Source: Rubrivivax sp. (GTDB lineage: Bacteria > Pseudomonadota > Gammaproteobacteria > Burkholderiales > Burkholderiaceae_C). From it: a stretch of 64,000 nt of DNA. The translations under genes and the position numbers were made by a program. Positions 1 through 64,000 of the stretch are shown here, one piece after another (position 1 is the first letter of the stretch; every line of letters starts with the position of its first letter). The DNA lies in assembly GCA_016789865.1 (NCBI GenBank), contig JAEUPC010000069.1, forward strand, positions 16,815 through 80,814, given 5' to 3'. The notes under the pieces were generated by a model that was not told the DNA's origin, made no database searches, and saw only the letters and a list, made by a program, of their open reading frames with translations.

Positions 1-357
1 CTTGAGCGCATGGAGCTGATGGCCGCGGGCTGGATCGACGCCCACCCGGAGTACCACGGCGCCCTGGCCGACGAGGCCGCCGCCCTCCAGGCGGTCTTCA
101 CCGTCGAAGACGGCCGACCGAACCCGTTCCTCCACCTGTCGATGCACCTCACGGTCGAGGAACAGTGCAGCATCGACCAGCCCACCGGCATCCGCCAGGC
201 GGTGCAGGCGCTGGCCGCCCGCCGCGGCTCGCTTCACGACGCGCACCATGAGGTCATGGACTGCCTGGGCGAGATGATCTGGACCTCCCAGCGCAGCGGC
301 CGGCCGCCCGACGGGCTGGCCTACATCGACGCGGTGCGGCGCAGGGCGACGGCCTGA
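1..357 (+). CDS. DUF1841 family protein (5' end outside window)
   Basis: The reading frame is open to the first base of the window, so this is the C-terminal ~118 residues of a protein whose family is usually about 140-150 residues long. The internal ATG at position 10 is probably not the real start. The core NPFLHLSMHL, then EQ-S-DQP-GIR and the end LGEMIW-SQR-GRPPD match the DUF1841 family. That family is small, soluble, widespread in beta- and gammaproteobacteria and of unknown biochemical function. A His pair in the segment HDAHHEVMDCLG is visible. The family call is strong; no role can be given. The 287 bp after it, before the TRAP operon, holds no clear gene. Confidence 0.85.
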   Translation, partial: LERMELMAAGWIDAHPEYHGALADEAAALQAVFTVEDGRPNPFLHLSMHLTVEEQCSIDQPTGIRQAVQALAARRGSLHDAHHEVMDCLGEMIWTSQRSGRPPDGLAYIDAVRRRATA

Positions 358-635
358 GCCGCCACGGTTCGATTTCAGGCCGGCTTCAGGTCGGGATCGG
401 GGCCTGCGTCAGGGTGCACATCGGGGCCGGCGCTCCCCCGGCGGCGCCGCCCAGGCCGCAGCGCGGCGAGAACCCGAGGCGCCCCCGGGCAGCGCTGGAG
501 TCCGCTCGGGTTGCGGCGGCGATCGGTGCATTCCCTGATCGGACCGGGCGCCGGACGCCACGTGCCGCCGCACACAATCCCGCCGTCTCGACTGCGGGCC
601 GTGCGCGACTGCCTGCACGCCCCGCCGACCCAGAT

Positions 636-639
636 GGAG
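636..639 (+). promoter_or_regulatory. Ribosome binding site that sets the TRAP small-permease start
   Basis: GGAG lies five bases upstream of the GTG at 645. The frame stays open much further upstream, back to an ATG at 414, but the added residues are Arg/Pro/Ala-rich and unlike any TRAP subunit. The GTG with this site gives a protein of normal length that begins just before the first membrane segment. Confidence 0.6.
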
Positions 640-644
640 CCCCC

Positions 645-1292
645 GTGACCGCCCTGCTCAAACTCTCGGGCCTGATCGACAGGATCAACCTGCTGCTTGG
701 CAAGATCATCATGTGGCTGGTGCTGGCCGCAGTGGTCATCTCGGCCGGCAACGCCATCCTGCGCAAGGCCTTCAACATCGGCAGCAATGCCTGGCTCGAG
801 ATCCAGTGGTATCTCTTCGCCGGCGTGTTCATGCTCGGCGTGGGCTACGTGATGCTCAAGAACGGCCACGTGCGCATCGACTTCATCGCCAGCAAGCTCA
901 GCAAGCGCACTAACGCCCTCATCGACGCCATCGGCATCGTCGTCTTCACGATCCCGCTGGCACTCATCATGATCGGCCTGGGTTGGCCGCTGTTCGAACG
1001 CGCCTGGACCAGCGGCGAGATGAGCCAGAACGCCGGCGGCCTGATCCGCTGGCCGGTGCTGATGCTGCTTCCGCTGGGCTTCGGCGTGCTGCTCATCCAG
1101 GCGGTCTCCGAGCTCATCAAGCGCATCGCCTTCCTGCGCGGCGCGCTGCCCGAACCCTTCACGAACTTCGACGAGAAGAGCGAGGAGGAGATGATCGCCG
1201 AGGCGCTGGCCGAAGAAGCCGCCAAGCGCGAGCAGGCCCTCGCGGCGGCAGCAGCCGCTGCCGCTGCCACTGCCACCGAGAGGGCCCGCTGA
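645..1292 (+). CDS. TRAP transporter small permease (DctQ family)
   Basis: This 215-residue integral membrane protein is the small permease of a tripartite ATP-independent periplasmic transporter, which imports organic acids using an ion gradient. Four hydrophobic segments are visible at about residues 20-38, 51-70, 90-112 and 131-150. The segment W-EIQWYLFAGVFMLG is typical of DctQ proteins. The C-terminal ~50 residues form an unusual tail: an acidic stretch EKSEEEM, then a run of nine alanines, which is not part of the membrane domain. The stop is separated by one base from the ATG of the large permease, so the two are almost certainly translated together. GTG was chosen as start because of the GGAG at 636-639. 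Confidence 0.9.
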   Translation: MTALLKLSGLIDRINLLLGKIIMWLVLAAVVISAGNAILRKAFNIGSNAWLEIQWYLFAGVFMLGVGYVMLKNGHVRIDFIASKLSKRTNALIDAIGIVVFTIPLALIMIGLGWPLFERAWTSGEMSQNAGGLIRWPVLMLLPLGFGVLLIQAVSELIKRIAFLRGALPEPFTNFDEKSEEEMIAEALAEEAAKREQALAAAAAAAAATATERAR

Positions 1293-1293
1293 C

Positions 1294-3105
1294 ATGACCG
1301 CCTTCATCGCCCAGAACTTCGTGCCGCTGCTGTTCTGCGGCCTGCTGTTCTTCCTGCTCACTGGCATCCCGGTGGCCTTCGGGCTGGTGGCCACCGGCCT
1401 GCTGTTCGGCTTCATCGGCATGGAGGTGAAGCTGTTCCCGCCCACGCTCTTTCAGGCGCTGCCGCTGCGCGTGTTCAACATCATGAGCAACGACACGTTG
1501 CTCGCGATCCCGTTCTTCACCTTCATGGGCATCATCCTCGAGCGCAGCGGCATGGCCGAAGACCTGCTGGAGACGGTGGGCCAGGTGTTCGGCCCGGCGC
1601 GCGGGGGCCTGGCGATCGCCGTCATCCTGGTCGGCGCGCTGCTCGCGGCCACCACCGGCGTCGTCGCCGCGGCGGTCATCTCGATGGGCCTGATCTCGCT
1701 GCCCATCATGCTGCGCTACGGCTACAACCGCACCATCGCCACCGGCACCATCACCGCCAGCGGCACGCTGGCGCAGGCCATTCCGCCCTCGCTGGTGTTG
1801 ATCGTGCTGGCCGACCAGATGGGCCGCTCGGTGGGCGACATGTACGCCGGCGCGCTGATCCCGGGCCTGCTGCTGGTGGGCCTGTACGTGCTGTTCGTGG
1901 TGGTCGTTGCAGTGGTACGCCCGGCCTGGGTGCCGGCCCTGCCGCAGGAAGCGCGCATCTACCGCGAGCCCAGCGGCGCCAGCGGCCACCGCTCGCTGAT
2001 CGCGCTGCTCGTCATCTGCGGCGTGGCCGGCTGGGCCTGGACCAAGGTGCACCACGGCTTCATGGTGTGGGCCACCGGCCGCGCCACGCCGTCGCCGGGC
2101 GACGAGGTCTTCATCCTGGCGATGACAGTGGCCTCGCTGCTGGCGCTGGCGCTGGCCATCGTCAACCGCGTCACCAGGATGGGCCTGTTGTCGCGCCTCG
2201 CGGAGCAGGTGACCTTCGTGTTGATCCCGCCGCTGGTGCTGATCTTCCTCGTGCTGGGCACCATCTTCCTCGGCGTGGCCACCCCCACCGAGGGCGGCGC
2301 GATGGGCGCGATGGGCGCGCTGATCATGGCCTTCGCGCGCCGCAAGCTGAGCCTGAAACTGATGCGCCAGGCGCTGGACAGCACGGCGCGGCTGGCGACC
2401 TTCGTGCTCTTCATCTTGGTGGGCAGCACGGTCTTCAGCTTCACCTTCAACGCCGCCGATGGCCACGTCTGGGTGGAGCACCTGTTCACCGGCCTGCCCG
2501 GCGGCGCTCTGGGTTTCCTGATCGTGGTGAACATCCTGGTGTTCATCCTCGGCTGCTTCATCGACTTCTTCGAGATCGCCTTCATCGTCATCCCGATGCT
2601 GGCGCCGGTGGCCGAGAAGCTGCTGCCCACGCTGCTGCCGGGCGTGCCGGTGGACGCGGTGATGATCTGGTTCGGCGTGCTCATCGCGATGAACATGCAG
2701 ACCTCGTTCCTCACCCCGCCTTTCGGCTTCGCGCTGTTCTACCTGCGCAGCGTGGCCGCCAAGACCGACTACAAGGACCGCGTCACCGGCCAGACCATCC
2801 CGGCGGTGACCACCGGCCAGATCTACAAGGGCTCCATCGCCTTCATCGTGCTGCAGGTCATCATGGTGGCGGCCATCATCGCGTTCCCCAAGCTCGTCAT
2901 CGACGGCATCGACGACGGGCCGAAGATCGACGCCGACAAGGCGCTGCAGGAGATGGTCAAGCCCGAGCGGCCACCGCTGGAGGCCCCGACGATGCCCGGC
3001 CCCGCCGGCGCGGATGCCGAGCCCGGGAAGGAAGACCCGAACAAGGCCATCCTCGACGCGCTGAAGCGCGAGGCCGATGCCGCCTCGGCGGCCGGCAAGA
3101 AGTAG
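1294..3105 (+). CDS. TRAP transporter large permease (DctM family)
   Basis: This is the 603-residue transport channel subunit of the TRAP system. The N-terminal half has the DctM pattern GIPVAFGLVATGLLFG, then TLLAIPFFTFMG and the loop GALLAATTGVVAAAV. About a dozen hydrophobic segments are spread through the protein. It is longer than the ~425-residue minimal DctM because of an extra segment at about residues 190-310 and a polar C-terminal tail of some 60 residues rich in Pro, Asp, Glu and Lys. Long versions of this kind are usual in the branch that pairs with TakP-like binding proteins, which fits the neighbour at 3302-4381. Only one base separates it from the small permease. Substrate is not determined by this subunit. 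Confidence 0.93.
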   Translation: MTAFIAQNFVPLLFCGLLFFLLTGIPVAFGLVATGLLFGFIGMEVKLFPPTLFQALPLRVFNIMSNDTLLAIPFFTFMGIILERSGMAEDLLETVGQVFGPARGGLAIAVILVGALLAATTGVVAAAVISMGLISLPIMLRYGYNRTIATGTITASGTLAQAIPPSLVLIVLADQMGRSVGDMYAGALIPGLLLVGLYVLFVVVVAVVRPAWVPALPQEARIYREPSGASGHRSLIALLVICGVAGWAWTKVHHGFMVWATGRATPSPGDEVFILAMTVASLLALALAIVNRVTRMGLLSRLAEQVTFVLIPPLVLIFLVLGTIFLGVATPTEGGAMGAMGALIMAFARRKLSLKLMRQALDSTARLATFVLFILVGSTVFSFTFNAADGHVWVEHLFTGLPGGALGFLIVVNILVFILGCFIDFFEIAFIVIPMLAPVAEKLLPTLLPGVPVDAVMIWFGVLIAMNMQTSFLTPPFGFALFYLRSVAAKTDYKDRVTGQTIPAVTTGQIYKGSIAFIVLQVIMVAAIIAFPKLVIDGIDDGPKIDADKALQEMVKPERPPLEAPTMPGPAGADAEPGKEDPNKAILDALKREADAASAAGKK

Positions 3106-3230
3106 GGAGCGCCGCGCCGCGGGGCCGGGTGCCCCGGGGCGAGCGGACGGACAGCGCCGCGAAACCCCTGCGCATCGCGGCTGAGCACATCGCCGCCGAA
3201 CGCACCGCCACCCGCACCGCAGACCGCCAA

Positions 3231-3261
3231 GAAAAAAAGGCCCCGCAGCGCGGGGCCCTTT
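3231..3261. terminator. Bidirectional intrinsic terminator between converging TRAP genes
   Basis: A perfect 8-bp stem (GGCCCCGC at 3239-3246, GCGGGGCC at 3250-3257) with a three-base loop is preceded by seven A residues and followed by CTTT. The A-tract makes it a good terminator on the minus strand for the binding-protein gene. The shorter T-tract can serve the permease operon coming from the plus strand. Confidence 0.75.
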
Positions 3262-3301
3262 GCCTATTGCCGGTTTGCCCGTTGCAAGGCGCGGGCAGGT
3301 C

Positions 3302-4381
3302 CTACAGCCGCTGGCGCTGCATGAAGTCGTCGAACGTCGCCTCGGTGTAGCGGAACCACAGGTTGGCGTCGCGGCGGAAGGCCGAGTAGTCGTCGTACAC
3401 CTTCTTCCACGCCGCGTTCTTGGCGCTGATCTCGCTGTACAGCGCCATCGCCTCCTTGAAGGCGGCATCCATCAGGTCCTTCGGGAACGGGAACAGCTTG
3501 GCGCCGGCACCGACCAGCTGCTTCAGCGACTGCGCGTTCTTGCCGTCGTACTTGCCCATCATGTCGAGCCAGCAGTAGCCGCAGGCAGCCTCGATCATGG
3601 CCTTGTACTCGCCCGACAGGCTGTCCCATGCCTTGCTGTTGATGTGCAGCTCCAGGCCCGGACCGCCTTCCCACCAGCCGGGGTAGGCGTAGAACGGCGC
3701 CACCTTGTAGAAGCCCAGCTTCTGGTCGTCGTAGGGGCCCACCCACTCCGCCGCGTCGATGGTGCCCTTTTCCAACGCCTGGTAGATCTCGCCGCCGGGG
3801 ATGTTCTGCGGCACGCCGCCGATGCGCTCGACCACCTTGCCGCCGAAGCCGCCGACGCGGAACTTCGTGCCCTTGAAATCGGCCAGGCTCTTGATTTCCT
3901 TGCGGAACCAGCCGCCCATCTGGGCGCCGGTGTTGCCCATCGGGAAGTTGACGATGTTGTAGCCGCGATAGAACTCGCGCATCAGCTTCAGGCCGTTGCC
4001 TTCGTAGTACCAAGCGGCCATCTGGCGCGCGTTCAGGCCGAAGGGGATGGCGCAGCTCAGCGCGAACGTCTCGTCCTTGCCGAAGTAGTAGTACGGGGCG
4101 GTGTTGGCCATTTCCACCGTGCCGTCCTTCACCGCATCGATGGTGCCGAACGCCGGCACCAGTTCACCCGGCGGGTGCGTGGTGATGGTGAACTTGCCGC
4201 CGCTCATCTCCTTCATCTTCTGCGCGAAGATGTCGTTCACGCCGAACAGTGTGTCCAGGCTCTTCGGAAAGCTCGAGGTCAGGCGCCAGCGAAGCGCAGC
4301 CTGCGCATGCACGGCCGGCGCGATGCCGGCAGCCAGCACGCCGGCAATGCCTGCGCCCTGGACGAAGGAACGACGTTCCAT
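3302..4381 (-). CDS. TRAP transporter substrate-binding protein, TakP-like (DctP family)
   Basis: This 359-residue periplasmic protein captures the substrate for the TRAP permease. The N-terminus MERRSFVQGAGIAG has a twin-arginine motif followed by a hydrophobic stretch ending AVHAQ, so export by the Tat pathway is likely. The motifs FRVGGFGGKVVERIGG, PGGEIYQALEKGTIDA, EWVGPYDD and YPGWWEGG are those of the TakP branch, whose studied members bind 2-oxo acids with a sodium ion. A monocarboxylate or 2-oxo acid substrate is therefore an inference. The gene converges on the two permease genes instead of preceding them, with a shared terminator in between. That is less common than the dctPQM order. 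Confidence 0.9.
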   Translation of the reverse strand: MERRSFVQGAGIAGVLAAGIAPAVHAQAALRWRLTSSFPKSLDTLFGVNDIFAQKMKEMSGGKFTITTHPPGELVPAFGTIDAVKDGTVEMANTAPYYYFGKDETFALSCAIPFGLNARQMAAWYYEGNGLKLMREFYRGYNIVNFPMGNTGAQMGGWFRKEIKSLADFKGTKFRVGGFGGKVVERIGGVPQNIPGGEIYQALEKGTIDAAEWVGPYDDQKLGFYKVAPFYAYPGWWEGGPGLELHINSKAWDSLSGEYKAMIEAACGYCWLDMMGKYDGKNAQSLKQLVGAGAKLFPFPKDLMDAAFKEAMALYSEISAKNAAWKKVYDDYSAFRRDANLWFRYTEATFDDFMQRQRL

Positions 4382-4602
4382 GGTGTTTCTCCTGTGGGAA
4401 ACCGGGTTGAGACGAGGCGCGGCGGCCGCCTGAGGGCAGCCCCGATACCCAGAACGCGGGAAATTCTAGGTACCGCCTACGGGCCTTCCCGGAGGGGTTT
4501 TCCCGCTCGAAAGAGCCCTTGGCGCAAGGGGTCTGCACCGTCTTGCACCGCGACTCCGCCCGCAGCGCGCCACCCCGCTGGGGCCGGGCCTCCGCGCCGG
4601 CT

Positions 4603-6003
4603 TCAGGCGCCCGCCAGCTTCATGCGCGCCACCAGCACCGAGCCCAGCGTCTTGCTGCCCTGCTGGTAGCGGTCGGCGCCCACGGCGACGATCTCGCGCA
4701 GCATGTCCTTCAGGTTGCCGGCGATGGTCACCTCATGCACCGGGTGCTGGATGCGGCCGCCCTCCACCCAGTAACCGGCCGCGCCACGCGAGTAGTCACC
4801 GGTGACCATGTTCACGCCCTGGCCCATGAGTTCGGTGACGAACAAGCCGCGGTGCAGCTTGCGCAACATGGCCGGCAGGTCGTCGCCCGGCTGCGTGAGG
4901 CGGCTGGTCAGCGCGAGGTTCTGCGAGCCCCCGGCGTGCCCCGTGGTACGCATGCCGAGCTTGCGCGCCGAGTAGCTGCTGAGGAAGTAGCCTTGCACCA
5001 CGCCGGCGGCCACCACGCGGCGCGCGCGGGTGCGCACGCCTTCGTCGTCGAACGGCGCGCTGCCCTTGCCCTTGGGCGCATGCGGGTCCTCGTCGAGGTC
5101 GAGGTGATCGGCCAACGCCTGCGTGCCCAGCGCATCGGGCAGGAAGCTCGCCTTGCGGTACAGCGCGCCGCCGGACACGGCCCCCACGAAGCTGCCGATC
5201 AGCCCGGCGGCCACCGGCGCTTCGAACAGGACCGGCACCTCGCCGGTGGGCACGCGCCGCGAGCCCAGCCGGGCCAGCGCCCGCTCGGCGGCATAGCGGC
5301 CCACGGCCTCGGCGCTGGCCAGCTCGGTGGCGTCGCGCATGCTCGTGTACCAGGCGTCGCGCTGCATGTCCTGCTCGCGGCCGCCGCGGCGCCTGGGCCG
5401 CGAGGCGATCGGCGCGACCGACAGGTAGTGCCGCGAACTGGCATAGCCGCCGCGAAAGCCCCGCGTGTTGCCGGCCCAGAAGTGCGCTTGCTGTGCCGAG
5501 ACGCCGGCGCCTTCGCTGTTGGTGATGAGCGCGCTGGTGGCCAGAGCAGCGTCTTCGCAGCGATGGGCGATGGCGGCAGCCGCCTCGGCGTCGATGGCCC
5601 AGGGGTGGAAGAGGTCGAGGTCACGCGCCGCTTCGGCCGCACTGGCCAGGTCGTCGGCTTCGGGCAGGCCGGCGGCCGGGTCATCGGCCGTGAAGCGCGC
5701 AATGTCGTAGGCCGCCTGCACCGTCTGCCGGATGGCCGCGGCGGAGAAGTCGGAGGTGCTGGCGTTGCCGCGCCGCTGGCCGAGGTAGACGCTGACGCCC
5801 AGCGACTTGTCGCGGTTGCGCTCGACGTTTTCCAGCTCGCCCTTGCGCACCGAGACGCTCAGCCCCATGCCCTCGCTCACCTCGGCGCCGGCATCGCTGG
5901 CGCCCAGCCGCCTGGCCTGCGCCAAGGTGTCATCGACGATCTGGCGGAACTGGTCCTGCGAGAAGGCAAAGCCGTGGGTCGCTTCGCGCGGCGGTGTGCT
6001 CAT
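4603..6003 (-). CDS. pmbA: Metalloprotease-related protein PmbA (TldE)
   Basis: This protein of 466 residues belongs to the TldD/PmbA family. The TldD-PmbA heterodimer is a cytoplasmic protease that degrades unfolded peptides and matures certain peptide antibiotics. PmbA is the subunit without the HExxxH metal site, and I see no such site here. Supporting motifs are YDIARFTADDPAAGLPE, the segment GYFLSSYSARKLGM followed by TTGHAGGSQNL, and the C-terminal NLKDML. The start is taken at MSTPPREATHGF because an upstream ATG at 6120 adds 39 Arg/Pro-rich residues absent from the family. It is divergent from yjgA, an arrangement common in Burkholderiales. tldD is not in the window. Confidence 0.93.
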   Translation of the reverse strand: MSTPPREATHGFAFSQDQFRQIVDDTLAQARRLGASDAGAEVSEGMGLSVSVRKGELENVERNRDKSLGVSVYLGQRRGNASTSDFSAAAIRQTVQAAYDIARFTADDPAAGLPEADDLASAAEAARDLDLFHPWAIDAEAAAAIAHRCEDAALATSALITNSEGAGVSAQQAHFWAGNTRGFRGGYASSRHYLSVAPIASRPRRRGGREQDMQRDAWYTSMRDATELASAEAVGRYAAERALARLGSRRVPTGEVPVLFEAPVAAGLIGSFVGAVSGGALYRKASFLPDALGTQALADHLDLDEDPHAPKGKGSAPFDDEGVRTRARRVVAAGVVQGYFLSSYSARKLGMRTTGHAGGSQNLALTSRLTQPGDDLPAMLRKLHRGLFVTELMGQGVNMVTGDYSRGAAGYWVEGGRIQHPVHEVTIAGNLKDMLREIVAVGADRYQQGSKTLGSVLVARMKLAGA

Positions 6004-6121
6004 CGAGGGGGCTCGTCGAAGGGGGCGCCGCCTGCGCGAGCAGGGTGCCGGGAAGGGGACCGCGGGCGCCGCCGGCACACGGCCGCGGTGCCCGCGACGG
6101 GTGACGCATCGAGGTCGCAAC

Positions 6122-6128
6122 TATCATA
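6122..6128. promoter_or_regulatory. Possible -10 elements for pmbA and yjgA (divergent)
   Basis: The heptamer TATCATA reads TATCAT on the plus strand toward yjgA and TATGAT on the minus strand toward pmbA. It is one of the few AT-rich spots in the 184-bp divergent region. Both hexamers are close to the sigma-70 -10 consensus. No convincing -35 box is visible, so this is only a candidate. Confidence 0.3.
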
Positions 6129-6187
6129 CCCAGGCATTGCCTTGCCCCGCAGCAGGCGCCTTCGCCCGCCCGCGCCTTCTTCCCACC

Positions 6188-6745
6188 ATGAACCGACGCG
6201 CCGCGCCGCATCGCGGCCTCGATGTCCACTACGGCGAGCCTGAGGCCGCCGACACCGACGACCGCCCGAGCAAGACCCGCCTGAAGCGCGAGTCCGAGTC
6301 GCTGCAGCGCCTGGGCGCCGAACTCGCCGCGCTGCCCGAAGACCGGTTGGCGGCCATGCCGATGCCCGAGCGGCTGCGCGAGGCGATCGACGAGTACCGC
6401 CGCACGCGTTCGCACGAGGGCCGGCGGCGCCAGATGCAGTTCGTCGGCAAGCTGATGCGCAGCGCCGACGAACCCGCACTGCGCGAAGCGGTGGCTGCCG
6501 CCAAGCTCGGCTCGGCGCGCCAGACGCTGGCGCTGCACGAGGCCGAGCGCTGGCGCGCCGAATTCATCGCCGGCGACGACGCGCTCACGCGCTGGGCCGC
6601 GCAGTTCCCGCAAGCCGACCTGCAGCAGTTGCGCAGCCTGGTGCGCGCCGCGCGCCGCGACGCCGCCGGCCTGGCCGCCGAGGCGCGGCAGCCGCGCAGC
6701 CACCGCGAGCTCTTCCAGTTCATCAAGCCCTGGATCACGACATGA
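6188..6745 (+). CDS. yjgA: Ribosome biogenesis factor YjgA (DUF615)
   Basis: This 185-residue basic helical protein is the YjgA/Darp ribosome-associated factor, which binds late 50S assembly intermediates. The family signature is clear: KTRLKRESESLQRLG near residue 30, then LREAIDEYRR, RRRQMQFVGKLMR and the C-terminal RELFQFIKPWI. The start ATG is the first in the conserved part. The frame runs open further upstream through pmbA's promoter region but without similarity. The stop codon overlaps the mog ATG (ATGA), so the two genes are translationally coupled, and pmbA lies divergently upstream. Confidence 0.93.
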   Translation: MNRRAAPHRGLDVHYGEPEAADTDDRPSKTRLKRESESLQRLGAELAALPEDRLAAMPMPERLREAIDEYRRTRSHEGRRRQMQFVGKLMRSADEPALREAVAAAKLGSARQTLALHEAERWRAEFIAGDDALTRWAAQFPQADLQQLRSLVRAARRDAAGLAAEARQPRSHRELFQFIKPWITT

Positions 6746-7344
6746 CCGAACCGGCCCCCGCTTTGGACCCCGTGCGCATCGGCGTCGTCTCGGTGAGCGA
6801 CCGCGCCAGCACCGGCGTCTACGAGGACAAGGGCATCCCGGCGCTGAAGGACTGGCTGGCGCGCGCGGTGAAGAACCCGCTCACCTGGGAAGCGCGCCTC
6901 ATCCCCGACGAGGCCGAGCGCATCAGCGCCGCGCTCGTCGAGCTGTGCGAGGGCGCGCGCTGCGACCTCGTGTTCACCACCGGCGGCACGGGCCCCGCGC
7001 CGCGCGACGTGACGCCCGAGGCCACGCTGGCCATCGCGCACAAGGTGATGCCCGGCTTCGGCGAGCAGATGCGGCAGATCAGCCTGGCCTTCGTGCCCAC
7101 CGCCATCCTGTCGCGCCAGGTGGCGGTGATCCGCGGCAAGACGCTGGTCATCAACCTGCCCGGGCAACCGAAGTCGATCGCCGAGACGCTGGAGGGCCTG
7201 CCGAAGAACACGCCGCCGGTGCACGGCATCTTCGCCGCGGTGCCGTACTGCATCGACCTGATCGGCGGGCCCTACTTGGAGACGCACGACGAGGTGTGCA
7301 AGGCGTTCCGGCCGAAGTCGGCGCAGCGGCCTGCCCGCACCTAA
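6742..7344 (+). CDS. mog: Molybdopterin adenylyltransferase Mog
   Basis: This 200-residue MoaB/Mog-family enzyme adenylates molybdopterin before molybdate insertion. The family motifs are present in order: GVVSVSDRAS near the N-terminus, the nucleotide/pterin loop TTGGTGPAPRDVTPEAT at about residue 75, and NLPGQPKSIAETL near residue 137. The C-terminal region IDLIGGPYLET is typical of Mog rather than MoaB. The gene overlaps the end of yjgA by four bases. No other molybdopterin gene is in the window, although a ModA-like binding protein occurs at 16115-16879. Confidence 0.94.
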   Translation: MTEPAPALDPVRIGVVSVSDRASTGVYEDKGIPALKDWLARAVKNPLTWEARLIPDEAERISAALVELCEGARCDLVFTTGGTGPAPRDVTPEATLAIAHKVMPGFGEQMRQISLAFVPTAILSRQVAVIRGKTLVINLPGQPKSIAETLEGLPKNTPPVHGIFAAVPYCIDLIGGPYLETHDEVCKAFRPKSAQRPART

Positions 7345-7422
7345 GCGGCCGGGCCGGGCGCGCGGGAAGGCGGGCAGCGCGCGCCGGGGGTGCCGCGCCT
7401 GCGCATCACCCTCGCACGGCTG

Positions 7423-8205
7423 CTACTTGACCAGCCGGCTCAGCCGCTCGGCGTCGAAGTGCTCCTCGGTCTGCGCCTCCTGCGGCACGCAGTCGCCCAG
7501 CGGCAGCTCGCGCGAACGCGCCGAGAGCTTCTCGATCGCCTGCCACAGCAGCGCAATCTGGTGCTCGTGGCCCGCCGCGTTGTCGATCAGCCCCTTCATC
7601 GCCAGCGCCACCGGGTCGTCGCCGATGGTCACGCCGTAGGCCGAGAAGCCCAGCTTGGCGGCCAGCTCCTCGCGTTGCGCGTCGGCGCTCTTTTGCAGGA
7701 TGCGCGCCGGGATGCCCACCGCGGTGGCGCCCGCCGGCACCGGCTGCAGCAGCACCGCGTTGCTGCCCACGCGGGCGCCGTCGCCCACCGTGAAGCCGCC
7801 CAGCACCTTGGCGCCGGCGCTGACGATCACGCCGCGGCCGAGCGTCGGGTGCCGCTTGGCCCCCTTGGCAAGCGAGGTGCCGCCCAGCGTGACGCCCTGG
7901 TAGATGGTGCACTCGTCGCCGACCTCGGCCGTCTCGCCGATCACCACGCCCATGCCGTGGTCGATGAAGACGCGCCGGCCAAGGGTGGCGCCAGGGTGGA
8001 TTTCGATGCCGGTGAACCAGCGCGCCAGGTGCGAGATGAAGCGCCCGAGCCAGCGCAGCCCGGCCACCCAGCAGGCATGGGCCCAGCGGTGCATGACCAG
8101 CGCGTGCAGACCGGGATAGCAGGTCAGCACCTCGAACGTGGAGCGCGCCGCCGGGTCGCGCTCGCGGATGCAGGCGATGTCTTCGCGCAGGCGTTCGAAC
8201 CACAT
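7423..8205 (-). CDS. cysE: Serine O-acetyltransferase CysE
   Basis: This 260-residue enzyme acetylates L-serine, the first step of cysteine synthesis. The N-terminal helical domain ([20 protein letters not shown], then HRWAHACW) precedes a left-handed beta-helix of hexapeptide repeats with the catalytic regions GIEIHPGA and [18 protein letters not shown], and later [23 protein letters not shown]. The C-terminal ~80 residues extend beyond the beta-helix and are helical. The gene is 27 bp downstream of trmJ on the same strand, so the two probably form an operon. Confidence 0.95.
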
Positions 8206-8232
8206 GGTGCGGCCAGTGTAGCGGCGGGCTGC

Positions 8233-9252
8233 TCAACCCTGCTTGCGCGTCGGAGCAGCCGCTGGGGCCGGCTCGCCCGGCTGGGCCGGTCGAGCCGGTG
8301 GCGGCGCGGCGTCGGCCGTTCCGACCCCGGCCGCCACCGGCGCATTCGCGGTGGGCCACGCGACCTGTGCACCCTGTGCACCCTGTGCACCCTGTGCACC
8401 CTGTGCACCCTGTGCACCCTGCGCACCCTGTGCACCGTGTGCACCCTGCGCACCCTGCGCACCCTGTGCACCGTGTGCACCCTGCGCACCCTGCGCACCC
8501 TGCGCGGCCTGTGCGGCCGCGCGGGCGATGCCGCGCAGGATGTGCACCTCCTCCTCGGTGACCTGCGCCCGGTTGAGCAGCTGGTTCAGCCGCGGCAGCA
8601 GCTTCTTCGGCGCCGCTGGGTCGAGAAAGCCGATCTGCACAAGCGTGCGCTGCCAGTGCTCCAGCAGACCCTGCACGGCCGCCGCGTCGGCCCAGCGCGC
8701 CGGGGCGGTCCGCGCCGTCACGTCGAAGCCGCCCAGCGCCTGGCGCCACTCGTAGGCGATCAGCTGCACCGCCTGCGCGAGATTGAGCGAGCCGTAGTCG
8801 GGGTGCGTGGGGATCGACAGGCAGGCATGGCAGCCATACACGTCGTCATTGGCCAGCCCGGTGCGCTCGGGGCCGAAGACGAAGGCCACGGCGTGCCCCG
8901 CCGCCGCCGCCCCGGGCAGGAAGTGCCGCGGCGCGTGCGTCGGCGGGCCGAAGTCGCGCGGCGTCATCGCCGTGGCGCAGACCAGCGTCGCGCCCTGCAG
9001 CGCCTGGGCCAGCGTGGCCACGCAACGCGCCGCGTCCAGCACGTCGGTGGCGCCGCTGGCCAGCGCGGCGGCCTCCGGCCCGCGGTGCAGGTCTTCGCGC
9101 CGGGGCCGCACCAGCACCAGCCGCCCGAAGCCCATCACCTTGATGGCGCGCGCCGCGGCGCCCACGTTGCCGGCGTGGCTGGGCTCGACGAGCACGAAGG
9201 TCGTCGGGTCGGCCGCCGGCGGCGCGCCGCCGTGCCCGGGGTGCTGGGTCAC
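8233..9252 (-). CDS. trmJ: tRNA 2'-O-methyltransferase TrmJ with a collagen-like C-terminal tract
   Basis: This 339-residue SPOUT-class enzyme methylates the 2'-OH of nucleotide 32 of tRNAs. The N-terminal domain shows [20 protein letters not shown], the knot motif [15 protein letters not shown], and [13 protein letters not shown]. The helical C-terminal extension includes [20 protein letters not shown]. Residues ~252-296 are then fifteen consecutive Gly-Ala-Gln or Gly-Ala-His triplets, a collagen-like run encoded by 9-bp tandem repeats, followed by a short Pro/Ala tail. The family normally ends near where this tract starts, so catalysis should not depend on it. The ATG at 9252 faces suhB across 152 bp. 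Confidence 0.92.
8365..8499. repeat. Fifteen tandem 9-bp units inside trmJ
   Basis: The plus strand reads CTGTGCACC, CTGCGCACC or GTGTGCACC fifteen times without a break. The last nine units show a 36-bp higher-order period (CTGCGC, CTGTGC, GTGTGC, CTGCGC). A further two degenerate units follow at 8500-8517. The unit is in frame with trmJ and encodes Gly-Ala-Gln/His. Most units contain the palindrome GTGCAC. Confidence 0.97.
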
Positions 9253-9404
9253 CGCCGCTAAACTCCGCTCGCCTCGTCGTGCATCGGCGCCGATTCTGCG
9301 CCGTGCCGCCGCGCCGCTCTTTCATCCACCGCCGCCGCCCCCTTCTTGCCCCTTGTTGCGTGCGTGCCCGCAGCACACGCCGCCTGCCGCCCCGAGCCCC
9401 GCCC

Positions 9405-10400
9405 ATGTCGCAAGCCCTGCACCCCATGCTCAACATCGCCGTCAAGGCGGCACGCGCGGCCGGCGCCATCATCAACCGCGCCGCGCTCGACCTGGAGGTC
9501 ATCAAGGTCGGCACCAAGGGTCCCAACGACTTCGTCAGCGAGGTCGACCGCGCCGCCGAAGAAGCGATCATCGACACGCTGCTGGAGGCCTACCCCGACC
9601 ACGGCATCCTGGCCGAAGAAAGCGGACGTGCACGCGGCAACAAGCGCAGCGAGTTCGTCTGGATCATCGACCCGCTGGACGGCACCACCAACTTCCTGCA
9701 CGGCCTGCCCACCTACGCGGTGAGCATCGCGCTGGAACACCGCGGCCAGGTGCAGCAGGCCGTCGTCTACGACCCGGCGCGCAACGACCTCTTCTACGCC
9801 AGCCGCGGCCGCGGCGCCTTTCTCAACGACCGCCGGCTGCGCGTCTCCAAACGCACGCGCCTGGCCGAATCGCTCATCGGCACCGGCTTCCCGTTCCGCA
9901 AGGGCGACAACTTCAAGCGTTATCTCGAGATGTTCGAGCAGGTGATGAAGAGCTGCGCCGGCGTGCGCCGCCCGGGCGCCGCCGCGCACGACCTGGGCTA
10001 CGTGGCCGCCGGCTGGTACGACGGCTTCTTCGAGACCGGGCTGTCGCCGTGGGACATCGCCGCCGGCTCGCTGATGATCACCGAGGCCGGCGGCCTGATC
10101 GGCAACTTCACCGGCGAGGCCGACTACCTGCACCAGCGCGAGGTGGTGGCCGGCACGCCGAAGGTGTACGGGCAACTCGTGCAGATGCTGGCGCCGTTCA
10201 CGCGCGTCATCAGCGAGGGCAAGGCGGGCAGCGCCGCGCTGCCCGCTGCGCCGGGCGCCACCGCACAGCCGGCTGCGCCGGGGGCCGCCGAAGCCGGACT
10301 GGATGCCACCGCGGCGTTCGTGGCCGCCGCCGAGGCAGCGCCCGCCCGCAAGGCCCCGCTGCGCCTCCGCAAGGTCGCGGCGGCCAAGCCCGTGCGCTGA
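9405..10400 (+). CDS. suhB: Inositol-1-monophosphatase family protein SuhB
   Basis: This 331-residue Mg2+-dependent phosphatase of the IMPase family also acts with the Nus complex in rRNA transcription in Proteobacteria. The metal-binding motifs are present: [32 protein letters not shown], and the C-terminal [15 protein letters not shown]. The domain ends near residue 265. The remaining ~65 residues are an Ala/Pro-rich low-complexity tail ending in basic residues, longer than in the usual ~270-residue enzyme. The start is the ATG opening MSQALHPML. Forty-two upstream in-frame residues are Arg/Pro-rich and were excluded. It is transcribed divergently from trmJ. Confidence 0.93.
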
Positions 10401-10472
10401 GCCCGATGGGGGTACGGCCCGCCGCGCGGCGCCTCGGCCGCGATGGGGATGCGGCCGGCGATGCCGCTCGCC

Positions 10473-10478
10473 TACCAT
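10473..10478 (+). promoter_or_regulatory. Possible -10 element of the SIR2-like/TIR operon
   Basis: TACCAT ends seven bases before the ATG at 10486, and no Shine-Dalgarno sequence is visible in between. The same TACCAT lies ten bases before mutS (23126-23131). TAGCAT followed by CGGCG occurs before the Anbu gene (34642-34647) and the DUF488 gene (56230-56235). If these are -10 boxes, this transcript would be leaderless or nearly so. No clear -35 box is seen. Confidence 0.3.
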
Positions 10479-10485
10479 CGACGCC

Positions 10486-11871
10486 ATGACCGACAACGAC
10501 TGGCGGCGCCTCGTGCGCCAGGTGCAGCAAGGCCTGGTCGTGCCGGTGCTGGGCTCGCACCTGCTGGTCGCGCCCGACGGGCGCTGGCTGCCGGCCGAGG
10601 CCGCCGCGCGCCTGCTGGCCCAGCACGGCCTGCAGCCGCACGAGGACCCGGCGGCGTCCTTCCTGCCCGTGGGCGCGGCCGCCGCGCGCGTGCATGCCGA
10701 GTGCCACGTCAAGTTCCAGGACCTGTACGCCGACGCCAGCGACGCCATCGACAGCGTGGTGGCCGAAGCGGCCGGTGCGCTGCCGCCGGCGCTGCTGAAC
10801 ATCGCCGGCATCACCGACTTCCGGCTGCTCGTCACCACCACGCCCGACGACCTGCTGGTGCGCGCGCTGCGCACGCGGCGGCGCGTGGAGGAGATCGTGC
10901 ACGCCCCCAGCGCCCCGGCGGCCGAGGCGCGCGACCTGCCGGCCGACTGGGCGCGCCAGAGCGACACTGCGTTCGTGCTGTACCTGTTCGGCAAGGCACG
11001 CGCCGGCCCGATGTTCGCGCTGCACGAGGAAGACGTGCTCGAGTACACGCACAACATCATCGCCCGCGACAAGCAGGCCCCCACCGCCTTCGTGCAGGCG
11101 CTGCAGCACCGCAGCCTGAGCCTGCTCTTGATCGGCTGCAGCCTGCCCGACTGGCTGGGCCGCTTCTTCCTGCGCCTGGTCAACGAGGAACGCCTGTCGG
11201 AGAAGAAGCGCCGCGAGTGGCTGGTCGACCCGCCAGAGGCCGGCGGCGGCCTGGTCACCTTCCTGCGCGCCTTCAGCGGCGAGACCGAGGTGCTCAGCGA
11301 CATGCCGCCGGCGCAGTTCGCCGCCGAACTGCACCGGCGCTGGCTGGCCGCTCGCCCTGCCGCTGCAGAAAGCGGCAGCGCCCCGGCAGCCGGCGCGGGC
11401 GGTGGGCCGGCGACGCCGGCGCCCACCTTCTTCATCAGCTACTCGCGCGCCACCGACCACGCGCGCGCGCGCCGCCTCGTGTTGGCGCTGCGCGAACTCG
11501 GCGCCACCGACGAGGAACTGTGGTTCGACGACCAGAGCATCGACCCGGGCCAGAACTTCCACCATCGCATCGCCGACGGCATCCGCGCGTGCACGTACTT
11601 CGTGCCGCTGCTGTCTCACGAGGCTGGCGAGCGCGAGCAGGCCTACGTGTTCCGCGAGTGGCAGCTCGCCAACGAACGCCTGCCGGAGATGAACCGCGAG
11701 TTCGTCATCCCGATCGTCGTCGATGCCGAGTTCGCCCCGGCACGCCACGGCGCCGAGCCGGTGCGCAAGTGGCGCGAGCTCGACTTCGGCCACGCCCCCG
11801 ACGGCCTGCCCGACGCCACCACGCGCGAGCGCCTCGCACGGCTGCTGCGCAACGCCCGCCGCCGCGCATGA
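10486..11871 (+). CDS. SIR2-like/TIR domain protein, candidate defence effector
   Basis: This 461-residue protein has two domains. Residues ~10-280 resemble the SIR2-like fold (VVPVLGS at 19-24, VTTTPDD at 116-122, YLFGK at 166-170, IGCSLPDWLGRFFLR from 216). Residues ~314-461 are a TIR domain: TFFISYSR at 314, WFDDQSIDPGQNF at 346, YFVPLLSHE, and FREWQLA with candidate catalytic Glu391. Such TIR domains in bacterial immunity cleave NAD+. In the SIR2-like part the usual GAG, TTN-D and LHG motifs read GSH, TTTPD and LFG, so it may bind rather than hydrolyse NAD. A Gly/Ala/Pro linker (~290-313) joins the domains. ATGA overlap couples it to the STAND gene. Function is inferred, and signalling or cell-death control is an alternative. 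Confidence 0.8.
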   Translation: MTDNDWRRLVRQVQQGLVVPVLGSHLLVAPDGRWLPAEAAARLLAQHGLQPHEDPAASFLPVGAAAARVHAECHVKFQDLYADASDAIDSVVAEAAGALPPALLNIAGITDFRLLVTTTPDDLLVRALRTRRRVEEIVHAPSAPAAEARDLPADWARQSDTAFVLYLFGKARAGPMFALHEEDVLEYTHNIIARDKQAPTAFVQALQHRSLSLLLIGCSLPDWLGRFFLRLVNEERLSEKKRREWLVDPPEAGGGLVTFLRAFSGETEVLSDMPPAQFAAELHRRWLAARPAAAESGSAPAAGAGGGPATPAPTFFISYSRATDHARARRLVLALRELGATDEELWFDDQSIDPGQNFHHRIADGIRACTYFVPLLSHEAGEREQAYVFREWQLANERLPEMNREFVIPIVVDAEFAPARHGAEPVRKWRELDFGHAPDGLPDATTRERLARLLRNARRRA

Positions 11872-13907
11872 ACGGCAACGCGCCCGCCCCCTCGTCGGCC
11901 GGTCCGGGCGGCACGGCCACCGCCGCCCACCCGCCGGTGGACGCGCAGCACCCGTGGCCCGGCCTGGCCGCCTACGACGAACGGGCGAGCGACTTCTTCA
12001 AGGGCCGCGAGGACGAAGCGCAGACCCTGGCCCGGTTGGTGCAGGCTTCCAACCTCGTCGTGCTGTACGGCCGCTCGGGCCTGGGCAAGAGCTCGCTGCT
12101 GCAGGCGGGGCTGTTTCCGCTGCTGCGAAAGGCCCGCATGCTGCCGGTGGGCCTGCGCGTGGACCACGGCGCCGGCGCGCCGGACGTGCTGGAACAGATC
12201 GCCCGCCGGCTGGCCGAGGAGGCCGCGCAGCACGCGCTGCAGCTCACGCCCCGCCGCGAAGGCGAGTCGCTGTGGCGCTGGCTGCACCGCAGCGACTTCG
12301 AGCTTGCCACCCGCGACAACTGGCCGCTGCAGCCGGTGTTCGTGCTCGACCAGTTCGAGGAGGTGTTCGCGCACCATGAACGCAGCGGCGAGCGCGTGCG
12401 CGCCACGCTGGCGGCGCTGGCCGACCTGGCCGACAACCGCATCAGCCACGAGGTGGCCGGCGACCGCGAAGCCGCACGCGGGCTGGAACTGGCGCGGCAC
12501 AACTACCGCATGCTGTTCTCGTTCCGCGAGGACTACCTGCCCGAGATCCGCGTCTGGGAACGCACCCTGCCCGCGCTGCTGCGCCACTACCTGCGGCTGG
12601 AGCCGATGAGCGCGGCGCGCGCCGAGGCCGCCGTGCAGGCCGCCGGCACCGCTGTGCTGGCCGAAGGCGCCGCCGGGGCCATCGTGCGCTTCGTCGGCAA
12701 CCTGGGCGCCGCCGGCCGCGCCGGCCGCGACGACATCGAGCCCGTGCTGCTGAGCCTGACGTGCACCCGGCTGAACCTGCGCCGCGGCAGCCAGCGCATC
12801 GACGCCAGGCTGGTCGACGCAGCCGGCCCCAACATCCTGCAGGACTTCTACGCCGAGGCGCTGGCCGGCATGCCCGAGCGCGTGCACCGCTTCATCGAAG
12901 GCCATCTCATCCAGGGCGAGCGCGCGCGCGGCAGCTACGCGCGCGACGAGGCACTGGCCGCCGGGCTGCTGACCGAGGACGAGCTCGACTGCCTGACGCG
13001 CGAGCGCCGGCTGCTGCGCATCGAGAGCCAGGGCGACGCGCCGCGCGTCGAACTCATTCACGACCGCCTGGTCGACGTGGTGCGCGTGGCGCGGGACCGG
13101 CATGCCGCGCTGCAGGCCGCCCAGCACGCCACCGAGGCCGAGCGGCGCGAAGCCACCGAGCGCCTGGCCGCGCAGGCCGTGCAGCTGCGACGCAACCGCA
13201 ACTGGCTCATCGGCGCGCTGGCGGGTGTGGCGGTGCTGCTGGTGGCGGTGGCGCTGGTGGCGCGCACGGCCTGGCGCAACAGCGAATGGGCCCAGGCCAA
13301 CGCCACTGCCGCGCGTGCGGCTGCGTCGGCCGCGCAGGCTGCGGAACGCCGGGCCAAGGCTGAAGAGCTGCGGGCCACCCAGGCGCGCAAGGAGGCCGAG
13401 GAAGCCGCCGGGCAGCTCAAGCAGCAGCTGGACTTCTTCGCCTTCAATGTCACCGGCAATCTCAGGGCCGAGCAGCTGATCGCCAAGTCGCGCGAAGCCG
13501 ACCAGGCGCTGCAGGCCTTGCTGGCCACGCAGACCGAGCGCGATGCCCAGCGGCACGCCCGCACGCGCCTGGAGATCTGGGCCAAGGAGATCGACGGCCC
13601 GCGTGTGCGCAACGCGGTGGCCGACCTGGGCTTCGACACCGCCGTGCGGGTGGCCAACGTCACCGACGTGGCCACCAATGCGCTGTGGATGGGCTGCGGC
13701 GCCCATGTCGAGGACCTGCGGCTGGTGGCGCTGGCGCTGCTGCGCGCCGGCGTCACGCTGCGCTGGATGGGCGCGGTCCCCGAGGCCAATGTCAACCGGG
13801 GCGCCACGCTCGTGCAGGTGGGGGCGGGGCAGCCGTTCGTCGGCCTGCCGGCACTCGGTGTCGACAAGGTCAAGGGCTTCGCCAACCCCTGCCCGCCGGC
13901 CCGCTGA
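11868..13907 (+). CDS. STAND-like P-loop NTPase with C-terminal membrane segment
   Basis: This 679-residue protein is a STAND-type NTPase. Residues 29-54 (HPWPGLAAYDERASDFF, then GREDE) lead into Walker A GRSGLGKSS at 68-76. Walker B VFVLDQFEEVF is at 157-167, and FSFREDYL and DFYAEAL fit the nSTAND type that typically begins PYPGL. The winged-helix part ends near RVELIHDRLVDVV (~400). One membrane segment (WLIGALAGVAVLLVAVALVA) spans 446-465. An Ala/Glu/Lys-rich coiled region covers ~480-525. The C-terminal ~150 residues have no WD40 or TPR repeats and are unrecognised. Such proteins act as ligand-controlled switches. The ATGA overlap with the TIR gene suggests that the NTPase senses or anchors and the TIR protein executes. 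That pairing is inference. Confidence 0.82.
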   Translation: MNGNAPAPSSAGPGGTATAAHPPVDAQHPWPGLAAYDERASDFFKGREDEAQTLARLVQASNLVVLYGRSGLGKSSLLQAGLFPLLRKARMLPVGLRVDHGAGAPDVLEQIARRLAEEAAQHALQLTPRREGESLWRWLHRSDFELATRDNWPLQPVFVLDQFEEVFAHHERSGERVRATLAALADLADNRISHEVAGDREAARGLELARHNYRMLFSFREDYLPEIRVWERTLPALLRHYLRLEPMSAARAEAAVQAAGTAVLAEGAAGAIVRFVGNLGAAGRAGRDDIEPVLLSLTCTRLNLRRGSQRIDARLVDAAGPNILQDFYAEALAGMPERVHRFIEGHLIQGERARGSYARDEALAAGLLTEDELDCLTRERRLLRIESQGDAPRVELIHDRLVDVVRVARDRHAALQAAQHATEAERREATERLAAQAVQLRRNRNWLIGALAGVAVLLVAVALVARTAWRNSEWAQANATAARAAASAAQAAERRAKAEELRATQARKEAEEAAGQLKQQLDFFAFNVTGNLRAEQLIAKSREADQALQALLATQTERDAQRHARTRLEIWAKEIDGPRVRNAVADLGFDTAVRVANVTDVATNALWMGCGAHVEDLRLVALALLRAGVTLRWMGAVPEANVNRGATLVQVGAGQPFVGLPALGVDKVKGFANPCPPAR

Positions 13908-13950
13908 GCGACCGGCGGCGCGCAGTGCCGGCCTTACGCGCGGGCGCGCG

Positions 13951-14931
13951 TCAGTCCAGCTTGCCGATGCGCCGCACGGCCTCGACCATCACCTTCGCGT
14001 CGGCTGCCCAGTAGCCGGCGAAATCGGGCGCGTCGAGGTACTCGATCGGGCTGCCCGCGCGGCCGATGGTGCCCAGCACCTGCGGATCGGCCGCCACCTT
14101 GCGCGCCGCGTCGCGCAGCCGCTGCACCACCGGCGCCGGCGTGCCGGCCGGCACGAAGAGGGCCGACCACTGCGCAAACTGCACCGCGTGGCCGCTTTGC
14201 TTCAAGCTCGGCACCTCGGGCAACGAGGCCAGCGGCTTGTCGCCCCAATGCGCCAGCGCGCGCAGCTTGCCGGACTTGATGTGCGAGACGATGCTGGCCG
14301 GGCCGCTGGCCAGCGCATCGACCTGCCCGCCCAGCAGCGCCAGCACCGCCGGCCCGGCGCCGGTGTACGGGATGTGCACCATGCGAAAGCCCGCGCTCGC
14401 CTTCAGCATCTCCATCGGCACATGCATCGTGCCGTAGTTGCCCGAGCTGCCGTAGTTGAAGGCGCCGGGTTTGTTCTTCATATCGGCGAGGAATTCGTCC
14501 AGCGTCTTCCACGGCGCCTCGGCGCGCACCACCAGCACGGTGGGGTCGGCGGTGAAGCGCGCGATCGGCACGAACTGCTCGATCGTGTAGACGGGCTTGC
14601 GGCCATACACCGCATCGGCCTCGGGCAGGATGGAGATCGAGCTCAGCGACAACAGCAGCGTGTGGCCGTCGGCGGCGGCCTTGGCGGCTTCACCGATGCC
14701 CAAGGCACCGCCGGCACCCGCACGGTTGTGCACCACCACCGGCTGCTTCAGCTCGCGCGCCAATGCCTCGGCCACCGGCCGGGCCACGGTGTCGGCCACG
14801 CCGCCGGGCGGGAAAGGCACGATCATCGTCAGCGGCTTGTCGGGCCACGGGCTCGACTGCGCCTGCGCGCCGGCCGCGAAGGCGAGAACGGCGGCACAAA
14901 GCGCCACGGAACTGCGCGGGGTCCAGGGCAT
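13951..14931 (-). CDS. Bug-type tripartite tricarboxylate solute-binding protein (1)
   Basis: This 326-residue periplasmic protein belongs to the Bug/TctC family, which binds carboxylates and related small molecules. It has a Sec signal peptide (RSSVALCAAVLAFAAGAQA, cleavage before QSSPWP). The family signatures are KPLTMIVPFPPGGVADTVAR, NRAGAGGALGIG and AADGHTLL, followed by GSSGNYGTMHVPMEM and VHIPYTGAGPAVLALLGGQV. An AGGAGA lies about ten bases before the ATG and sets the start; the frame runs open for 71 codons upstream without family similarity. No TctA/TctB permease is nearby, which is normal for the many orphan Bug genes of Burkholderiales. It is divergent from the next Bug gene. Confidence 0.92.
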   Translation of the reverse strand: MPWTPRSSVALCAAVLAFAAGAQAQSSPWPDKPLTMIVPFPPGGVADTVARPVAEALARELKQPVVVHNRAGAGGALGIGEAAKAAADGHTLLLSLSSISILPEADAVYGRKPVYTIEQFVPIARFTADPTVLVVRAEAPWKTLDEFLADMKNKPGAFNYGSSGNYGTMHVPMEMLKASAGFRMVHIPYTGAGPAVLALLGGQVDALASGPASIVSHIKSGKLRALAHWGDKPLASLPEVPSLKQSGHAVQFAQWSALFVPAGTPAPVVQRLRDAARKVAADPQVLGTIGRAGSPIEYLDAPDFAGYWAADAKVMVEAVRRIGKLD

Positions 14932-15074
14932 CACGAGCGCTTCTCCTTGCAATCTCTCGATCGAAGTTTCTTGGTTTCCCAAGGGGAGGCACGGGCGGTG
15001 ATTCCCCCGATGCCATGCCGCAGTCGGCGGGTCGATGCTACGGTGCTGCGCCGCGCCGGCGCCCCGAGGTTGCC

Positions 15075-16118
15075 ATGACCGCCGATCTGCCCGCCGCCCT
15101 GTCAGCCCGTCGCCCCCCTGGCCTGCCCACCCGGCCCCGTGCACGCGCCGCCTGCGTGGCCGGCGTCATGCTGTCGGTCGCTGCCGGCTGGCTGCTCGCC
15201 GCGCCCGCGGCAATGGCGCAGGACTACCCCACGCGCCCGGTGCGCCTGATCGTGCCCTTCGCCCCCGGCGGCTCGGCCGATGTGTTCGGCCGCTTCGTCG
15301 CGCAGCGCCTGCAGGAAAGTCTCGGCCACAGCTTCGTCGTCGACAACCGCCCCGGCGGCGGCTCGATCATCGGCACCGATGCGGTGGCCAAGGCCGCACC
15401 CGACGGCCACACGCTGCTGGTGATGAGCAACACGCACACGGTCAACGAGTCGCTCATCCCGACCAAGCCGTTCCAGCTGATGCGCGACTTCGCGCCGGTG
15501 GCGCCGCTGAACGCCAGCGACCTGGTACTGGTGGCCAAGCCGGCGCTGCCGGCGAACAACCTCGGTGACCTGCTCAAGCTCGCGAAGTCGCGCCCGGGCG
15601 CCCTGTCGTACGCCAGCTCCGGCCCCGGCACGCCGTACCACATGGCCGGCGAGCTGCTCAAGGCGATGGCCGGCATCTACGTCGTGCACATCCCCTACCG
15701 CGGCAGCGCCGGCGCGCGCACCGACGTGCTCGGCGGCCAGGTCGACATGATGTTCGACGCCATCCCGACGATGGCCGAGCACGCCCGCAGCGGCAAGGTC
15801 AAGGCGCTGGCCACCACCGGCCGCGCCCGCTCGGCCGTGATGCCCGACGTGCCCACGCTGCACGAGGCCGGCGTGCCCAACTACGAAGCAACGTTGTGGC
15901 TGGGCGTCATGGCGCCCAAGGGCACGCCGGCGGCCATCGTGCAGAAGCTGAATGCCGAGATCGCCAAGATCACCTCGAACCCCGACGTGCGCCGCAGCTG
16001 GGCCGCGCAGGGCACGGCGGCGATGACGATGAACGTCGAGGAGTTCACCCGCCACCTGGAGGGCGACATCGCCAAGTGGGCGCACATCGTCAAGGTCTCG
16101 GGGGCGAAGGCGGAATGA
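15075..16118 (+). CDS. Bug-type tripartite tricarboxylate solute-binding protein (2)
   Basis: This 347-residue Bug/TctC protein has a long signal region: about 25 residues rich in Arg and Pro precede the hydrophobic core AGVMLSVAAGWLLAAP, with cleavage probably after AMA. The domain then begins QDYPTRPVRLIVPFAPGGSA. Later signatures are NRPGGGSIIGTDAVAK, PDGHTLLVMS, SYASSGPGTPYHMAGE and VHIPYRGSAGARTDVLGGQVD. The substrate is unknown. The stop codon overlaps the ATG of the following ModA-like gene (ATGA). It faces Bug gene 1 across 143 bp, a likely shared regulatory region. Confidence 0.92.
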   Translation: MTADLPAALSARRPPGLPTRPRARAACVAGVMLSVAAGWLLAAPAAMAQDYPTRPVRLIVPFAPGGSADVFGRFVAQRLQESLGHSFVVDNRPGGGSIIGTDAVAKAAPDGHTLLVMSNTHTVNESLIPTKPFQLMRDFAPVAPLNASDLVLVAKPALPANNLGDLLKLAKSRPGALSYASSGPGTPYHMAGELLKAMAGIYVVHIPYRGSAGARTDVLGGQVDMMFDAIPTMAEHARSGKVKALATTGRARSAVMPDVPTLHEAGVPNYEATLWLGVMAPKGTPAAIVQKLNAEIAKITSNPDVRRSWAAQGTAAMTMNVEEFTRHLEGDIAKWAHIVKVSGAKAE

Positions 16119-16879
16119 TCGCGGCGGGCAGCGGCGGCATGACCGCTCGGCGCACCGACAACGCAGCGCAGTTGCCGCGCCTGGCGTTCCTGAGCGCCGG
16201 CGCGGCGCAAGGCCTGGTGCAGGCGCTGCAGCCGGCTTTCGAGGCCGGCGGCGGACCGCCGTTGGCCGGGCGGTTCGGCGCCGTGGGGGCGATGAAGGAC
16301 GCCCTGCTCACCGCCGCCGAGGCCTGCGATCTTTTCATCAGCACCGACACGATGGTTCGCGAGCTGATCGCCGCCGGGCACCTCGCCGCCGGCAGCGCGG
16401 TGCCCATCGGCCATGTGCCCACCGGCGTGGCAGTGGGTGCAGGTGCCGCGCTGCCGGACATCGGCAGCGCCCAGGCATTGCGCAGCGCGCTGGCTGGGGC
16501 CACGGCGCTGTACTTCCCCGACCCCGAACGCGCCACCGCCGGCATCCACTTCGCCCGCGTGCTCGGCGAACTCGGCCTGACCGAAAGCACGCGCGCACGC
16601 TGGCGCACCTACCCCAACGGCGCGACGGCGATGCGCGAACTCGCCGCCGGAGGCCCGGTCGGGGCCATCGGCTGCACGCAGTGGACCGAGATCCTGCTCA
16701 CCCCCGGCGTGCAGCCGGTGGCGTTGCTGCCCTCGCCGTACGGGCTGGCCACGCTGTACACCGCGGCCGTGGCAGCCCGCGCGCAGTCGCCGGCCGCGGC
16801 CGCGCGCCTGGCCACGTGGCTGGGCGCCACCGAACATGCGGCGCTGCGCGCCCGATGCGGCTTCGAGGCGACCGCCTGA
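16115..16879 (+). CDS. ModA-like periplasmic-binding-fold protein without signal peptide
   Basis: This protein of about 254 residues has the type 2 periplasmic-binding fold of the molybdate-binding ModA group. Supporting segments are RLAFLSAGAAQGLVQALQPAF near the N-terminus, CDLFISTDTMVRELIAAGHL, GHVPTGVAVGAG, and YPNGATAMRELAAGGPVGAIGC. The first 25 residues are not hydrophobic, so it appears cytoplasmic. Cytoplasmic ModA-like proteins of this size are common next to Bug and dehydratase genes in Burkholderiales, and their role is not established. The start overlaps the previous stop (ATGA). A second ATG at 16139 could also be used. Molybdate binding is not implied. Confidence 0.75.
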   Translation: MIAAGSGGMTARRTDNAAQLPRLAFLSAGAAQGLVQALQPAFEAGGGPPLAGRFGAVGAMKDALLTAAEACDLFISTDTMVRELIAAGHLAAGSAVPIGHVPTGVAVGAGAALPDIGSAQALRSALAGATALYFPDPERATAGIHFARVLGELGLTESTRARWRTYPNGATAMRELAAGGPVGAIGCTQWTEILLTPGVQPVALLPSPYGLATLYTAAVAARAQSPAAAARLATWLGATEHAALRARCGFEATA

Positions 16880-16960
16880 CCGCAGCGTCGCAGGTCTGCA
16901 CAGTTCCGCCCGCCGCCCGCCGCCCTCCACCCGCCTCGCGCCCGTCACGAAGGAAGCCGC

Positions 16961-17938
16961 ATGCAGCGCCGCCATCTTCTCACCACCCTGCCGGCGCTGG
17001 CCGCCGCACCGTTCGCGCGCGCGCAGCCGGCGTTCCCCGCCCGGCCCCTGCGCTACGTGGTCCCGGTGGCGGCCGGCGGCGGCAGCGACCTCGTGGGCCG
17101 CACGGTGTGCGAGCGCTGGGCACGCCAGCTCGGGCAGAACATCGTGGTCGAGAACATCGGCGGCGGCGGCGGCGCCATCGCCTGCCAGGCGGTGGCCAAG
17201 GCGGCGCCCGACGGCTACACGCTGCTGCAGGGTTATGTGGCCACCCACGGCACGAGCCCGGCCACGCGCAGCAAGCTGCCCTACGACGCCCTGCGCGACT
17301 TCACGCCGGTGGGCATGATCGGCGGCACGCCCAATGTGCTGGTGGTGAATGCCGCGCTGCTCGGCGGCGTGCAGACCGTGGCGCAGTTCGTCGCCCACCT
17401 GAAGGCCAACCCGGGGCGTGTCAACTACGGCTCGGCGGGGCAGGGCTCGCTGACGCACCTGACGATGGAGCTGTTCAAGCAGGCCAGCGGCACCTTCGCA
17501 CTGCACATCCCCTACCGCGGCATCGCGCCGGCGTTCACCGACCTGCTGGGCGGCCAGACGCAGGCGATGTTCCCGGGGCTGGCCGCGGCGCTGCCGCACA
17601 TCCGTTCGGGCCGCGTGCGGCCGCTGGCCGTCACCGGTGCCACGCGGCACCCGGTGCTCAAGGACGTGCCCACGCTCGTCGAGGCCGGCTTCCCGGGCTT
17701 CGATGCGCTGCAGTGGTACGGCGTGGTCGGCCCCGCGGGCCTGCCGCCGGCCATCACCCGGGTTCTCAACGACACGTTGAACGCCGTGCTCACCGGCGGT
17801 GACCTGCGCGACAAGCTCGCCGCCGAAGCCGTGGAGCCGCTGCCGATGGCCCCCGAGGCCTTCGGCAGCTTCATCCGCGCCGACATCGAGCGTTGGACTC
17901 ACCTGGCGCGCGAACGCAAGATCCAGCTCGACGATTGA
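16961..17938 (+). CDS. Bug-type tripartite tricarboxylate solute-binding protein (3)
   Basis: This 325-residue Bug/TctC family binding protein has a short signal peptide with paired arginines (MQRRHLLTTLPALAAAPF, cleavage near FARAQ), compatible with either Sec or Tat export. Family motifs are RPLRYVVPVAAGGGSDLVGR, NIGGGGGAIACQAVAK, APDGYTLLQGY, NYGSAGQGSLTHLTMELFK and HIPYRGIAPAFTDLLGGQ. The expected PF in the first motif is PV here, a small deviation. An AAGGAAG about five bases before the ATG is a good ribosome binding site. It lies 81 bp after the ModA-like gene and 104 bp before the MmgE/PrpD gene on the same strand. Confidence 0.92.
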   Translation: MQRRHLLTTLPALAAAPFARAQPAFPARPLRYVVPVAAGGGSDLVGRTVCERWARQLGQNIVVENIGGGGGAIACQAVAKAAPDGYTLLQGYVATHGTSPATRSKLPYDALRDFTPVGMIGGTPNVLVVNAALLGGVQTVAQFVAHLKANPGRVNYGSAGQGSLTHLTMELFKQASGTFALHIPYRGIAPAFTDLLGGQTQAMFPGLAAALPHIRSGRVRPLAVTGATRHPVLKDVPTLVEAGFPGFDALQWYGVVGPAGLPPAITRVLNDTLNAVLTGGDLRDKLAAEAVEPLPMAPEAFGSFIRADIERWTHLARERKIQLDD

Positions 17939-17971
17939 GCGCGCCGCCGCACCGAACTGCCAGCCACCCGC

Positions 17972-18027
17972 ACGCCCGCACGCCCGCACGCCCGAACGCC
18001 CGAACGCCCGAACGCCCGAACGCCCGC
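17972..18027. repeat. Seven tandem 8-bp units upstream of the MmgE/PrpD gene
   Basis: ACGCCCGC or ACGCCCGA is repeated seven times without interruption in the 104-bp gap between Bug gene 3 and the MmgE/PrpD gene, ending 15 bp before the ATG. The unit length is not a multiple of three and the tract is non-coding. Slippage there would change the spacing between upstream signals and the start codon. Confidence 0.93.
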
Positions 18028-18042
18028 AAGCAAGCACGCAGC

Positions 18043-19419
18043 ATGGCCCGCAATACCACCGTCGCCGCCGACACCGGCGCACCGCCCGTCACGCGCGATC
18101 TTGCGCGTTTCGTCACGCAGCACCCCTCACGCGGCTGGGGCGACGCCGTCGAGCATGAGGCGCATCGCACCTTTGTCAACTGGCTGGGCTGCGCGGTCGG
18201 CGCGGCGCACCACGAGAGCGTCAGCGCCGCGCTGGCCGCCGTGCAGGTGCTGCAGCCGGCGCCGCAGGCCACCGTGCTCGGCCGCCACGAGCGCGTGGAC
18301 ATCGCCAGCGCCGCGCTCGTCAACGGCATTGCCTCGCACACCTTCGACTTCGACGACACGCACCTGAAGACCATCATCCACCCGGGCGGCCCGGTGGCCA
18401 GCGCCCTGCTCGCGTTGGCCGAGCTGAAGGGCGAGGCGGTCAACGGCCGCGGGCTGGTCGACGCGCTGGTGCTCGGCATCGACGTCGCCTGCCGCGTCGG
18501 CAACGCCGTCTACCCCGAGCACTACGACCGCGGCTGGCACATCACCGGCTCCACCGGCATGCTGGGCGCCGCCGCCGGCTGCGCGCGGCTGCTCGGCCTG
18601 AGCGAGCAGCAAGCGACGATGGCGCTGGGCATCGCAGCCAGCCAGCCGGTGGGCCTGCGCGAACAGTTCGGCTCGATGACCAAGCCGCTTCACCCCGGCG
18701 CCGCCGCGCGCGCCGGGCTGATGGCCGCGCTGATGGCACAGCACGGCTTCACCGCCAGCCCGCGCGCGCTGGAGGCCCCGCGCGGCCTGATGCAGGTCTT
18801 CTCCACCAAGTGCGACTGGCGCGAGATCGGCGGCGAGATCGGCTCGCGCTTCGAGATCAGCTTCAATACCTACAAGCCGTTCGCCTGCGGCATCGTCATC
18901 CACCCCAGCATCGAAGCCTGCGTGCAGCTGCGCGCGCAGGGCATCAGCGCCGCCGACATCGAACGCATCGAGCTGAAGGTGCATTCGCTGGTGCTCGAAC
19001 TCACCGGCAACAAAGAGCCCGCCGACGGCCTGCAGGCCAAGTTCAGCGTCTACCACGGCTGCGCCGCGGGCCTGGTGTTCGGCCGTGCCGGCGAGCACGA
19101 GTTCGACGACGCGGTGGTCAACCGCGCCGACATCGTGGAGCTGCGCAGCAAGGTGGTGGCCACGGTGAATGCCGGCATCGCCGAAGACGAGTGCCGGCTG
19201 GCCGCCGTGCTGCGCGACGGCCGCCGCATCGACGTGCACATCCAGCACGCCGTGGGGTCGCTCGAGAGGCCGATGAGCGACGCGGCGCTGGAAGCGAAGT
19301 TCCATTCGCTCGCCGACCCCGTGCTCGGCACGCAGCGCAGCACGGCGTTGCTGCAGGCTGCCTGGCAGGTGGGGCAGGCGCCGCAGCTGCCCCCGCTGGC
19401 CGCGCTGGCGCGGCCCTGA
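18043..19419 (+). CDS. MmgE/PrpD family protein
   Basis: This 458-residue protein belongs to the MmgE/PrpD family, which includes 2-methylcitrate dehydratase and cis-aconitate decarboxylase. Members dehydrate or isomerise tri- and dicarboxylates. The helical lyase domain shows FVNWLGCAVGAAHHESV, SHTFDFDDTHLKTIIHPGGP (conserved family region near residue 105), GWHITGSTGMLGAAAGCARL and MTKPLHPGAAARAGL. The C-terminal domain has FSVYHGCAAGLVFG. Its place among Bug binding proteins suggests that it acts on an imported carboxylate, but the exact substrate cannot be read from sequence. The ATG is preceded by a repeat tract, and no strong ribosome binding site is visible. Confidence 0.9.
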   Translation: MARNTTVAADTGAPPVTRDLARFVTQHPSRGWGDAVEHEAHRTFVNWLGCAVGAAHHESVSAALAAVQVLQPAPQATVLGRHERVDIASAALVNGIASHTFDFDDTHLKTIIHPGGPVASALLALAELKGEAVNGRGLVDALVLGIDVACRVGNAVYPEHYDRGWHITGSTGMLGAAAGCARLLGLSEQQATMALGIAASQPVGLREQFGSMTKPLHPGAAARAGLMAALMAQHGFTASPRALEAPRGLMQVFSTKCDWREIGGEIGSRFEISFNTYKPFACGIVIHPSIEACVQLRAQGISAADIERIELKVHSLVLELTGNKEPADGLQAKFSVYHGCAAGLVFGRAGEHEFDDAVVNRADIVELRSKVVATVNAGIAEDECRLAAVLRDGRRIDVHIQHAVGSLERPMSDAALEAKFHSLADPVLGTQRSTALLQAAWQVGQAPQLPPLAALARP

Positions 19420-19488
19420 CGCGCATCCCGACGTCGCCATGCGTCGCCCCGCAGGCTTGCGCAGCACCCACCGACCCCGTTGCGCGCC

Positions 19489-20511
19489 ATGAAAGACCCC
19501 ATGACTCACACCATGACCCGCCGCCGGACCCACCCTGCCGCTTGCCTGTTGGCCTTCGGGCTGTAGCTGCCCGTCGTGGCGCCGGCTCAGCAGCCGGCGG
19601 GCGCGGGTGCCGCCGACTACCCCAGCCGCCCGGTGCGCGTCATCGTGCCCTTCTCGCCCGGCGGTGCCGTCGACGGCCCGACGCGCGCCGTGGCCGCCGA
19701 GCTGGGCCGCCGCCTGAAGCAGCAGTTCATCATCGAGAACAAGCCCGGCGCCGGCGCCACCATCGGCGCCGAGCAGGTGGCCAAGGCGCCGCCCGACGGC
19801 TACACGCTGCTGCTGGCCTCGCAGACCAATGCCATCAGCGCCACGCTGTACCCGAAGCTCGCGTTCGCGCCGTTGGACGACTTCGCCGGCATCTCGCTGC
19901 TGGGCCGCGAGCCCGGCGTGCTCGTCGTGCATCCCGGCCTGCCGGCGCGCAATGTCGCCGAGCTCGTCGCAATGGCCAAGGAACGCAACGGCAACCTGAA
20001 CTACGCGAGTTCGGGCAACGGCAGCGGGCAGCACCTGTTCATGGCCATGTTCGCCAGCATGGCCGGCATCAGGCTCACCCACGTGCCCTACCGCGGCAGC
20101 GGACAGGCCACCACCGATCTGCTGGCCGGCACCGTGCCGATGGCCTTTCCGGGCAGCGCCGGCATGGTCAAGCACATCCAGGCCGGCAAGCTGCGCGCGC
20201 TGGCGGTGAGCGGCACCCAGCGCGCACCGAACCTGCCCGAGGTGCCCACCCTGGCCGAGGCCGGGTTGCCCGGGTACTCGGCCTACGTGTGGATGGGGCT
20301 GCTGGCGCCCAAGGGCACGCCGCAGGCCATCATCGACAAGCTGCATGCCGAGGTGAAGGCCGCCCTCGCCGCGCCCGAGGTGCGCACGTATTTCGCCGAG
20401 GCCGGCATCGAGGTGGCCGGCAGCACGCCGGCCGAGATGGACGCCTACTTCCGCGAGGAGCGCGACCGCTGGGCGCGCGTGATCAAGGAAACCGGCGCGA
20501 AGATCGACTGA
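19489..20511 (+). pseudogene. Bug-type solute-binding protein (4) with an amber codon in the signal peptide
   Basis: The frame starting at ATG 19489 (or 19501 or 19513) encodes a classic signal peptide, MTRRRTHPAACLLAFGL. An in-frame TAG at 19564-19566 interrupts it inside the hydrophobic core, after which LPVVAPAQQ and a full Bug domain continue. The downstream domain is intact: YPSRPVRVIVPFSPGGAVDG, NKPGAGATIGAEQVAK, PPDGYTLLLAS and HVPYRGSGQATTDLLAGTV. Initiation at the GTG at 19576 would give a 311-residue protein without a signal peptide, stranded in the cytoplasm. A recent nonsense mutation, a sequencing error or amber readthrough could explain this. The ORF ends 15 bp before the next gene. 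Confidence 0.8.
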
Positions 20512-20526
20512 AGAGGACCCTCATCC

Positions 20527-21459
20527 ATGACCCCCATCACCGGCGTCGAGCACCGGACGACCAAGCACACACCCGACGGCGAGGTGCGCCTGTACCTGTG
20601 GGAGAAGTTCGCCGGCTCGGCCGACGAGCAGCGCGGCAAGCCGGCCGCGCTGTTCGTGCACGGCAGCTCGATGGCCAGCACCCCCACCTTCGACCTCACC
20701 GTGCCCGGGCGCCCGGACAGTTCGGTGATGGACTGGTTCGCCGCGCGCGGCTTTGTCTGCTGGTGCGTGGACATGGAAGGTTATGGCCGCAGCGCCAAGC
20801 ACCGCGACATCTACTGCGACATCGCCAACGGCGCGGCCGACCTGGCCGCTGCCACCGACTACATCGCCAGGGCGCGCGGCGTCACGAGCTTTCACACCTA
20901 CGGCATCAGTTCGGGCGCGCTGCGCGCGGCGCTCTTTGCGCAGCAGCACCCCGAGCGCGTGTCGCGGCTGGCGCTGGATGCTTTCGTGTGGACCGGCGCC
21001 GGCGCCCCCACGCTGGAGCAGCGGCGAAAGAAGCTGCCCGAGTTCCTGGCCAGCAAGCGCCGGCCGATCGACCGCAAGTTCGTCTATTCGATCTTCGAGC
21101 GCGACCACCCCGACTGCGCCGACCGCGCCACGGTGGACGCCTTCGCCGACGCCATCCTGGCGCTGGACGACAGCATGCCCAACGGCACCTACATCGACAT
21201 GTGCAGCAGGCTGCCGGTGGTCGACCCGGCGAAGATCACCGTACCGACGCTCGTGCTGCGCGGCCAGTTCGACGGCATCGCCTCGATGGCCGACCTGATC
21301 GACTTCTTCGTGCGCCTGCCCTCACCGGACAAGCAGTTCACGGTGATGAACGGCATCAGCCACGCCAGCTTCCAGCAGAAGAACTACAAGATGGTCTACC
21401 AGATCCTGCACGCCTACTTCACGCAGCCGGCGCCGGTGTACACCGCGGCGTCGCACTGA
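20527..21459 (+). CDS. Alpha/beta hydrolase
   Basis: This 310-residue alpha/beta-hydrolase fold protein is probably an esterase or carboxylic-ester/lactone hydrolase. The oxyanion region FVHGSSM is near residue 44, and the nucleophile elbow GISSG at 126-130 places the catalytic serine at 128. The acid is probably Asp249 in GQFDG, and His279 in SHASF completes the triad. There is no signal peptide, so it is cytoplasmic. It follows the Bug gene by 15 bp with GAGGACCC as likely ribosome binding site, so the two are co-transcribed. Together with the MmgE/PrpD protein it may process an imported compound; that pathway role is inferred. Confidence 0.88.
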   Translation: MTPITGVEHRTTKHTPDGEVRLYLWEKFAGSADEQRGKPAALFVHGSSMASTPTFDLTVPGRPDSSVMDWFAARGFVCWCVDMEGYGRSAKHRDIYCDIANGAADLAAATDYIARARGVTSFHTYGISSGALRAALFAQQHPERVSRLALDAFVWTGAGAPTLEQRRKKLPEFLASKRRPIDRKFVYSIFERDHPDCADRATVDAFADAILALDDSMPNGTYIDMCSRLPVVDPAKITVPTLVLRGQFDGIASMADLIDFFVRLPSPDKQFTVMNGISHASFQQKNYKMVYQILHAYFTQPAPVYTAASH

Positions 21460-21504
21460 GGCGGGCCGCGTCGCCGGGCCGAGGCGGGCGCCGTGCAATC
21501 GGCG

Positions 21505-23091
21505 TCAGTCGATGCGCACCCACTGCACCCGTACCGCGGCGTCCGGCATCACCACCGCGCTGACGTTGCGCCGCGCCGCCCAGGTGATCATCTGGCGGTG
21601 CAGCGGCAGCAGGAACTGCTGCTCGTGCACGCGCCGCTGCACCCGGGCGATCAGCTCGCGGCGGCGCTCCACATTCATCTCCACGCCGGCCGCGTCGATC
21701 CAGGCGTCGGCGGTCTCGTCGCCGATGCGGCCGTAGTTGTAGCTGCCCTTCTGCGACCTCGGCTCGGGGCGGTGCACGATGGGGTCGAGCAGACCCTGCG
21801 CGTCGGTCGTGCCGCCGCCCCAGCCCAGCAGGTAGAAGCTGGTGTCGAAACGCTCGATCTTCTGGAAGAAGAGGGTCTTCGGCCGCGCATCGACACGCAC
21901 CTTCACGCCCACGCGGCCGAGCATCGCCGCCACCGCCACGCAGATGGCCTGGTCGTTGACGTAGCGGTCATTGGGGCAGTCCAGCGTCACCTCGAATCCT
22001 TCGGCGTAGCCAGCCTGCGCCAGCAGCGCGCGCGCACGCGCCGGGTCGGGCGGCACGCGCTGCTCCAGCTCGGGCGCCAGGCAGCCCACCGCCGAGGTGG
22101 CCGCGCAGCCGGTGGGCACGCTCTGGCCGCGCATCGTGGCCGCCTTGATCGCCTCGGCGTCGATGGCCACCGCGAAGGCCTGGCGCACACGCGGGTCCTT
22201 GAACGGGTTGCGGCCCTTCACGCTGGCGTGCAGCAGTTCGTCGCGGCCCATGTCCATCACGAAGAACAGCACGCGGTTCTCGGGCCCCTGCAGCAGCTTG
22301 ACCGCGTGGTCGCGCGCCAGGCGCGCGATGTCGGCCGGCGGCGTGTCGTGCGTGAAGTGAATGTCACCCGACAGCAGCGCCGCGGTGCGCGTGCTGTCGT
22401 TGGCGATCGGCGTGTAGACGACGCGCGCCACGTTGCCCTCGAAGCGGTCCCACCAGCCCGCGTGGCGGACCAGCGTGATGCGCACGCCCGGCTCGAAGCT
22501 CTCGATGGCGAAGGGGCCGGTGCCCATCGCGCGGCGCGTCGAGGCGGCCTCCTCCTTCTTCGAGAAGTTGGGCACCTGCTCTGATCTGTTCGCCCTGGAC
22601 CAGGCCGCGCTCATGATGCGCACGTTCTGCTGGTGCTCCAGCAACAGCGGGTTGGGCTTGTCCAGCCTGAGCTCGAAGCGGCGCTCGTCCAGCAGCACCG
22701 GCTTGCCCAGCTGCCGCGCGAAGAACGCCTGCTGCGAACTGGCCTGCTGCGCGCGCTCGATGGAGAACACCGCGTCGGCCGCGGTGAGCGGCGTGCCGTC
22801 GGAGAACTTCACGCCGGCGCGCATGGTGAAGCGCCAGGTGGTGTCGTTGACCACCTCCCAGCGTTCGGCCAGCGCCGGCTCGATCTGCTGCTGGCGGTTG
22901 CGCCGCGCCAGCTGTTCGTAGACATGGCCCAGCACGCTGTCGGTCAGGCCCTCGTTGAACGAGTGCGGGTCGAGCGTGCCGATGTCGCCGCGGCCGGCCC
23001 AGCGCAGGGTCTGGGCCTGCGCGGGCGCCGGCAGACCGGCCAGCCACAGGCCCAGCAGCAGCCCTGCGCAGAGTCGATGAATCACGGTCAT
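21505..23091 (-). CDS. ABC transporter substrate-binding protein, family 5 (peptide/nickel type)
   Basis: This 528-residue periplasmic binding protein belongs to the DppA/OppA family. The signal peptide ([20 protein letters not shown], cleavage near AQAQ) is followed by [18 protein letters not shown]. Further signatures are [50 protein letters not shown] and [28 protein letters not shown] just before the ATG is a good ribosome binding site. No permease or ATPase gene is adjacent, so it is an orphan here. Ligand is probably a peptide or similar small molecule, not determinable from sequence. It is divergent from mutS with only 50 bp between start codons. Confidence 0.92.
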
Positions 23092-23141
23092 GCTTCCCTC
23101 TCGCGGCGAGCGCGCCGCCCTCGCCTACCATTGCCGGCTCG

Positions 23142-25775
23142 ATGACCGAACCGCCCCCGCCCGTGCCGCCGTGGCAGCGCGACCTCAGCGCGCACACGCC
23201 GATGATGGCGCAGTACCTGCGCATCAAGGCCGAGCACGCCGACACGCTCGTCTTCTACCGGATGGGCGACTTCTACGAGCTGTTCTACGACGACGCGCGC
23301 AAGGCCAACCGGCTGCTGGACATCACGCTCACCACGCGCGGGCAAAGCGCCGGCGAACCGGTGGTGATGGCCGGCGTGCCCGTGCACTCGGTGGAGAGCT
23401 ACCTCGCGCGGCTCATCAAGCTGGGCGAAGCGGTGGCGATTGCCGAACAGGTGGGCGACGTGGCCACTGCCAAGGGGCCCGTGGAGCGCAAGGTGGTGCG
23501 CGTGGTGACGCCGGGCACCGTCACCGACACCGAGCTGCTGGCCGAGCGCGCCGACACGCTGCTGCTGGCGATCCACAAGCGGCGCGTGAAGGGCAGCGAG
23601 GCGAAGCCCGGCGGCTTTGCGTGGGGCCTGGCCTGGCTGGCGCTTTCGAGCGGTGAGCTGGGCCTCACCGAGTGCGGAGAACGCGAACTGCCGGCGTGGC
23701 TGGCGCGGCTCGATCCCGCGGAGATCCTGCACGAGGGCGGCCTCACGTTGCCCGAGGCGCTGGCCCAGGTGCGTGGTGCGCGCACGCCGCGCCCTGCGTG
23801 GCAGTTCGACGCTGCGCTGGGTGAACGCAAGCTGCGCGAACAGCTGGGCGTGGCCACGCTGGCCGGCTTCAACGCCCAGGATGCCGCCGTGGCCCATGGC
23901 GCGGCCGCCGCGCTGCTGTCGTTCGCCGAGCACACGCAGGGCCGAGCGCTCGCCCACTTGCGCTCGCTGGTCGTGCAGCGCGCCAGCGAGCTGCTGGAGC
24001 TGCCGCCCACCACGCACCGCAACCTGGAGCTGACGCAGACGCTGCGCGGCGAGCCCGCGCCGACGCTGCTGTCGCTGATCGACACCTGCCGCACCGGCAT
24101 GGGCAGCCGGCTGCTGCGCCACTGGCTCACGCACCCGCAGCGCGAACGCGGCGCCGCGCACGAGCGGCATGACGCCATCGCCGCTTTCGTCGCCGCGGGC
24201 TTCGAGCCGCTGCGCGAAGCGCTGCGAGGCGTCAGCGATGTGGAACGCATCACCGCGCGCACGGCGCTCAGGCAGGTGCGGCCGCGCGAGCTGGCGGGGC
24301 TGCGCCAGACGCTGGCGCTGCTGCCCGAACTGGCCGCGCGCGCGCCGCGCGAGTCGCCGCTGCTCGCCCGCCTGCACGCGGCCCTGGCGCCGCCTGCCGC
24401 GCTGGCCGCCGAGCTGCGCACGATCGCCGACGAGCCCGCGGTGCAGCTGCGCGACGGCGGTGTCATCGCGACCGGCATCGACACCGAACTCGATGAGCTG
24501 CGCGGCATCAACGCCCACGGCGACGCCTTCCTGCTGCAGCTGGAGGCGCGCGAGCGCGCTCGCACCGGCATTCCCAACCTGCGCGTGCAGTTCAACAAGG
24601 TGCACGGCTTCTATATCGAGGTCACCGGCTCGCACCTGGACAAGGTGCCCGCCGACTACCAGCGCCGGCAGACGCTGAAGAGCGCCGAGCGCTTCATCAC
24701 CCCGGAGCTGAAGGCCTTCGAAGACAAGGCGCTGGCCGCCGAAGAGCGGGCACTGGCACGCGAGAGGTGGCTCTACGAGCAGTTGCTCGACCGCCTGCAG
24801 CCGCATCTCGCGGCGCTGTCGGCGCTGGCCCGCTCGCTGGCCAGCCTGGACGCGCTGGCGGCGCTGGCCGAACGCGCGAGCACGCTGAACTGGTGCCGGC
24901 CCGAGTTCGTGAGCCACCCCTGCATCGACATCGAGGCCGGCCGCCACCCGGTGGTCGAAGCGCGGCTGGCCGAGACGAACTCGCCGCCGTTCATCGCCAA
25001 CCACTGCCGGCTCGACGCCAGGACGCGCATGCTCGTCGTCACCGGCCCGAACATGGGCGGCAAGAGCACCTTCATGCGGCAGGTGGCGCTCACCGTGCTG
25101 CTGGCGGCGATGGGGTCGTTCGTGCCGGCCACCGCCTGCCGGCTCGGCCCCGTCGACGCCATCCACACCCGCATCGGTGCGGCCGACGACCTGGCCAACG
25201 CGCAGTCGACCTTCATGCTCGAGATGACCGAGGCCGCCGCCATCGTGCACGGCGCCACCGAGCAAAGCCTCGTGCTGATGGACGAGATCGGCCGCGGCAC
25301 CAGCACCTTCGACGGCCTGGCACTCGCGGCGGCGATTGCCGCGCAGCTGCACGACCGGAACCGCGCCTTCACGCTGTTCGCCACGCACTACTTCGAGCTC
25401 ACCGAGTTCCCGGCCACCCACGAGCGGGCGATCAACGTGCATGTCGGCGCAGTGGAAAGCGGGCACGACATCGTCTTCCTGCACCAGATCGAGCCGGGCC
25501 CGGCCAGCCGCAGCTACGGCGTGCAGGTGGCGCGGCTGGCCGGCATGCCCGCGCCGCTGGTGCGGCAAGCCCGTGCCACGCTGGAAGCGCTGCAGGCCAA
25601 GGCGGCGGCGGGACAGGCGCAGGTGGACCTGTTCGCGCCACCAGCGGCCGCCGCGGCGCCCGAACCTTCGGCGCTGGAACGTGAGGTCGCGGCGCTCGAC
25701 CCGGACCGGCTCACCCCGCGCGAGGCGCTGGAGGCCTTGTACCGGCTGAAGTCGGCTGCGGCGCAGGGGCGCTGA
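23142..25775 (+). CDS. mutS: DNA mismatch repair protein MutS
   Basis: This 877-residue mismatch-recognition ATPase is of normal MutS1 length. The mismatch-binding domain has [12 protein letters not shown] and [15 protein letters not shown] with the Phe-x-Glu motif. The connector, lever and clamp regions include [12 protein letters not shown] and [11 protein letters not shown]. The ATPase has Walker [10 protein letters not shown] at 635-643, FMLEMTEAA, Walker [17 protein letters not shown] and THYFELTE. The C-terminal ~90 residues include an Ala/Pro spacer and the dimerisation helix [27 protein letters not shown] hexamer lies ten bases before the ATG. The stop codon lies inside a 25-bp tandem duplication (25761-25810). 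Confidence 0.97.
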
Positions 25776-25810
25776 AGGCACCGCCGCGCAGGGGCGCTGA
25801 AGGCACCGCC
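25761..25810. repeat. Exact 25-bp tandem duplication across the mutS stop codon
   Basis: Two identical 25-bp copies (25761-25785 and 25786-25810), each beginning GCGCAGGGGCGCTGAAGG and containing a TGA in the same place, abut each other. A partial third copy starts at 25811. The first copy carries the mutS stop, and the second lies in the intergenic region. The rest of the 210-bp gap to the next gene shows no clear feature. Confidence 0.95.
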
Positions 25811-25985
25811 GCGCAGCGGCACTCGAGGCCAGACGTCGCACGGGCGCTGGGCGGGCGCCCGCGCAGCAAGGCAAGCCGCGGCACGCGCCGACTTGGCGCG
25901 CGACGCCGCCGCGCAATGGCTCTTGCGCCGCCGGGCAGGCAGGCCGGACCATCGCCGCACCGCGACTCGACGCCCGGACAACGCC

Positions 25986-26894
25986 ATGCACGCGCCCTTC
26001 GCCCAGGCAGCTCAGGCCCATGCCGGGGCTCACCCTGGGGTTCAACCCGCGGCCGAGCTCAACGGCTGGCCGGCGGCCGGTGCCATCGTGCTGCGCCGGG
26101 CCGAGGCAGGCACCGCGTGGCCTGCGGCCACCGACACCGAGCCACGCCTGTGGGTACTGTCCGCGGGCGACCTCGCCGCCGCCCAGGCCTGGGCGCGCGC
26201 AGCGGCCGGTGAAGGGCTGCGCGTGGGCTGCACGCCGCTCGCCGCGGGCGAGCCGGTGCCGGTCGGCATGGCCGAAGGCGAATGGCCCGGCGCGCCGGCG
26301 GCGGCATCGTCGCAAGCCATCGCGCTGCATGTGGCTGACGCGCTGGCGCCGCATCTGGCGCAGCTGCGTGCGCTGCGCGCGCGCTGGCCGCATGCGCCGC
26401 TGGTGGCCGTGGTGCGCGGCCTGCGCGACCTCGACCAGGTGCTGGCGCTCGAGATGGGTGCCGACGACGTGATCGATGCCGCCACGGCCGCGCCGGTGGT
26501 GGCCGCGCGGCTGCGCGCGCTGTGGCGCCGCGCCGGGGCGGCGCTGACCTCGCTGGCCGCCACGGCCGCCGAGCGCGAGCCGCCGCGCGAGCTGCGCTTC
26601 GGTGCGCTGCACCTGCTGCGCATGGAGCGCCAGGTGCGGCTGGCCGGCCAGCCGGTGCCGCTGACCGAAGGCGAGTTCGAGGTGCTGTGGCTGCTGGCCA
26701 GCCATGCCGGCCAGGCACTGTCGCGGCGCGACATCCTCAAGCGCGTGCGCGGGCTGGACGACCAGCCGCTGGACCGCAGCATCGACAGCCGCGTCTACCG
26801 CATCCGCGCCAAGCTCGGCGACAGCCACGCCACGGCGCCGCGCATCCGCACCGTGCGGCACCAGGGCTACGCGTTCTCGCCCACCGGGTGGTGA
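25986..26894 (+). CDS. OmpR-type winged-helix regulator with degraded receiver (regulator A)
   Basis: This protein of about 302 residues ends in an OmpR/PhoB-type winged helix at ~210-300: LTEGEFEVLWLLASHAGQ, LSRRDILKRVRG, DRSIDSRVYRIRAKLGD and IRTVRHQGYAFSP. These are the residues of the RstA/KdpE-like group. The part before it (~110-185) aligns with the second half of a receiver (PLVAVVRGLRDLDQVLALEMGADDVIDA). The acidic pocket is not visible, and the phospho-acceptor strand reads ALHVADALAP instead of the usual LLDLMLP. It is probably not phosphorylated, and no histidine kinase is nearby. The N-terminal ~100 residues are unrecognised. The 3' end overlaps the convergent MocR gene by 28 bp. 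Confidence 0.75.
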   Translation: MHAPFAQAAQAHAGAHPGVQPAAELNGWPAAGAIVLRRAEAGTAWPAATDTEPRLWVLSAGDLAAAQAWARAAAGEGLRVGCTPLAAGEPVPVGMAEGEWPGAPAAASSQAIALHVADALAPHLAQLRALRARWPHAPLVAVVRGLRDLDQVLALEMGADDVIDAATAAPVVAARLRALWRRAGAALTSLAATAAEREPPRELRFGALHLLRMERQVRLAGQPVPLTEGEFEVLWLLASHAGQALSRRDILKRVRGLDDQPLDRSIDSRVYRIRAKLGDSHATAPRIRTVRHQGYAFSPTGW

Positions 26895-28531
26895 GGAGGC
26901 CCTGCGGCCGCCGCAGCCGTCACCTCGGGTGCCGCCGCCACGGCTGTGGTCAGTTCGCGGCACAGCCGCTCTAGAGCGGCCTCGAGCGCGGCATCACTCC
27001 AGTCGCCATAGCCGAACACCAGGCCGTTGGCGCCACGGTGTGCCCAATGCATGCCCGACAGCGGTTCGAGCACCAGGCCGTGGGCGCGCAGCCGGCGCAG
27101 CCAGTCGATGTCGGTGGCGGGCGGGCGGCGGCTCGCTGAGGCGTCCGAGGCCGGGGCCACCGCACGGCCATCGGCCAATGAGGCCTGCGAGGCCAGCGCG
27201 TCCAGGTGCAGGCACACCGTCGGCACCGGCGTCAGCGGCTCGGCGCGCACCCCGGGTGGCAGCCGGTCGATGAGCAGTTGCTGCACGCGCCGGCGCCGCC
27301 GCGCATAGCGCTCGCGCAGCGCCAGGATGCGTTCCAGCAGGTGGCCGCGGTCGATGAACTCGGCCAGCGCCCACTGCGTGGCCGCCGGCGCGCGCGGCCC
27401 CCACAGCGTGATGGCTTCGGCAAAGGCCCCCACCAGCGCCTGCGGCACCACCAGGTAGCCCAGGCGCAACGACGGGAACATCACGCTCTCGAAGGTGCCC
27501 AGCAGGAACACGCGCTCGCGGTCGCGCCGCGCCAGCGCCGGCGGCTGCACCTCGCGCGGCCACAACTCGTCGTTGAAGTGGCCCTCGACGATCCAGCGGC
27601 CTTCGCGCCGCGCCCATTCGATCAGCTCGTCGCCGCGCGCCGCCGTCGTGCGGCGGCCCAGCGGGTAGTGGCCCAGCGGGTGCAGGTACGCCAGCGTGGC
27701 GGCCGGGTCGCGCCGGCGCGCCTGGGCGACGTCGAAGCCGTGCGCGTCCAGCGGCACGGCGGTGACGCGCGCGCCCAGGCTCTCCAGCAGGCTGGGCAGC
27801 GTCGGGTGCGTGGGCTCCTCCACCCACATCGAGCCGCCCGGCGGCATCAACAACCGCACGAGCAGGTTCAAGCCCTCGGCAGGGCTGGCCACGATCAACA
27901 CCTGCTCGGCGCGGCACGGCACGCCGCGCATCACGCCGAGGTGGCGCGCCACCGCCTCGCGCAGCGCCGGCAGACCGGTGGCCGGTGCGCCGGCCAGCAA
28001 GGCGCGCTGGCGCTCCGAGGCCGCAGCCACCAGCAGCCGGCGCCACAGCGCGAGCGCAAAGCCGTCGATGTCGATGGCGCGCGGGTGCAACGGCGGCGGG
28101 CGCTGCGAGGTGAAGGCGCATTCCAGCCGCATCGGTGCGGTGCCGGGCGCGAGCCCCATGCGGGCGGCCTGCGCGAGCACGTGGTGCGCCAGGTCGCTCG
28201 GCTCGCGGGGCGGCGGCGGCGTGGCGGCGCGCGCCGCCCGCCAGGCACCGGCACGGCGCGGCTCGACGTAGGTGCCGTCGCCGACGCGGCGGCGGATCAG
28301 CCCTTCCAGCTGCAACTGCGCAAACGCCTCGTCCACGGCGCCACGCGCCAGCCCCCAGTCCATCGCGAGTTGCCGGGCCGAGGGCAGGCGGTCACCGACC
28401 GCCAGCGCCCCGCCGTCGATGGCGTGGCGGATGGCGCGATAGACCCGCTCGCGCTGCGGGCGCGGCCGCGCCCCGGCCTCGTCCTGCACGGGTTGGATGA
28501 ACACGCCGCTGGCTGGCTTGCTCACGATCAC
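26867..28531 (-). CDS. MocR-type GntR regulator with pseudo-aminotransferase domain (1)
   Basis: This 554-residue MocR/PdxR-type fusion has a GntR winged helix at ~24-90 (RERVYRAIRHAIDGGAL, GDRLPSARQLAMDWGLARG, GLIRRRVGDGTYVEP) and a fold-type I aminotransferase domain at ~140-540. In active members the PLP Schiff-base lysine is in GTFSK. Here the segment is GTFESVMFPSLRLGY, putting Ser349 at the lysine position. The usual EDDYD is EGHFND. The domain therefore probably cannot bind PLP covalently and would act as a sensor for another ligand or a structural dimeriser. It is 105 bp from a second protein of the same kind and converges on regulator A with overlapping ends. Target genes are unknown. 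Confidence 0.85.
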   Translation of the reverse strand: MIVSKPASGVFIQPVQDEAGARPRPQRERVYRAIRHAIDGGALAVGDRLPSARQLAMDWGLARGAVDEAFAQLQLEGLIRRRVGDGTYVEPRRAGAWRAARAATPPPPREPSDLAHHVLAQAARMGLAPGTAPMRLECAFTSQRPPPLHPRAIDIDGFALALWRRLLVAAASERQRALLAGAPATGLPALREAVARHLGVMRGVPCRAEQVLIVASPAEGLNLLVRLLMPPGGSMWVEEPTHPTLPSLLESLGARVTAVPLDAHGFDVAQARRRDPAATLAYLHPLGHYPLGRRTTAARGDELIEWARREGRWIVEGHFNDELWPREVQPPALARRDRERVFLLGTFESVMFPSLRLGYLVVPQALVGAFAEAITLWGPRAPAATQWALAEFIDRGHLLERILALRERYARRRRRVQQLLIDRLPPGVRAEPLTPVPTVCLHLDALASQASLADGRAVAPASDASASRRPPATDIDWLRRLRAHGLVLEPLSGMHWAHRGANGLVFGYGDWSDAALEAALERLCRELTTAVAAAPEVTAAAAAGPPHHPVGENA

Positions 28532-28636
28532 CTCCTGCGCCGACCGGCCCGGCGCGCAAGGCGCGCGCCGCGGTTCAGTGTGCGCCCGCCGCGCGGCGAC
28601 GGGGCGGCCCTGCGACAGGACGACCGGGCGGGCGCT

Positions 28637-30499
28637 TCAGCCACGGCCTGGCGTGACGGGCGCGACGGCAGGGTGCGGTCGCCGGACTGCGCCCGCGCGT
28701 TTCGGGCCGCTGCCTCCGGGCTGGCGCAGCGCCTGGCGGATGTGCGCCCCGGCCAGCCCCAGGCCGGCGTCGATGCGCTGCTCGTCGTCGGCGCCATAGC
28801 CGAACACCACGCCGCCGGTGCCGCGCTGCGGCCAGAAGTAAGGGCTCAACATCTCCACGCCGAAGCCGGCGGCGGCCAGGCCCTGCACCAGCGGCTCGTC
28901 GTCGCATCCGGCAGGCAGGTGCAGGCAGCCGTGCGTGCCGCCCAGCAACGGCCCCAGGCGCACTTCGGCCGGCAGGTGCCTCAGCACCGCGGCCAGCACC
29001 GCGTTGCGCCGGCTGCGGTACACCTCGCGCATGCGCCGCAGGTGCGTGCCGAGGTGGCCGGCGCCGATGAAGGCAGCCAGCGCCTGCTGCGGCGCCAGCG
29101 GCGGGTGGTCGCCGAACAGCCCGCGCACGGCGGTGAACGCCGGCACCAGGCGCGGCGGCACCACCAGGTAGGAAAGACGCAGGCCCGGAAACATCAGGCC
29201 GTTGAAGGTGCCCAGGAACAGCACCTGGCCGTCGTCGTGGACGCCCGCGCGCATGAGCGCCGGCGGCACCGCACCGTCGTGCACCACCTCGCCCAGGTGG
29301 TCGCCCTCGATCACCCAGGCGCGGCAGGCCTCGGCCCAGGCCAGCAGCGCGGTGCGGCGCACGGCCGACAGCCGCGCGCCGGTGGGGTACTGGTTCAGCG
29401 GGTGCAGGTAGATCAGCGACGGGCGCGCGCACTCGCGGCGCGCCGCTTCCACGTCGAGCCCGTCGTCGTCGACCGGCGCGCCACGCAGGTCCAGCGGCGG
29501 CAGGCCCACCGTGCGCGCGATGCTCATGTACCCGGGGCGCTCGACGACCACGCTGTCGCCCGGCTCCAGCAGCACGCGCACCACCAGGTCCAGCGCCTGC
29601 AGCGGGCCGTTCAGGATCAACACCTGCTCGGGCCGGCACTCGATGGCGCGGGTCAGCGCCAGGTGTCGAGCCGTTGCCTCGCGCAGCGCGGGCCAGCCGC
29701 CGGGCAGCCCGTAGCACAGGCTTGCGCGGTCGGCCTCGGCATGCGCCGTGCCGAGGCAGCGGCGCCAGGCAGCCAGCGGGAAGAACGCCGTGTCGGGCAC
29801 GCGCGGGTTGAGCCACAGAGTGCGGGACGTCGGCGCTGTGCCGCCGGTGGCCGCGGCGGCCGCAGTGCCTTCGCCAGCCGGCAGGGCCACCTCGCCGACC
29901 TGCCCCCCCAGGGCGGGCTGCCGGCCCAGGCGCAGCAGCGGGGCCAGCGCATGCAGCGCTTCGCCGGGGCGCGGGGCCAACGCCGCGCGGCCGCTCACTT
30001 CGCGCACCATGCCCGGCGGCAGGCGCCGCGCGACGAAGCTGCCCCGGCCGACCCGGCGTTCGAGCAGCCCTTCGCGCGCCAGCCGCTTGAGCGCCTGGTC
30101 GACCGCGCCGCGGGCCACGCCCCAGCCGCGGCTGAGCTCGCGCGCCGAGGGCAGCCGCAACCCCGGCCACAGCAGCCCTTCGACGATGGCGCCGGAGGCG
30201 TGGCGGTAGACCCAGGTGCGCGCGTCGGTGTCCGCGGCGGTTTCGCCGTCGTCGGCGGCTGGCGCAGGGTGGGCTTGCAGGAAGGCCGCCGGCACGCCAG
30301 CGCTTGTGCCACCGCCCCCGGCAGCGGCCGCATCCGCGGCGCCAGCCCGGCGGCGGGGCCGCGGCGCCGCTTCCGGCGCCGCGTGGCGCAGCGTGTGGCC
30401 GTTGTCGCGTTCCACGCGCACGGCCCGATGGCCGGTGTCGCCGCCGGTGGCAGCGGTCTGCCGGGGCGTCGCGCGGCGTGGCACAGCGTCGGCACTCAT
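28637..30499 (-). CDS. MocR-type GntR regulator with pseudo-aminotransferase domain (2)
   Basis: This protein of about 620 residues is a second MocR-type fusion. A basic, Ala-rich N-terminal extension of ~90 residues, absent from paralogue 1, precedes the GntR winged helix (ARTWVYRHASGAIVEGLLW, LPSARELSRGWGVARGAVDQ, GLLERRVGRGSFVARR). The aminotransferase domain has SLCYGLPGGWPALREA and LIYLHPLNQYPTGARLS. The lysine segment reads GTFNGLMFPGLRLSY, with Gly434 at the PLP-lysine position, and EDDYD is replaced by EGDHLG. Like paralogue 1 it should not carry PLP as an aldimine. The start may also be three codons upstream at 30508. It is divergent from regulator B across about 100 bp, a likely autoregulatory region. 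Confidence 0.84.
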   Translation of the reverse strand: MSADAVPRRATPRQTAATGGDTGHRAVRVERDNGHTLRHAAPEAAPRPRRRAGAADAAAAGGGGTSAGVPAAFLQAHPAPAADDGETAADTDARTWVYRHASGAIVEGLLWPGLRLPSARELSRGWGVARGAVDQALKRLAREGLLERRVGRGSFVARRLPPGMVREVSGRAALAPRPGEALHALAPLLRLGRQPALGGQVGEVALPAGEGTAAAAATGGTAPTSRTLWLNPRVPDTAFFPLAAWRRCLGTAHAEADRASLCYGLPGGWPALREATARHLALTRAIECRPEQVLILNGPLQALDLVVRVLLEPGDSVVVERPGYMSIARTVGLPPLDLRGAPVDDDGLDVEAARRECARPSLIYLHPLNQYPTGARLSAVRRTALLAWAEACRAWVIEGDHLGEVVHDGAVPPALMRAGVHDDGQVLFLGTFNGLMFPGLRLSYLVVPPRLVPAFTAVRGLFGDHPPLAPQQALAAFIGAGHLGTHLRRMREVYRSRRNAVLAAVLRHLPAEVRLGPLLGGTHGCLHLPAGCDDEPLVQGLAAAGFGVEMLSPYFWPQRGTGGVVFGYGADDEQRIDAGLGLAGAHIRQALRQPGGSGPKRAGAVRRPHPAVAPVTPGRG

Positions 30500-30605
30500 G
30501 CGGGCCATTCTGCGCGCCGCCTGCGGGCCAAGACAACTTGGCACGCGCGCACGGCCATCAATGGTCCTTGTGGCCGGTGCGGGCTGCGCCGGAAGATTGC
30601 CAACG

Positions 30606-31472
30606 ATGGAACTGAGCAGCCACGTCGGCCCCTCGCTGGCCTGGAAGTTCGCGCATGGCGGCGGACCCGCCACCACACCGCAGACCGCACCAAGGCCCGG
30701 CGGCGCCGAACCCGAGTTCGACACGCCGGCCGCCGGCGGCAAGGCCACCGGCGCCGAGCCGGCCCAGCTGCTGTTGTTCGTCGGCGAGGCCATCCGGCCC
30801 GACGCCGCGCTGGCCTCGCTGCTGGCGCGCGAGGGCCTGCGTTGCCTGGGCCTGCCCGGGGCCGAGCAGGCGCTGCGCGCGGCGTCGCTGGCCCGCTTCG
30901 ACGCCGTGCTGATCGACGCCCGGCTGGTCGACGGGCGCGGCGCGCGAGCCATCGAGACGCTGGCTTCCACCCACCGCTGCCCGGTGATCGTGCTGGCCGA
31001 CGAGCCCGACGAGGTTGACGAGATCATGGCGCTGGAGTTCGGCGCCGACCTGTACCTGGCACGCCCGCTGCCCCCGCGCCGGCTGCGCGCGCATCTGGCC
31101 GCGCTGCTGCGCCGGCGCACGGCCGCGTCGCTTGCCCCGGGTGTTCCGGGCACCGTGTGCGCTGCCGGCTGGATGCTGGACGTGCCGCAGCAGCGGCTGT
31201 CTCGCGGCACCACGGCGCTGCGCCTGACTCCGGCGCAGACCGCGCTGCTGAACTGCCTGATGTCGGCCGCCGGCGCCATCGTGCCCGCCGAGACCCTGCT
31301 CGCGGTGCTGCCCGGGCTGGACCCGGCCCGACCCGGCAGCCTGCGCATCCACGTGCACCGGCTGCGCCAGCGGCTGCGTGACGAAGGCGCCGAGGCGCTG
31401 CGGCTGGAAGCCGTGCGCGGCAGCGGCTACGCGCTGGTGGTGCCGGCGCAGCCGCTGGAGCAGGCGGCCTGA
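30606..31472 (+). CDS. OmpR-type winged-helix regulator with atypical receiver (regulator B)
   Basis: This 288-residue protein has a receiver domain at ~54-175 and an OmpR-type winged helix at ~185-285 (LRLTPAQTALLNCLMSAAG, LRIHVHRLRQRLRDEG, LRLEAVRGSGYALVV). The receiver keeps a plausible phospho-acceptor in AVLIDARLVDGRGA. The N-terminal acidic pair is missing (LLLFVGEAI) and the conserved Lys near the end is Arg (LARPLPPRR). Phosphorylation is therefore doubtful, and no histidine kinase is adjacent. The N-terminal 50 residues are Gly/Pro-rich. It resembles regulator A in layout and is divergent from MocR paralogue 2. The start was taken at MELSSHVG; an in-frame ATG at 30561 is also possible. 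Confidence 0.75.
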   Translation: MELSSHVGPSLAWKFAHGGGPATTPQTAPRPGGAEPEFDTPAAGGKATGAEPAQLLLFVGEAIRPDAALASLLAREGLRCLGLPGAEQALRAASLARFDAVLIDARLVDGRGARAIETLASTHRCPVIVLADEPDEVDEIMALEFGADLYLARPLPPRRLRAHLAALLRRRTAASLAPGVPGTVCAAGWMLDVPQQRLSRGTTALRLTPAQTALLNCLMSAAGAIVPAETLLAVLPGLDPARPGSLRIHVHRLRQRLRDEGAEALRLEAVRGSGYALVVPAQPLEQAA

Positions 31473-31531
31473 GGGCGCGCCGCGCCCGCCCCCGTGGCGC
31501 GCGCGGCGCTTGGCGAGCAGACGAAGCGACG

Positions 31532-31548
31532 GGCGGGGCGACCCCGCC
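31532..31548. terminator. Hairpin between convergent regulator B and TonB receptor genes
   Basis: A perfect 7-bp stem, GGCGGGG and CCCCGCC, with a three-base loop lies in the 104-bp gap between two converging genes. It lacks a T-tract on either side, so termination is only suggested by position. The 3' flank carries repeated GCCCC runs. Confidence 0.3.
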
Positions 31549-31576
31549 TCGGCTCGCCCCGCCCCGCCCCGTTCGA

Positions 31577-34420
31577 TCAGAACTTCAACGACGCGCTCAG
31601 GTAGACCACCCGCCCGCGCGGGTCGTATTGGGTGATGTCGTAGCCGGCCTGGAACTGGTTGCTGGTCGGAATGAACAGCGGCGGATCCTTGTCGAACAGG
31701 TTGCGCGCCCCGAGCGCCAGCTTCAGGTTCTTGATGCCGGTCCAGGCCACCTGCGCGTCGTAGATCGACTGCGCCGGCACGCGGTGCTCGTTGCCGTTCA
31801 GGTCGTTGCCGTCGCGGTAGCCGTGGGTGTAGTTCTGCGCGAAGGTGACCGCCCAGCCCGCCATCGACCAGGTGGCGCTCAGGTAGTGCTTCCAGCGCAG
31901 CACGACACCGTCGACGACGCTGCTGTTGGTGCTGAGCACCGGGTCGCCGTTGGGGCCCTCGACGATGGTGCCGACCTTGCGCGAGACGGCACCGCCCGGG
32001 CTCGTCTGGTCGAACTGGATGAAGTACGTGCCCGCCAGTCCCAGGTCCAGCCGGCTGCCGCCCAGCGCCATGCGGTACGAGGCGTCCAGGTCGATGCCGC
32101 GCGCCTTGGCGCTGCCCACGTTCTGCAGCACCTGGATGATCGACTCGATGTCGTTGGTGCCCGGGGTCAGCGTCACCAACCCCGCGAACGCCGGGTCGCC
32201 GCCGCGGAAGCGCGACACCACTTCCTGCGCCGAGGGCAGCGCGATGATGTCCTTGACGCGGAACTGGAAGTAGTCGATGCCTACCGTCAGGTCGCGCGTG
32301 GGCTGCAGCACGACGCCCAGCGACGCCTGCTCGGACTTCTCGGGCTTGAGCGCCGGGTTGCCGCCGGTCAGCGAATTGACCTGCAGGTCGGTCTGGCCGG
32401 TGCCGCCGGGGCCGTCGTCGTTGAACTGCTCCGACGAGCCGAGCGTCTGCGGCTGCCACAGGTCGATCAGCGTGGGCGCCCGGAAGCCCGTGCCCACCGA
32501 GCCGCGCACCACCACTTCGCGCTGCGGCTGGTAGCGCAGCGATGCCTTGTAGGTCGATGAACTGCCCACGTCGTTGTAGCGGTCGTAGCGCGCCGCCACG
32601 CTGCCTTCCAGGCCCTTGGCGATGGGCACGACGAGTTCACCGAACGCCGAGCCGATCTTGCGGTCGCGGTCCACCGGCGGCGTGGCGCCGCCCAGGCCGG
32701 CGATGTCGCCGGTGCCCAGGGCCGGGCTCGGCGTGGTGACCAGCGACTCCTCGCGCGCCTGCAGCCCCGCGGCATACTGCAGCGGCCCCGCGGGCAGCGT
32801 GGCGATCTCGCCGGCGAGCCGGCCGTCCACCGAGGTGCTCTTGGACTCGGCGTCCAGCGTGCCGCCCACGTACTTGGCGCCCGAGGCCGCCAGCGCCGTG
32901 TTGAAGGCCGCCGATTGGGTCAGCGACCACGGGTTGTAGTCGCTGGTCGGCGCGTTCACGACGCGTGCGAACGCCACCTGGGAGAAGTAGCCGTCGGTGG
33001 CCTTGCCGGCGAGCTTGTTCTGGTTCTGCGTGGCCGCCAGTTCCCAGTCCTGGCCGGCCAGCGCGCCGCGCAGGCCCAGCGACAGCCGGGTCTGCGTGGA
33101 GGTGTCTTCGGTCGTGCGGTCACCGAAGTCGAACACGCGCGCCGTCACCGCCAGCGGCTGCCCGACGAGCGCACCGAAGCCCTGCGCAGTGAGGTAGTTG
33201 GCCGCGATGCTGTAGTTCGGGTTGGTCGGCCGGATGACCAGCGCCGGCTCAACGCCCTGCTGTGCGAAGAGGGCATCGGTGACCATGAAGCTGCGCCGCA
33301 TCGGGCTGGGCTGGAACTGCTGCGTGACGATGTTGCGCGAGTACAGCAGGTCGGCGAAACCTTCGAGGTTGTCGGTGAACGCGACGGTGAAGTTGCCGGT
33401 CAGCGCCGTGGCCTCGGACTTGGGCACCAGCCCGACGAATGCGTTGCTGTCGAAGGTGCAGAACGGCGCCGCGTTGCTGGTCAGCGTCGCGTCCCGGTAC
33501 ATGTTGATCTGCGCGCACTGGTTGGTCGCCGCGAGCGGATTGCCGTAGCCGGTGCCCGGGCTGTTGCCGAAGCCGGCCTGGCGCCCGGGGGTGTTGCCGA
33601 TCACGTTTTCGGCTGCCGCCGAGAACGGCGCGCCGGTGCCGAGGTTGTAGCCGCCCTCGATGTTGCCCTGGCCCGTGGCAGCCGCCGAGATGAACGGCAG
33701 CACGTTGCCGGTCTTGGCGAAGTCGCGCTCGCGCGCGAACAGCGCCGCTTCCTTCTGGTACGACAGCGAGACGGTGGCGTTGAAGCGGTCCTTGGAGCGG
33801 TCACCGAAGCCGGCCACCAGGCTCATGCGCTGGCTGTCGCCGCCGCCGCTGCGCGTGGGCTGGTTGAAGGTGCCCGCCACCTCCACGCCCTGGAAGCCCT
33901 TCGAGAGGATGAAGTTGACGACGCCGCCGATGGCGTCGGAGCCGTAGAGACTGGAGGCACCGTCCTTCAGCACCTCCACGCGTTCCACCGCGGCCAGCGG
34001 GATGGCGTTCACGTTCACCGAGGCACCGTTGCCACCGGCGAACGCGGCCAGCCGGCGGCCGTTGACGAGCACCAGCGTGCGGTCTTCGCCCAGGCCCCGC
34101 AGCGACACCGAGGACAGGCCGTAGGTCGAGTTGCCCGCGCCGGTGGCATTGGTGATCGCGCCTTGCGAAGACACCGCCGGCAGCGCCTGCAGCAACTGCT
34201 CGACGGTGGTGACACCGGTGCGCGCGATGTCCTCGCGCCGCAGGATCTGCACCGGCAGCGCGGTTTCGGCATCGAGCCGGCGGATCGCCGAGCCGGTGAT
34301 CTCGATGCGCTGGTCCTGTGCGTGCGCGGGCAGGCCCGGCACGGCGAACAGGCCGGCCACGGCACCGGTGCCCACAGCCAGGCGCACGGCGGCTTGCAGC
34401 GGGTTCAGACGAAAGTTCAT
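31577..34420 (-). CDS. TonB-dependent outer-membrane receptor
   Basis: This 947-residue outer-membrane active importer has a signal peptide at residues 1-34 (AVGTGAVAGLFAVPGLPAHA) followed by the TonB-box-like start QDQRIEITGSAIRR. The plug domain shows TALPVQILRREDIARTGV, SVSLRGLGEDRTLVLVNGRR and VERVEVLKDGASSLYGSDAIGGVVNFI. The remaining ~700 residues are a 22-strand barrel with FRAPTLIDLW and NPALKPEKSEQASLGVV, ending in SASLKF with the terminal Phe needed for outer-membrane assembly. The type resembles receptors for siderophores, vitamins or carbohydrate-like ligands, and the substrate is unknown. An AGGAG ten bases before the ATG fixes the start. It lies next to the four-regulator cassette. 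Confidence 0.95.
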   Translation of the reverse strand: MNFRLNPLQAAVRLAVGTGAVAGLFAVPGLPAHAQDQRIEITGSAIRRLDAETALPVQILRREDIARTGVTTVEQLLQALPAVSSQGAITNATGAGNSTYGLSSVSLRGLGEDRTLVLVNGRRLAAFAGGNGASVNVNAIPLAAVERVEVLKDGASSLYGSDAIGGVVNFILSKGFQGVEVAGTFNQPTRSGGGDSQRMSLVAGFGDRSKDRFNATVSLSYQKEAALFARERDFAKTGNVLPFISAAATGQGNIEGGYNLGTGAPFSAAAENVIGNTPGRQAGFGNSPGTGYGNPLAATNQCAQINMYRDATLTSNAAPFCTFDSNAFVGLVPKSEATALTGNFTVAFTDNLEGFADLLYSRNIVTQQFQPSPMRRSFMVTDALFAQQGVEPALVIRPTNPNYSIAANYLTAQGFGALVGQPLAVTARVFDFGDRTTEDTSTQTRLSLGLRGALAGQDWELAATQNQNKLAGKATDGYFSQVAFARVVNAPTSDYNPWSLTQSAAFNTALAASGAKYVGGTLDAESKSTSVDGRLAGEIATLPAGPLQYAAGLQAREESLVTTPSPALGTGDIAGLGGATPPVDRDRKIGSAFGELVVPIAKGLEGSVAARYDRYNDVGSSSTYKASLRYQPQREVVVRGSVGTGFRAPTLIDLWQPQTLGSSEQFNDDGPGGTGQTDLQVNSLTGGNPALKPEKSEQASLGVVLQPTRDLTVGIDYFQFRVKDIIALPSAQEVVSRFRGGDPAFAGLVTLTPGTNDIESIIQVLQNVGSAKARGIDLDASYRMALGGSRLDLGLAGTYFIQFDQTSPGGAVSRKVGTIVEGPNGDPVLSTNSSVVDGVVLRWKHYLSATWSMAGWAVTFAQNYTHGYRDGNDLNGNEHRVPAQSIYDAQVAWTGIKNLKLALGARNLFDKDPPLFIPTSNQFQAGYDITQYDPRGRVVYLSASLKF

Positions 34421-34731
34421 GGCGAGTTGACTCCTGCGAGTTGGTTGGCCGCCGGCACCACACGAGCGCCGGTCTGACGTGCAGGCAATCTAGGCAGCGC
34501 CGGACGATGCCGCTGCAGCAGCGGGTGGCGGCGCTGCGGCAGCACGCGATGCGCCGGCGCGGCCCATCGCGGCAGGCCTCGAAGCGGGTCGCGGCGCGAC
34601 CGGCCGCGACAATTGCGCGCTCGGCGCACGGGCCGGGCGGCTAGCATCGGCGCTCAGGACTTTCCCGCGGCTGTGGTGGGCGGGCGACATGCCCCGAACC
34701 GAACTGCCGCGGCCAGCACGGAACCCCGCCC
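34421..34731. promoter_or_regulatory. 311-bp divergent region between the TonB receptor and Anbu genes
   Basis: No gene is apparent. It holds the receptor's ribosome binding site (AGGAG on the minus strand, 34431-34435), an inverted repeat GTCGCGG/CCGCGAC at 34588-34594 and 34604-34610, and a TAGCAT hexamer at 34642-34647 that could be a -10 element for the Anbu gene. I see no Fur-box-like AT-rich sequence. Confidence 0.4.
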
Positions 34732-35562
34732 ATGACCTACTGCGTCGGCATCAAGCTCAACGCCGGCCTCGTGTTCCTTTCGGACTCGCGCACCAACGCG
34801 GGCCTGGACGCGATCAGCACCTTCCGCAAGATGATGATCTACGAGAAGCGCGGCGACCGTTTCATGGTCATGCTCTCCGCGGGCAACCTCAGCATCAGCC
34901 AGAGCGTGCGCGAGATCCTGCAGGTGGAGAAGATCCCCGCCGCCGAGCCCGGCCACGAGCCCATCACCATCTGGAACGCCACCAGCATGTTCGACGCCAC
35001 CCGCGTGCTGGGCAGCGCGGTGCGGCGCGTGTACCACCAGGACGCGCCGTCGTTGAAGAACACCGGCGTCGACTTCAACGCCAGCATGATCTTCGGCGGT
35101 CAGATCAAGGGCGAGGCGATGCGCCTGTTTCTCGTCTACAGCGCCGGCAACTTCATCGAGGCCACGCGCGAGACCTGCTTCTTCCAGATCGGCGAGAGCA
35201 AGTACGGCAAGCCGATCCTCGACCGCGTGCTCACGCCCACCACGGGCCTGGACGAAGCGGCCAAGTGCGCGCTGGTGTCGATGGACAGCACACTGAAGTC
35301 GAACCTCTCGGTGGGCCCGCCGCTCGACCTGCTGGTCTACCGCGAGGGCAGTTTCTTCAGCGACGACCACGTCTGCGTCGACGAGGCCAACCCGTATTTC
35401 CAGATGATCCGCAACACCTGGGGCCAGCGCCTGCGCGAGGTGTTCGAGAGCATCGACGACCCGCGCTGGGACGGCGGCGACACGGCGCACCCGCTGCGCG
35501 CGGCCAGCGCGCGGCACGAGCCGATGCGCAAGATCACGCACCCCGGCGAGCGCATCGTCTGA
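34732..35562 (+). CDS. Anbu proteasome-type N-terminal-nucleophile protease
   Basis: This 276-residue protein is Anbu (bacterial proteasome homologue), the ancestral-beta-subunit relative of HslV. It begins MTYCVGIKLNAGLVFLSDSR, so removal of Met exposes the catalytic Thr. Asp17, Arg19 and Lys32 (mature numbering, in SDSR and TFRKM) are the expected active-site partners. Further family segments are GDRFMVMLSAGNLSISQSV, NASMIFGGQIKGE and YGKPILDRV. Anbu genes usually sit with an alpha-E domain protein, a circularly permuted ATP-grasp protein and a transglutaminase. None of these is adjacent here. Its stop overlaps the start of an alpha/beta hydrolase gene by one base (TGATG). Confidence 0.92.
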   Translation: MTYCVGIKLNAGLVFLSDSRTNAGLDAISTFRKMMIYEKRGDRFMVMLSAGNLSISQSVREILQVEKIPAAEPGHEPITIWNATSMFDATRVLGSAVRRVYHQDAPSLKNTGVDFNASMIFGGQIKGEAMRLFLVYSAGNFIEATRETCFFQIGESKYGKPILDRVLTPTTGLDEAAKCALVSMDSTLKSNLSVGPPLDLLVYREGSFFSDDHVCVDEANPYFQMIRNTWGQRLREVFESIDDPRWDGGDTAHPLRAASARHEPMRKITHPGERIV

Positions 35563-36398
35563 TGGTCGCGGGCAGGCCCGGCGCGCCACGCACGCTCGTC
35601 TTCTGCCACGCCAACGGTTTTCCGGCCGGCACCTACGGCGCGTTGTTCGAAGCCTGGCGCGCCGCGGGCTGGCAGGTGCTGGCGCCCGACAGACTCGGCC
35701 ACGACCCGGCCCACCCGCCCACCAGCGGCTGGCCGCACCTGCGCGACGAGATGATCGCGTTCATCGAGAAGAAGGCGGGCGGGCGGCCCGTGGCGCTGGT
35801 CGGGCACTCGATGGGCGGCTATCTGTCGCTGCTGGTGGCCAGCCGCCGGCCGCAGCTCGTGAGCGCCGTGGTGCTGCTGGACTCACCCATCGTCGCCGGC
35901 TGGCGCGCGCCCGCCTTCGGGCTGCTCAAGCTCACCGGCCTCATCCGGCGCGGCGGGCCTGGCAAGGCCTCGGTGCGGCGGCGCGAGCACTGGCCCAGCC
36001 GCGAAGCGGCGCACCAGCATTTCGGCGCCAAGCCCGCGTTCGCGCGCTGGGACCCGCGGGTGCTCGCAGACTACATCGCCCATGGATTCGTCGCCGACAA
36101 GGCGCACGGCGGCGTGCGGCTGGCCTACCGGCGCGAGATCGAGACGCGCATCTACAACACGCTGCCACACCACGTGGGCCCGCTGCTGCGGCGCCACCCG
36201 GTGCGCTGCCCGGTCGGCTTCATCGCCGGCCGGCAGTCCACCGAGAACCTGCAGCTCGGGCTGGCCTTCGTGCGCCGGCTGGCCGGCGAGCGCTGGCGGT
36301 GGATGGAAGGCTCGCACCTGTTCCCGATGGAGAGGCCGCAGGAGACGGCGCAGGCCGTGCTCGAGCTGCTCGGGGCCGGCGGCCGGGCCCGGCAGTGA
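35562..36398 (+). CDS. Alpha/beta hydrolase coupled to Anbu
   Basis: This 278-residue alpha/beta-hydrolase fold protein has the oxyanion segment FCHANGFPAGTYG and the nucleophile elbow GHSMGG at 81-86, with Ser83 as nucleophile. A late His is in EGSHLFPME. The usual acid position after the sixth strand reads FIAGRQST, without an obvious Asp, so the acid may come from elsewhere. There is no signal peptide. The ATG overlaps the Anbu stop by one base, which favours translational coupling. Its substrate is unknown, and the tie to Anbu could be positional only. Confidence 0.87.
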   Translation: MVAGRPGAPRTLVFCHANGFPAGTYGALFEAWRAAGWQVLAPDRLGHDPAHPPTSGWPHLRDEMIAFIEKKAGGRPVALVGHSMGGYLSLLVASRRPQLVSAVVLLDSPIVAGWRAPAFGLLKLTGLIRRGGPGKASVRRREHWPSREAAHQHFGAKPAFARWDPRVLADYIAHGFVADKAHGGVRLAYRREIETRIYNTLPHHVGPLLRRHPVRCPVGFIAGRQSTENLQLGLAFVRRLAGERWRWMEGSHLFPMERPQETAQAVLELLGAGGRARQ

Positions 36399-36466
36399 GG
36401 GCTCCGCCGGGGTTGCCGGTGCGCGGAGACCCGCCCCGGCACCGGTGGCGCTGACCGTCTCCGCCC

Positions 36467-39400
36467 TCAGCCGCCCGGAACCTGCCAATCGCCCAGCAAG
36501 CGCGGCAGCCAGCTGCCTCCCACGGCGTTGACCTTCTGCAGCGCGAAGCGCAGGCGGCCCAGGCGCTCGCTGGCGAAGAACGACCGCCACTGGTAGACCG
36601 CCCGCCGCCGCACCAGGCCTTCGACGAGATCGCGCGGATCGACGATCTCGATCACCGTCGCATCGGGGCCGTTGGCGTACAGCGCGACGCCGGTGGTGGC
36701 CTCGCGCCCCGCGGCCTGCTCCAGCGCCAGCACGGCAAAGGCCGAGGGGTTGGCCGGCAGCGTCGGCTCTTCCACGACGTCCAGCGTCAGCGTCACCAGC
36801 ACACCCTCGGCCCCTTCGACGAACACCGACAGCGCGAGCTGATCACCCGGTTGCAGCAATGCCGTGCCGATCTGCGCCGGCGTGGCCTCGGTGTCGGCCT
36901 GCAGCGCCGTGCAGTCCACGCTCAGCGCATGCAGCAAGGGCCGGCCCGGGCCCGCTGCGGCGAGGCGGAAGGTCTTCTCCTTCGGCCCCTGGACGGCGCC
37001 GGTCAGCGCGCGCGCACCGCGCAGGCTCAGGCTGGCCGTCGCGCCCTCTACCTTGCGCCGCCGCTCGACACCCAGGCGCAGCGCCGCCAGCTCCCCTTTC
37101 GCGTTGCGGTACGACAGCAGGCCTGCGGTGTCGGCAACGAAGGGCGCCTGCACCTCGACCCCCTGCACCTGCGGCCGCAGCGCCAGGGCCAGCTCCAGCC
37201 GCTCGTCGAAGCGCAGCTGCGAACGGTCGGCGGCGAACACGACGTCGTCGCCGGCCTGCACCGGCGAAGGCAGCCGGTTCAGCTTGGCGATGCCGCCCAG
37301 GCGGTCGTTGAACTCCGGGTCGTCGAAGCGGAAGTACACCGGCGTCTCCGGCACCGCCAGCCCGCCGGGGCCGGCCGTCCACAGCGACAGTCGCAGCTGG
37401 CGGTTCAGCACCACCTGCGGGTCCTGCGACCACACGAGGTCCAGCGTCAGTGTCACCTCGCTGGCCGCCGGCAACGCACGCAGGGCCCCCGCCGCGCTCG
37501 CCTGGCCGGATGAGAAGTCATCCAAGCGCAGCCGCTCGCCGTCGGTGTGCGCAATCTGCTCGCTGCCGCTGCCCTGGTAGCGCACGCCGTTGCTCACCAG
37601 CGCCTTGCCGGCGATCGTCCACACGGGCCTGCGCGCGCCGTCCGCCGCGCCCAGCAACGCGTCGACCTGCAGCTCGATGGCGCCGTCCCAGTCCGGCCCG
37701 ATGATGCCGCCGGGCGGCGACACCATCACCAGGCGCGTGGCCCACAGCGAACGCGGCGCCCGGTTCAGGCCGGCTGCCTCGAGGTCGGCCCCGGCTCGCG
37801 CGGCGCGAGGGCCGTGCACGACGACGGTGGGCATGCCGCCGACGCTGCAATGCCCCGCTTCATGCGAGCTGGCACGCGGCCGGTCATTGCGGGCCAGCAG
37901 CGCCGGCCGCGGCAGGCGCAGATGCACGGGGGTTTCGCCGCCGCGCCAGCTCATGCGCAAAGGGGCACCGGCAGCACCGCCGCCGGCCACTACCGCCGCG
38001 CCCTGCTGCATGAGCCCCAGGCGGGTGGTCAGCCAGGCGCCGGCCCGCGCAGCGATGCGCGTGGTGGCCACGCGGGCCGGTGCGTAGCTCTGCGTGCAGG
38101 CGAACTCGGTTGCCGGCTCCTCCGACGGCGGCCGGGCATGCGAAGCGGGCAGCAACGAGCGCGGCACGCCCAGCCGATAGCGCGGCGGCAGCGCGAAGGT
38201 CACGTCGTACGACGGCGCACCCGGCGTCGCAGCCGGCACTGCCCGCGCCTCGCGCAGCGCCAGGCTCTCGCGGTCGGCCAGCCAGTAGTCGCCGTGGGGC
38301 GCACCGCCCGCCGGCGAAGGCTCTTCGAGCAGCGCCCCGGCACCGCCGGCCAGCGCCCAGCCAACCGTGGCGGCGGTGGCCGCCAGCCGCGGTCCGTCGG
38401 TCGTGCCGGCGGGCCACTCGCCGCCGTCGCTGTGCACGAGCGTGGGCCCCACGTCGAGCGGAACGTAGCCGGGCATCACACCGGCATCGGCGGCAGCCCA
38501 TGGCGCCAGCGCCTCGCACTGCGCCTGCCGCGCGCGCGGCTGTGCCAGCGGCGCGGGCTCGAACCGCGGCCGCTGCAGGCCGGGGCCGCCGGGGGCCACG
38601 AGTTCAGCCACGCTGCCGGGCTCGAAGCCGAAGCTGCCCGCCCGTACCGTCAGCAGGCCCACCGCGGCCCAGGGGGCGTTGCGCACCAGTGTGCGCCGGG
38701 CCCAGCTCCGGCGGTCGGCGGGCAACACCGGGTCGACTTCCAGCGCCGCAGCCGTGCCCACGCCGCGGCCATCGCGCGCCAGCGTCTCCAGCCGCAGCGT
38801 CGGGCGCGCCGCTGCCACCGGAGCAGGAGCAGGAGCAGGGGCCGCGGCGGCCGCCGCGGGCTCGAGCGCGTCGGGTCCGGGCACCAGCTGGCGCACCGCG
38901 GCGTCGCGCAGCGCGGCCAGCGCCGTGCGGTAGACCTGCGGGTCGAACACCACGGCGCCCGCGGGCGGCACCACCGGCTGGCCGGCATCGTCGCGATAGA
39001 AGTCGGCCAGCGTCAGCGGCGCACGCACCCCGAAGCCCAGCGCCAGCGGCCGCTCGTCGCCCAGTCGCGCGAACAGCGCCGACAGCTGGAATGCCGTGCC
39101 AGCCGCCGGCAGTTCGTGGGCCGCCAACACGGGCGCGCCACCGCCGGTGCCGGCGCGGAAGACCACCGCCTGGAACACCGGCTGCTGGGGGTCGGGCGCT
39201 TCGGCGTCGGCGGCATCGAAGCCCAGCGCCGCGCAGGCCACGCAGTCGGCAGCCGCATCGAGCCCGGCCTGGGCATCGACGACGCGGCGCAGCGCCTGCG
39301 TCGCCAGCGCCGGTTCCAGCGCGGGCAGGACATGCGCCTCGTAGCGATCGGCCGCCGCCAGGTACAGCGTCGTGGCCGCCACCGGCCGCGCCGCGAAGGC

Positions 39401-42400
39401 CCGCCGCAGCGGCGATGCCGGGTCCGGCGGCAGCACCGGCTCGACGCCCGCGGGCTCGATGAAGGCCACGGCGGGCAGGCCGGCCAGCACCAGCGGCGCC
39501 GCCAGCTTGGCCGCACCGACCTGTGCCGCATCGGCCGCCAGCAGCGCGTGGTGCGACAGATCCACCGCCAGCGGCGCCGCTTGCAGGCCGTAGCCCGCCG
39601 CATCCAGCCGCTGCAGCAGCAGCGCCGCCAGGCGGCCGGTGAGCGCACCCGGGTCGGCGGCGCCGGCGTGCAGCACGTGCGGCAGCACCTGCTGATCGAT
39701 GAGCGGTCGTGCGTTGGGCGAGATGAGCGGCGAGAACGCCGTGGGGTCGCGGCCCGCCGCCACGGCCCCGGCCGGCGTGGCGGCGCGCACCAAGCGTTCG
39801 CGCAAGCCGGCCAGCGACAGCAGGCGCACGATCTGGAACGTGCGCCAGGTCAGCGAGCCCAGCGGCGCCGCGGCCGCGCGCGATGCCGCCGCGGCGCGCG
39901 CGCCCGCTCGCCTGGCCGCCGGCGTGCCCACGCGCGTGACCCGGTGCTGCACCTGCACCGCCAGCGCGATCTGCCGCCGATCGGCCAGCGCCTGCGGCCG
40001 CAGGTGCTGGCCGTCGAAGCGCAGCTGCGCCTCGTGCTCGAAGCCGCGCGACCACTCGGCCGCCAGCGGTGCCGCCAGCCAGTCGCCCACCGGCGAGGGC
40101 GCCTGCAGCTCGGGCCAGCTGAAGGCGTTGGGCAGCCGCAGCTCGCCGCGCAGGCGGTAGGTGCGTGCGCTGCGAGCGCCGCGCAGCCAGTCGAGGTCGA
40201 GCTGCAGCGTGCCCTGGGCACCGGCGGCGGGCACCGGGGCGTTGGCCTCGCCGCAGCGCAACTCGAAGCGCGCCCGCGTCTCGAGGTCGACGACCCGGTA
40301 CGAGGCGACCCGCCCGGCGGCACCGGGCCGCGCCTCGAGGGCCGCCAGCAGCGCGCCCTGCGCCTGGCTTACCTCCAGCGCGCCCCACAGCCGGTCGCGC
40401 CGGCCCGCCGCCGCGGCCGACCAGCTGATCGCGAAGTGACGCGGGCCCAACGCCACACCGGTTGACACCACTGCGGCCCCGCCGGACGGGTCGGACGCGC
40501 CGGTGTCGGCCGCCGGCAGCGGCTCGATATCCACGCGGTCGGCTTCGGAGAACGCGTGGTGCAGCCCGGCCAGCGCGACGCCGCCGCGCAGCAGGTCGCA
40601 GGTGGCCTCGCCCACCACGCGCGCGCCCACCGGGCCGACGCGCACGAGATAGCGCAGCGCCACCACCGGCGCGGCGCGCGGCACGATGCGGCCGCCCTCG
40701 ACGCCGGCGCCGCGCAGGTCGACCCACAGGCGGTCGAAGTCGATCGTGCCTTCGCCCGGCGCCGGCGGCGAAGGCACCCCGGGGTCGGCCTGCGCCAGCG
40801 CCTGGATGTGCCCGTCGGCGTCGCGCACCACCTGCACGTCGACCTCCATGTCGTCTTCGCCGAAGCGGTAGCGCAGCGACCCGGCGGCCGTCGCGCCGGG
40901 GGCAGGCAGGCTGGGCAGGCGCAATGCCGGCGCCACGCCCGCGGCAGCCTCGGGGTCGGCCAGGGGCCAGTCGAGGTCGGTGGCCAGCAGCCGCACCGCG
41001 TGGCCGCCACTGCTGCGCTCGATGATCAGCGTGGCGCGCGCTTCGCAGCGCGGCAACGCCGGCTCGGCGGGCGTGCCCACGGGCAGGCGCAGGCGGCCGC
41101 CGATCTCGATGCGGCTGGGCTGCGCGTCGCCGGCCTGCACCAGCCGCTCCAGCTCCAGCGGCTCGAACACCAGCCCCTGCACGATCACCAGCCCCAGATG
41201 GGCCGGCACCTGCGGGCTGCCCAGCGCCCAGCGGAAACCGGCCAGGTGGTTCAGGTCCAGCCCGGCGGCATTGGCGCGCCGTTCGAGGTCGGCCGCCGAG
41301 GCTGTGAACCAGGCCAGCGGGTTGCCGATGCCGCCGGTGGAGGTGTCTTCGGCCGGCACGTCGGCACACCAGAACTGCAGCGCCTCGCTGCCAGTGCAGA
41401 CAATGGGTTCGGCCAGGCTCACCAGCCGCACGCTGCGCCCGGCACCGGCAGCTTCGGTCAGCGTCTTCACGTGCACCAGCGCGGCCGCGCCCCCCGGCAC
41501 GGCGGCGCTGCGCAGGCCATGCTGGTCGGTGAAGCTGCCGTCGCCCGCGCGCGCCAGCGCCGCCGTGCCGAAGGTGACGGCGGCCTCGCCGCCGGCACGA
41601 CGGAAGCGGCCGGCCAGGCCGAGCAGGTCGCTTTCTGCCGGCAGGCCGAGGAATTCCAGCCGCGGCGGCTGCACCGCGTCGGAGGCGAACCCGAGCGCAA
41701 AGGCGCCGATTGCCTGCAGCCGCGGGCCCTCGGCAGGGTCGAAGCCGGCATCGCCGGCGCCGATGCGCTGCGTGCGCTCGTCGATGGCCACCGCACCGGC
41801 AAGCGGGTAGTCGGTGTCGCCGAACACGCCCACCAGCCGCAGCGGCCCGCTGCCTTCACGTTGCAGCAGCGCGCGCCGGTCGGCTGCGGCCAGCGCGACG
41901 CGGCGCTGCAGGTCGCGCCAGACGCGGTCCCAGCCGTTGCGCTCGGCGCCTCGCTCGGGGCCGTTGTTCGCCAGCGGCGTGAAGTGGGCCGTCTGCGGCA
42001 CCGCACGCGGCGCGGCAGCGGCCCCTCCGCCCGGGCCGCCGGCGCCGCCGGCCGCCGGGCCGGGTGCGCGCGCGAAGGCGTGGTGCTCGTCGCGCAGCGC
42101 GATGTCGTGCCGCAGTTCGGCCTGCACCGTCGCCGCGAAGCCGGCCCACCGGCCCGGCGTTGCCGCCGGCAGGTCGCCCGGCCGTGCCGGCACGCCGACG
42201 AACCAGGTGGCACTGGGCAGCGTGGTGATGGCCATGCCGATCTCGTCGCGCCAGCGATCGCCGGCCGCCGGCCGCACGAACGCCGCTGCAGCGAAGCGGC
42301 CGGTGCCCGGGTCGCGCACCTGCACCGCCAGCGGCATGTCCAGCCGGGTCATGGCCAGCGCGGCGACATAGCCGATCTCGGCACCCGCGGGCAGCGCGGC

Positions 42401-44659
42401 GGCCTGCAGCGGCGCCAGCGCGCGCGCTTCGGTCGGCGCGTTGCGCGCGCGCCCGGCCGCCGCCAGCGGCAGCGTCTGCACCGTGGGCAGCGCGGGGTGC
42501 GCGCTCCACACCCACGGGCGCTGCGCGGTGGCGTCGAGCACGATGTCGCCATCGGCCGCGCCGGCGAAGCTGCAGACCCAGGCCACGCCGGCGCCCTCGG
42601 CCACCCGCGTGGCCGCGCGCCCGGGCGCCGCCTCCAGCACCAGGCCGCGCAGCAACACCTCCACGCGCACGCGCGGGTGCGGCCCGGCCTGGTCGGCCTG
42701 GCGCCACATCTGCGCTTCCAGCCCGCGCAGCGTGTTGGGCGACACCGCCTTCAGCGGCAGCGAGACGAGCGCGCGCTCGGCGGCCTCGGGCAGCAGCCGT
42801 TCGGGCCGCTGGCGGAACGGCGTCGCGGTGGCGAAGCCCTCGAACGACATCTCGAAGTCCTGCAGCGTGACCTCGGCATCGATGACGGCACCCAGGCGCC
42901 CGGCCGCAGTGTCCAGCCGCAGCCGGAACGGCGCGCGCCGCGCACCCGTCAGACCCAGCGACCACGGCCGCTCGGCGGCCAGATGGTCCGGCTGCAGCGG
43001 CACGTTGCCGAAGATCAGCGCGCCCTGAATCTCGCGCGAGCGCGGCGCGGCCGGCACGTCGTCGGCGTTGTCGGGGACCAGCCGTGCCAGCACGGCGGCG
43101 GTGGCGTTGGGCAGCGGCCAGTGCAGCCAACCGCCCGCGATGGGCGTGAAGGTCCACAGCAGTTCGGGCGGCGCCGTGGGCTCGGGGCGCGGCACCCCGG
43201 TGGCCTGGCGCAGCGCCTCGGCGGTTTCGATCAGCGGCAGCGCCAGCCGCACCGCCTGCTGCTCGGGCGGCACCGGTGTGCCGCCGTCGCCGCGGTAGGT
43301 GAATTCCAGCCGCTCGGCGCGGGCCAGCGTGGCGGTGGGGGCACGGAAACGGTAGCCCGCCTCGACCCCGACGCCGCCCGGCGGGGCCGCGGGCGGCGCC
43401 TCGTCGCCGGCGACGCCCTCAATGACCACGGCGCTGCCCTGGCGGCGCAGGTCGAAGTGATCGGGCTGCAGCGTCAGCACCGACAGCGGCCGGGCATTCA
43501 GCGCCCGGTCGGCCAGGCGCATCAGCAGGCCCTCGCCATCGATGCTCAGCGCCGGCTCTCCCGCGCGGCCGGCGCGCGAGAATAGCGGCGAGTCCGCCGG
43601 CCCCGTCTCGGGCCAGTACAGGTGCGAGGGCTCGAGCGCCATGCCCGGCGCCACGTGCAGCCAGCGCGGCGGCGCATCCGCCTCGGGCCCGCCACCGGCG
43701 CCATCACCGCCGCGCAGCGCCCGGTCGAGCCCGGCAAGGTGCCCGCGCCAGGCCGCCACCAGCGGCGCATGGCCGGGCTCCTGCGGGTCGAGCCAGACCT
43801 TGAGCACCCGTTGCACCGGCCCGGCGCCGGCCTCCAGGCGGCGGTAGGTGGCCTTGAACCAGCCGGCCACGCTCTGGCCCGTCCACGGCAGCACGACGCC
43901 GCCGGCGACGCAGAAGCCGTCGGGCAGCAGCACCACGGTGTCGGCGTCGGCCACCGCATCGGCCGGCGGCGGTGCCGTCAGCCCCAGCTGCTCGCGCGCC
44001 TTGGCGAGGTAGCGCGGGTCCGGCCGCAGGCGGATCTTGCCGTGCATCAGCTGCACCGCCGGCAGCAGCTGCGAGGTGGGGCCGAAGCCGTCGTTGGGCG
44101 CCGCGCCGGTCAGCGGCGGCGGCCAGTCGCCGAACGGGCTGACCACGATGTTCTGCGGCCCGCCCACGGGTGCGGCGCCATGCAGCACCGGCAGGCTGGT
44201 GCGCAGCAGCTCTGCGGGATCGCCGCCGACCACCTCGGGAAGCGTGTGCAGCGCCAGCAGGCCCAGGCGCGCCTCGGCGGGATCGGCCGCCGGTGCCTGC
44301 GCGTCCTCGAGGCGCACCTGCAGGAACGCTTGCACCTCGGCGCGCAGCAGCGTGGGGGCGTGGAAGTGCGCCAGCGGCCCGTGCGCGCGCGCCGTGTCCA
44401 GCAGGACCAGCGAGCGCAGCGCGCGGCTGACGGCCTCGGTGGAGCGCGGGTCCATGCCCGGCAGCGTGGCCTCGTCGCGCAGCTCGCCCACGCGCAGGCC
44501 GAACGACCACAACGGCCCGAGCACACGCAGGTACGGCAGCTTCAGCGTGCGCCAGCGCCGCGCCGCGCCCATCGGGTCGCCCGCCTTCGGGCTGAACAGC
44601 GGCGGGTGCAGCACACGGTAGTAGCCGATGTTGGGCGGCGGCCCGTGCTCACCGTTCAT
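36467..44659 (-). CDS. Giant protein of unknown function (2730 residues), second gene of pair
   Basis: I do not recognise this protein. It has no signal peptide, no obvious membrane helix, no P-loop, and no NRPS, PKS, RHS/YD, haemolysin, FHA or cadherin motif. It starts MNGEHGPPPNIGYYRVLHPP and reads as many beta-strand-rich segments joined by Ala/Pro/Gly linkers (about residues 863-886 and 1930-1948). Trp, Arg and Leu are frequent and Cys is rare. Segments such as PFRLRLDTAAGRLGAVIDAEV and SYDVTFALPPRYRLGVPRSLL suggest sandwich-type or elongated structural domains. Base composition matches the neighbours. A GAGGG about eight bases before the ATG supports the start, 13 bp after the stop of the 3735-residue gene. 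A two-gene operon with related function is inferred. Confidence 0.85.
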   Translation of the reverse strand: MNGEHGPPPNIGYYRVLHPPLFSPKAGDPMGAARRWRTLKLPYLRVLGPLWSFGLRVGELRDEATLPGMDPRSTEAVSRALRSLVLLDTARAHGPLAHFHAPTLLRAEVQAFLQVRLEDAQAPAADPAEARLGLLALHTLPEVVGGDPAELLRTSLPVLHGAAPVGGPQNIVVSPFGDWPPPLTGAAPNDGFGPTSQLLPAVQLMHGKIRLRPDPRYLAKAREQLGLTAPPPADAVADADTVVLLPDGFCVAGGVVLPWTGQSVAGWFKATYRRLEAGAGPVQRVLKVWLDPQEPGHAPLVAAWRGHLAGLDRALRGGDGAGGGPEADAPPRWLHVAPGMALEPSHLYWPETGPADSPLFSRAGRAGEPALSIDGEGLLMRLADRALNARPLSVLTLQPDHFDLRRQGSAVVIEGVAGDEAPPAAPPGGVGVEAGYRFRAPTATLARAERLEFTYRGDGGTPVPPEQQAVRLALPLIETAEALRQATGVPRPEPTAPPELLWTFTPIAGGWLHWPLPNATAAVLARLVPDNADDVPAAPRSREIQGALIFGNVPLQPDHLAAERPWSLGLTGARRAPFRLRLDTAAGRLGAVIDAEVTLQDFEMSFEGFATATPFRQRPERLLPEAAERALVSLPLKAVSPNTLRGLEAQMWRQADQAGPHPRVRVEVLLRGLVLEAAPGRAATRVAEGAGVAWVCSFAGAADGDIVLDATAQRPWVWSAHPALPTVQTLPLAAAGRARNAPTEARALAPLQAAALPAGAEIGYVAALAMTRLDMPLAVQVRDPGTGRFAAAAFVRPAAGDRWRDEIGMAITTLPSATWFVGVPARPGDLPAATPGRWAGFAATVQAELRHDIALRDEHHAFARAPGPAAGGAGGPGGGAAAAPRAVPQTAHFTPLANNGPERGAERNGWDRVWRDLQRRVALAAADRRALLQREGSGPLRLVGVFGDTDYPLAGAVAIDERTQRIGAGDAGFDPAEGPRLQAIGAFALGFASDAVQPPRLEFLGLPAESDLLGLAGRFRRAGGEAAVTFGTAALARAGDGSFTDQHGLRSAAVPGGAAALVHVKTLTEAAGAGRSVRLVSLAEPIVCTGSEALQFWCADVPAEDTSTGGIGNPLAWFTASAADLERRANAAGLDLNHLAGFRWALGSPQVPAHLGLVIVQGLVFEPLELERLVQAGDAQPSRIEIGGRLRLPVGTPAEPALPRCEARATLIIERSSGGHAVRLLATDLDWPLADPEAAAGVAPALRLPSLPAPGATAAGSLRYRFGEDDMEVDVQVVRDADGHIQALAQADPGVPSPPAPGEGTIDFDRLWVDLRGAGVEGGRIVPRAAPVVALRYLVRVGPVGARVVGEATCDLLRGGVALAGLHHAFSEADRVDIEPLPAADTGASDPSGGAAVVSTGVALGPRHFAISWSAAAAGRRDRLWGALEVSQAQGALLAALEARPGAAGRVASYRVVDLETRARFELRCGEANAPVPAAGAQGTLQLDLDWLRGARSARTYRLRGELRLPNAFSWPELQAPSPVGDWLAAPLAAEWSRGFEHEAQLRFDGQHLRPQALADRRQIALAVQVQHRVTRVGTPAARRAGARAAAASRAAAAPLGSLTWRTFQIVRLLSLAGLRERLVRAATPAGAVAAGRDPTAFSPLISPNARPLIDQQVLPHVLHAGAADPGALTGRLAALLLQRLDAAGYGLQAAPLAVDLSHHALLAADAAQVGAAKLAAPLVLAGLPAVAFIEPAGVEPVLPPDPASPLRRAFAARPVAATTLYLAAADRYEAHVLPALEPALATQALRRVVDAQAGLDAAADCVACAALGFDAADAEAPDPQQPVFQAVVFRAGTGGGAPVLAAHELPAAGTAFQLSALFARLGDERPLALGFGVRAPLTLADFYRDDAGQPVVPPAGAVVFDPQVYRTALAALRDAAVRQLVPGPDALEPAAAAAAPAPAPAPVAAARPTLRLETLARDGRGVGTAAALEVDPVLPADRRSWARRTLVRNAPWAAVGLLTVRAGSFGFEPGSVAELVAPGGPGLQRPRFEPAPLAQPRARQAQCEALAPWAAADAGVMPGYVPLDVGPTLVHSDGGEWPAGTTDGPRLAATAATVGWALAGGAGALLEEPSPAGGAPHGDYWLADRESLALREARAVPAATPGAPSYDVTFALPPRYRLGVPRSLLPASHARPPSEEPATEFACTQSYAPARVATTRIAARAGAWLTTRLGLMQQGAAVVAGGGAAGAPLRMSWRGGETPVHLRLPRPALLARNDRPRASSHEAGHCSVGGMPTVVVHGPRAARAGADLEAAGLNRAPRSLWATRLVMVSPPGGIIGPDWDGAIELQVDALLGAADGARRPVWTIAGKALVSNGVRYQGSGSEQIAHTDGERLRLDDFSSGQASAAGALRALPAASEVTLTLDLVWSQDPQVVLNRQLRLSLWTAGPGGLAVPETPVYFRFDDPEFNDRLGGIAKLNRLPSPVQAGDDVVFAADRSQLRFDERLELALALRPQVQGVEVQAPFVADTAGLLSYRNAKGELAALRLGVERRRKVEGATASLSLRGARALTGAVQGPKEKTFRLAAAGPGRPLLHALSVDCTALQADTEATPAQIGTALLQPGDQLALSVFVEGAEGVLVTLTLDVVEEPTLPANPSAFAVLALEQAAGREATTGVALYANGPDATVIEIVDPRDLVEGLVRRRAVYQWRSFFASERLGRLRFALQKVNAVGGSWLPRLLGDWQVPGG

Positions 44660-44672
44660 CTGCGTGCCCTCA

Positions 44673-47600
44673 TCACTGGGCCCTCGGCCAGGGCAGGCGC
44701 GGCGCGTTGCCGCGCTGCACGTACACCGCGGGCGGGCGCATCGGCGCGCTGCGATACGCCAGACCCGCGAGTTCGTCCATCCGCGCGTTGAACTCGAACG
44801 TGCGCGCGGGCCGGAAGCCGCGCTCGGCGTCGACGAAGGTGCTGTCCAGCCACGTCAGCGCCTCGAACACCGGGCCCTGCGTGCCGGGCGGCGGGCCCTG
44901 GTACAGCAGCAGGCTCCAGCCGACCTCGACGAGCCCCTGCCCGTCGGTGACCTGGCGCCAGCGGCCCGCGGCGGGCTGCCCGCCGGGCGCCGTTGGCGCA
45001 TCGGCCTCACGCCGCCACAGGGTGAGGCCCAGCCGCTCCCACTCGGGCAGGAACTGCGGCTCCAGCGGCAGCAGGTCGCGGTGGCCGAGCAGCAAGGCGA
45101 TGTCGCTTTCTTCCAGGCGGTGCAGCAGGCCCGTGGCCCCGTCGGCCAGCGCCTCGTTCGGGGGCTGTTCGCCGGCCGCGGCCTCGGCGTCCCAGGCCAG
45201 CAGCGCGGCGGCACGCCGCCGTTCGAGGTCGACCACCAGGCGCAGGCCGAGGGCGAGGTCGCGCTGCGTCGCCGGCGCCCCGGCGGTGGGCGCGGCCGTC
45301 GCCGGCGGCTGCACATGCGGCCGGCAGAGCCACGGCCGCGCGGGCAGTGGGTCGAGCATGCGCACGCGGTTGCCCTCCTCCTGCAGCCGCAGCGCCAGCG
45401 GCGCCAGCTGCTGCAGCGGCCCGCGGGCCGGCAGCGCGCGCGCGTCGAGCAGTTGATCGAGCGGTGAGCCGGCGGCGGGGTCGGCGCTCGGCGCGGGGTT
45501 CACCGCGGCGAGCAGCGTCGGCACGCCGAAGGGTCTCGACGGTCCCGGGGGCCTCTGCACGATGGCCACGAGGGCGGGCGAAACGGCGACGCGGACATGC
45601 ACGCCGTCGGCCCAGTCGGCGGGCGCCGCGTCGGGCCCGGCCGGCTCGGCGGCCACCGCCGCGACAGCGATCGTCAGCTCACCGAGCTCGAAGTCGGCCG
45701 CCTGCGGGCGCAACGTGAACAACCGCGCGGCCGGCGGTGCGTCGGGGTCGGCGTCGAGCACGGTTTCGATGGTGGCGATGGTGGCGCTGCCCGTGGTTGC
45801 CTCGCTGACGATGGCCAGGCGCACCTCGGGGTCGGGCAGGCAGCCCACGGGCGCGAAGGGCGTCCCGTCGAGCGTGTAGCGCGCGACCTCGGCAGCGAAG
45901 TGCGCCGCGGGCCCGGCGAGGCTGGCCGGATCGAGGCTTTCGATCAGCCGCGGCCAACGGATGTCCAGCAGGTGGCCGCTGCGCGCCAGGTGCGGCAGCG
46001 CGGGCGAGCCGGCCAGCTGTGCCGCCCACTCGTCGTGCTGCACGGCCTTGGGTCCGCGCCAGGACACGGTGCCCAGCACCACCGGTGCCGCGGCCAGCGG
46101 GCCCACCGGCCACGCCGGCGGCGCCGCCAGCACGACCTGCTTCTCTTCGGAGAACACGGCCTCGGCGGCGCTGGCGCGATAACGCACCACCTGCTCGTAG
46201 TAGTGCGGTTCGGCGGCGTCCAGGTAGCGCGTAGCGTCCCAGCGCGCCTGCGGCGCGGCGGCCAGCAGCGTGTCGTCGCCGGCGCGCAACGGCTCGCCGG
46301 CGGCCGGCCCGGCCGAACCAGCGGGCCCGGCGCGATCGGGCGGCCGCGGCAGGCCCGCCGCGGGCTGCCCCACGACGCCGGCCGCCTCCAGCAGGTCCAG
46401 CCACGCCGAGTGCAGGAAACGGCGCCGGTAGGCGCGCTGGATCTCGCCGAAGGCCAGCTTGCGCCGCACCGCGATGTTGCTCTGCGCCAGCGAGCGCTCG
46501 GGGTGGGCGACGACCAGTTCGTGGAACCAGCGGCCCGCGGCGTCGGCGATGACGCGCACCGACAGCAGCTTGGGCGCCTCCAGCCGGCGCACGCGCGGCA
46601 GCTCGACATCGGCGCGGCCGCCGGCCAGCTGCGGCAGCACCGGCGGCACCTCGGCCGGCGCGGCGAGCAGCCGCTGGTAGCGGCCCACCGGCACCACCGC
46701 GTACGCCCGCTCGCCGGCCCATTCCTCCTCCACCGGCTGCGTGTAGGCCATGCGGCCCTGGCCGTCGACGGTGAAGCGCAGCGGCTCCACGGTCTTCGGC
46801 TGCGTGACGGTGACGTTCTCGAAGCGGTCGTCCACCGCCAGCGGCGCGGTGCGGAAGAAGCGCGCCGACCAGGCCAGGTACAACGCGAGCAGCGGATGCC
46901 CTTCCTCGGCGCGGTCGGCCTCGGCCAGTGCGGCCTTCAGCGCTGCGGTGGCCTTGTCGTCAGCGTCGCGCGGCGCGAACAGCTCGACCAGGTCGTCCAG
47001 GAAGCGGCGGTAGCTCGAGTCGCCGGCCGGCGGCTTCAGCCGCGCGGCCCAGAACGCGAAGTCGACGTCGAAGCGCTCGAAGGGCGTCAGCGCCAGCGCG
47101 TCGACGTCCAGACCCTGCGGCACGGTGGTCTTCGCATCGACGAGGCCGAGTGGTTGCTGCGCGAAGGCCTGCAGCCCCTTGACCAGCTCGGGGTCGGCCT
47201 TCAACCCGGTGGCGTCGTTGGCCAGCGCGCGCAGCAGCGCCGCGGGATCCTCGGCGCGCAGCAGGATCAGGTCGCCGTCGAAGAAGGTGCGCGCCAGCGA
47301 CACCGGCGGCACGGCGCCGGCGCCGCTGGCCGGGCCGACGAGCACCGGCGGGCGGTGCACGCTCGGTCGGACCGGGTTGTTCACCGCAAAGCGGATGTCG
47401 GCGCGCTGCGCAACGGAGAACGGCGCCTCGGTCGGTCCGTCGGAATCGACCCTCAGCTGCGCGACGGCATACCTCAACACCGGGCTGGGCAGCGGGCGCA
47501 GGCTCAGCTGCAGCATCGACAGCGCCGCGTCGTCGCGCCGCGACCTCGCCTGGCCGCTGCGGTAGGCGCGCAGATGCTGCACCGGCAGGTCCAGCGCGAA

Positions 47601-50600
47601 GTGGCGCGCCGCCCCACTCATCGCCGCCTCCACAACGGGCGATCCGGTGGCCTGCCCCTGTTCATGCAGCGCCTTCACCGCGGCGAGCACGCGGCCGTGC
47701 AGTTCGCCCTGCGGCAGCAGCAGCCCGCTGACCGGGTCGCGCAGGGCCAGCGTCAGCGCCAGCCCCAGCACGTGCAGCGCCGCCCAGCCGTAGGGGTCCA
47801 GCGCCTCGGTGTTGGCCTGCAGCCAAGCCTGCGGGGTCTTCAGCGACGTGCCCGGGCCGGCGATCACCTGCACCTCGAAGGCTGCCTCGGCCCCGCTGCC
47901 GGCCTGCTCGGCCAGTTGCCCCACCAGCATCGCCAGGTAGTCGTGCAGCCTGAGCTTGGTGACCTCGCGCCCGCGCTGGCGCCACAGCGCCAGCCTGGCG
48001 TCGAACGTGCCCTTGCCGTCCAGGCCGAAGCGCGGGTCGGGGCGGCCTTCGAACGACGCCGTGGGCCAGTGCAGCTCGCTTTCGCGCCACGACCACCAGC
48101 CGGGCCAGCGCTCGCTCATCTCGGCGGCGGGCACGCCGTGGCGATCGAGCCAGCCCGCCGTGCGCACGAAGGCGGGCGGCTGCGCCTCCCAGTTCTGCAC
48201 GTCGGCCATCGTCGCCGGTGTCTGCGCGGCCAGCGCGGCGTCGGTGGGCTGCACGCGCTTGATCCAGCGCCACGCCGGCGTGAAGCCACTGTCGGGCGCG
48301 AGGTCGGCATTGACGAGGTCTTCCAGCGGCAGCTCGAACAGGTCGTAGGCGGCCTGCGCATGCAGCGGCACGCCGGCGTTCCACACCACCTGCACCGCGC
48401 GCGTGCGGCCGGGTCGGGCGATGTAGCGCAGCTGGCTCACCTCGCCGCCGGTTTCCAGCACCGGCACCGGCACCTGCAGCGGACCGACGAATGCGGCGAC
48501 GTCCTGCAACTGCGCCGTCGCCCCGCCCTCGGGCACCTGGCCCGGGTCGGCGAGTTCGTGCCACACGGGCCATTCGAAGTGCGGCAGTGGCCGCTCGACG
48601 CTCGCCTGGCCTGCCTGCGGCGCGGCCAGCCACAGCCGCAGCTGCGCCAGGCCCGACAGGCCACGGCCACTTTGCAGCCGTGTGTCGTCTTCGAGGTCGG
48701 TGGTGGCACGCAGGAACAGGCGCCAGGCGCGCCCTCCCGCCGCGGCGGCACTCTCCCGCGCAAGAAAGGCGGCGGCGGCCATGCCCAGCGGCGAGCCCGC
48801 GCTCACCGGCTGGCCGCGGTGGTCGTACAGCGCAGCCAGCAGCGCGCTGTAGTCGCGCCCGGCCTCCAGCGGCAGTTCGTACAACCACAGCGCCGGCGCG
48901 CGGTCGAACTCGGCGTCGGGGTCGGCCTCACCGACCTGGGGCCGCTCGGGCTTGCGGCGCGCCAGGCCGATGGCACGCGCCGCCGCGGAGTCGATGCGCG
49001 GCAGCTTCACCACGATGTCGCCTTCGATCAGCGCCTGGCCCGTGGCGCTCATCAGGCCGCGGTCGGCGACGTCGACCGTGTCGTCCGGGTAGGCCCCCAG
49101 CGGCACCGCGGCCAGCGGTCGCAGCACGAGGTGCCAGCCGTCGGTGACGGCCACGCCGCCGGTGGCCGGCAGGGCCAGCTCGCGCCAGGCGAGCCGCGCG
49201 CTCCACGCCTGGCCACGGGCCGGGCGGCCGAGCACGAGGCGGGCGTCGTCCGCCGGCAGCGGGGCCAGGCGGGGCTCGAACTGCAGTGTGGCGGTGAAAG
49301 GCGCACCGCGGCGGCCGGTCTGGCTGATCGGGGTGATCGTCGCACCGAGCGTCGTGAGGCGCTGGTCGGACGCGCCGGCCTGGCCGCCCAGCAACTCGGC
49401 GCGCGCGATCGTGAACTGGTAGCGCAGGCGCAGGCGCTGCGCCGTGCCGCCGGCCGCCGCAGGCACTTCCAGCTCACTCGGCGTGGTCGTCACGGTGCGC
49501 AGCACGCGGCCGCTTTCGACGTCGAAGAAGACGATCTCGTAGGCGCGCAGGTAGGCCTCGACGTCGCGCCGCGCACCGTCGGCAAAGCTCGGCGGCAGGC
49601 CGGCCCATTGGAGCTGCCAGGCCAGGCCGATGACCTCGTCGTCGAAGTACGGCGGCGCGGCGGCGAAGACGGGCGGGTTCTTCTCGAAGTCGACCTTCTC
49701 GAAATCGACCACCGGCTGCAGCGGGAACTCGCGCTGCGCGTGGCTCGCGGCCTTGAAGCGCAGGCGCGGGTAGCCGGCGGCATCGGCACGCTGGTGCAGC
49801 CAGGCCGGACGGGCGCGCGCGCGCACACACACCACCATGCCGAGGTCCAGCAGCGTCGGTCGGCCGAGCGCGGCGGCGCCGCCGGCCAGCCCGGTGGTCA
49901 CCGGGCGGCCGCCGGTCAGCGTGGTGCTACGGGCGATCGTCACGAGGTCGTCGTGGAACGCCTGGATGAGGAAGCTCTGGTTGCCGCGTGCCTGCTCCTG
50001 CAGCTCGGCGGCGCGGCCCGCATCGGCGGGAGGCCGCACGCGCGAGGTCGGGTCCACCGCACGCGCCATCGCGTCGATGAGCGCGCGGTCGTACGGATGG
50101 TTGCGGTCGAGCCGGCGGTTGGGCGCGCGGTCGGGGTGGCGCGCATCGCGCACGCGCGTGTCCTCCAGCGGCGTCGCCTCGCTGGCATGGCCGTCGGGCG
50201 TCACCAGCGCCACGGGCACGCTGTCGGCCGGCGGCCAGTATTGCGGGAACGGCAGCTTCTCGCCCCCGGCGGCCGGCGGCAGGTCGAACTGCTTCGGATC
50301 GTCGGGCAGCCAGCTGCCGGCCAGCAGCGTCTGCAGTGTCAGGCCGTCCTTGACCTCGGCGCCCGCCTCGGTGGTCAGCGCCGCCGCGGCGTGCGGGTTC
50401 AGCTGCAGCAGCGCCTCGGTGCCCGGCACCGCCACCCATTGCCCGTCGCGCCACGTGTACAGCGTGATGCCCGCCAGCGGCACGCCAGTGAAATCGAGCG
50501 TCGCGTAGTCCAGCGGCTGCTTCGGTGCGGCGGCCGTCACGCGGGGGGCGGGGTAGAACTCCAGGCCGTTCGGCCCGGGCATGACCCACAGGAACCACAG

Positions 50601-53600
50601 CGATTCATCGCCCTGCGCACCCTGGACGTAGGCGCTGACGAAGTGGTCGCGGGCCGCCGCGGCGGCAGCCGCCGGCGCCCCCACGGCCGCCCTGGCCGTG
50701 CTGGCGGACTCGGCCGCCCTGGCCGTGCTGGCAGACTTGGCCGCCCTGGCTGTGCGGGCGGACTGGGCCGCCGGCCGCGCCGTCGCCGCGGCGGCGGCGG
50801 CCGGCCCGACACCCGGCGCGGCGAGGGCCGCGCGCGCCGAGTTCGGCACGCCCGGCAGCGCCGGCACCTGCCCCGGTTCGAGCAGCGAGCCCATGTACGG
50901 CGCCAGCGCCGCGCGGGCCCGATCGACTCCGCCTTCGTTCAACCCCACCGCCACGGCCACACCCAGCGTGCGCCCGAAGATCCCGATGCGCAGCTGCGCG
51001 CGCGCCTTGAAGCCGAGGTCGCCCTGCCCTGCCCATCCCAGCTCCAGCGCGACCACGATCTGCAGGCTGAACGAGAACGAGATGCTGATGCGGATCTTGA
51101 CGAAGCCGATCTTGATGCGCAGCCAGGCCGAGACCGAGAAGCGCACGCCGACATCGAGCCCGATGGCGGCGTAGACATTGGAGTCCAGAGGCCGCGTCAC
51201 CTGGATGCCGGCCAGCAGCCGGGCGGCGAAGTAGACGTTGATCTGCGCCTCGGCGCGCAAGCCGATGAAGCCGCCGTCGAATCCGCCGGCCAGCTTCAAG
51301 CCGCCGCGCGCCGAGAAGAACAGGCCCTGCACGAGCAGGTCGCGCTCGAGCCTGAGCAGAAGCCCGCCGCGGCATTCGAGCTGCAGCGAACCGACCTTCC
51401 AGCTGAACATCAGCCGGTCGGGCCAGCCCAGCTCGGCGTGCAGCAGGCCCGGTTCGATGAGCAGCGTGGCCTCGAAGTGCGACAGCCTGAGCACGTCCTT
51501 GAGGACCTCGGGCATCGGCTTGTCCTTGGGCCCGAGGTACGGGTTGCGGCCCTTGGCGGCGTGCGCGAGGAAGCGGCTCTGCGGCACCGAATAGATCATG
51601 AAGCCGCTGGCCAGCGGCCGCGCGCGCATGCCTTCGGTGTCGGCGTAGAAGTCGTCCAGGCTCACCGGGTACCAGACCTTGGCGCCGGCGGCGACCGTGA
51701 AGTCGCTGCGGAAGGCGGCGAAGACCTGCGCCACCAGCGTCATCAGCTTCTTCTCGCGCTCGCTCTTGTAGCCCTTGAAGCCGGCGTGCGTGGTGCCCAG
51801 CGTGAACACCGACTCCAGCGCGATCGTCCAGCGCACGGGCCCGGGCCGCGCCTCCCAGCTCTCCAGCGTGGCCAGCGACTGCTGGCGGTCGACCGCGTCG
51901 AGCAGCACGCGCAGCAGCTCGGCGATGGAAGCCTGCGGCTCGTCGAAGCGCGCGATCAGCGGCAGCGTGTAGCGAAAGCCGAAGCCCAACCCGACCTGCC
52001 GCAGGTAGATCGGCAGCGAGGCGACCTGGAAGCTCATGCGAGAGGCCTCGATGGCGATGAACCAGGCGTGCTGCCAGGGCTCCTCGGCCGTTTCCCGCAG
52101 GCGGATGAAGGCAAACGCGGCGGCCAGCCGCGGCAGGCCCTTGATCTCGACCGAGCCTTCGCCGGCGAAGCCCTTGCGCGTGTCGGTGTCGTAGGTGGCC
52201 ACGCGGCCGGCGATCGTGCACGCCTCGGTGGCGATCTCGACGCGCAGGTCTTCGAAGTGCCACTGCGGCACCGAGCTGCCGCGGCGCGGGAAGCCCAGCC
52301 GCAGCGCGTGGAACTGGATGTCGGCCGAGATGATGTCGCCGCGCTGCGCGAACTGGCACTGGCCGCCGATGACGATGGCCGCGCCCGGCTCGGCAAAGCC
52401 GTCGAAGCGCGGCTCGAAGCCGATCGAGCGGATCTCCATGCGGAACAGCTTGTAGACCTCGAAGGTCACCGGCTTCTTCAGCTCGACCACCAGCTTCAGG
52501 TGCTGGTGGAACTCGTCGGTCAGCGGTGCGCGCACGAACTCGATGCGCGCGCTTTCGAGATCCTCGAGCAGGCCGCCCGAGAACTCGCCGGTGTCGGGCG
52601 AGAACTGCGCCGAACCGGTGAGTTCGAAGAAGAAGTGGCGCTCGCCGGCTGGCGCGTCGCGCAGGTACTCGATGCCCAGTTGCGTGATCTCGAACTTGAA
52701 GCGCGTGCCGCGCGAGAAGATCGGCGCGTCCTTGTCACCCAGCTCGCAGTGCATCTGGTCGAGGTCGATCGCGCCGCCCGCGCTGGGCTGGGCAAAGGCG
52801 ATCGACAGCTTGACCGGCGCCTCGTTGAGCAGCTCGGGCAGCTTGCCCGAGGCGTCGATGGCCAGGTACTCCAGCCGGCTGGCGCGGATACGCAGCGCTG
52901 CGCGCTCCAGCGCAAAGGGCCGCGCCAGACCGCGCACGCGCACGGTGCTGGCCAGCAGCGCCGCCTCGAGGTCGAGGCCGCCCGGGCCGAGCACGAAGGT
53001 ACTGACCCAGAAATTCAGGCTGTCGCGGCCAAGCTTGGTGTAGCGCAGCAGCAGGCTGCGGCCGGCAGGCAGGCCCAGCGTGAACAGGCCGTCGCGCAGA
53101 CTGAGCACCAGCACGCCGAGTTGCTCGGGCGCTTGGGCGACGCCGCCGTTGGGCACCAGCGCCGTCATCTCCAGGCCGAGCAGCTTCTTGGGCTGCGAGT
53201 ACCAGTAGCGGTCGGCGTCTTCGGGCAGCGGCACCTCGGCAGCCCAGCCTGGCGTCGCAGGGAGGCTGGCCAGCGCGAAGTCGAGCTGCGCGCCGCCTTC
53301 GATGCCCAGCGACAGGTCGCCGAGGTCGAAGCGGAAGGCCACCCGGCCCTTGGCTTCGAAGCGCTCTTCGCCCTGGCCGAGCGCGAACATGAGCTCGGTG
53401 CGGATGACGACGGCGCGCGTGGCGCCCGCGCTCAGCGCGCGTGCGCCGGGCGCGGCACCGCTGCCGTCGGCGCCGCAGATCTCGAGGATGCGAAAGCCCA
53501 CCGACTGCCCGGCCGGGTTGGCCGGGCCGGTGAAGGCGCGGAACAGCGACTGCAGCGCGGCAATCTCCACCGACAGCCGCCAGCCCTGCGCGTCGAAGGC

Positions 53601-55880
53601 CGGCGTCTCGAACGCGTCGAAGGCCACCGGCACGGGCGCCACCAGCGGCTTGGGCGGCGGGCAGCCGGGGTCGCCCGAGGCCGGCAGCGGCTTGCCCGGC
53701 GGCAGCAACGTGTTCAGCGGCGGCGCGTCGCCGGCCAGCGTCTGCATGAAGCGCAGCGAATGGCCGTTCGCGCCCTTGCGCCACGCCACCGTGCGCACCG
53801 CGGCCGCGCCGGCGCCGCCGTAGCCCACGGCGGCGGTGAGGAAGCTGCCGGGCTGGTTGGTTTCGGCCACGTCGCGACGGCCGCCCTGCCCTTGGTCGCT
53901 CTTGACCGAGAAGCCGATGCGCGCCCGCGCGATCGGCGCCACCGCCGCCGCGGGCGCCGGCGCCGCCGCCGGCGCCGCGAACAACAGCAGGTGGGCAAGC
54001 GAGGTCGCGCCGTCGGCTTCGCGACGCACGACGATCGTCTGCTCGTCGCTGCGCGCCAGTTGCAGCGAGATGGCAGCGAAGTTCAGCTCGCGCGCGCGCG
54101 CCGGAGCGACGTCGAGGAACACCCCGGGCGCGGCCAGCGGCAGGTTGAACTCGGGCTTGGGCAGTGGGTCACCCGTGAACTCGATGCACTCGCCGGTGAA
54201 CGGCGCCGGGGCCCGCGTGCCGGCGTGCGCCGGCGGCGCGCCAGCGTCCTCGGGCCGCCAATCCAGCCGCACCTGCGTGACCGCCCCGCCGTCGAAGCGC
54301 GCGATTTCCAGGCCGAACAGCGTGGAGCCCTCGTCCTCGGCCACCTCGCCGGCGGCTTCGCGGCCCAGCAGCGTGTGGCCGAGGGCCCGCAGGAAGCGCA
54401 GCCCGTATTGCCGCCACAGCACGAAGACGCGTTCGTCGAGGCGGAAGTCGCCGTCCAGGAAGCGCACGCCGTAGTCGTTGGCCGGCTCGTTGGGCTTCTT
54501 CTCCTCCAGCAGGTCCTTGGCGAAACTCAGCGCCGGGATCGGCGTGTTGCCATAACGCCTGAACGGTTCGTTCAGGAAGCCGACGTCGGCGAACAGCGGG
54601 GGCGGCGCCGGCGGATTGGGGTCCACCAGTGACGGCATCTGATTCGACAGCACCTGCCAATCGCGCACCAGCAGCCTGAGGTCGGTGCGATACAGGCCGT
54701 CCTCGTCGTCGGCGTCACCGAAGCGGCTGCGCAGTTCGAGCCCGCCGACTTCGAGCAGCACCTCCAAGCACAGCCGCCCCAGCGCCGAAGGCGAACCGGT
54801 GGAGAACAACCCGAAGCGGAAGTACCAGCAGTCGGCTTCGACCCACAGCAGGTCCAGCGGCAGCGCGAAGCGCCACGGCTTCGGCTCGGCGGACACCGTG
54901 GGGTACGACTTCTCCAGCAGGGCGGCGACGAAGGTGTAGCGCCGGGAGGCGGTGTCGTAGAGGAGCTCCAGGCGGCCGGGCAGGTCGAGATCGGTTTCGC
55001 CCCAGCGCAGATGGAAGTCCTTCGCCCACGCCTGCACCGCATAGCCGCCGGCCTCGGCCCTCTCGATGCGCGCACCGACGTCGCGCGCGCCGATGCCGAA
55101 CGGCACCTTCAGCTCGAGCCTGGGCAGGTCTGGCAGCGACCAGTCGGGCAACCGCGGCAGCGAGGGCAGGTTGAGCGTCGGCCAGGCATCGACCAGGTTG
55201 CCGAACCAGCGCAGCAACCAGTCGAGGCTGAACAGCGACCCGTCGCCGCCCTCGAACAGCGACCACGACGACCAGCCCGTGCCCAGGCCGAACGAGGGCC
55301 ACTCCAGCTTCCATTGCAACGCCGGCAGCGCGGCGGCCGGCAGCTGCGGCACCGTGCCCGCCAGCGTGGCGCACAGCTCGACCTGGGCGCTTGCCGCGGC
55401 GGCGATGTCGTTGCGCCCCCCCGGGAACGACACCGGAAACACCGCGCCCGCGGCGGCGGCGGCATCGATCGCCCAGCACAGCGTGAGTTCGAAGCAGGGC
55501 GAGGCCCGGCCCCAGTCGCTGCCGCCCGGCCGCGGGCGCAGCACCAGGCGCACCGCGCTGAGCTGCGCCTGCGAGCGCAGCGCCAGGCCGACCAGGCCTT
55601 CGTCACCGAACGGGACCGGCTGCGGCTGGGCGAGGTCCACCTCCAGTGTGAGCGTCTCGGTCAGCGACTCGTAGCTGAAGCCGGCGTGGGAAAGACCGTG
55701 CGGCGCCTTCAGCACCACCTCGCGGCCGACGGTGTGCACCTCGCCGCCGGCCCTTCGCACCTCGAGTTCGAAACGCAGCTTCGCGGTCTCGGCCGCGCTG
55801 GTGACGATGCGCGCTTCCAGCCCCACCACGCCGGGCCAGGCGGCCGGCACGTCGAAGGGCAGCGCGAAGAGCTTGGCCAT
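44673..55880 (-). CDS. Giant protein of unknown function (3735 residues), first gene of pair
   Basis: I do not recognise this 11.2-kb gene's product. It starts MAKLFALPFDVPAAWPGVVG without a signal peptide. The N-terminal ~1690 residues are rich in alternating beta-strand sequence, for example the amphipathic run ISISFSFSLQIVVALELG near residue 1600, and in Pro-spaced strands (LPSLPRLPDWSLPDLPRL near 240). An Ala-rich linker with three 9-residue repeats covers ~1690-1750. The C-terminal ~1980 residues are a mix of strand-rich and helical segments of a different character. No nucleotide-binding, protease or toxin motif was found. Base usage matches flanking genes, so recent transfer is not evident. 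Its ATG has only a weak AGG upstream. Long tubular lipid-transfer, phage-tail-like or surface proteins are conceivable analogues but unproven. Confidence 0.85.
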   Translation of the reverse strand: MAKLFALPFDVPAAWPGVVGLEARIVTSAAETAKLRFELEVRRAGGEVHTVGREVVLKAPHGLSHAGFSYESLTETLTLEVDLAQPQPVPFGDEGLVGLALRSQAQLSAVRLVLRPRPGGSDWGRASPCFELTLCWAIDAAAAAGAVFPVSFPGGRNDIAAAASAQVELCATLAGTVPQLPAAALPALQWKLEWPSFGLGTGWSSWSLFEGGDGSLFSLDWLLRWFGNLVDAWPTLNLPSLPRLPDWSLPDLPRLELKVPFGIGARDVGARIERAEAGGYAVQAWAKDFHLRWGETDLDLPGRLELLYDTASRRYTFVAALLEKSYPTVSAEPKPWRFALPLDLLWVEADCWYFRFGLFSTGSPSALGRLCLEVLLEVGGLELRSRFGDADDEDGLYRTDLRLLVRDWQVLSNQMPSLVDPNPPAPPPLFADVGFLNEPFRRYGNTPIPALSFAKDLLEEKKPNEPANDYGVRFLDGDFRLDERVFVLWRQYGLRFLRALGHTLLGREAAGEVAEDEGSTLFGLEIARFDGGAVTQVRLDWRPEDAGAPPAHAGTRAPAPFTGECIEFTGDPLPKPEFNLPLAAPGVFLDVAPARARELNFAAISLQLARSDEQTIVVRREADGATSLAHLLLFAAPAAAPAPAAAVAPIARARIGFSVKSDQGQGGRRDVAETNQPGSFLTAAVGYGGAGAAAVRTVAWRKGANGHSLRFMQTLAGDAPPLNTLLPPGKPLPASGDPGCPPPKPLVAPVPVAFDAFETPAFDAQGWRLSVEIAALQSLFRAFTGPANPAGQSVGFRILEICGADGSGAAPGARALSAGATRAVVIRTELMFALGQGEERFEAKGRVAFRFDLGDLSLGIEGGAQLDFALASLPATPGWAAEVPLPEDADRYWYSQPKKLLGLEMTALVPNGGVAQAPEQLGVLVLSLRDGLFTLGLPAGRSLLLRYTKLGRDSLNFWVSTFVLGPGGLDLEAALLASTVRVRGLARPFALERAALRIRASRLEYLAIDASGKLPELLNEAPVKLSIAFAQPSAGGAIDLDQMHCELGDKDAPIFSRGTRFKFEITQLGIEYLRDAPAGERHFFFELTGSAQFSPDTGEFSGGLLEDLESARIEFVRAPLTDEFHQHLKLVVELKKPVTFEVYKLFRMEIRSIGFEPRFDGFAEPGAAIVIGGQCQFAQRGDIISADIQFHALRLGFPRRGSSVPQWHFEDLRVEIATEACTIAGRVATYDTDTRKGFAGEGSVEIKGLPRLAAAFAFIRLRETAEEPWQHAWFIAIEASRMSFQVASLPIYLRQVGLGFGFRYTLPLIARFDEPQASIAELLRVLLDAVDRQQSLATLESWEARPGPVRWTIALESVFTLGTTHAGFKGYKSEREKKLMTLVAQVFAAFRSDFTVAAGAKVWYPVSLDDFYADTEGMRARPLASGFMIYSVPQSRFLAHAAKGRNPYLGPKDKPMPEVLKDVLRLSHFEATLLIEPGLLHAELGWPDRLMFSWKVGSLQLECRGGLLLRLERDLLVQGLFFSARGGLKLAGGFDGGFIGLRAEAQINVYFAARLLAGIQVTRPLDSNVYAAIGLDVGVRFSVSAWLRIKIGFVKIRISISFSFSLQIVVALELGWAGQGDLGFKARAQLRIGIFGRTLGVAVAVGLNEGGVDRARAALAPYMGSLLEPGQVPALPGVPNSARAALAAPGVGPAAAAAATARPAAQSARTARAAKSASTARAAESASTARAAVGAPAAAAAAARDHFVSAYVQGAQGDESLWFLWVMPGPNGLEFYPAPRVTAAAPKQPLDYATLDFTGVPLAGITLYTWRDGQWVAVPGTEALLQLNPHAAAALTTEAGAEVKDGLTLQTLLAGSWLPDDPKQFDLPPAAGGEKLPFPQYWPPADSVPVALVTPDGHASEATPLEDTRVRDARHPDRAPNRRLDRNHPYDRALIDAMARAVDPTSRVRPPADAGRAAELQEQARGNQSFLIQAFHDDLVTIARSTTLTGGRPVTTGLAGGAAALGRPTLLDLGMVVCVRARARPAWLHQRADAAGYPRLRFKAASHAQREFPLQPVVDFEKVDFEKNPPVFAAAPPYFDDEVIGLAWQLQWAGLPPSFADGARRDVEAYLRAYEIVFFDVESGRVLRTVTTTPSELEVPAAAGGTAQRLRLRYQFTIARAELLGGQAGASDQRLTTLGATITPISQTGRRGAPFTATLQFEPRLAPLPADDARLVLGRPARGQAWSARLAWRELALPATGGVAVTDGWHLVLRPLAAVPLGAYPDDTVDVADRGLMSATGQALIEGDIVVKLPRIDSAAARAIGLARRKPERPQVGEADPDAEFDRAPALWLYELPLEAGRDYSALLAALYDHRGQPVSAGSPLGMAAAAFLARESAAAAGGRAWRLFLRATTDLEDDTRLQSGRGLSGLAQLRLWLAAPQAGQASVERPLPHFEWPVWHELADPGQVPEGGATAQLQDVAAFVGPLQVPVPVLETGGEVSQLRYIARPGRTRAVQVVWNAGVPLHAQAAYDLFELPLEDLVNADLAPDSGFTPAWRWIKRVQPTDAALAAQTPATMADVQNWEAQPPAFVRTAGWLDRHGVPAAEMSERWPGWWSWRESELHWPTASFEGRPDPRFGLDGKGTFDARLALWRQRGREVTKLRLHDYLAMLVGQLAEQAGSGAEAAFEVQVIAGPGTSLKTPQAWLQANTEALDPYGWAALHVLGLALTLALRDPVSGLLLPQGELHGRVLAAVKALHEQGQATGSPVVEAAMSGAARHFALDLPVQHLRAYRSGQARSRRDDAALSMLQLSLRPLPSPVLRYAVAQLRVDSDGPTEAPFSVAQRADIRFAVNNPVRPSVHRPPVLVGPASGAGAVPPVSLARTFFDGDLILLRAEDPAALLRALANDATGLKADPELVKGLQAFAQQPLGLVDAKTTVPQGLDVDALALTPFERFDVDFAFWAARLKPPAGDSSYRRFLDDLVELFAPRDADDKATAALKAALAEADRAEEGHPLLALYLAWSARFFRTAPLAVDDRFENVTVTQPKTVEPLRFTVDGQGRMAYTQPVEEEWAGERAYAVVPVGRYQRLLAAPAEVPPVLPQLAGGRADVELPRVRRLEAPKLLSVRVIADAAGRWFHELVVAHPERSLAQSNIAVRRKLAFGEIQRAYRRRFLHSAWLDLLEAAGVVGQPAAGLPRPPDRAGPAGSAGPAAGEPLRAGDDTLLAAAPQARWDATRYLDAAEPHYYEQVVRYRASAAEAVFSEEKQVVLAAPPAWPVGPLAAAPVVLGTVSWRGPKAVQHDEWAAQLAGSPALPHLARSGHLLDIRWPRLIESLDPASLAGPAAHFAAEVARYTLDGTPFAPVGCLPDPEVRLAIVSEATTGSATIATIETVLDADPDAPPAARLFTLRPQAADFELGELTIAVAAVAAEPAGPDAAPADWADGVHVRVAVSPALVAIVQRPPGPSRPFGVPTLLAAVNPAPSADPAAGSPLDQLLDARALPARGPLQQLAPLALRLQEEGNRVRMLDPLPARPWLCRPHVQPPATAAPTAGAPATQRDLALGLRLVVDLERRRAAALLAWDAEAAAGEQPPNEALADGATGLLHRLEESDIALLLGHRDLLPLEPQFLPEWERLGLTLWRREADAPTAPGGQPAAGRWRQVTDGQGLVEVGWSLLLYQGPPPGTQGPVFEALTWLDSTFVDAERGFRPARTFEFNARMDELAGLAYRSAPMRPPAVYVQRGNAPRLPWPRAQ
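50686..50766. repeat. Three tandem 27-bp units in the linker of the 3735-residue gene
   Basis: Three consecutive 27-bp copies beginning GCCGCCCTGGC encode an Ala/Ser/Arg/Thr nonapeptide (SASTARAAE type) three times. The copies differ at a few positions. They fall in the Ala-rich hinge that separates the two halves of the giant protein. Confidence 0.9.
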
Positions 55881-56283
55881 GCCTGACCGGCCGCGCTACG
55901 CGCGGCGCCGCTGCGGCGCCGACGCTCCCTCGTGTCGCCGCGGGCGTCCGCTGCACGTCACCGCGCCATCGCCGTGGTGGGCCATTCCGGTGGTTCTTGT
56001 TGACTGCCGGTCCAAGCCCATCTTCGAACCGCGCCGCGGGCTTGGCATCAGGGAAAGTACCCTCGAAGCGCCGACGTGTCCCTAGAACAGCGCATGCACC
56101 GAACCGGCCGGCGCGCACGCACCCGAGACCACGAGCCCCCTTGCGGCGGGGCTTGCACCATGGGCCCGGCAAGCTGCTCGGCAGGGGCACATCGAGCCGC
56201 AGGCGCGGGCCCCGACCAGCCGCGCGTGGCATAGCATCGGCGGCCCATTCGCCCACCTTCGACCCCCAGGGAAGAGCACCGTC
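55881..56283. promoter_or_regulatory. 403-bp divergent region upstream of the giant operon
   Basis: No convincing gene. Directly before the giant gene lie GC-rich inverted repeats (GGCGCCGC-type, around 55905-55925). A TAGCAT at 56230-56235 may be a -10 element for the DUF488 gene. AGGGAAGAG at about 56269-56277 is the DUF488 ribosome binding site. The promoter of the giant operon must lie here, but I cannot point to it. Confidence 0.4.
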
Positions 56284-56688
56284 ATGGCCCTGCGCATCGT
56301 CCGCCTCGGCACCCCGCGCGCTGCCGATGAAGGCTTGCGCATCGGCACCGTGCGCCGCCCGCCGCGCGGCGTGCCCAAGGAAGAGTTCGCCCGGCAGGAC
56401 TGGTACGACGTGTGGTTCCCGAACCTCGCACCGAGCATCGAGACGATGAAGCTCGGGCAGGCGGCCCAGTCGGCGGCTGCTCCGGCGGCGGCCTGGACCA
56501 CCTTCGCGCGGCGTTACAAGGCCGAGATGGCGACGCCCGAGGCCCGGCACGACATTGCCCTGCTGGCCGCGCTGTCGCGCCGCACGCAGCTGTCGGTGGG
56601 CTGCTACTGCGAGGACGAGAACCGCTGCCACCGCTCGCTGCTGCGTCAGCTGCTGGCCGAGGCCGGTGCGCAGTGGCACGCGGGCTGA
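56284..56688 (+). CDS. DUF488 family protein
   Basis: This 134-residue DUF488 protein has the characteristic C-terminal signature GCYCEDENRCHRSLL, with two Cys and a His in the conserved pattern. The N-terminal segment RIGTVRRPPRGVP and KEEFARQDWYDVWFPNLAPS match the short DUF488 branch. The biochemical function is unknown. It is the first gene divergent from the giant operon, 403 bp away, and is followed after 28 bp by a DUF2721 gene, so those two are probably co-transcribed. Confidence 0.88.
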   Translation: MALRIVRLGTPRAADEGLRIGTVRRPPRGVPKEEFARQDWYDVWFPNLAPSIETMKLGQAAQSAAAPAAAWTTFARRYKAEMATPEARHDIALLAALSRRTQLSVGCYCEDENRCHRSLLRQLLAEAGAQWHAG

Positions 56689-56716
56689 ACCCGCCGAAAC
56701 GCGAGGGGCAGCCGCG

Positions 56717-57229
56717 ATGGCCGGGCCAGTGCTGAACATCCACGACGTCTCGCAGGCCATCCAGCTGGCGCTCGGCCCGGTGTTCCTGCTCACCGGCATT
56801 GCCGGCATCCTGAATGTGATGGCCGGGCGGCTGGCCCGCATCATCGACCGCGGGCGCGCACTCACCGAAGGGGCGCCGCAGGCCGCGGCGTTGCAGGCGG
56901 CTCTGGCACCGCACGCGCAGGCCGGCCTGCTCGACGAACTGCGCAGCCTGGAGCGCCGGCGTCACCTGGCCAGCGCCGCGATCACCGCCTGCACTCTTGC
57001 AGCGCTGCTGGTGTGCATGGTGATCGCCGCGCTGTTCCTCGAGGTGATCCTCGATGCGCCGCTGAAGTGGCTGGTGGGGCTGTTGTTCACCGGCGCCACG
57101 CTGACGCTGGTGGTCGGCCTGGCGCTGTTCCTGCGTGAGGTGCACCTGGCCACGCGCACGATCCGCATCGCCGCGCCGCCGGGCAGCACCTCCCCTCGTG
57201 GCTCCACCGGCAGCGCGCCGCAGCTCTGA
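56717..57229 (+). CDS. DUF2721 family membrane protein
   Basis: This 170-residue inner-membrane protein matches DUF2721. Hydrophobic segments lie at about residues 15-35 (ALGPVFLLTGIAGILNVMAG), 85-106 and 117-138. Between the first two is a basic cytoplasmic loop with RLARIIDRGRAL and LRSLERRRHLA. The ~20 residue C-terminus is polar and Ser/Gly-rich. The ATG was chosen because it immediately precedes the conserved VSQAIQLALGP region. No function is known for the family. Confidence 0.88.
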   Translation: MAGPVLNIHDVSQAIQLALGPVFLLTGIAGILNVMAGRLARIIDRGRALTEGAPQAAALQAALAPHAQAGLLDELRSLERRRHLASAAITACTLAALLVCMVIAALFLEVILDAPLKWLVGLLFTGATLTLVVGLALFLREVHLATRTIRIAAPPGSTSPRGSTGSAPQL

Positions 57230-57239
57230 ACCCCGGGGT

Positions 57240-57974
57240 TCAGACGCTGGTCTTCACCACCATCACCCGGCCGCTGCGGGCATCCAGCTCGCAGCGGTAG
57301 GTGAACGGCACGGCGTTCATGCCCGCGGCGCGCTGCACGGCGCCTTGGCCCAGCAGCAGCACGGTGCGCTCGTCGGCGCCGGGTTCCAGCCGGCGCGTAT
57401 CGGGCTCCAGCGCGATGCTCGCCACCCGCGGGTGGCGCGACTTCAGGTGCTGCGCCACGGCGCTCTCGCAGGCCTCGGGCGACACGCGGCTGAGGTCGGG
57501 CTGCCATGCATCGGGCGACGCGGCGCCGCCCGTCTCGCGCAACACCACGCCGGAGGCGAGGCCGGTGCGGGTGTTGAACGTGCAGCTGAAGGTGAAGCTG
57601 TGGCCGGCGCCGGCGGCGCGGCCGGCCACGCCCACGCTTCGGTAGCGGCCAGCGCCCTTGACGCCGATGTCGGCATCGTCGGCGGGCACCACCACGCGTT
57701 GGCCGGGTGCGAACTGCACGTCGTCGGCCTGCCGGCCTCGCAGCTTGCGCAAGGTCTCGGCCACGCTCGCCTCGCAGCGTTCATGCGCGCGCGCGGCTTC
57801 GGACTTCATGGCCAGCGCGGCCGCGGCGGCGCCGGGATCTGCGGCCCCTTGCGCCCGCACTGACGGCACGGCCACTGCCGCGGCCACGGCCAGCGGCAGG
57901 GCGCGCACCCAGGGGGCCCACGGCAGGGTGCGGCCGCGTTCGGCGAGGTGTCGGGGAAGGCGGCGCAGGATCAT
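57240..57974 (-). CDS. Exported protein with a two-fold internal repeat
   Basis: This 244-residue protein of unknown function has a signal peptide (WVRALPLAVAAAVAVPSVRAQ). Two similar halves follow. Half one runs from RCEASVAETLRKLRG through FSCTFNTRTGLASGVVLRE. Half two runs from ACESAVAQHLKSRHP through FTYRCELDARSGRVMVVK. Each half starts with a Cys in a helix and ends in a strand pair carrying another Cys, so each may hold one disulphide in the periplasm. The start ATG at 57974 is the one that gives a standard signal peptide. The frame is open 47 codons further upstream without meaning. It converges on DUF2721 with 10 bp between stops. Confidence 0.75.
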   Translation of the reverse strand: MILRRLPRHLAERGRTLPWAPWVRALPLAVAAAVAVPSVRAQGAADPGAAAAALAMKSEAARAHERCEASVAETLRKLRGRQADDVQFAPGQRVVVPADDADIGVKGAGRYRSVGVAGRAAGAGHSFTFSCTFNTRTGLASGVVLRETGGAASPDAWQPDLSRVSPEACESAVAQHLKSRHPRVASIALEPDTRRLEPGADERTVLLLGQGAVQRAAGMNAVPFTYRCELDARSGRVMVVKTSV

Positions 57975-58240
57975 GGTGGCAGTACTGTGCACCGCGGGCG
58001 CGGTACAGGGAAGCGAAGGGCCGGGTCGGAGCGGCGAGCATGCAGGCCTGCCGCGCCTCGCTGCGACAGCATGGCGGCCAGGCCAGCCGCGCGCCGCGAG
58101 CCATTCTGCGGCCACCGCGAGGCCGCGCGGCAGGCCGCGGGGCGCTGCCGCGGCCGATGTGTGCTGTAACCGTAACCGCGCCTTGGCGGTGCGTTAGCCT
58201 CGCGGCCTGGGCACTCCCCCGCCCCCGCTCTGCCGCCGCG

Positions 58241-59650
58241 ATGCGCACCCTGGAAACCGACTACCTCGTCATCGGCGCGGGCGCCAGCGGCCTGGCTTTC
58301 GTCGACACGCTGCTGGACGAGAGCCCGGCCGCCCACATCACGCTCGTCGAGCGCCGCGGCCTGCCCGGGGGCCACTGGAACGACAGCTACCCCTTCGTCA
58401 CGCTGCACCAGCCCTCGGCGTTCTACGGCGTCAACTCGATGGAGCTGGGCACCGGCCGCAAGGACACGCAGGGCCTGAACGCCGGGCTGGCCGAGCTCGC
58501 CTCGGGCCCCGAGATCTGCGGCTACTACCAGCGGCTCGTGCGCCAGCGGCTGGCGGGCCACCCGCGCATCGACTACCGCCCGCTGACCCGGTGGCACGCC
58601 GACGAGGGCGTCATCGAGAACACCTTCACCGGCGAACGCTGCCGCGTCACCGTGCGCCGCAAGGTGGTGGATGCGGCGTACATGAGCCCTTCGGTACCGG
58701 CCACCCACCGGCGCCGCTTCGACGTGGCCGAAGGCGCGCAGGTGGTGCCGCCGAACGCGCTGGCACAGCCGGGCAGCGGCGGCACGCCGCCGGCCTGCTG
58801 CGTCATCGGCGCCGGCAAGACCGCGATGGACACCCTCACCTGGCTGCTGCAGGTCGGTGTGCCCCCGGCGGCGTTGCACTGGGTGGTGCCGCGCGACTCG
58901 TGGCTCGTCAACCGCCTCACCACGCAGACGGGCGAGGAGTTCTTCCACGACAGCATCGGCGGCCAGGCGCGCCAGATGCAGGCGGCGGCCGAGGCCACGT
59001 CGGTGGACGACCTGTTCCTGCGCCTGGAAGCGTGCGGCCAGTTGCTGCGCATCCACCGCGACCGCGTGCCCACGATGTTCCACTTGGCCACGCTGACGCC
59101 GGCCGAGGCGCGCTGGCTCGCGCAGGTGGAGCAGGTCATCCGCCTGGGCCACGTGCGCGCGGTGCAGCCCGGCGGGCTGGTGCTGGACCAAGGCCGCGTG
59201 GCGCTGCCGGCCGGCACGCTGTTCATCGACTGCACGGCCTCGGCGGTGGAGCCGCGTGCGGTGCAGCCGATCTTCCAGCCCGGGCGGCTGCTGCTGCAAC
59301 TGGTGCGCCTGCCGCAACCCACCTTCAGTGCCGCGCTGGTGGCCTATGTCGAGGCGCACCACGGCGCGGCCGGCGACAAGGCGTGCAATGCCCTGGCCGG
59401 CACGGTGCCCTTCCCGTACCGGCTGGCCGACTACCCGCGCGCGCTGCTGGCCAATCTGTGGAACCAGCTCCAGTGGAGCCAGCATCCGCCGTTGCGGCAG
59501 TGGATTCGCGCCAGCCGACTGGACGGCTTCGGCCGGCTGATGAGCGGCATCTCCGAGCAGGACACCGCGCGTCGCGACGTGGTGGCCCGGCTGAAGGCGC
59601 TCGGCCCGGCGGCGATGACCAACCTGCAGCGGCTGGCCGCGCAGGGCTGA
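58241..59650 (+). CDS. FAD/NAD(P)-binding oxidoreductase
   Basis: This 469-residue flavoprotein begins with the dinucleotide-binding fold DYLVIGAGASGLAFVDTLL, then VERRGLPGGHWNDSYPFVTLHQPS. A second nucleotide-binding motif, CCVIGAGKTAMDTLTWL, occurs near residue 190. This layout resembles class B flavin monooxygenases and related oxidoreductases, but the Baeyer-Villiger/FMO fingerprint FxGxxxHxxxW is not evident. The substrate is unknown. The start is the first ATG before the FAD motif. The frame is open far upstream with Arg/Ala-rich residues that were excluded. It is divergent from the repeat protein across 266 bp that contain no clear gene. Confidence 0.85.
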   Translation: MRTLETDYLVIGAGASGLAFVDTLLDESPAAHITLVERRGLPGGHWNDSYPFVTLHQPSAFYGVNSMELGTGRKDTQGLNAGLAELASGPEICGYYQRLVRQRLAGHPRIDYRPLTRWHADEGVIENTFTGERCRVTVRRKVVDAAYMSPSVPATHRRRFDVAEGAQVVPPNALAQPGSGGTPPACCVIGAGKTAMDTLTWLLQVGVPPAALHWVVPRDSWLVNRLTTQTGEEFFHDSIGGQARQMQAAAEATSVDDLFLRLEACGQLLRIHRDRVPTMFHLATLTPAEARWLAQVEQVIRLGHVRAVQPGGLVLDQGRVALPAGTLFIDCTASAVEPRAVQPIFQPGRLLLQLVRLPQPTFSAALVAYVEAHHGAAGDKACNALAGTVPFPYRLADYPRALLANLWNQLQWSQHPPLRQWIRASRLDGFGRLMSGISEQDTARRDVVARLKALGPAAMTNLQRLAAQG

Positions 59651-59699
59651 GGCCGCGGGCAGCGTTCACCGCCGAAAGCTCGCTCAGGACCTCTTGCCG

Positions 59700-60119
59700 A
59701 TGCTGCTGTTCGTCTACGGCTCGTTGAAGGAAGGCTTCCCGAACTTCCATGCCAACCGCGGCCGCCGGCTGCCCGGCCGCTACCGCACGGCCGTGCCGTA
59801 CCCCTTCTACCTGGCCGGCGGCACGCTGCCGTGCCTGCTGCCGCAGCCCGGCCGCGGCCTGCACGTGGTCGGCCAGCTGTTCGAGGTCGAAGACCGGCAG
59901 CTGGCAGTGATGGACGCGCTGGAGCGCGTCGGTGAGCCGGGCGGCTACATGCGCGCCCGGATCGACGTGCTGCCCATCGACGACACCGGCAGGCCGCTGT
60001 CGCCCGCGCAGCCGGCATTCGCCTACGTGCAGGAAGAGGCTCGCCTGGAGGCCGGCCGCGCGCATGTCGGGCCGATCGCCGAGCACACGCTCGAACACGC
60101 GCAGTCGCTGAATTGGTGA
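59700..60119 (+). CDS. Gamma-glutamylcyclotransferase-like protein (AIG2 fold)
   Basis: This 139-residue member of the GGCT/AIG2 superfamily begins with the substrate-binding loop LLFVYGSLKEGFPNF. Then come GRYRTAVPYPFYLAGGTLPCLLP, VVGQLFEVEDRQLAVMDALERVGEPGGYMR (with the Glu typical of the active site in the DALE region) and a final VQEEARLE. Such proteins cyclise gamma-glutamyl amines, and the exact substrate is not deducible. CAGGAC ten bases before ATG 59700 favours this start. An in-frame TTG at 59694 is too close to that site. Confidence 0.87.
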   Translation: MLLFVYGSLKEGFPNFHANRGRRLPGRYRTAVPYPFYLAGGTLPCLLPQPGRGLHVVGQLFEVEDRQLAVMDALERVGEPGGYMRARIDVLPIDDTGRPLSPAQPAFAYVQEEARLEAGRAHVGPIAEHTLEHAQSLNW

Positions 60120-60202
60120 TGGGCGCCGCGGCCGGGCGGCGGTGGAGTGCGCCCGGGGGCGGGCCAGCCCTCAAGTCGGCATCGGCGCAGCCGAACAAGG
60201 GT

Positions 60203-60223
60203 CCGACAGGGGTCCGACAGGGG
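60203..60223. repeat. Short direct repeats in the diguanylate cyclase upstream region
   Basis: CCGACAGGGGT followed directly by CCGACAGGGG. Degenerate copies (CCGAACAAGGG before, CCGAACAGAG and TTCGACAG after) extend the array over 60191-60241. The repeat lies in the 180-bp gap upstream of the GGDEF gene and could be a protein-binding array. No hairpin is formed. Confidence 0.6.
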
Positions 60224-60299
60224 CCGAACAGAGTTCGACAGCATGTGCGATCAGGAACCAAGCGGAGTCGGATGACCCGGGCACTGCCCAGGCGGCGTC

Positions 60300-61472
60300 A
60301 TGCTGCACGTTGACATCCTCACGGCCTACCTGAACTGCGGCGTGGCGGCGCTGGCCGGCGCGGCGATGCTGCGCTTCGCCCGCACCGATGACCCGCGTCT
60401 GCGCCGCGCGCTGGCGCTGTGCGGCTGGGCGTTGCTGGTGTTGGGCCTGGGCCTGCTGCCGGCCGGCCTGGGCGAAGCGGCGGCGCACCCGGCCGCCCAG
60501 TTCACCATGGCCTGGGGCAGCCTGGCCGGCATCGTGCTGATGTCGCGCGGGCTCGCGCAGGTGCAGGGGCGCGACCTGCCGGCCGGCTGGGTGGCCGCGG
60601 CCATCGCGGCGCTGGCGCTGGGCACGATGCTCTCGCTGGCCGCCGGGCCGGCGCTGTTCGGCCGCGCCTACGCCAGCGCGCTGGCGGCCGCCACGACAAC
60701 GATGGCCTGGTACTGCCGCGGCCTGGTGGCCAGCCCGCGCAACGGCGTGGAACGGGCCTTCGGGCTCGTCTTGCTGGGCATCGCCGCGTCGAGCTGGCTG
60801 CGGCTGGCCTTCACGCTGGCCTACGACGGCCCGGCACGCATCGACTTGCTGTACATGCCCGCCGCGGTGGCCCCGGCCATGGCCGCGGCCTACGGCGTGG
60901 TGCCGATCGTCGTGGCCACCCTGCTGCTGGGCCTGGTCAACGCGCGGCTGCACCAGCAGCTGCACAGCCGCGCCACCACCGACGAACTGACCGGCGTGCT
61001 CACGCGCCGCGCGCTGCGCGAGCTGGCGCCCGCGCTGGTCGACACCGAACAGGCGCGCGGCCGCTGCGTGGCCGTGCTGATGCTCGACCTGGACCACTTC
61101 AAGGCCGTCAACGACCTCGCCGGCCATGCCGCAGGCGACCAGGCGCTGCGGCTGGCCGCCGCCACGCTGCAGTCGCAGCTGCGGCCCGACACCCTGCTGG
61201 CCCGCTACGGCGGCGAGGAGTTCGTCGCCGTGATGCCGGTGCCCGACCTGCCCGCCGCGCGCCGCGCCTCGGAACGGCTGCGGCTGGCCGTGGAGCAGGC
61301 CGACTGGCGCAGCATCCCGGGGCTCGGCCGTGGGCTGACGGTCAGCATCGGCGTGGCGCTGGCCGGGCCGGCCGAAGCCCTGGATGCCGTGATGGCGCGC
61401 GCCGACGAGGCGCTGTACCGGGCCAAACGCGAAGGCCGCAACCAGGTGCAGGTCAGCCTGATGGTGGCCTAG
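60300..61472 (+). CDS. Membrane-bound diguanylate cyclase (GGDEF)
   Basis: This 390-residue enzyme makes cyclic di-GMP. The N-terminal ~220 residues contain six or seven hydrophobic segments forming a membrane sensor module of unrecognised type. The GGDEF domain follows: TTDELTGVLTRRALRE, LMLDLDHFKAVNDLAGHAAGD and the active site RYGGEEF with GGEEF at 304-308. The domain ends DEALYRAKREGRNQV. The inhibitory site expected at R-x-x-D reads RPDT, so the Asp is shifted and product inhibition may be weak. No EAL domain is present. Upstream are short direct repeats. Confidence 0.93.
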   Translation: MLHVDILTAYLNCGVAALAGAAMLRFARTDDPRLRRALALCGWALLVLGLGLLPAGLGEAAAHPAAQFTMAWGSLAGIVLMSRGLAQVQGRDLPAGWVAAAIAALALGTMLSLAAGPALFGRAYASALAAATTTMAWYCRGLVASPRNGVERAFGLVLLGIAASSWLRLAFTLAYDGPARIDLLYMPAAVAPAMAAAYGVVPIVVATLLLGLVNARLHQQLHSRATTDELTGVLTRRALRELAPALVDTEQARGRCVAVLMLDLDHFKAVNDLAGHAAGDQALRLAAATLQSQLRPDTLLARYGGEEFVAVMPVPDLPAARRASERLRLAVEQADWRSIPGLGRGLTVSIGVALAGPAEALDAVMARADEALYRAKREGRNQVQVSLMVA

Positions 61473-61520
61473 GAGCCTGGGGCTGCCTCGGCGCCGGGCT
61501 GGGCTTGCGCCGCGCAGGCT

Positions 61521-61940
61521 CTAACCCGGTGGCTTCTGCTTGGAAGGGCAGGCGTCGCCCGCACCATGCACCTTGGGGTCGCTGGCGGGCAGCTCCAGCG
61601 CCCCGAGCGTGCGCACGCGCAGGCACTTGCCACCGCGCTTGTAGTTGAGGAAGCAGTAGTTCTTCGCGCCCCCGGTGCAGCGCTCGATCTCCGCAAACCC
61701 GGCTTCGAGGAACTTCGTGGCCTCGCCCCGTGACCGTTCGGCCTCGCCGCGGGAGTTGGTGAGGTGGGTCTCCACCGGCGTCCAGCCCTCGGCCACCAGC
61801 TTGGCGCGGGTGGCCGAGAACGGCTTGCCGATGAGGGCCGTCATCTCCTTGCCGGGCGCCGCCACCGCGGCGGGCCCGACGAGGCAGGCCGCTGCCCCGA
61901 GGACGGCAAGCGAAATCCGGGCAAGGGCTGGCGAGCGCAT
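61521..61940 (-). CDS. Small exported Cys-containing protein of unknown function
   Basis: This 139-residue protein has a signal peptide (ARISLAVLGAAACLVGPAAVA, cleavage near AAP). The mature part has GKPFSATRAKLVAEGWTPVE, then CTGGAKNYCFLNYKRGGKCLRV with three Cys and a further Cys near the end, giving two possible disulphides. The pattern 'small, GW-P, then CxxxxxxYCxxNY' recurs in Burkholderiales exported proteins whose role is unknown. It converges on the diguanylate cyclase gene 48 bp away and starts 41 bp before the aspartoacylase-family stop. Confidence 0.75.
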   Translation of the reverse strand: MRSPALARISLAVLGAAACLVGPAAVAAPGKEMTALIGKPFSATRAKLVAEGWTPVETHLTNSRGEAERSRGEATKFLEAGFAEIERCTGGAKNYCFLNYKRGGKCLRVRTLGALELPASDPKVHGAGDACPSKQKPPG

Positions 61941-61981
61941 TTCAGTGGCAGCCTCCAGTGGCAGTCCGCGGCCGGGCGCCG

Positions 61982-62962
61982 TCAGTCCTCGAAACGCCCC
62001 AGCCGCACGGCCGTACCGCCGGGCTTGAGGTTGTTCGTGCCCGGCATCACCAGCACCGTGTTGTCGTAGGGCGTCACGAAGACCTGCTCGCCATCCTGCG
62101 CGATCGGCGTGCCGGCCTTGGCGATGACCGACAAGCCCATCGTGGGCACGAGGAACTTGAAGGCGTCACTGCGCGCCACCACGGGCTCGGTCACGCGAAC
62201 AAGGCGCTGGCGCGCGGGCAGCGGCAGCCGCTCGTTGGCCCGCACCCACGCCAAGTCGGCCAGCCCGGTGAGACCGAGAAAGCGCACCACCGCGTCGATG
62301 GCCACATCGGCCGCCGCGGCTTCCCAGTGCTGGCCGCACTCGATGAGCAGGGCGCGGTGCTTCAGGTCGGCGGGGTCGCCGAAGGCGCCGCGCTCCACCA
62401 TGCGCAGGCCGGCGGGGTGGCCGGTGTCGATGAGCAGCACCTCGGGCACGCCAAGTTCGCGTGCGAAGGCGGCGTTCTTGTCCTGCGTGCCGCACACCAT
62501 CAGCGGAGCGCAAGGCTCGCTCATGCTGTGGATGTCCAGCAGCAGCTCGGTGGCGTCGACGAACGGCCGCAGCTCACGCGCGCGGCGCAGCTCGGCGCTG
62601 TCGCGGCTGCCCAGCAGTTGCTCGTCGGCCCAGACGCGGTTCAGGTCCTCGTCGACGCAGCGGCTGGCGAAGGGCCGCTCGCGATCGAAGCGCTGGTAGG
62701 CCGCGACGTTGGCAAAGGCCACGATCAGCCGGCCCCGCGCCGGGCGGAAGCGGCCGGCGGTGATCTCGCCCAGCAGCCAGTCGAGCGCGATGGCGCCGCA
62801 GATCTCGTTGCCGTGCGTCAGCGCCTGGATCATCACCCGCGGGCCGGGGCGGCCGGTGTCCCACGCATGCACGTGGTCCACGCCCGTGCCGCCGTCGCGC
62901 CAGCGGTCCACCGACGGAGGCGTCAGTTCGATCCTGGGCGGCGCAACAACGGGCGTCAGCAC
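61982..62962 (-). CDS. Succinylglutamate desuccinylase/aspartoacylase-family zinc hydrolase
   Basis: This 326-residue M14-type zinc amidohydrolase has zinc ligands in ALTHGNEICG (His and Glu, near residue 50) and LLDIHSMSEP (His, near 145). VDEDLNRVW and the late LLIECGQHWE, with the likely catalytic Glu, complete the family pattern. It probably removes an acyl group from an N-acyl amino acid. The neighbour upstream is an N-formylglutamate amidohydrolase, so a joint role in N-acyl-amino acid breakdown is reasonable but inferred. GTG is the start codon. A possible 44-codon ORF (62956-63090) overlaps that start by seven bases. Confidence 0.88.
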   Translation of the reverse strand: MLTPVVAPPRIELTPPSVDRWRDGGTGVDHVHAWDTGRPGPRVMIQALTHGNEICGAIALDWLLGEITAGRFRPARGRLIVAFANVAAYQRFDRERPFASRCVDEDLNRVWADEQLLGSRDSAELRRARELRPFVDATELLLDIHSMSEPCAPLMVCGTQDKNAAFARELGVPEVLLIDTGHPAGLRMVERGAFGDPADLKHRALLIECGQHWEAAAADVAIDAVVRFLGLTGLADLAWVRANERLPLPARQRLVRVTEPVVARSDAFKFLVPTMGLSVIAKAGTPIAQDGEQVFVTPYDNTVLVMPGTNNLKPGGTAVRLGRFED

Positions 62963-63090
62963 GGCCGGTCACTCGAACTGAAGGCGTGAAGGAACCGTCG
63001 CGAGCGGCCCGAGGTCGCGTCGAGCATCGCAGCCGTACCGCGGTACGGCGAGAAGCGCAGGCGCGGGATCGGGTCGCGCAGCAGGTTCAT
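62956..63090 (-). CDS. Possible small ORF between the two amidohydrolase genes
   Basis: A 44-codon frame starts MNLLRDPIPRLRFSPYRG and ends SSSDRPC. Its TGA overlaps the GTG of the next gene in GTGCTGA, a layout typical of translational coupling. It begins nine bases upstream of the previous gene's stop-proximal flank with no strong ribosome binding site. A competing frame starts at ATG 63094. I find no family resemblance. It may be an unannotated leader or simply chance. Confidence 0.25.
   Translation of the reverse strand: MNLLRDPIPRLRFSPYRGTAAMLDATSGRSRRFLHAFSSSDRPC
63032..63049. promoter_or_regulatory. Perfect 18-bp palindrome between the amidohydrolase genes
   Basis: GCCGTACCGCGGTACGGC is its own reverse complement with no spacer. 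It lies in the 136-bp gap between the N-formylglutamate amidohydrolase and aspartoacylase-family genes, both on the minus strand. There is no T-tract for an intrinsic terminator, so an operator for a dimeric regulator is the likelier reading. Confidence 0.5.
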
Positions 63091-63098
63091 TCATGCCT

Positions 63099-63977
63099 TC
63101 AGCGCCGCGGCCGGATCATCGTCTGCGCGTAGCCGAAGCGCTCGCCCAGCACGTGCATCAGCTGCATCAGGTGGCCCTGCAGCTTGTTGAAGCCCTCGTG
63201 CTTCTGGATCGTCGCCGGGTCCATGTAGAGCTTCTTGTTGATCTCGATCTGCAGGCTGTGGCGGCCGCCGCTCGGGTCGCTGTACGCGCGCACCAGCTCC
63301 ACGCCCTTGAACGGGTTGTTCAGCACGACGCTGTAGCCCAGGCCCTGCAGGAACTTGACGATGTAGTTGGTGAACGCGGGCTCGCAGGTGGTGCCGTCAC
63401 GGTCGCCGAGGATGAAGTCGGGGCGCGGCTGGCCGTCGACGCCTTCCATGTCGAGGGTCGTCGTCGGGCCCATCGAGTGGCAGTTGATGTGGTACACGAT
63501 GCCGAAGCGCGTGTGCGCGTTGGCCATCAGCTCCCACAGGGCATCGTGGTACGGCTGGTGGTAGCGCTCGATGCGGCCCATCACCTCGGCCACGCCGAGC
63601 TTGCGGTCGTAGATGGGCTTGCCGTTGACGAGCGTGCGCCAGACCAGCGCCTTGCCGAGCTTGGCCTTGCCGCTTTCCATCGTCTTGGTGGGCCAGGGCT
63701 CGGCCATCAGCGCGGCGTCGATGTCGGCGGTGTGGCGGTTGACGTCGATGTAGGTGCGCGGGAACTGTGCCGTGAGCAGCGGAATGCCCATCTTCGCGGC
63801 CGGCAGGTACAGCTCGTCGATGAAGGCGTCCTCGCCGTCACGCAGCTCCTGCACGCTGGCCTTGGCGCCGAAGTCGGCCGGCATCCGGAAACCCGAATGC
63901 GGCGAGTCGAGCACGATGGGGAAGGCCGGCGCCTCGGGCGGGCGGGGGCCGTGGATGACGAGCACGTTGGGATCCAT
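63099..63977 (-). CDS. N-formylglutamate amidohydrolase family protein
   Basis: This 292-residue enzyme belongs to the HutG-type N-formylglutamate amidohydrolase family, which releases formate from N-formyl-L-glutamate at the end of one histidine-degradation route. Key segments are PIVLDSPHSGFRMP (metal-site His), YIDVNRHTADID, VYHINCHSMGP (metal-site His) and FILGDRDGTTCEP, then the late RHSLQIEINKKLYMD. No other hut gene is in the window, so a role in histidine use cannot be confirmed. The start ATG at 63977 lies 23 bp from the window end, so upstream control signals are out of view. Confidence 0.92.
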   Translation of the reverse strand: MDPNVLVIHGPRPPEAPAFPIVLDSPHSGFRMPADFGAKASVQELRDGEDAFIDELYLPAAKMGIPLLTAQFPRTYIDVNRHTADIDAALMAEPWPTKTMESGKAKLGKALVWRTLVNGKPIYDRKLGVAEVMGRIERYHQPYHDALWELMANAHTRFGIVYHINCHSMGPTTTLDMEGVDGQPRPDFILGDRDGTTCEPAFTNYIVKFLQGLGYSVVLNNPFKGVELVRAYSDPSGGRHSLQIEINKKLYMDPATIQKHEGFNKLQGHLMQLMHVLGERFGYAQTMIRPRR

Positions 63978-64000
63978 GGCTTTGTCTCGGGGTCGTGGGT

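What the first reader, a model, noticed from the sequence alone, without database searches (positions are those of the whole stretch)
36467..55880. A 19.4-kb pair of giant genes without recognisable family
Two adjacent minus-strand genes, 2730 and 3735 codons, separated by 13 bp, make up 30% of the window. Seen directly: both frames are uninterrupted, base use matches neighbours, there is no signal peptide, and none of the motifs of large known proteins (NRPS/PKS, RHS, FHA, cadherin, P-loop) is visible. Inference: a co-translated structural or scaffold pair, strand-rich and linker-segmented, forming a complex.
Basis: partly seen in the sequence, partly recalled or inferred. Interest (0 to 1): 0.8.

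Follow-up and report, generated by a model that had tools for sequence, protein, structure and literature searches.

The report
Mobile pair of giant beta-strand genes
Two side-by-side giant bacterial genes of unknown function turn out to be a conserved, horizontally moving two-gene unit, found on plasmids and chromosomes of scattered Proteobacteria, whose larger protein is rich in long beta-strands and only remotely related to one uncharacterised protein family.

Summary
In detail: two minus-strand genes, A (3735 aa) and B (2730 aa), 13 bp apart. Neither matches Pfam, NCBIfam or PDB sequences. The pair is real: A homologues lie in 20 other loci, 11 of them on plasmids. In 20 of the 20 loci where adjacency can be judged, window included, a B-type giant ORF (in pieces in three) follows A on the same strand; in a few B is assigned on weak identity. 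A and B distances correlate at r=0.98 over 19 pairs. The unit is very rare in the genomes sampled. In the window it is a 19.9-kb insertion, by comparison with one close relative, holding no other recognised gene. Residues 1-1700 of A are rich in amphipathic beta-strands; the core aligns colinearly with DUF6603 (P=6e-5) but fails Pfam's cut-off. In 8 of 20 loci a peptidase- or wall-enzyme-like gene (M23, C70 or YkuD) lies beside the pair; no background rate was measured. Leading mechanism, inferred only: an envelope-directed complex with a hydrophobic groove. No function is shown; both fold models are weak.

The parts
44673..55880 (-). gene A, 3735 aa
   Evidence: ORF and translation; homologues in 20 other loci
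53241..55880 (-). A residues 1-880: beta-strand-rich N-terminal part
   Evidence: beta-periodicity 0.20 of windows, shuffled 0.09-0.10
50781..53243 (-). A residues 880-1700: best conserved core, remote DUF6603 relative
   Evidence: conservation, profile comparison, low-confidence model
50631..50813 (-). A residues 1690-1750: Ala-rich linker
   Evidence: read from the translation
44676..50633 (-). A residues 1750-3735: C-terminal part, no assigned fold
   Evidence: no Pfam or PDB match; the last 745 residues are not amphipathic
44660..44672 (-). 13-bp gap between A and B
   Evidence: 15 junctions computed run from a 29-base overlap to a 36-base gap
36467..44659 (-). gene B, 2730 aa
   Evidence: ORF and translation; homologues
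36373..56282 (.). inserted stretch of 19,910 bases, absent at this site in relative G009
   Evidence: BLAST of both flanks against G009; no terminal repeats beyond chance

Best explanation
A+B is a horizontally moving two-gene unit that makes a giant beta-rich protein pair. Shown: the genes stay adjacent, in one order and strand, in every testable locus; their sequences diverge in step; close copies are under purifying selection; in the window's lineage the unit sits in an insertion with no other recognised gene. Partly shown: the first 1700 residues of A are long amphipathic beta-strands, remotely related to DUF6603. Inferred: these strands form a groove or trough that holds lipid or lies against membrane, B and the C-terminal part of A complete the complex, and it acts on a cell envelope. 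Where present, a wall-enzyme-like or membrane-protein gene beside the pair would give access to the envelope or let the complex out; without an evident signal peptide, release would need lysis or an unknown route.
For: Adjacency in 20 of 20 testable loci; matched divergence r=0.98, best of 5000 permutations 0.49; dN/dS 0.24-0.27; insertion of A+B alone. Beta-periodicity 0.44 of windows in A 1460-1700 against 0.11 shuffled. Strand-rich model. Wall-enzyme- or peptidase-like gene beside the pair in 8 of 20 loci, four more by motif reading only.
Against: The A model is weak (pLDDT 57, pTM 0.37) and Foldseek gives no usable match; a true beta-barrel, the window's TonB receptor, hardly stands out in the same periodicity measure (0.11 against 0.09, z 1.0), so the measure is no general proof of sheet. 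No lipid-binding family is hit. Eight of 20 loci, the window among them, show no such neighbour, and the window's genome has no copy of the M23-like gene. No background rate of wall enzymes was measured. No complex, location or ligand was tested.
Confidence: 0.33

Rival explanations
1. A released antagonistic particle: A+B form a large bacteriocin- or toxin-like assembly that leaves the producer when a wall enzyme opens it (as recalled for Tc toxins and their lysis genes) and acts on other cells.
For: No evident signal peptide, giant size, mobile and rare, different wall-enzyme- or peptidase-like genes beside the pair in 8 of 20 loci.
Against: No toxin, receptor-binding or immunity family was found: A and B hit nothing in Pfam or NCBIfam. 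No such neighbour in 8 of 20 loci. No immunity gene recurs.
Confidence: 0.25
2. An intracellular accessory system of mobile elements, such as defence or plasmid competition, in which A+B are a scaffold.
For: Plasmid and island distribution; AbiEii-type toxin, TIR, HsdM and UvrD-like genes near some copies.
Against: PADLOC found nothing in 8 neighbour proteins (A and B themselves were not scanned). No nuclease, NTPase or other effector domain in A or B. Those genes also lie on such plasmids for other reasons.
Confidence: 0.22
3. A coat or organiser of an internal lipid or polymer granule.
For: Amphipathic strands; ApoB100 and microsomal triglyceride transfer protein appear among the 50 Foldseek rows shown, with TM-scores of 0.10 or less.
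Against: Those scores do not count; nothing in the neighbourhoods points to storage; the sparse, mobile distribution is unlike housekeeping.
Confidence: 0.1

Closest known systems
DUF6603 (Pfam PF20248), family of unknown function
   Same: Colinear profile match over 381 columns; very large ORFs up to 3390 aa, rich in amphipathic strands, followed by further large ORFs in some loci.
   Different: Below Pfam's cut-off in the homologues scanned, no hit in A itself; the A profile did not significantly find the DUF6603 ORFs in the part of the output shown; no B homologue seen there.
Bridge-like and AsmA-type lipid transfer proteins (TamB, YhdP, YdbH, VPS13; named in abstracts listed)
   Same: Long proteins built of repeated amphipathic beta-strands, as predicted for A 1-1700.
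   Different: No Pfam relation, no evident N-terminal membrane anchor, no fold match.
Tc toxins with lysis genes (recalled, no call)
   Same: Very large proteins without evident signal peptide; wall enzymes nearby in part of the loci.
   Different: No Pfam, NCBIfam or PDB sequence relation.

Membership tests
DUF6603 (PF20248) | score over Pfam's gathering cut-off of 27 bits | tested here: not met
   A: no hit at E<=1; homologue P0006: 14.8 bits, E 0.011
DUF6603 (PF20248) | colinear profile similarity over the domain | tested here: met
   381 columns, P 6.4e-5, probability 64%; clade II alone P 0.021; control P 0.51
AsmA/bridge-like lipid transfer proteins | AsmA, chorein or TamB Pfam domain | tested here: not met
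   0 Pfam families
AsmA/bridge-like lipid transfer proteins | repeated beta-groove fold | tested here: inconclusive
   long strands predicted, pLDDT 57; Foldseek TM-scores 0.19 or less
AsmA/bridge-like lipid transfer proteins | N-terminal membrane anchor of the bacterial ones (recalled) | tested here: not met
   highest 19-residue hydropathy in A is 1.65 at residue 132; no dedicated predictor run
Tc, RHS, NRPS/PKS, cadherin-type giant proteins | their Pfam domains | tested here: not met
   0 families for A and B in Pfam and NCBIfam at E<=1

The most novel reading that the evidence does not exclude
A mobile two-gene device that builds a giant bacterial lipid-trough complex (an ApoB- or bridge-like assembly, arisen on its own) used across cell envelopes, with wall-opening enzymes as exchangeable accessory parts.
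Probability: 0.15. Interest if true: 0.88.

Novelty: categorically new. Interest (0 to 1): 0.62.

Why it matters
A 19-kb pair that stays together across distant Proteobacteria, moves on plasmids and is kept under selection must do something that pays for its size, yet Pfam and NCBIfam do not know it. If A really is a lipid-holding beta-trough it would be a new kind of mobile envelope machinery, and it would give the uncharacterised DUF6603 family a first testable function.

Tried and rejected
The scan of genome contigs with A alone found nothing; an alignment of the core did. Phage collection with B: no match. Two scans of viral contigs found one contig, the same in both; it carries GTA-type tail genes and a type I methylase gene, so I do not read the pair as a phage gene. 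PDB profile searches with A4, A6, A7, A10, A11: nothing but one chance-level hit, E 0.42. Foldseek on the A model: no usable match. The fold of B 200-1200 is too poor to search. Terminal repeats at the insertion: none beyond chance. PADLOC and PHROGs were run on neighbours only (8 and 7 proteins), not on A or B. One fixed third gene: rejected, neighbours vary. Decaying junk: against it dN/dS 0.24-0.27, but the Neorhizobium copy is in broken frames, by decay or sequencing error. Weak homology: window B found no BLAST match in G377 and G378; there B rests on place, size and 47-50% identity to S. terangae B, which BLAST links to window B. B of Undibacterium and Cupriavidus is at most 22% identical to any other B and rests on place and size. 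A weak A match in G420 (45 residues) is not counted. My first ORF listing missed B in Ruegeria, Roseovarius and B. diversitatis; searches corrected this. One row of my first DUF6603 alignment was read on the wrong strand and was corrected, which all comparisons use.

Full report
OBSERVATION. Codon-position GC is like that of neighbours. Since the opposite strand also holds a 3011-aa ORF (45597-54632), length alone proves little at 75% GC; the homologues below do.

NO KNOWN FAMILY, ONE REMOTE RELATIVE. A and B give 0 families at E<=1 in Pfam and NCBIfam and 0 PDB sequences. A homologue of A in Sinorhizobium terangae gives DUF6603 at E 0.011, 14.8 bits against a cut-off of 27. A profile of 12 A cores aligns with 4 DUF6603 sequences over 381 columns in order, P 6.4e-5, probability 64%. 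The four-sequence clade II profile gives P 0.021 at a corresponding place; the C-terminal part of A, as control, gives P 0.51. Against it: a simple HMM of A did not significantly find the DUF6603 ORFs in the part of the output shown. I call this a remote relationship, not membership. The held library has no paper with the word DUF6603.

THE PAIR ELSEWHERE. A homologues were found on 11 plasmid records (Rhizobium 4, Sinorhizobium 2, Neorhizobium, Bradyrhizobium, Mesorhizobium, Undibacterium, Cupriavidus), in 7 loci of genome contigs (Ruegeria, Enterovibrio, Emcibacter, Roseovarius, Bradyrhizobium 2, a Rhodospirillales MAG), in one IMG/VR contig and in one further alphaproteobacterial genome, G569. 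With the window that is 21 loci. In Emcibacter A and B lie on different short contigs, so adjacency cannot be judged. In the other 20 of 20 a B-type giant ORF follows A on the same strand; in the 15 whose junction I computed it runs from a 29-base overlap to a 36-base gap. In R. ruizarguesonis and Undibacterium B is split into two ORFs. The Neorhizobium copy is in broken frames. Over 19 pairs (Neorhizobium and Emcibacter left out) A and B distances correlate at 0.98; the best of 5000 permutations reached 0.49. In the 12-sequence comparison two clades are seen, about 20% identical to each other. B of Undibacterium and Cupriavidus is at most 22% identical to any other B and is assigned on place and size.

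RARITY AND MOVEMENT. Apart from the window's own genome, 0 of 99 relatives (59 of the same genus, 40 of the order, with a less conserved piece of A) and 0 of 273 genomes of the class gave a match. In the class of the B. diversitatis genome 1 of 384 others matched strongly, and a 45-residue match is not counted. In relative G009 the alpha/beta-hydrolase and DUF488 genes that flank the pair in the window lie side by side: their protein alignments end 72 bases apart, the flanking DNA is 92% identical on both sides, and further neighbours follow in the same order. Window 36373-56282 (19,910 bases) has no counterpart there. Besides A and B it holds no gene that I recognise; short ORFs exist beside A. 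No terminal repeats beyond chance were found. This rests on one relative; the nine others fetched do not show the two flanking genes together and say nothing about the exact site. Since no same-genus genome searched matched A, I read it as insertion in the window's lineage, not loss.

SELECTION. dN/dS is 0.24 for A and 0.25 for B between S. chiapasense and R. anhuiense, and 0.27 for A between R. ruizarguesonis and R. leguminosarum: purifying selection.

STRUCTURE. Best conserved are residues 900-1700 of A. An AlphaFold2 model of residues 520-1700 has pLDDT 57 and pTM 0.37: meandering long strands, up to 24 residues near the end. A simple beta-periodicity measure gives 0.44 of windows in residues 1460-1700 (shuffled 0.11), 0.20-0.21 in residues 1-1260, 0.17 in 1750-2800, 0.08 in 2990-3735, 0.13-0.18 in the parts of B, 0.22 in a DUF6603 protein, 0.11 in the window's TonB receptor and 0.10 in MutS. 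The TonB receptor is a true barrel and hardly exceeds its shuffles, so the measure shows amphipathic periodicity, not sheet as such. Foldseek against PDB ranks outer-membrane barrels, secretion channels, LptD, ApoB100 and LPD-3; in the 50 rows shown no TM-score exceeds 0.19, so no fold is assigned. The B model (residues 200-1200, pLDDT 41) is unusable.

NEIGHBOURS. Of the 20 loci, 8 have a peptidase- or wall-enzyme-like gene next to the pair by a library or homology result. An M23-like gene lies just upstream in Enterovibrio (32.8 bits, over the cut-off), Ruegeria (26.7 bits, just under), Roseovarius and B. diversitatis (homologues; the residues that I read as the M23 metal site are invariant in 4 of 4), and in pieces in Neorhizobium. 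A papain-like C70 gene lies downstream in S. chiapasense and its homologue in R. anhuiense; its target may be protein, not wall. A YkuD L,D-transpeptidase gene lies downstream in B. japonicum. Four more are my reading of motifs without a significant library hit: CHAP-like in R. brockwellii (E 0.029, under the cut-off), CHAP/amidase-like in Cupriavidus (about 1.5 kb upstream), M15-like in G569, lysozyme-like in the IMG/VR contig. In the remaining 8, the window among them, I recognised none. A separate family that reads like a membrane protein lies beside the pair in B. huanghuaihaiense, the Rhodospirillales MAG, S. terangae (partly seen) and Roseovarius. The window's genome, 77% complete, gave no match to the M23-like gene. 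No background rate was measured, so this is a lead only.

MECHANISM. I favour an envelope-directed complex whose A subunit has a hydrophobic beta-trough (0.33) over a released antagonistic particle (0.25), an intracellular accessory or defence system (0.22) or a granule coat (0.10). Only the pair, its movement and its selection are shown, and its strand-rich nature partly.

NOVELTY. I mark it categorically new because the two-gene unit fits no model in the libraries used on A and B and fails the cut-off test of its nearest family. A cautious reader could call it a distant branch of DUF6603 giants, which are themselves uncharacterised and also sit among large ORFs. Literature was seen as search listings and starts of abstracts only; the searches for DUF6603 and for giant genes with rhizobial plasmids and peptidoglycan returned no paper.

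Noticed in passing
window 45597-54632 (+): A 3011-aa ORF antisense to gene A, most likely a by-product of the high GC at third codon positions.
   Followed up: no
window 10443-13907 (+): A 1154-aa protein with a novel STAND NTPase domain (nSTAND1, 89.5 bits); no PADLOC match.
   Followed up: partly
window 34732-35562 (+): A proteasome-like (Ntn hydrolase) gene, just under Pfam's cut-off, with a match in 42 of 60 other relatives searched.
   Followed up: partly
G111, G825, G844 (loci L056-L059, L062-L063): DUF6603 ORFs of 1560-3390 aa followed by further large ORFs; mechanical ORF lists, some may be shadow frames. DUF6603 was found in 4 of 200 genomes of the phylum.
   Followed up: partly
L003 13431-33728: The Neorhizobium plasmid copy of the pair is broken into several frames, by decay or sequencing error.
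   Followed up: partly
G373:C21:64302-64678 (Ruegeria): Two short matches to the A core away from the intact pair, perhaps a remnant of a second copy.
   Followed up: no
L042 9647-17989 (IMG/VR contig behind L015): GTA-type tail protein and a tape-measure gene a few kb downstream of the pair.
   Followed up: no
L014 5697-7622 (-), L013 5458-7296 (-): A family of about 570-640 aa that reads like a multi-pass membrane protein, without Pfam match, beside the pair in four loci.
   Followed up: partly
L011 1923-3722 (+): Zinc-dependent phospholipase C-like gene (36.3 bits, over the cut-off) about 1.8 kb upstream of the M23-like gene in Roseovarius.
   Followed up: no
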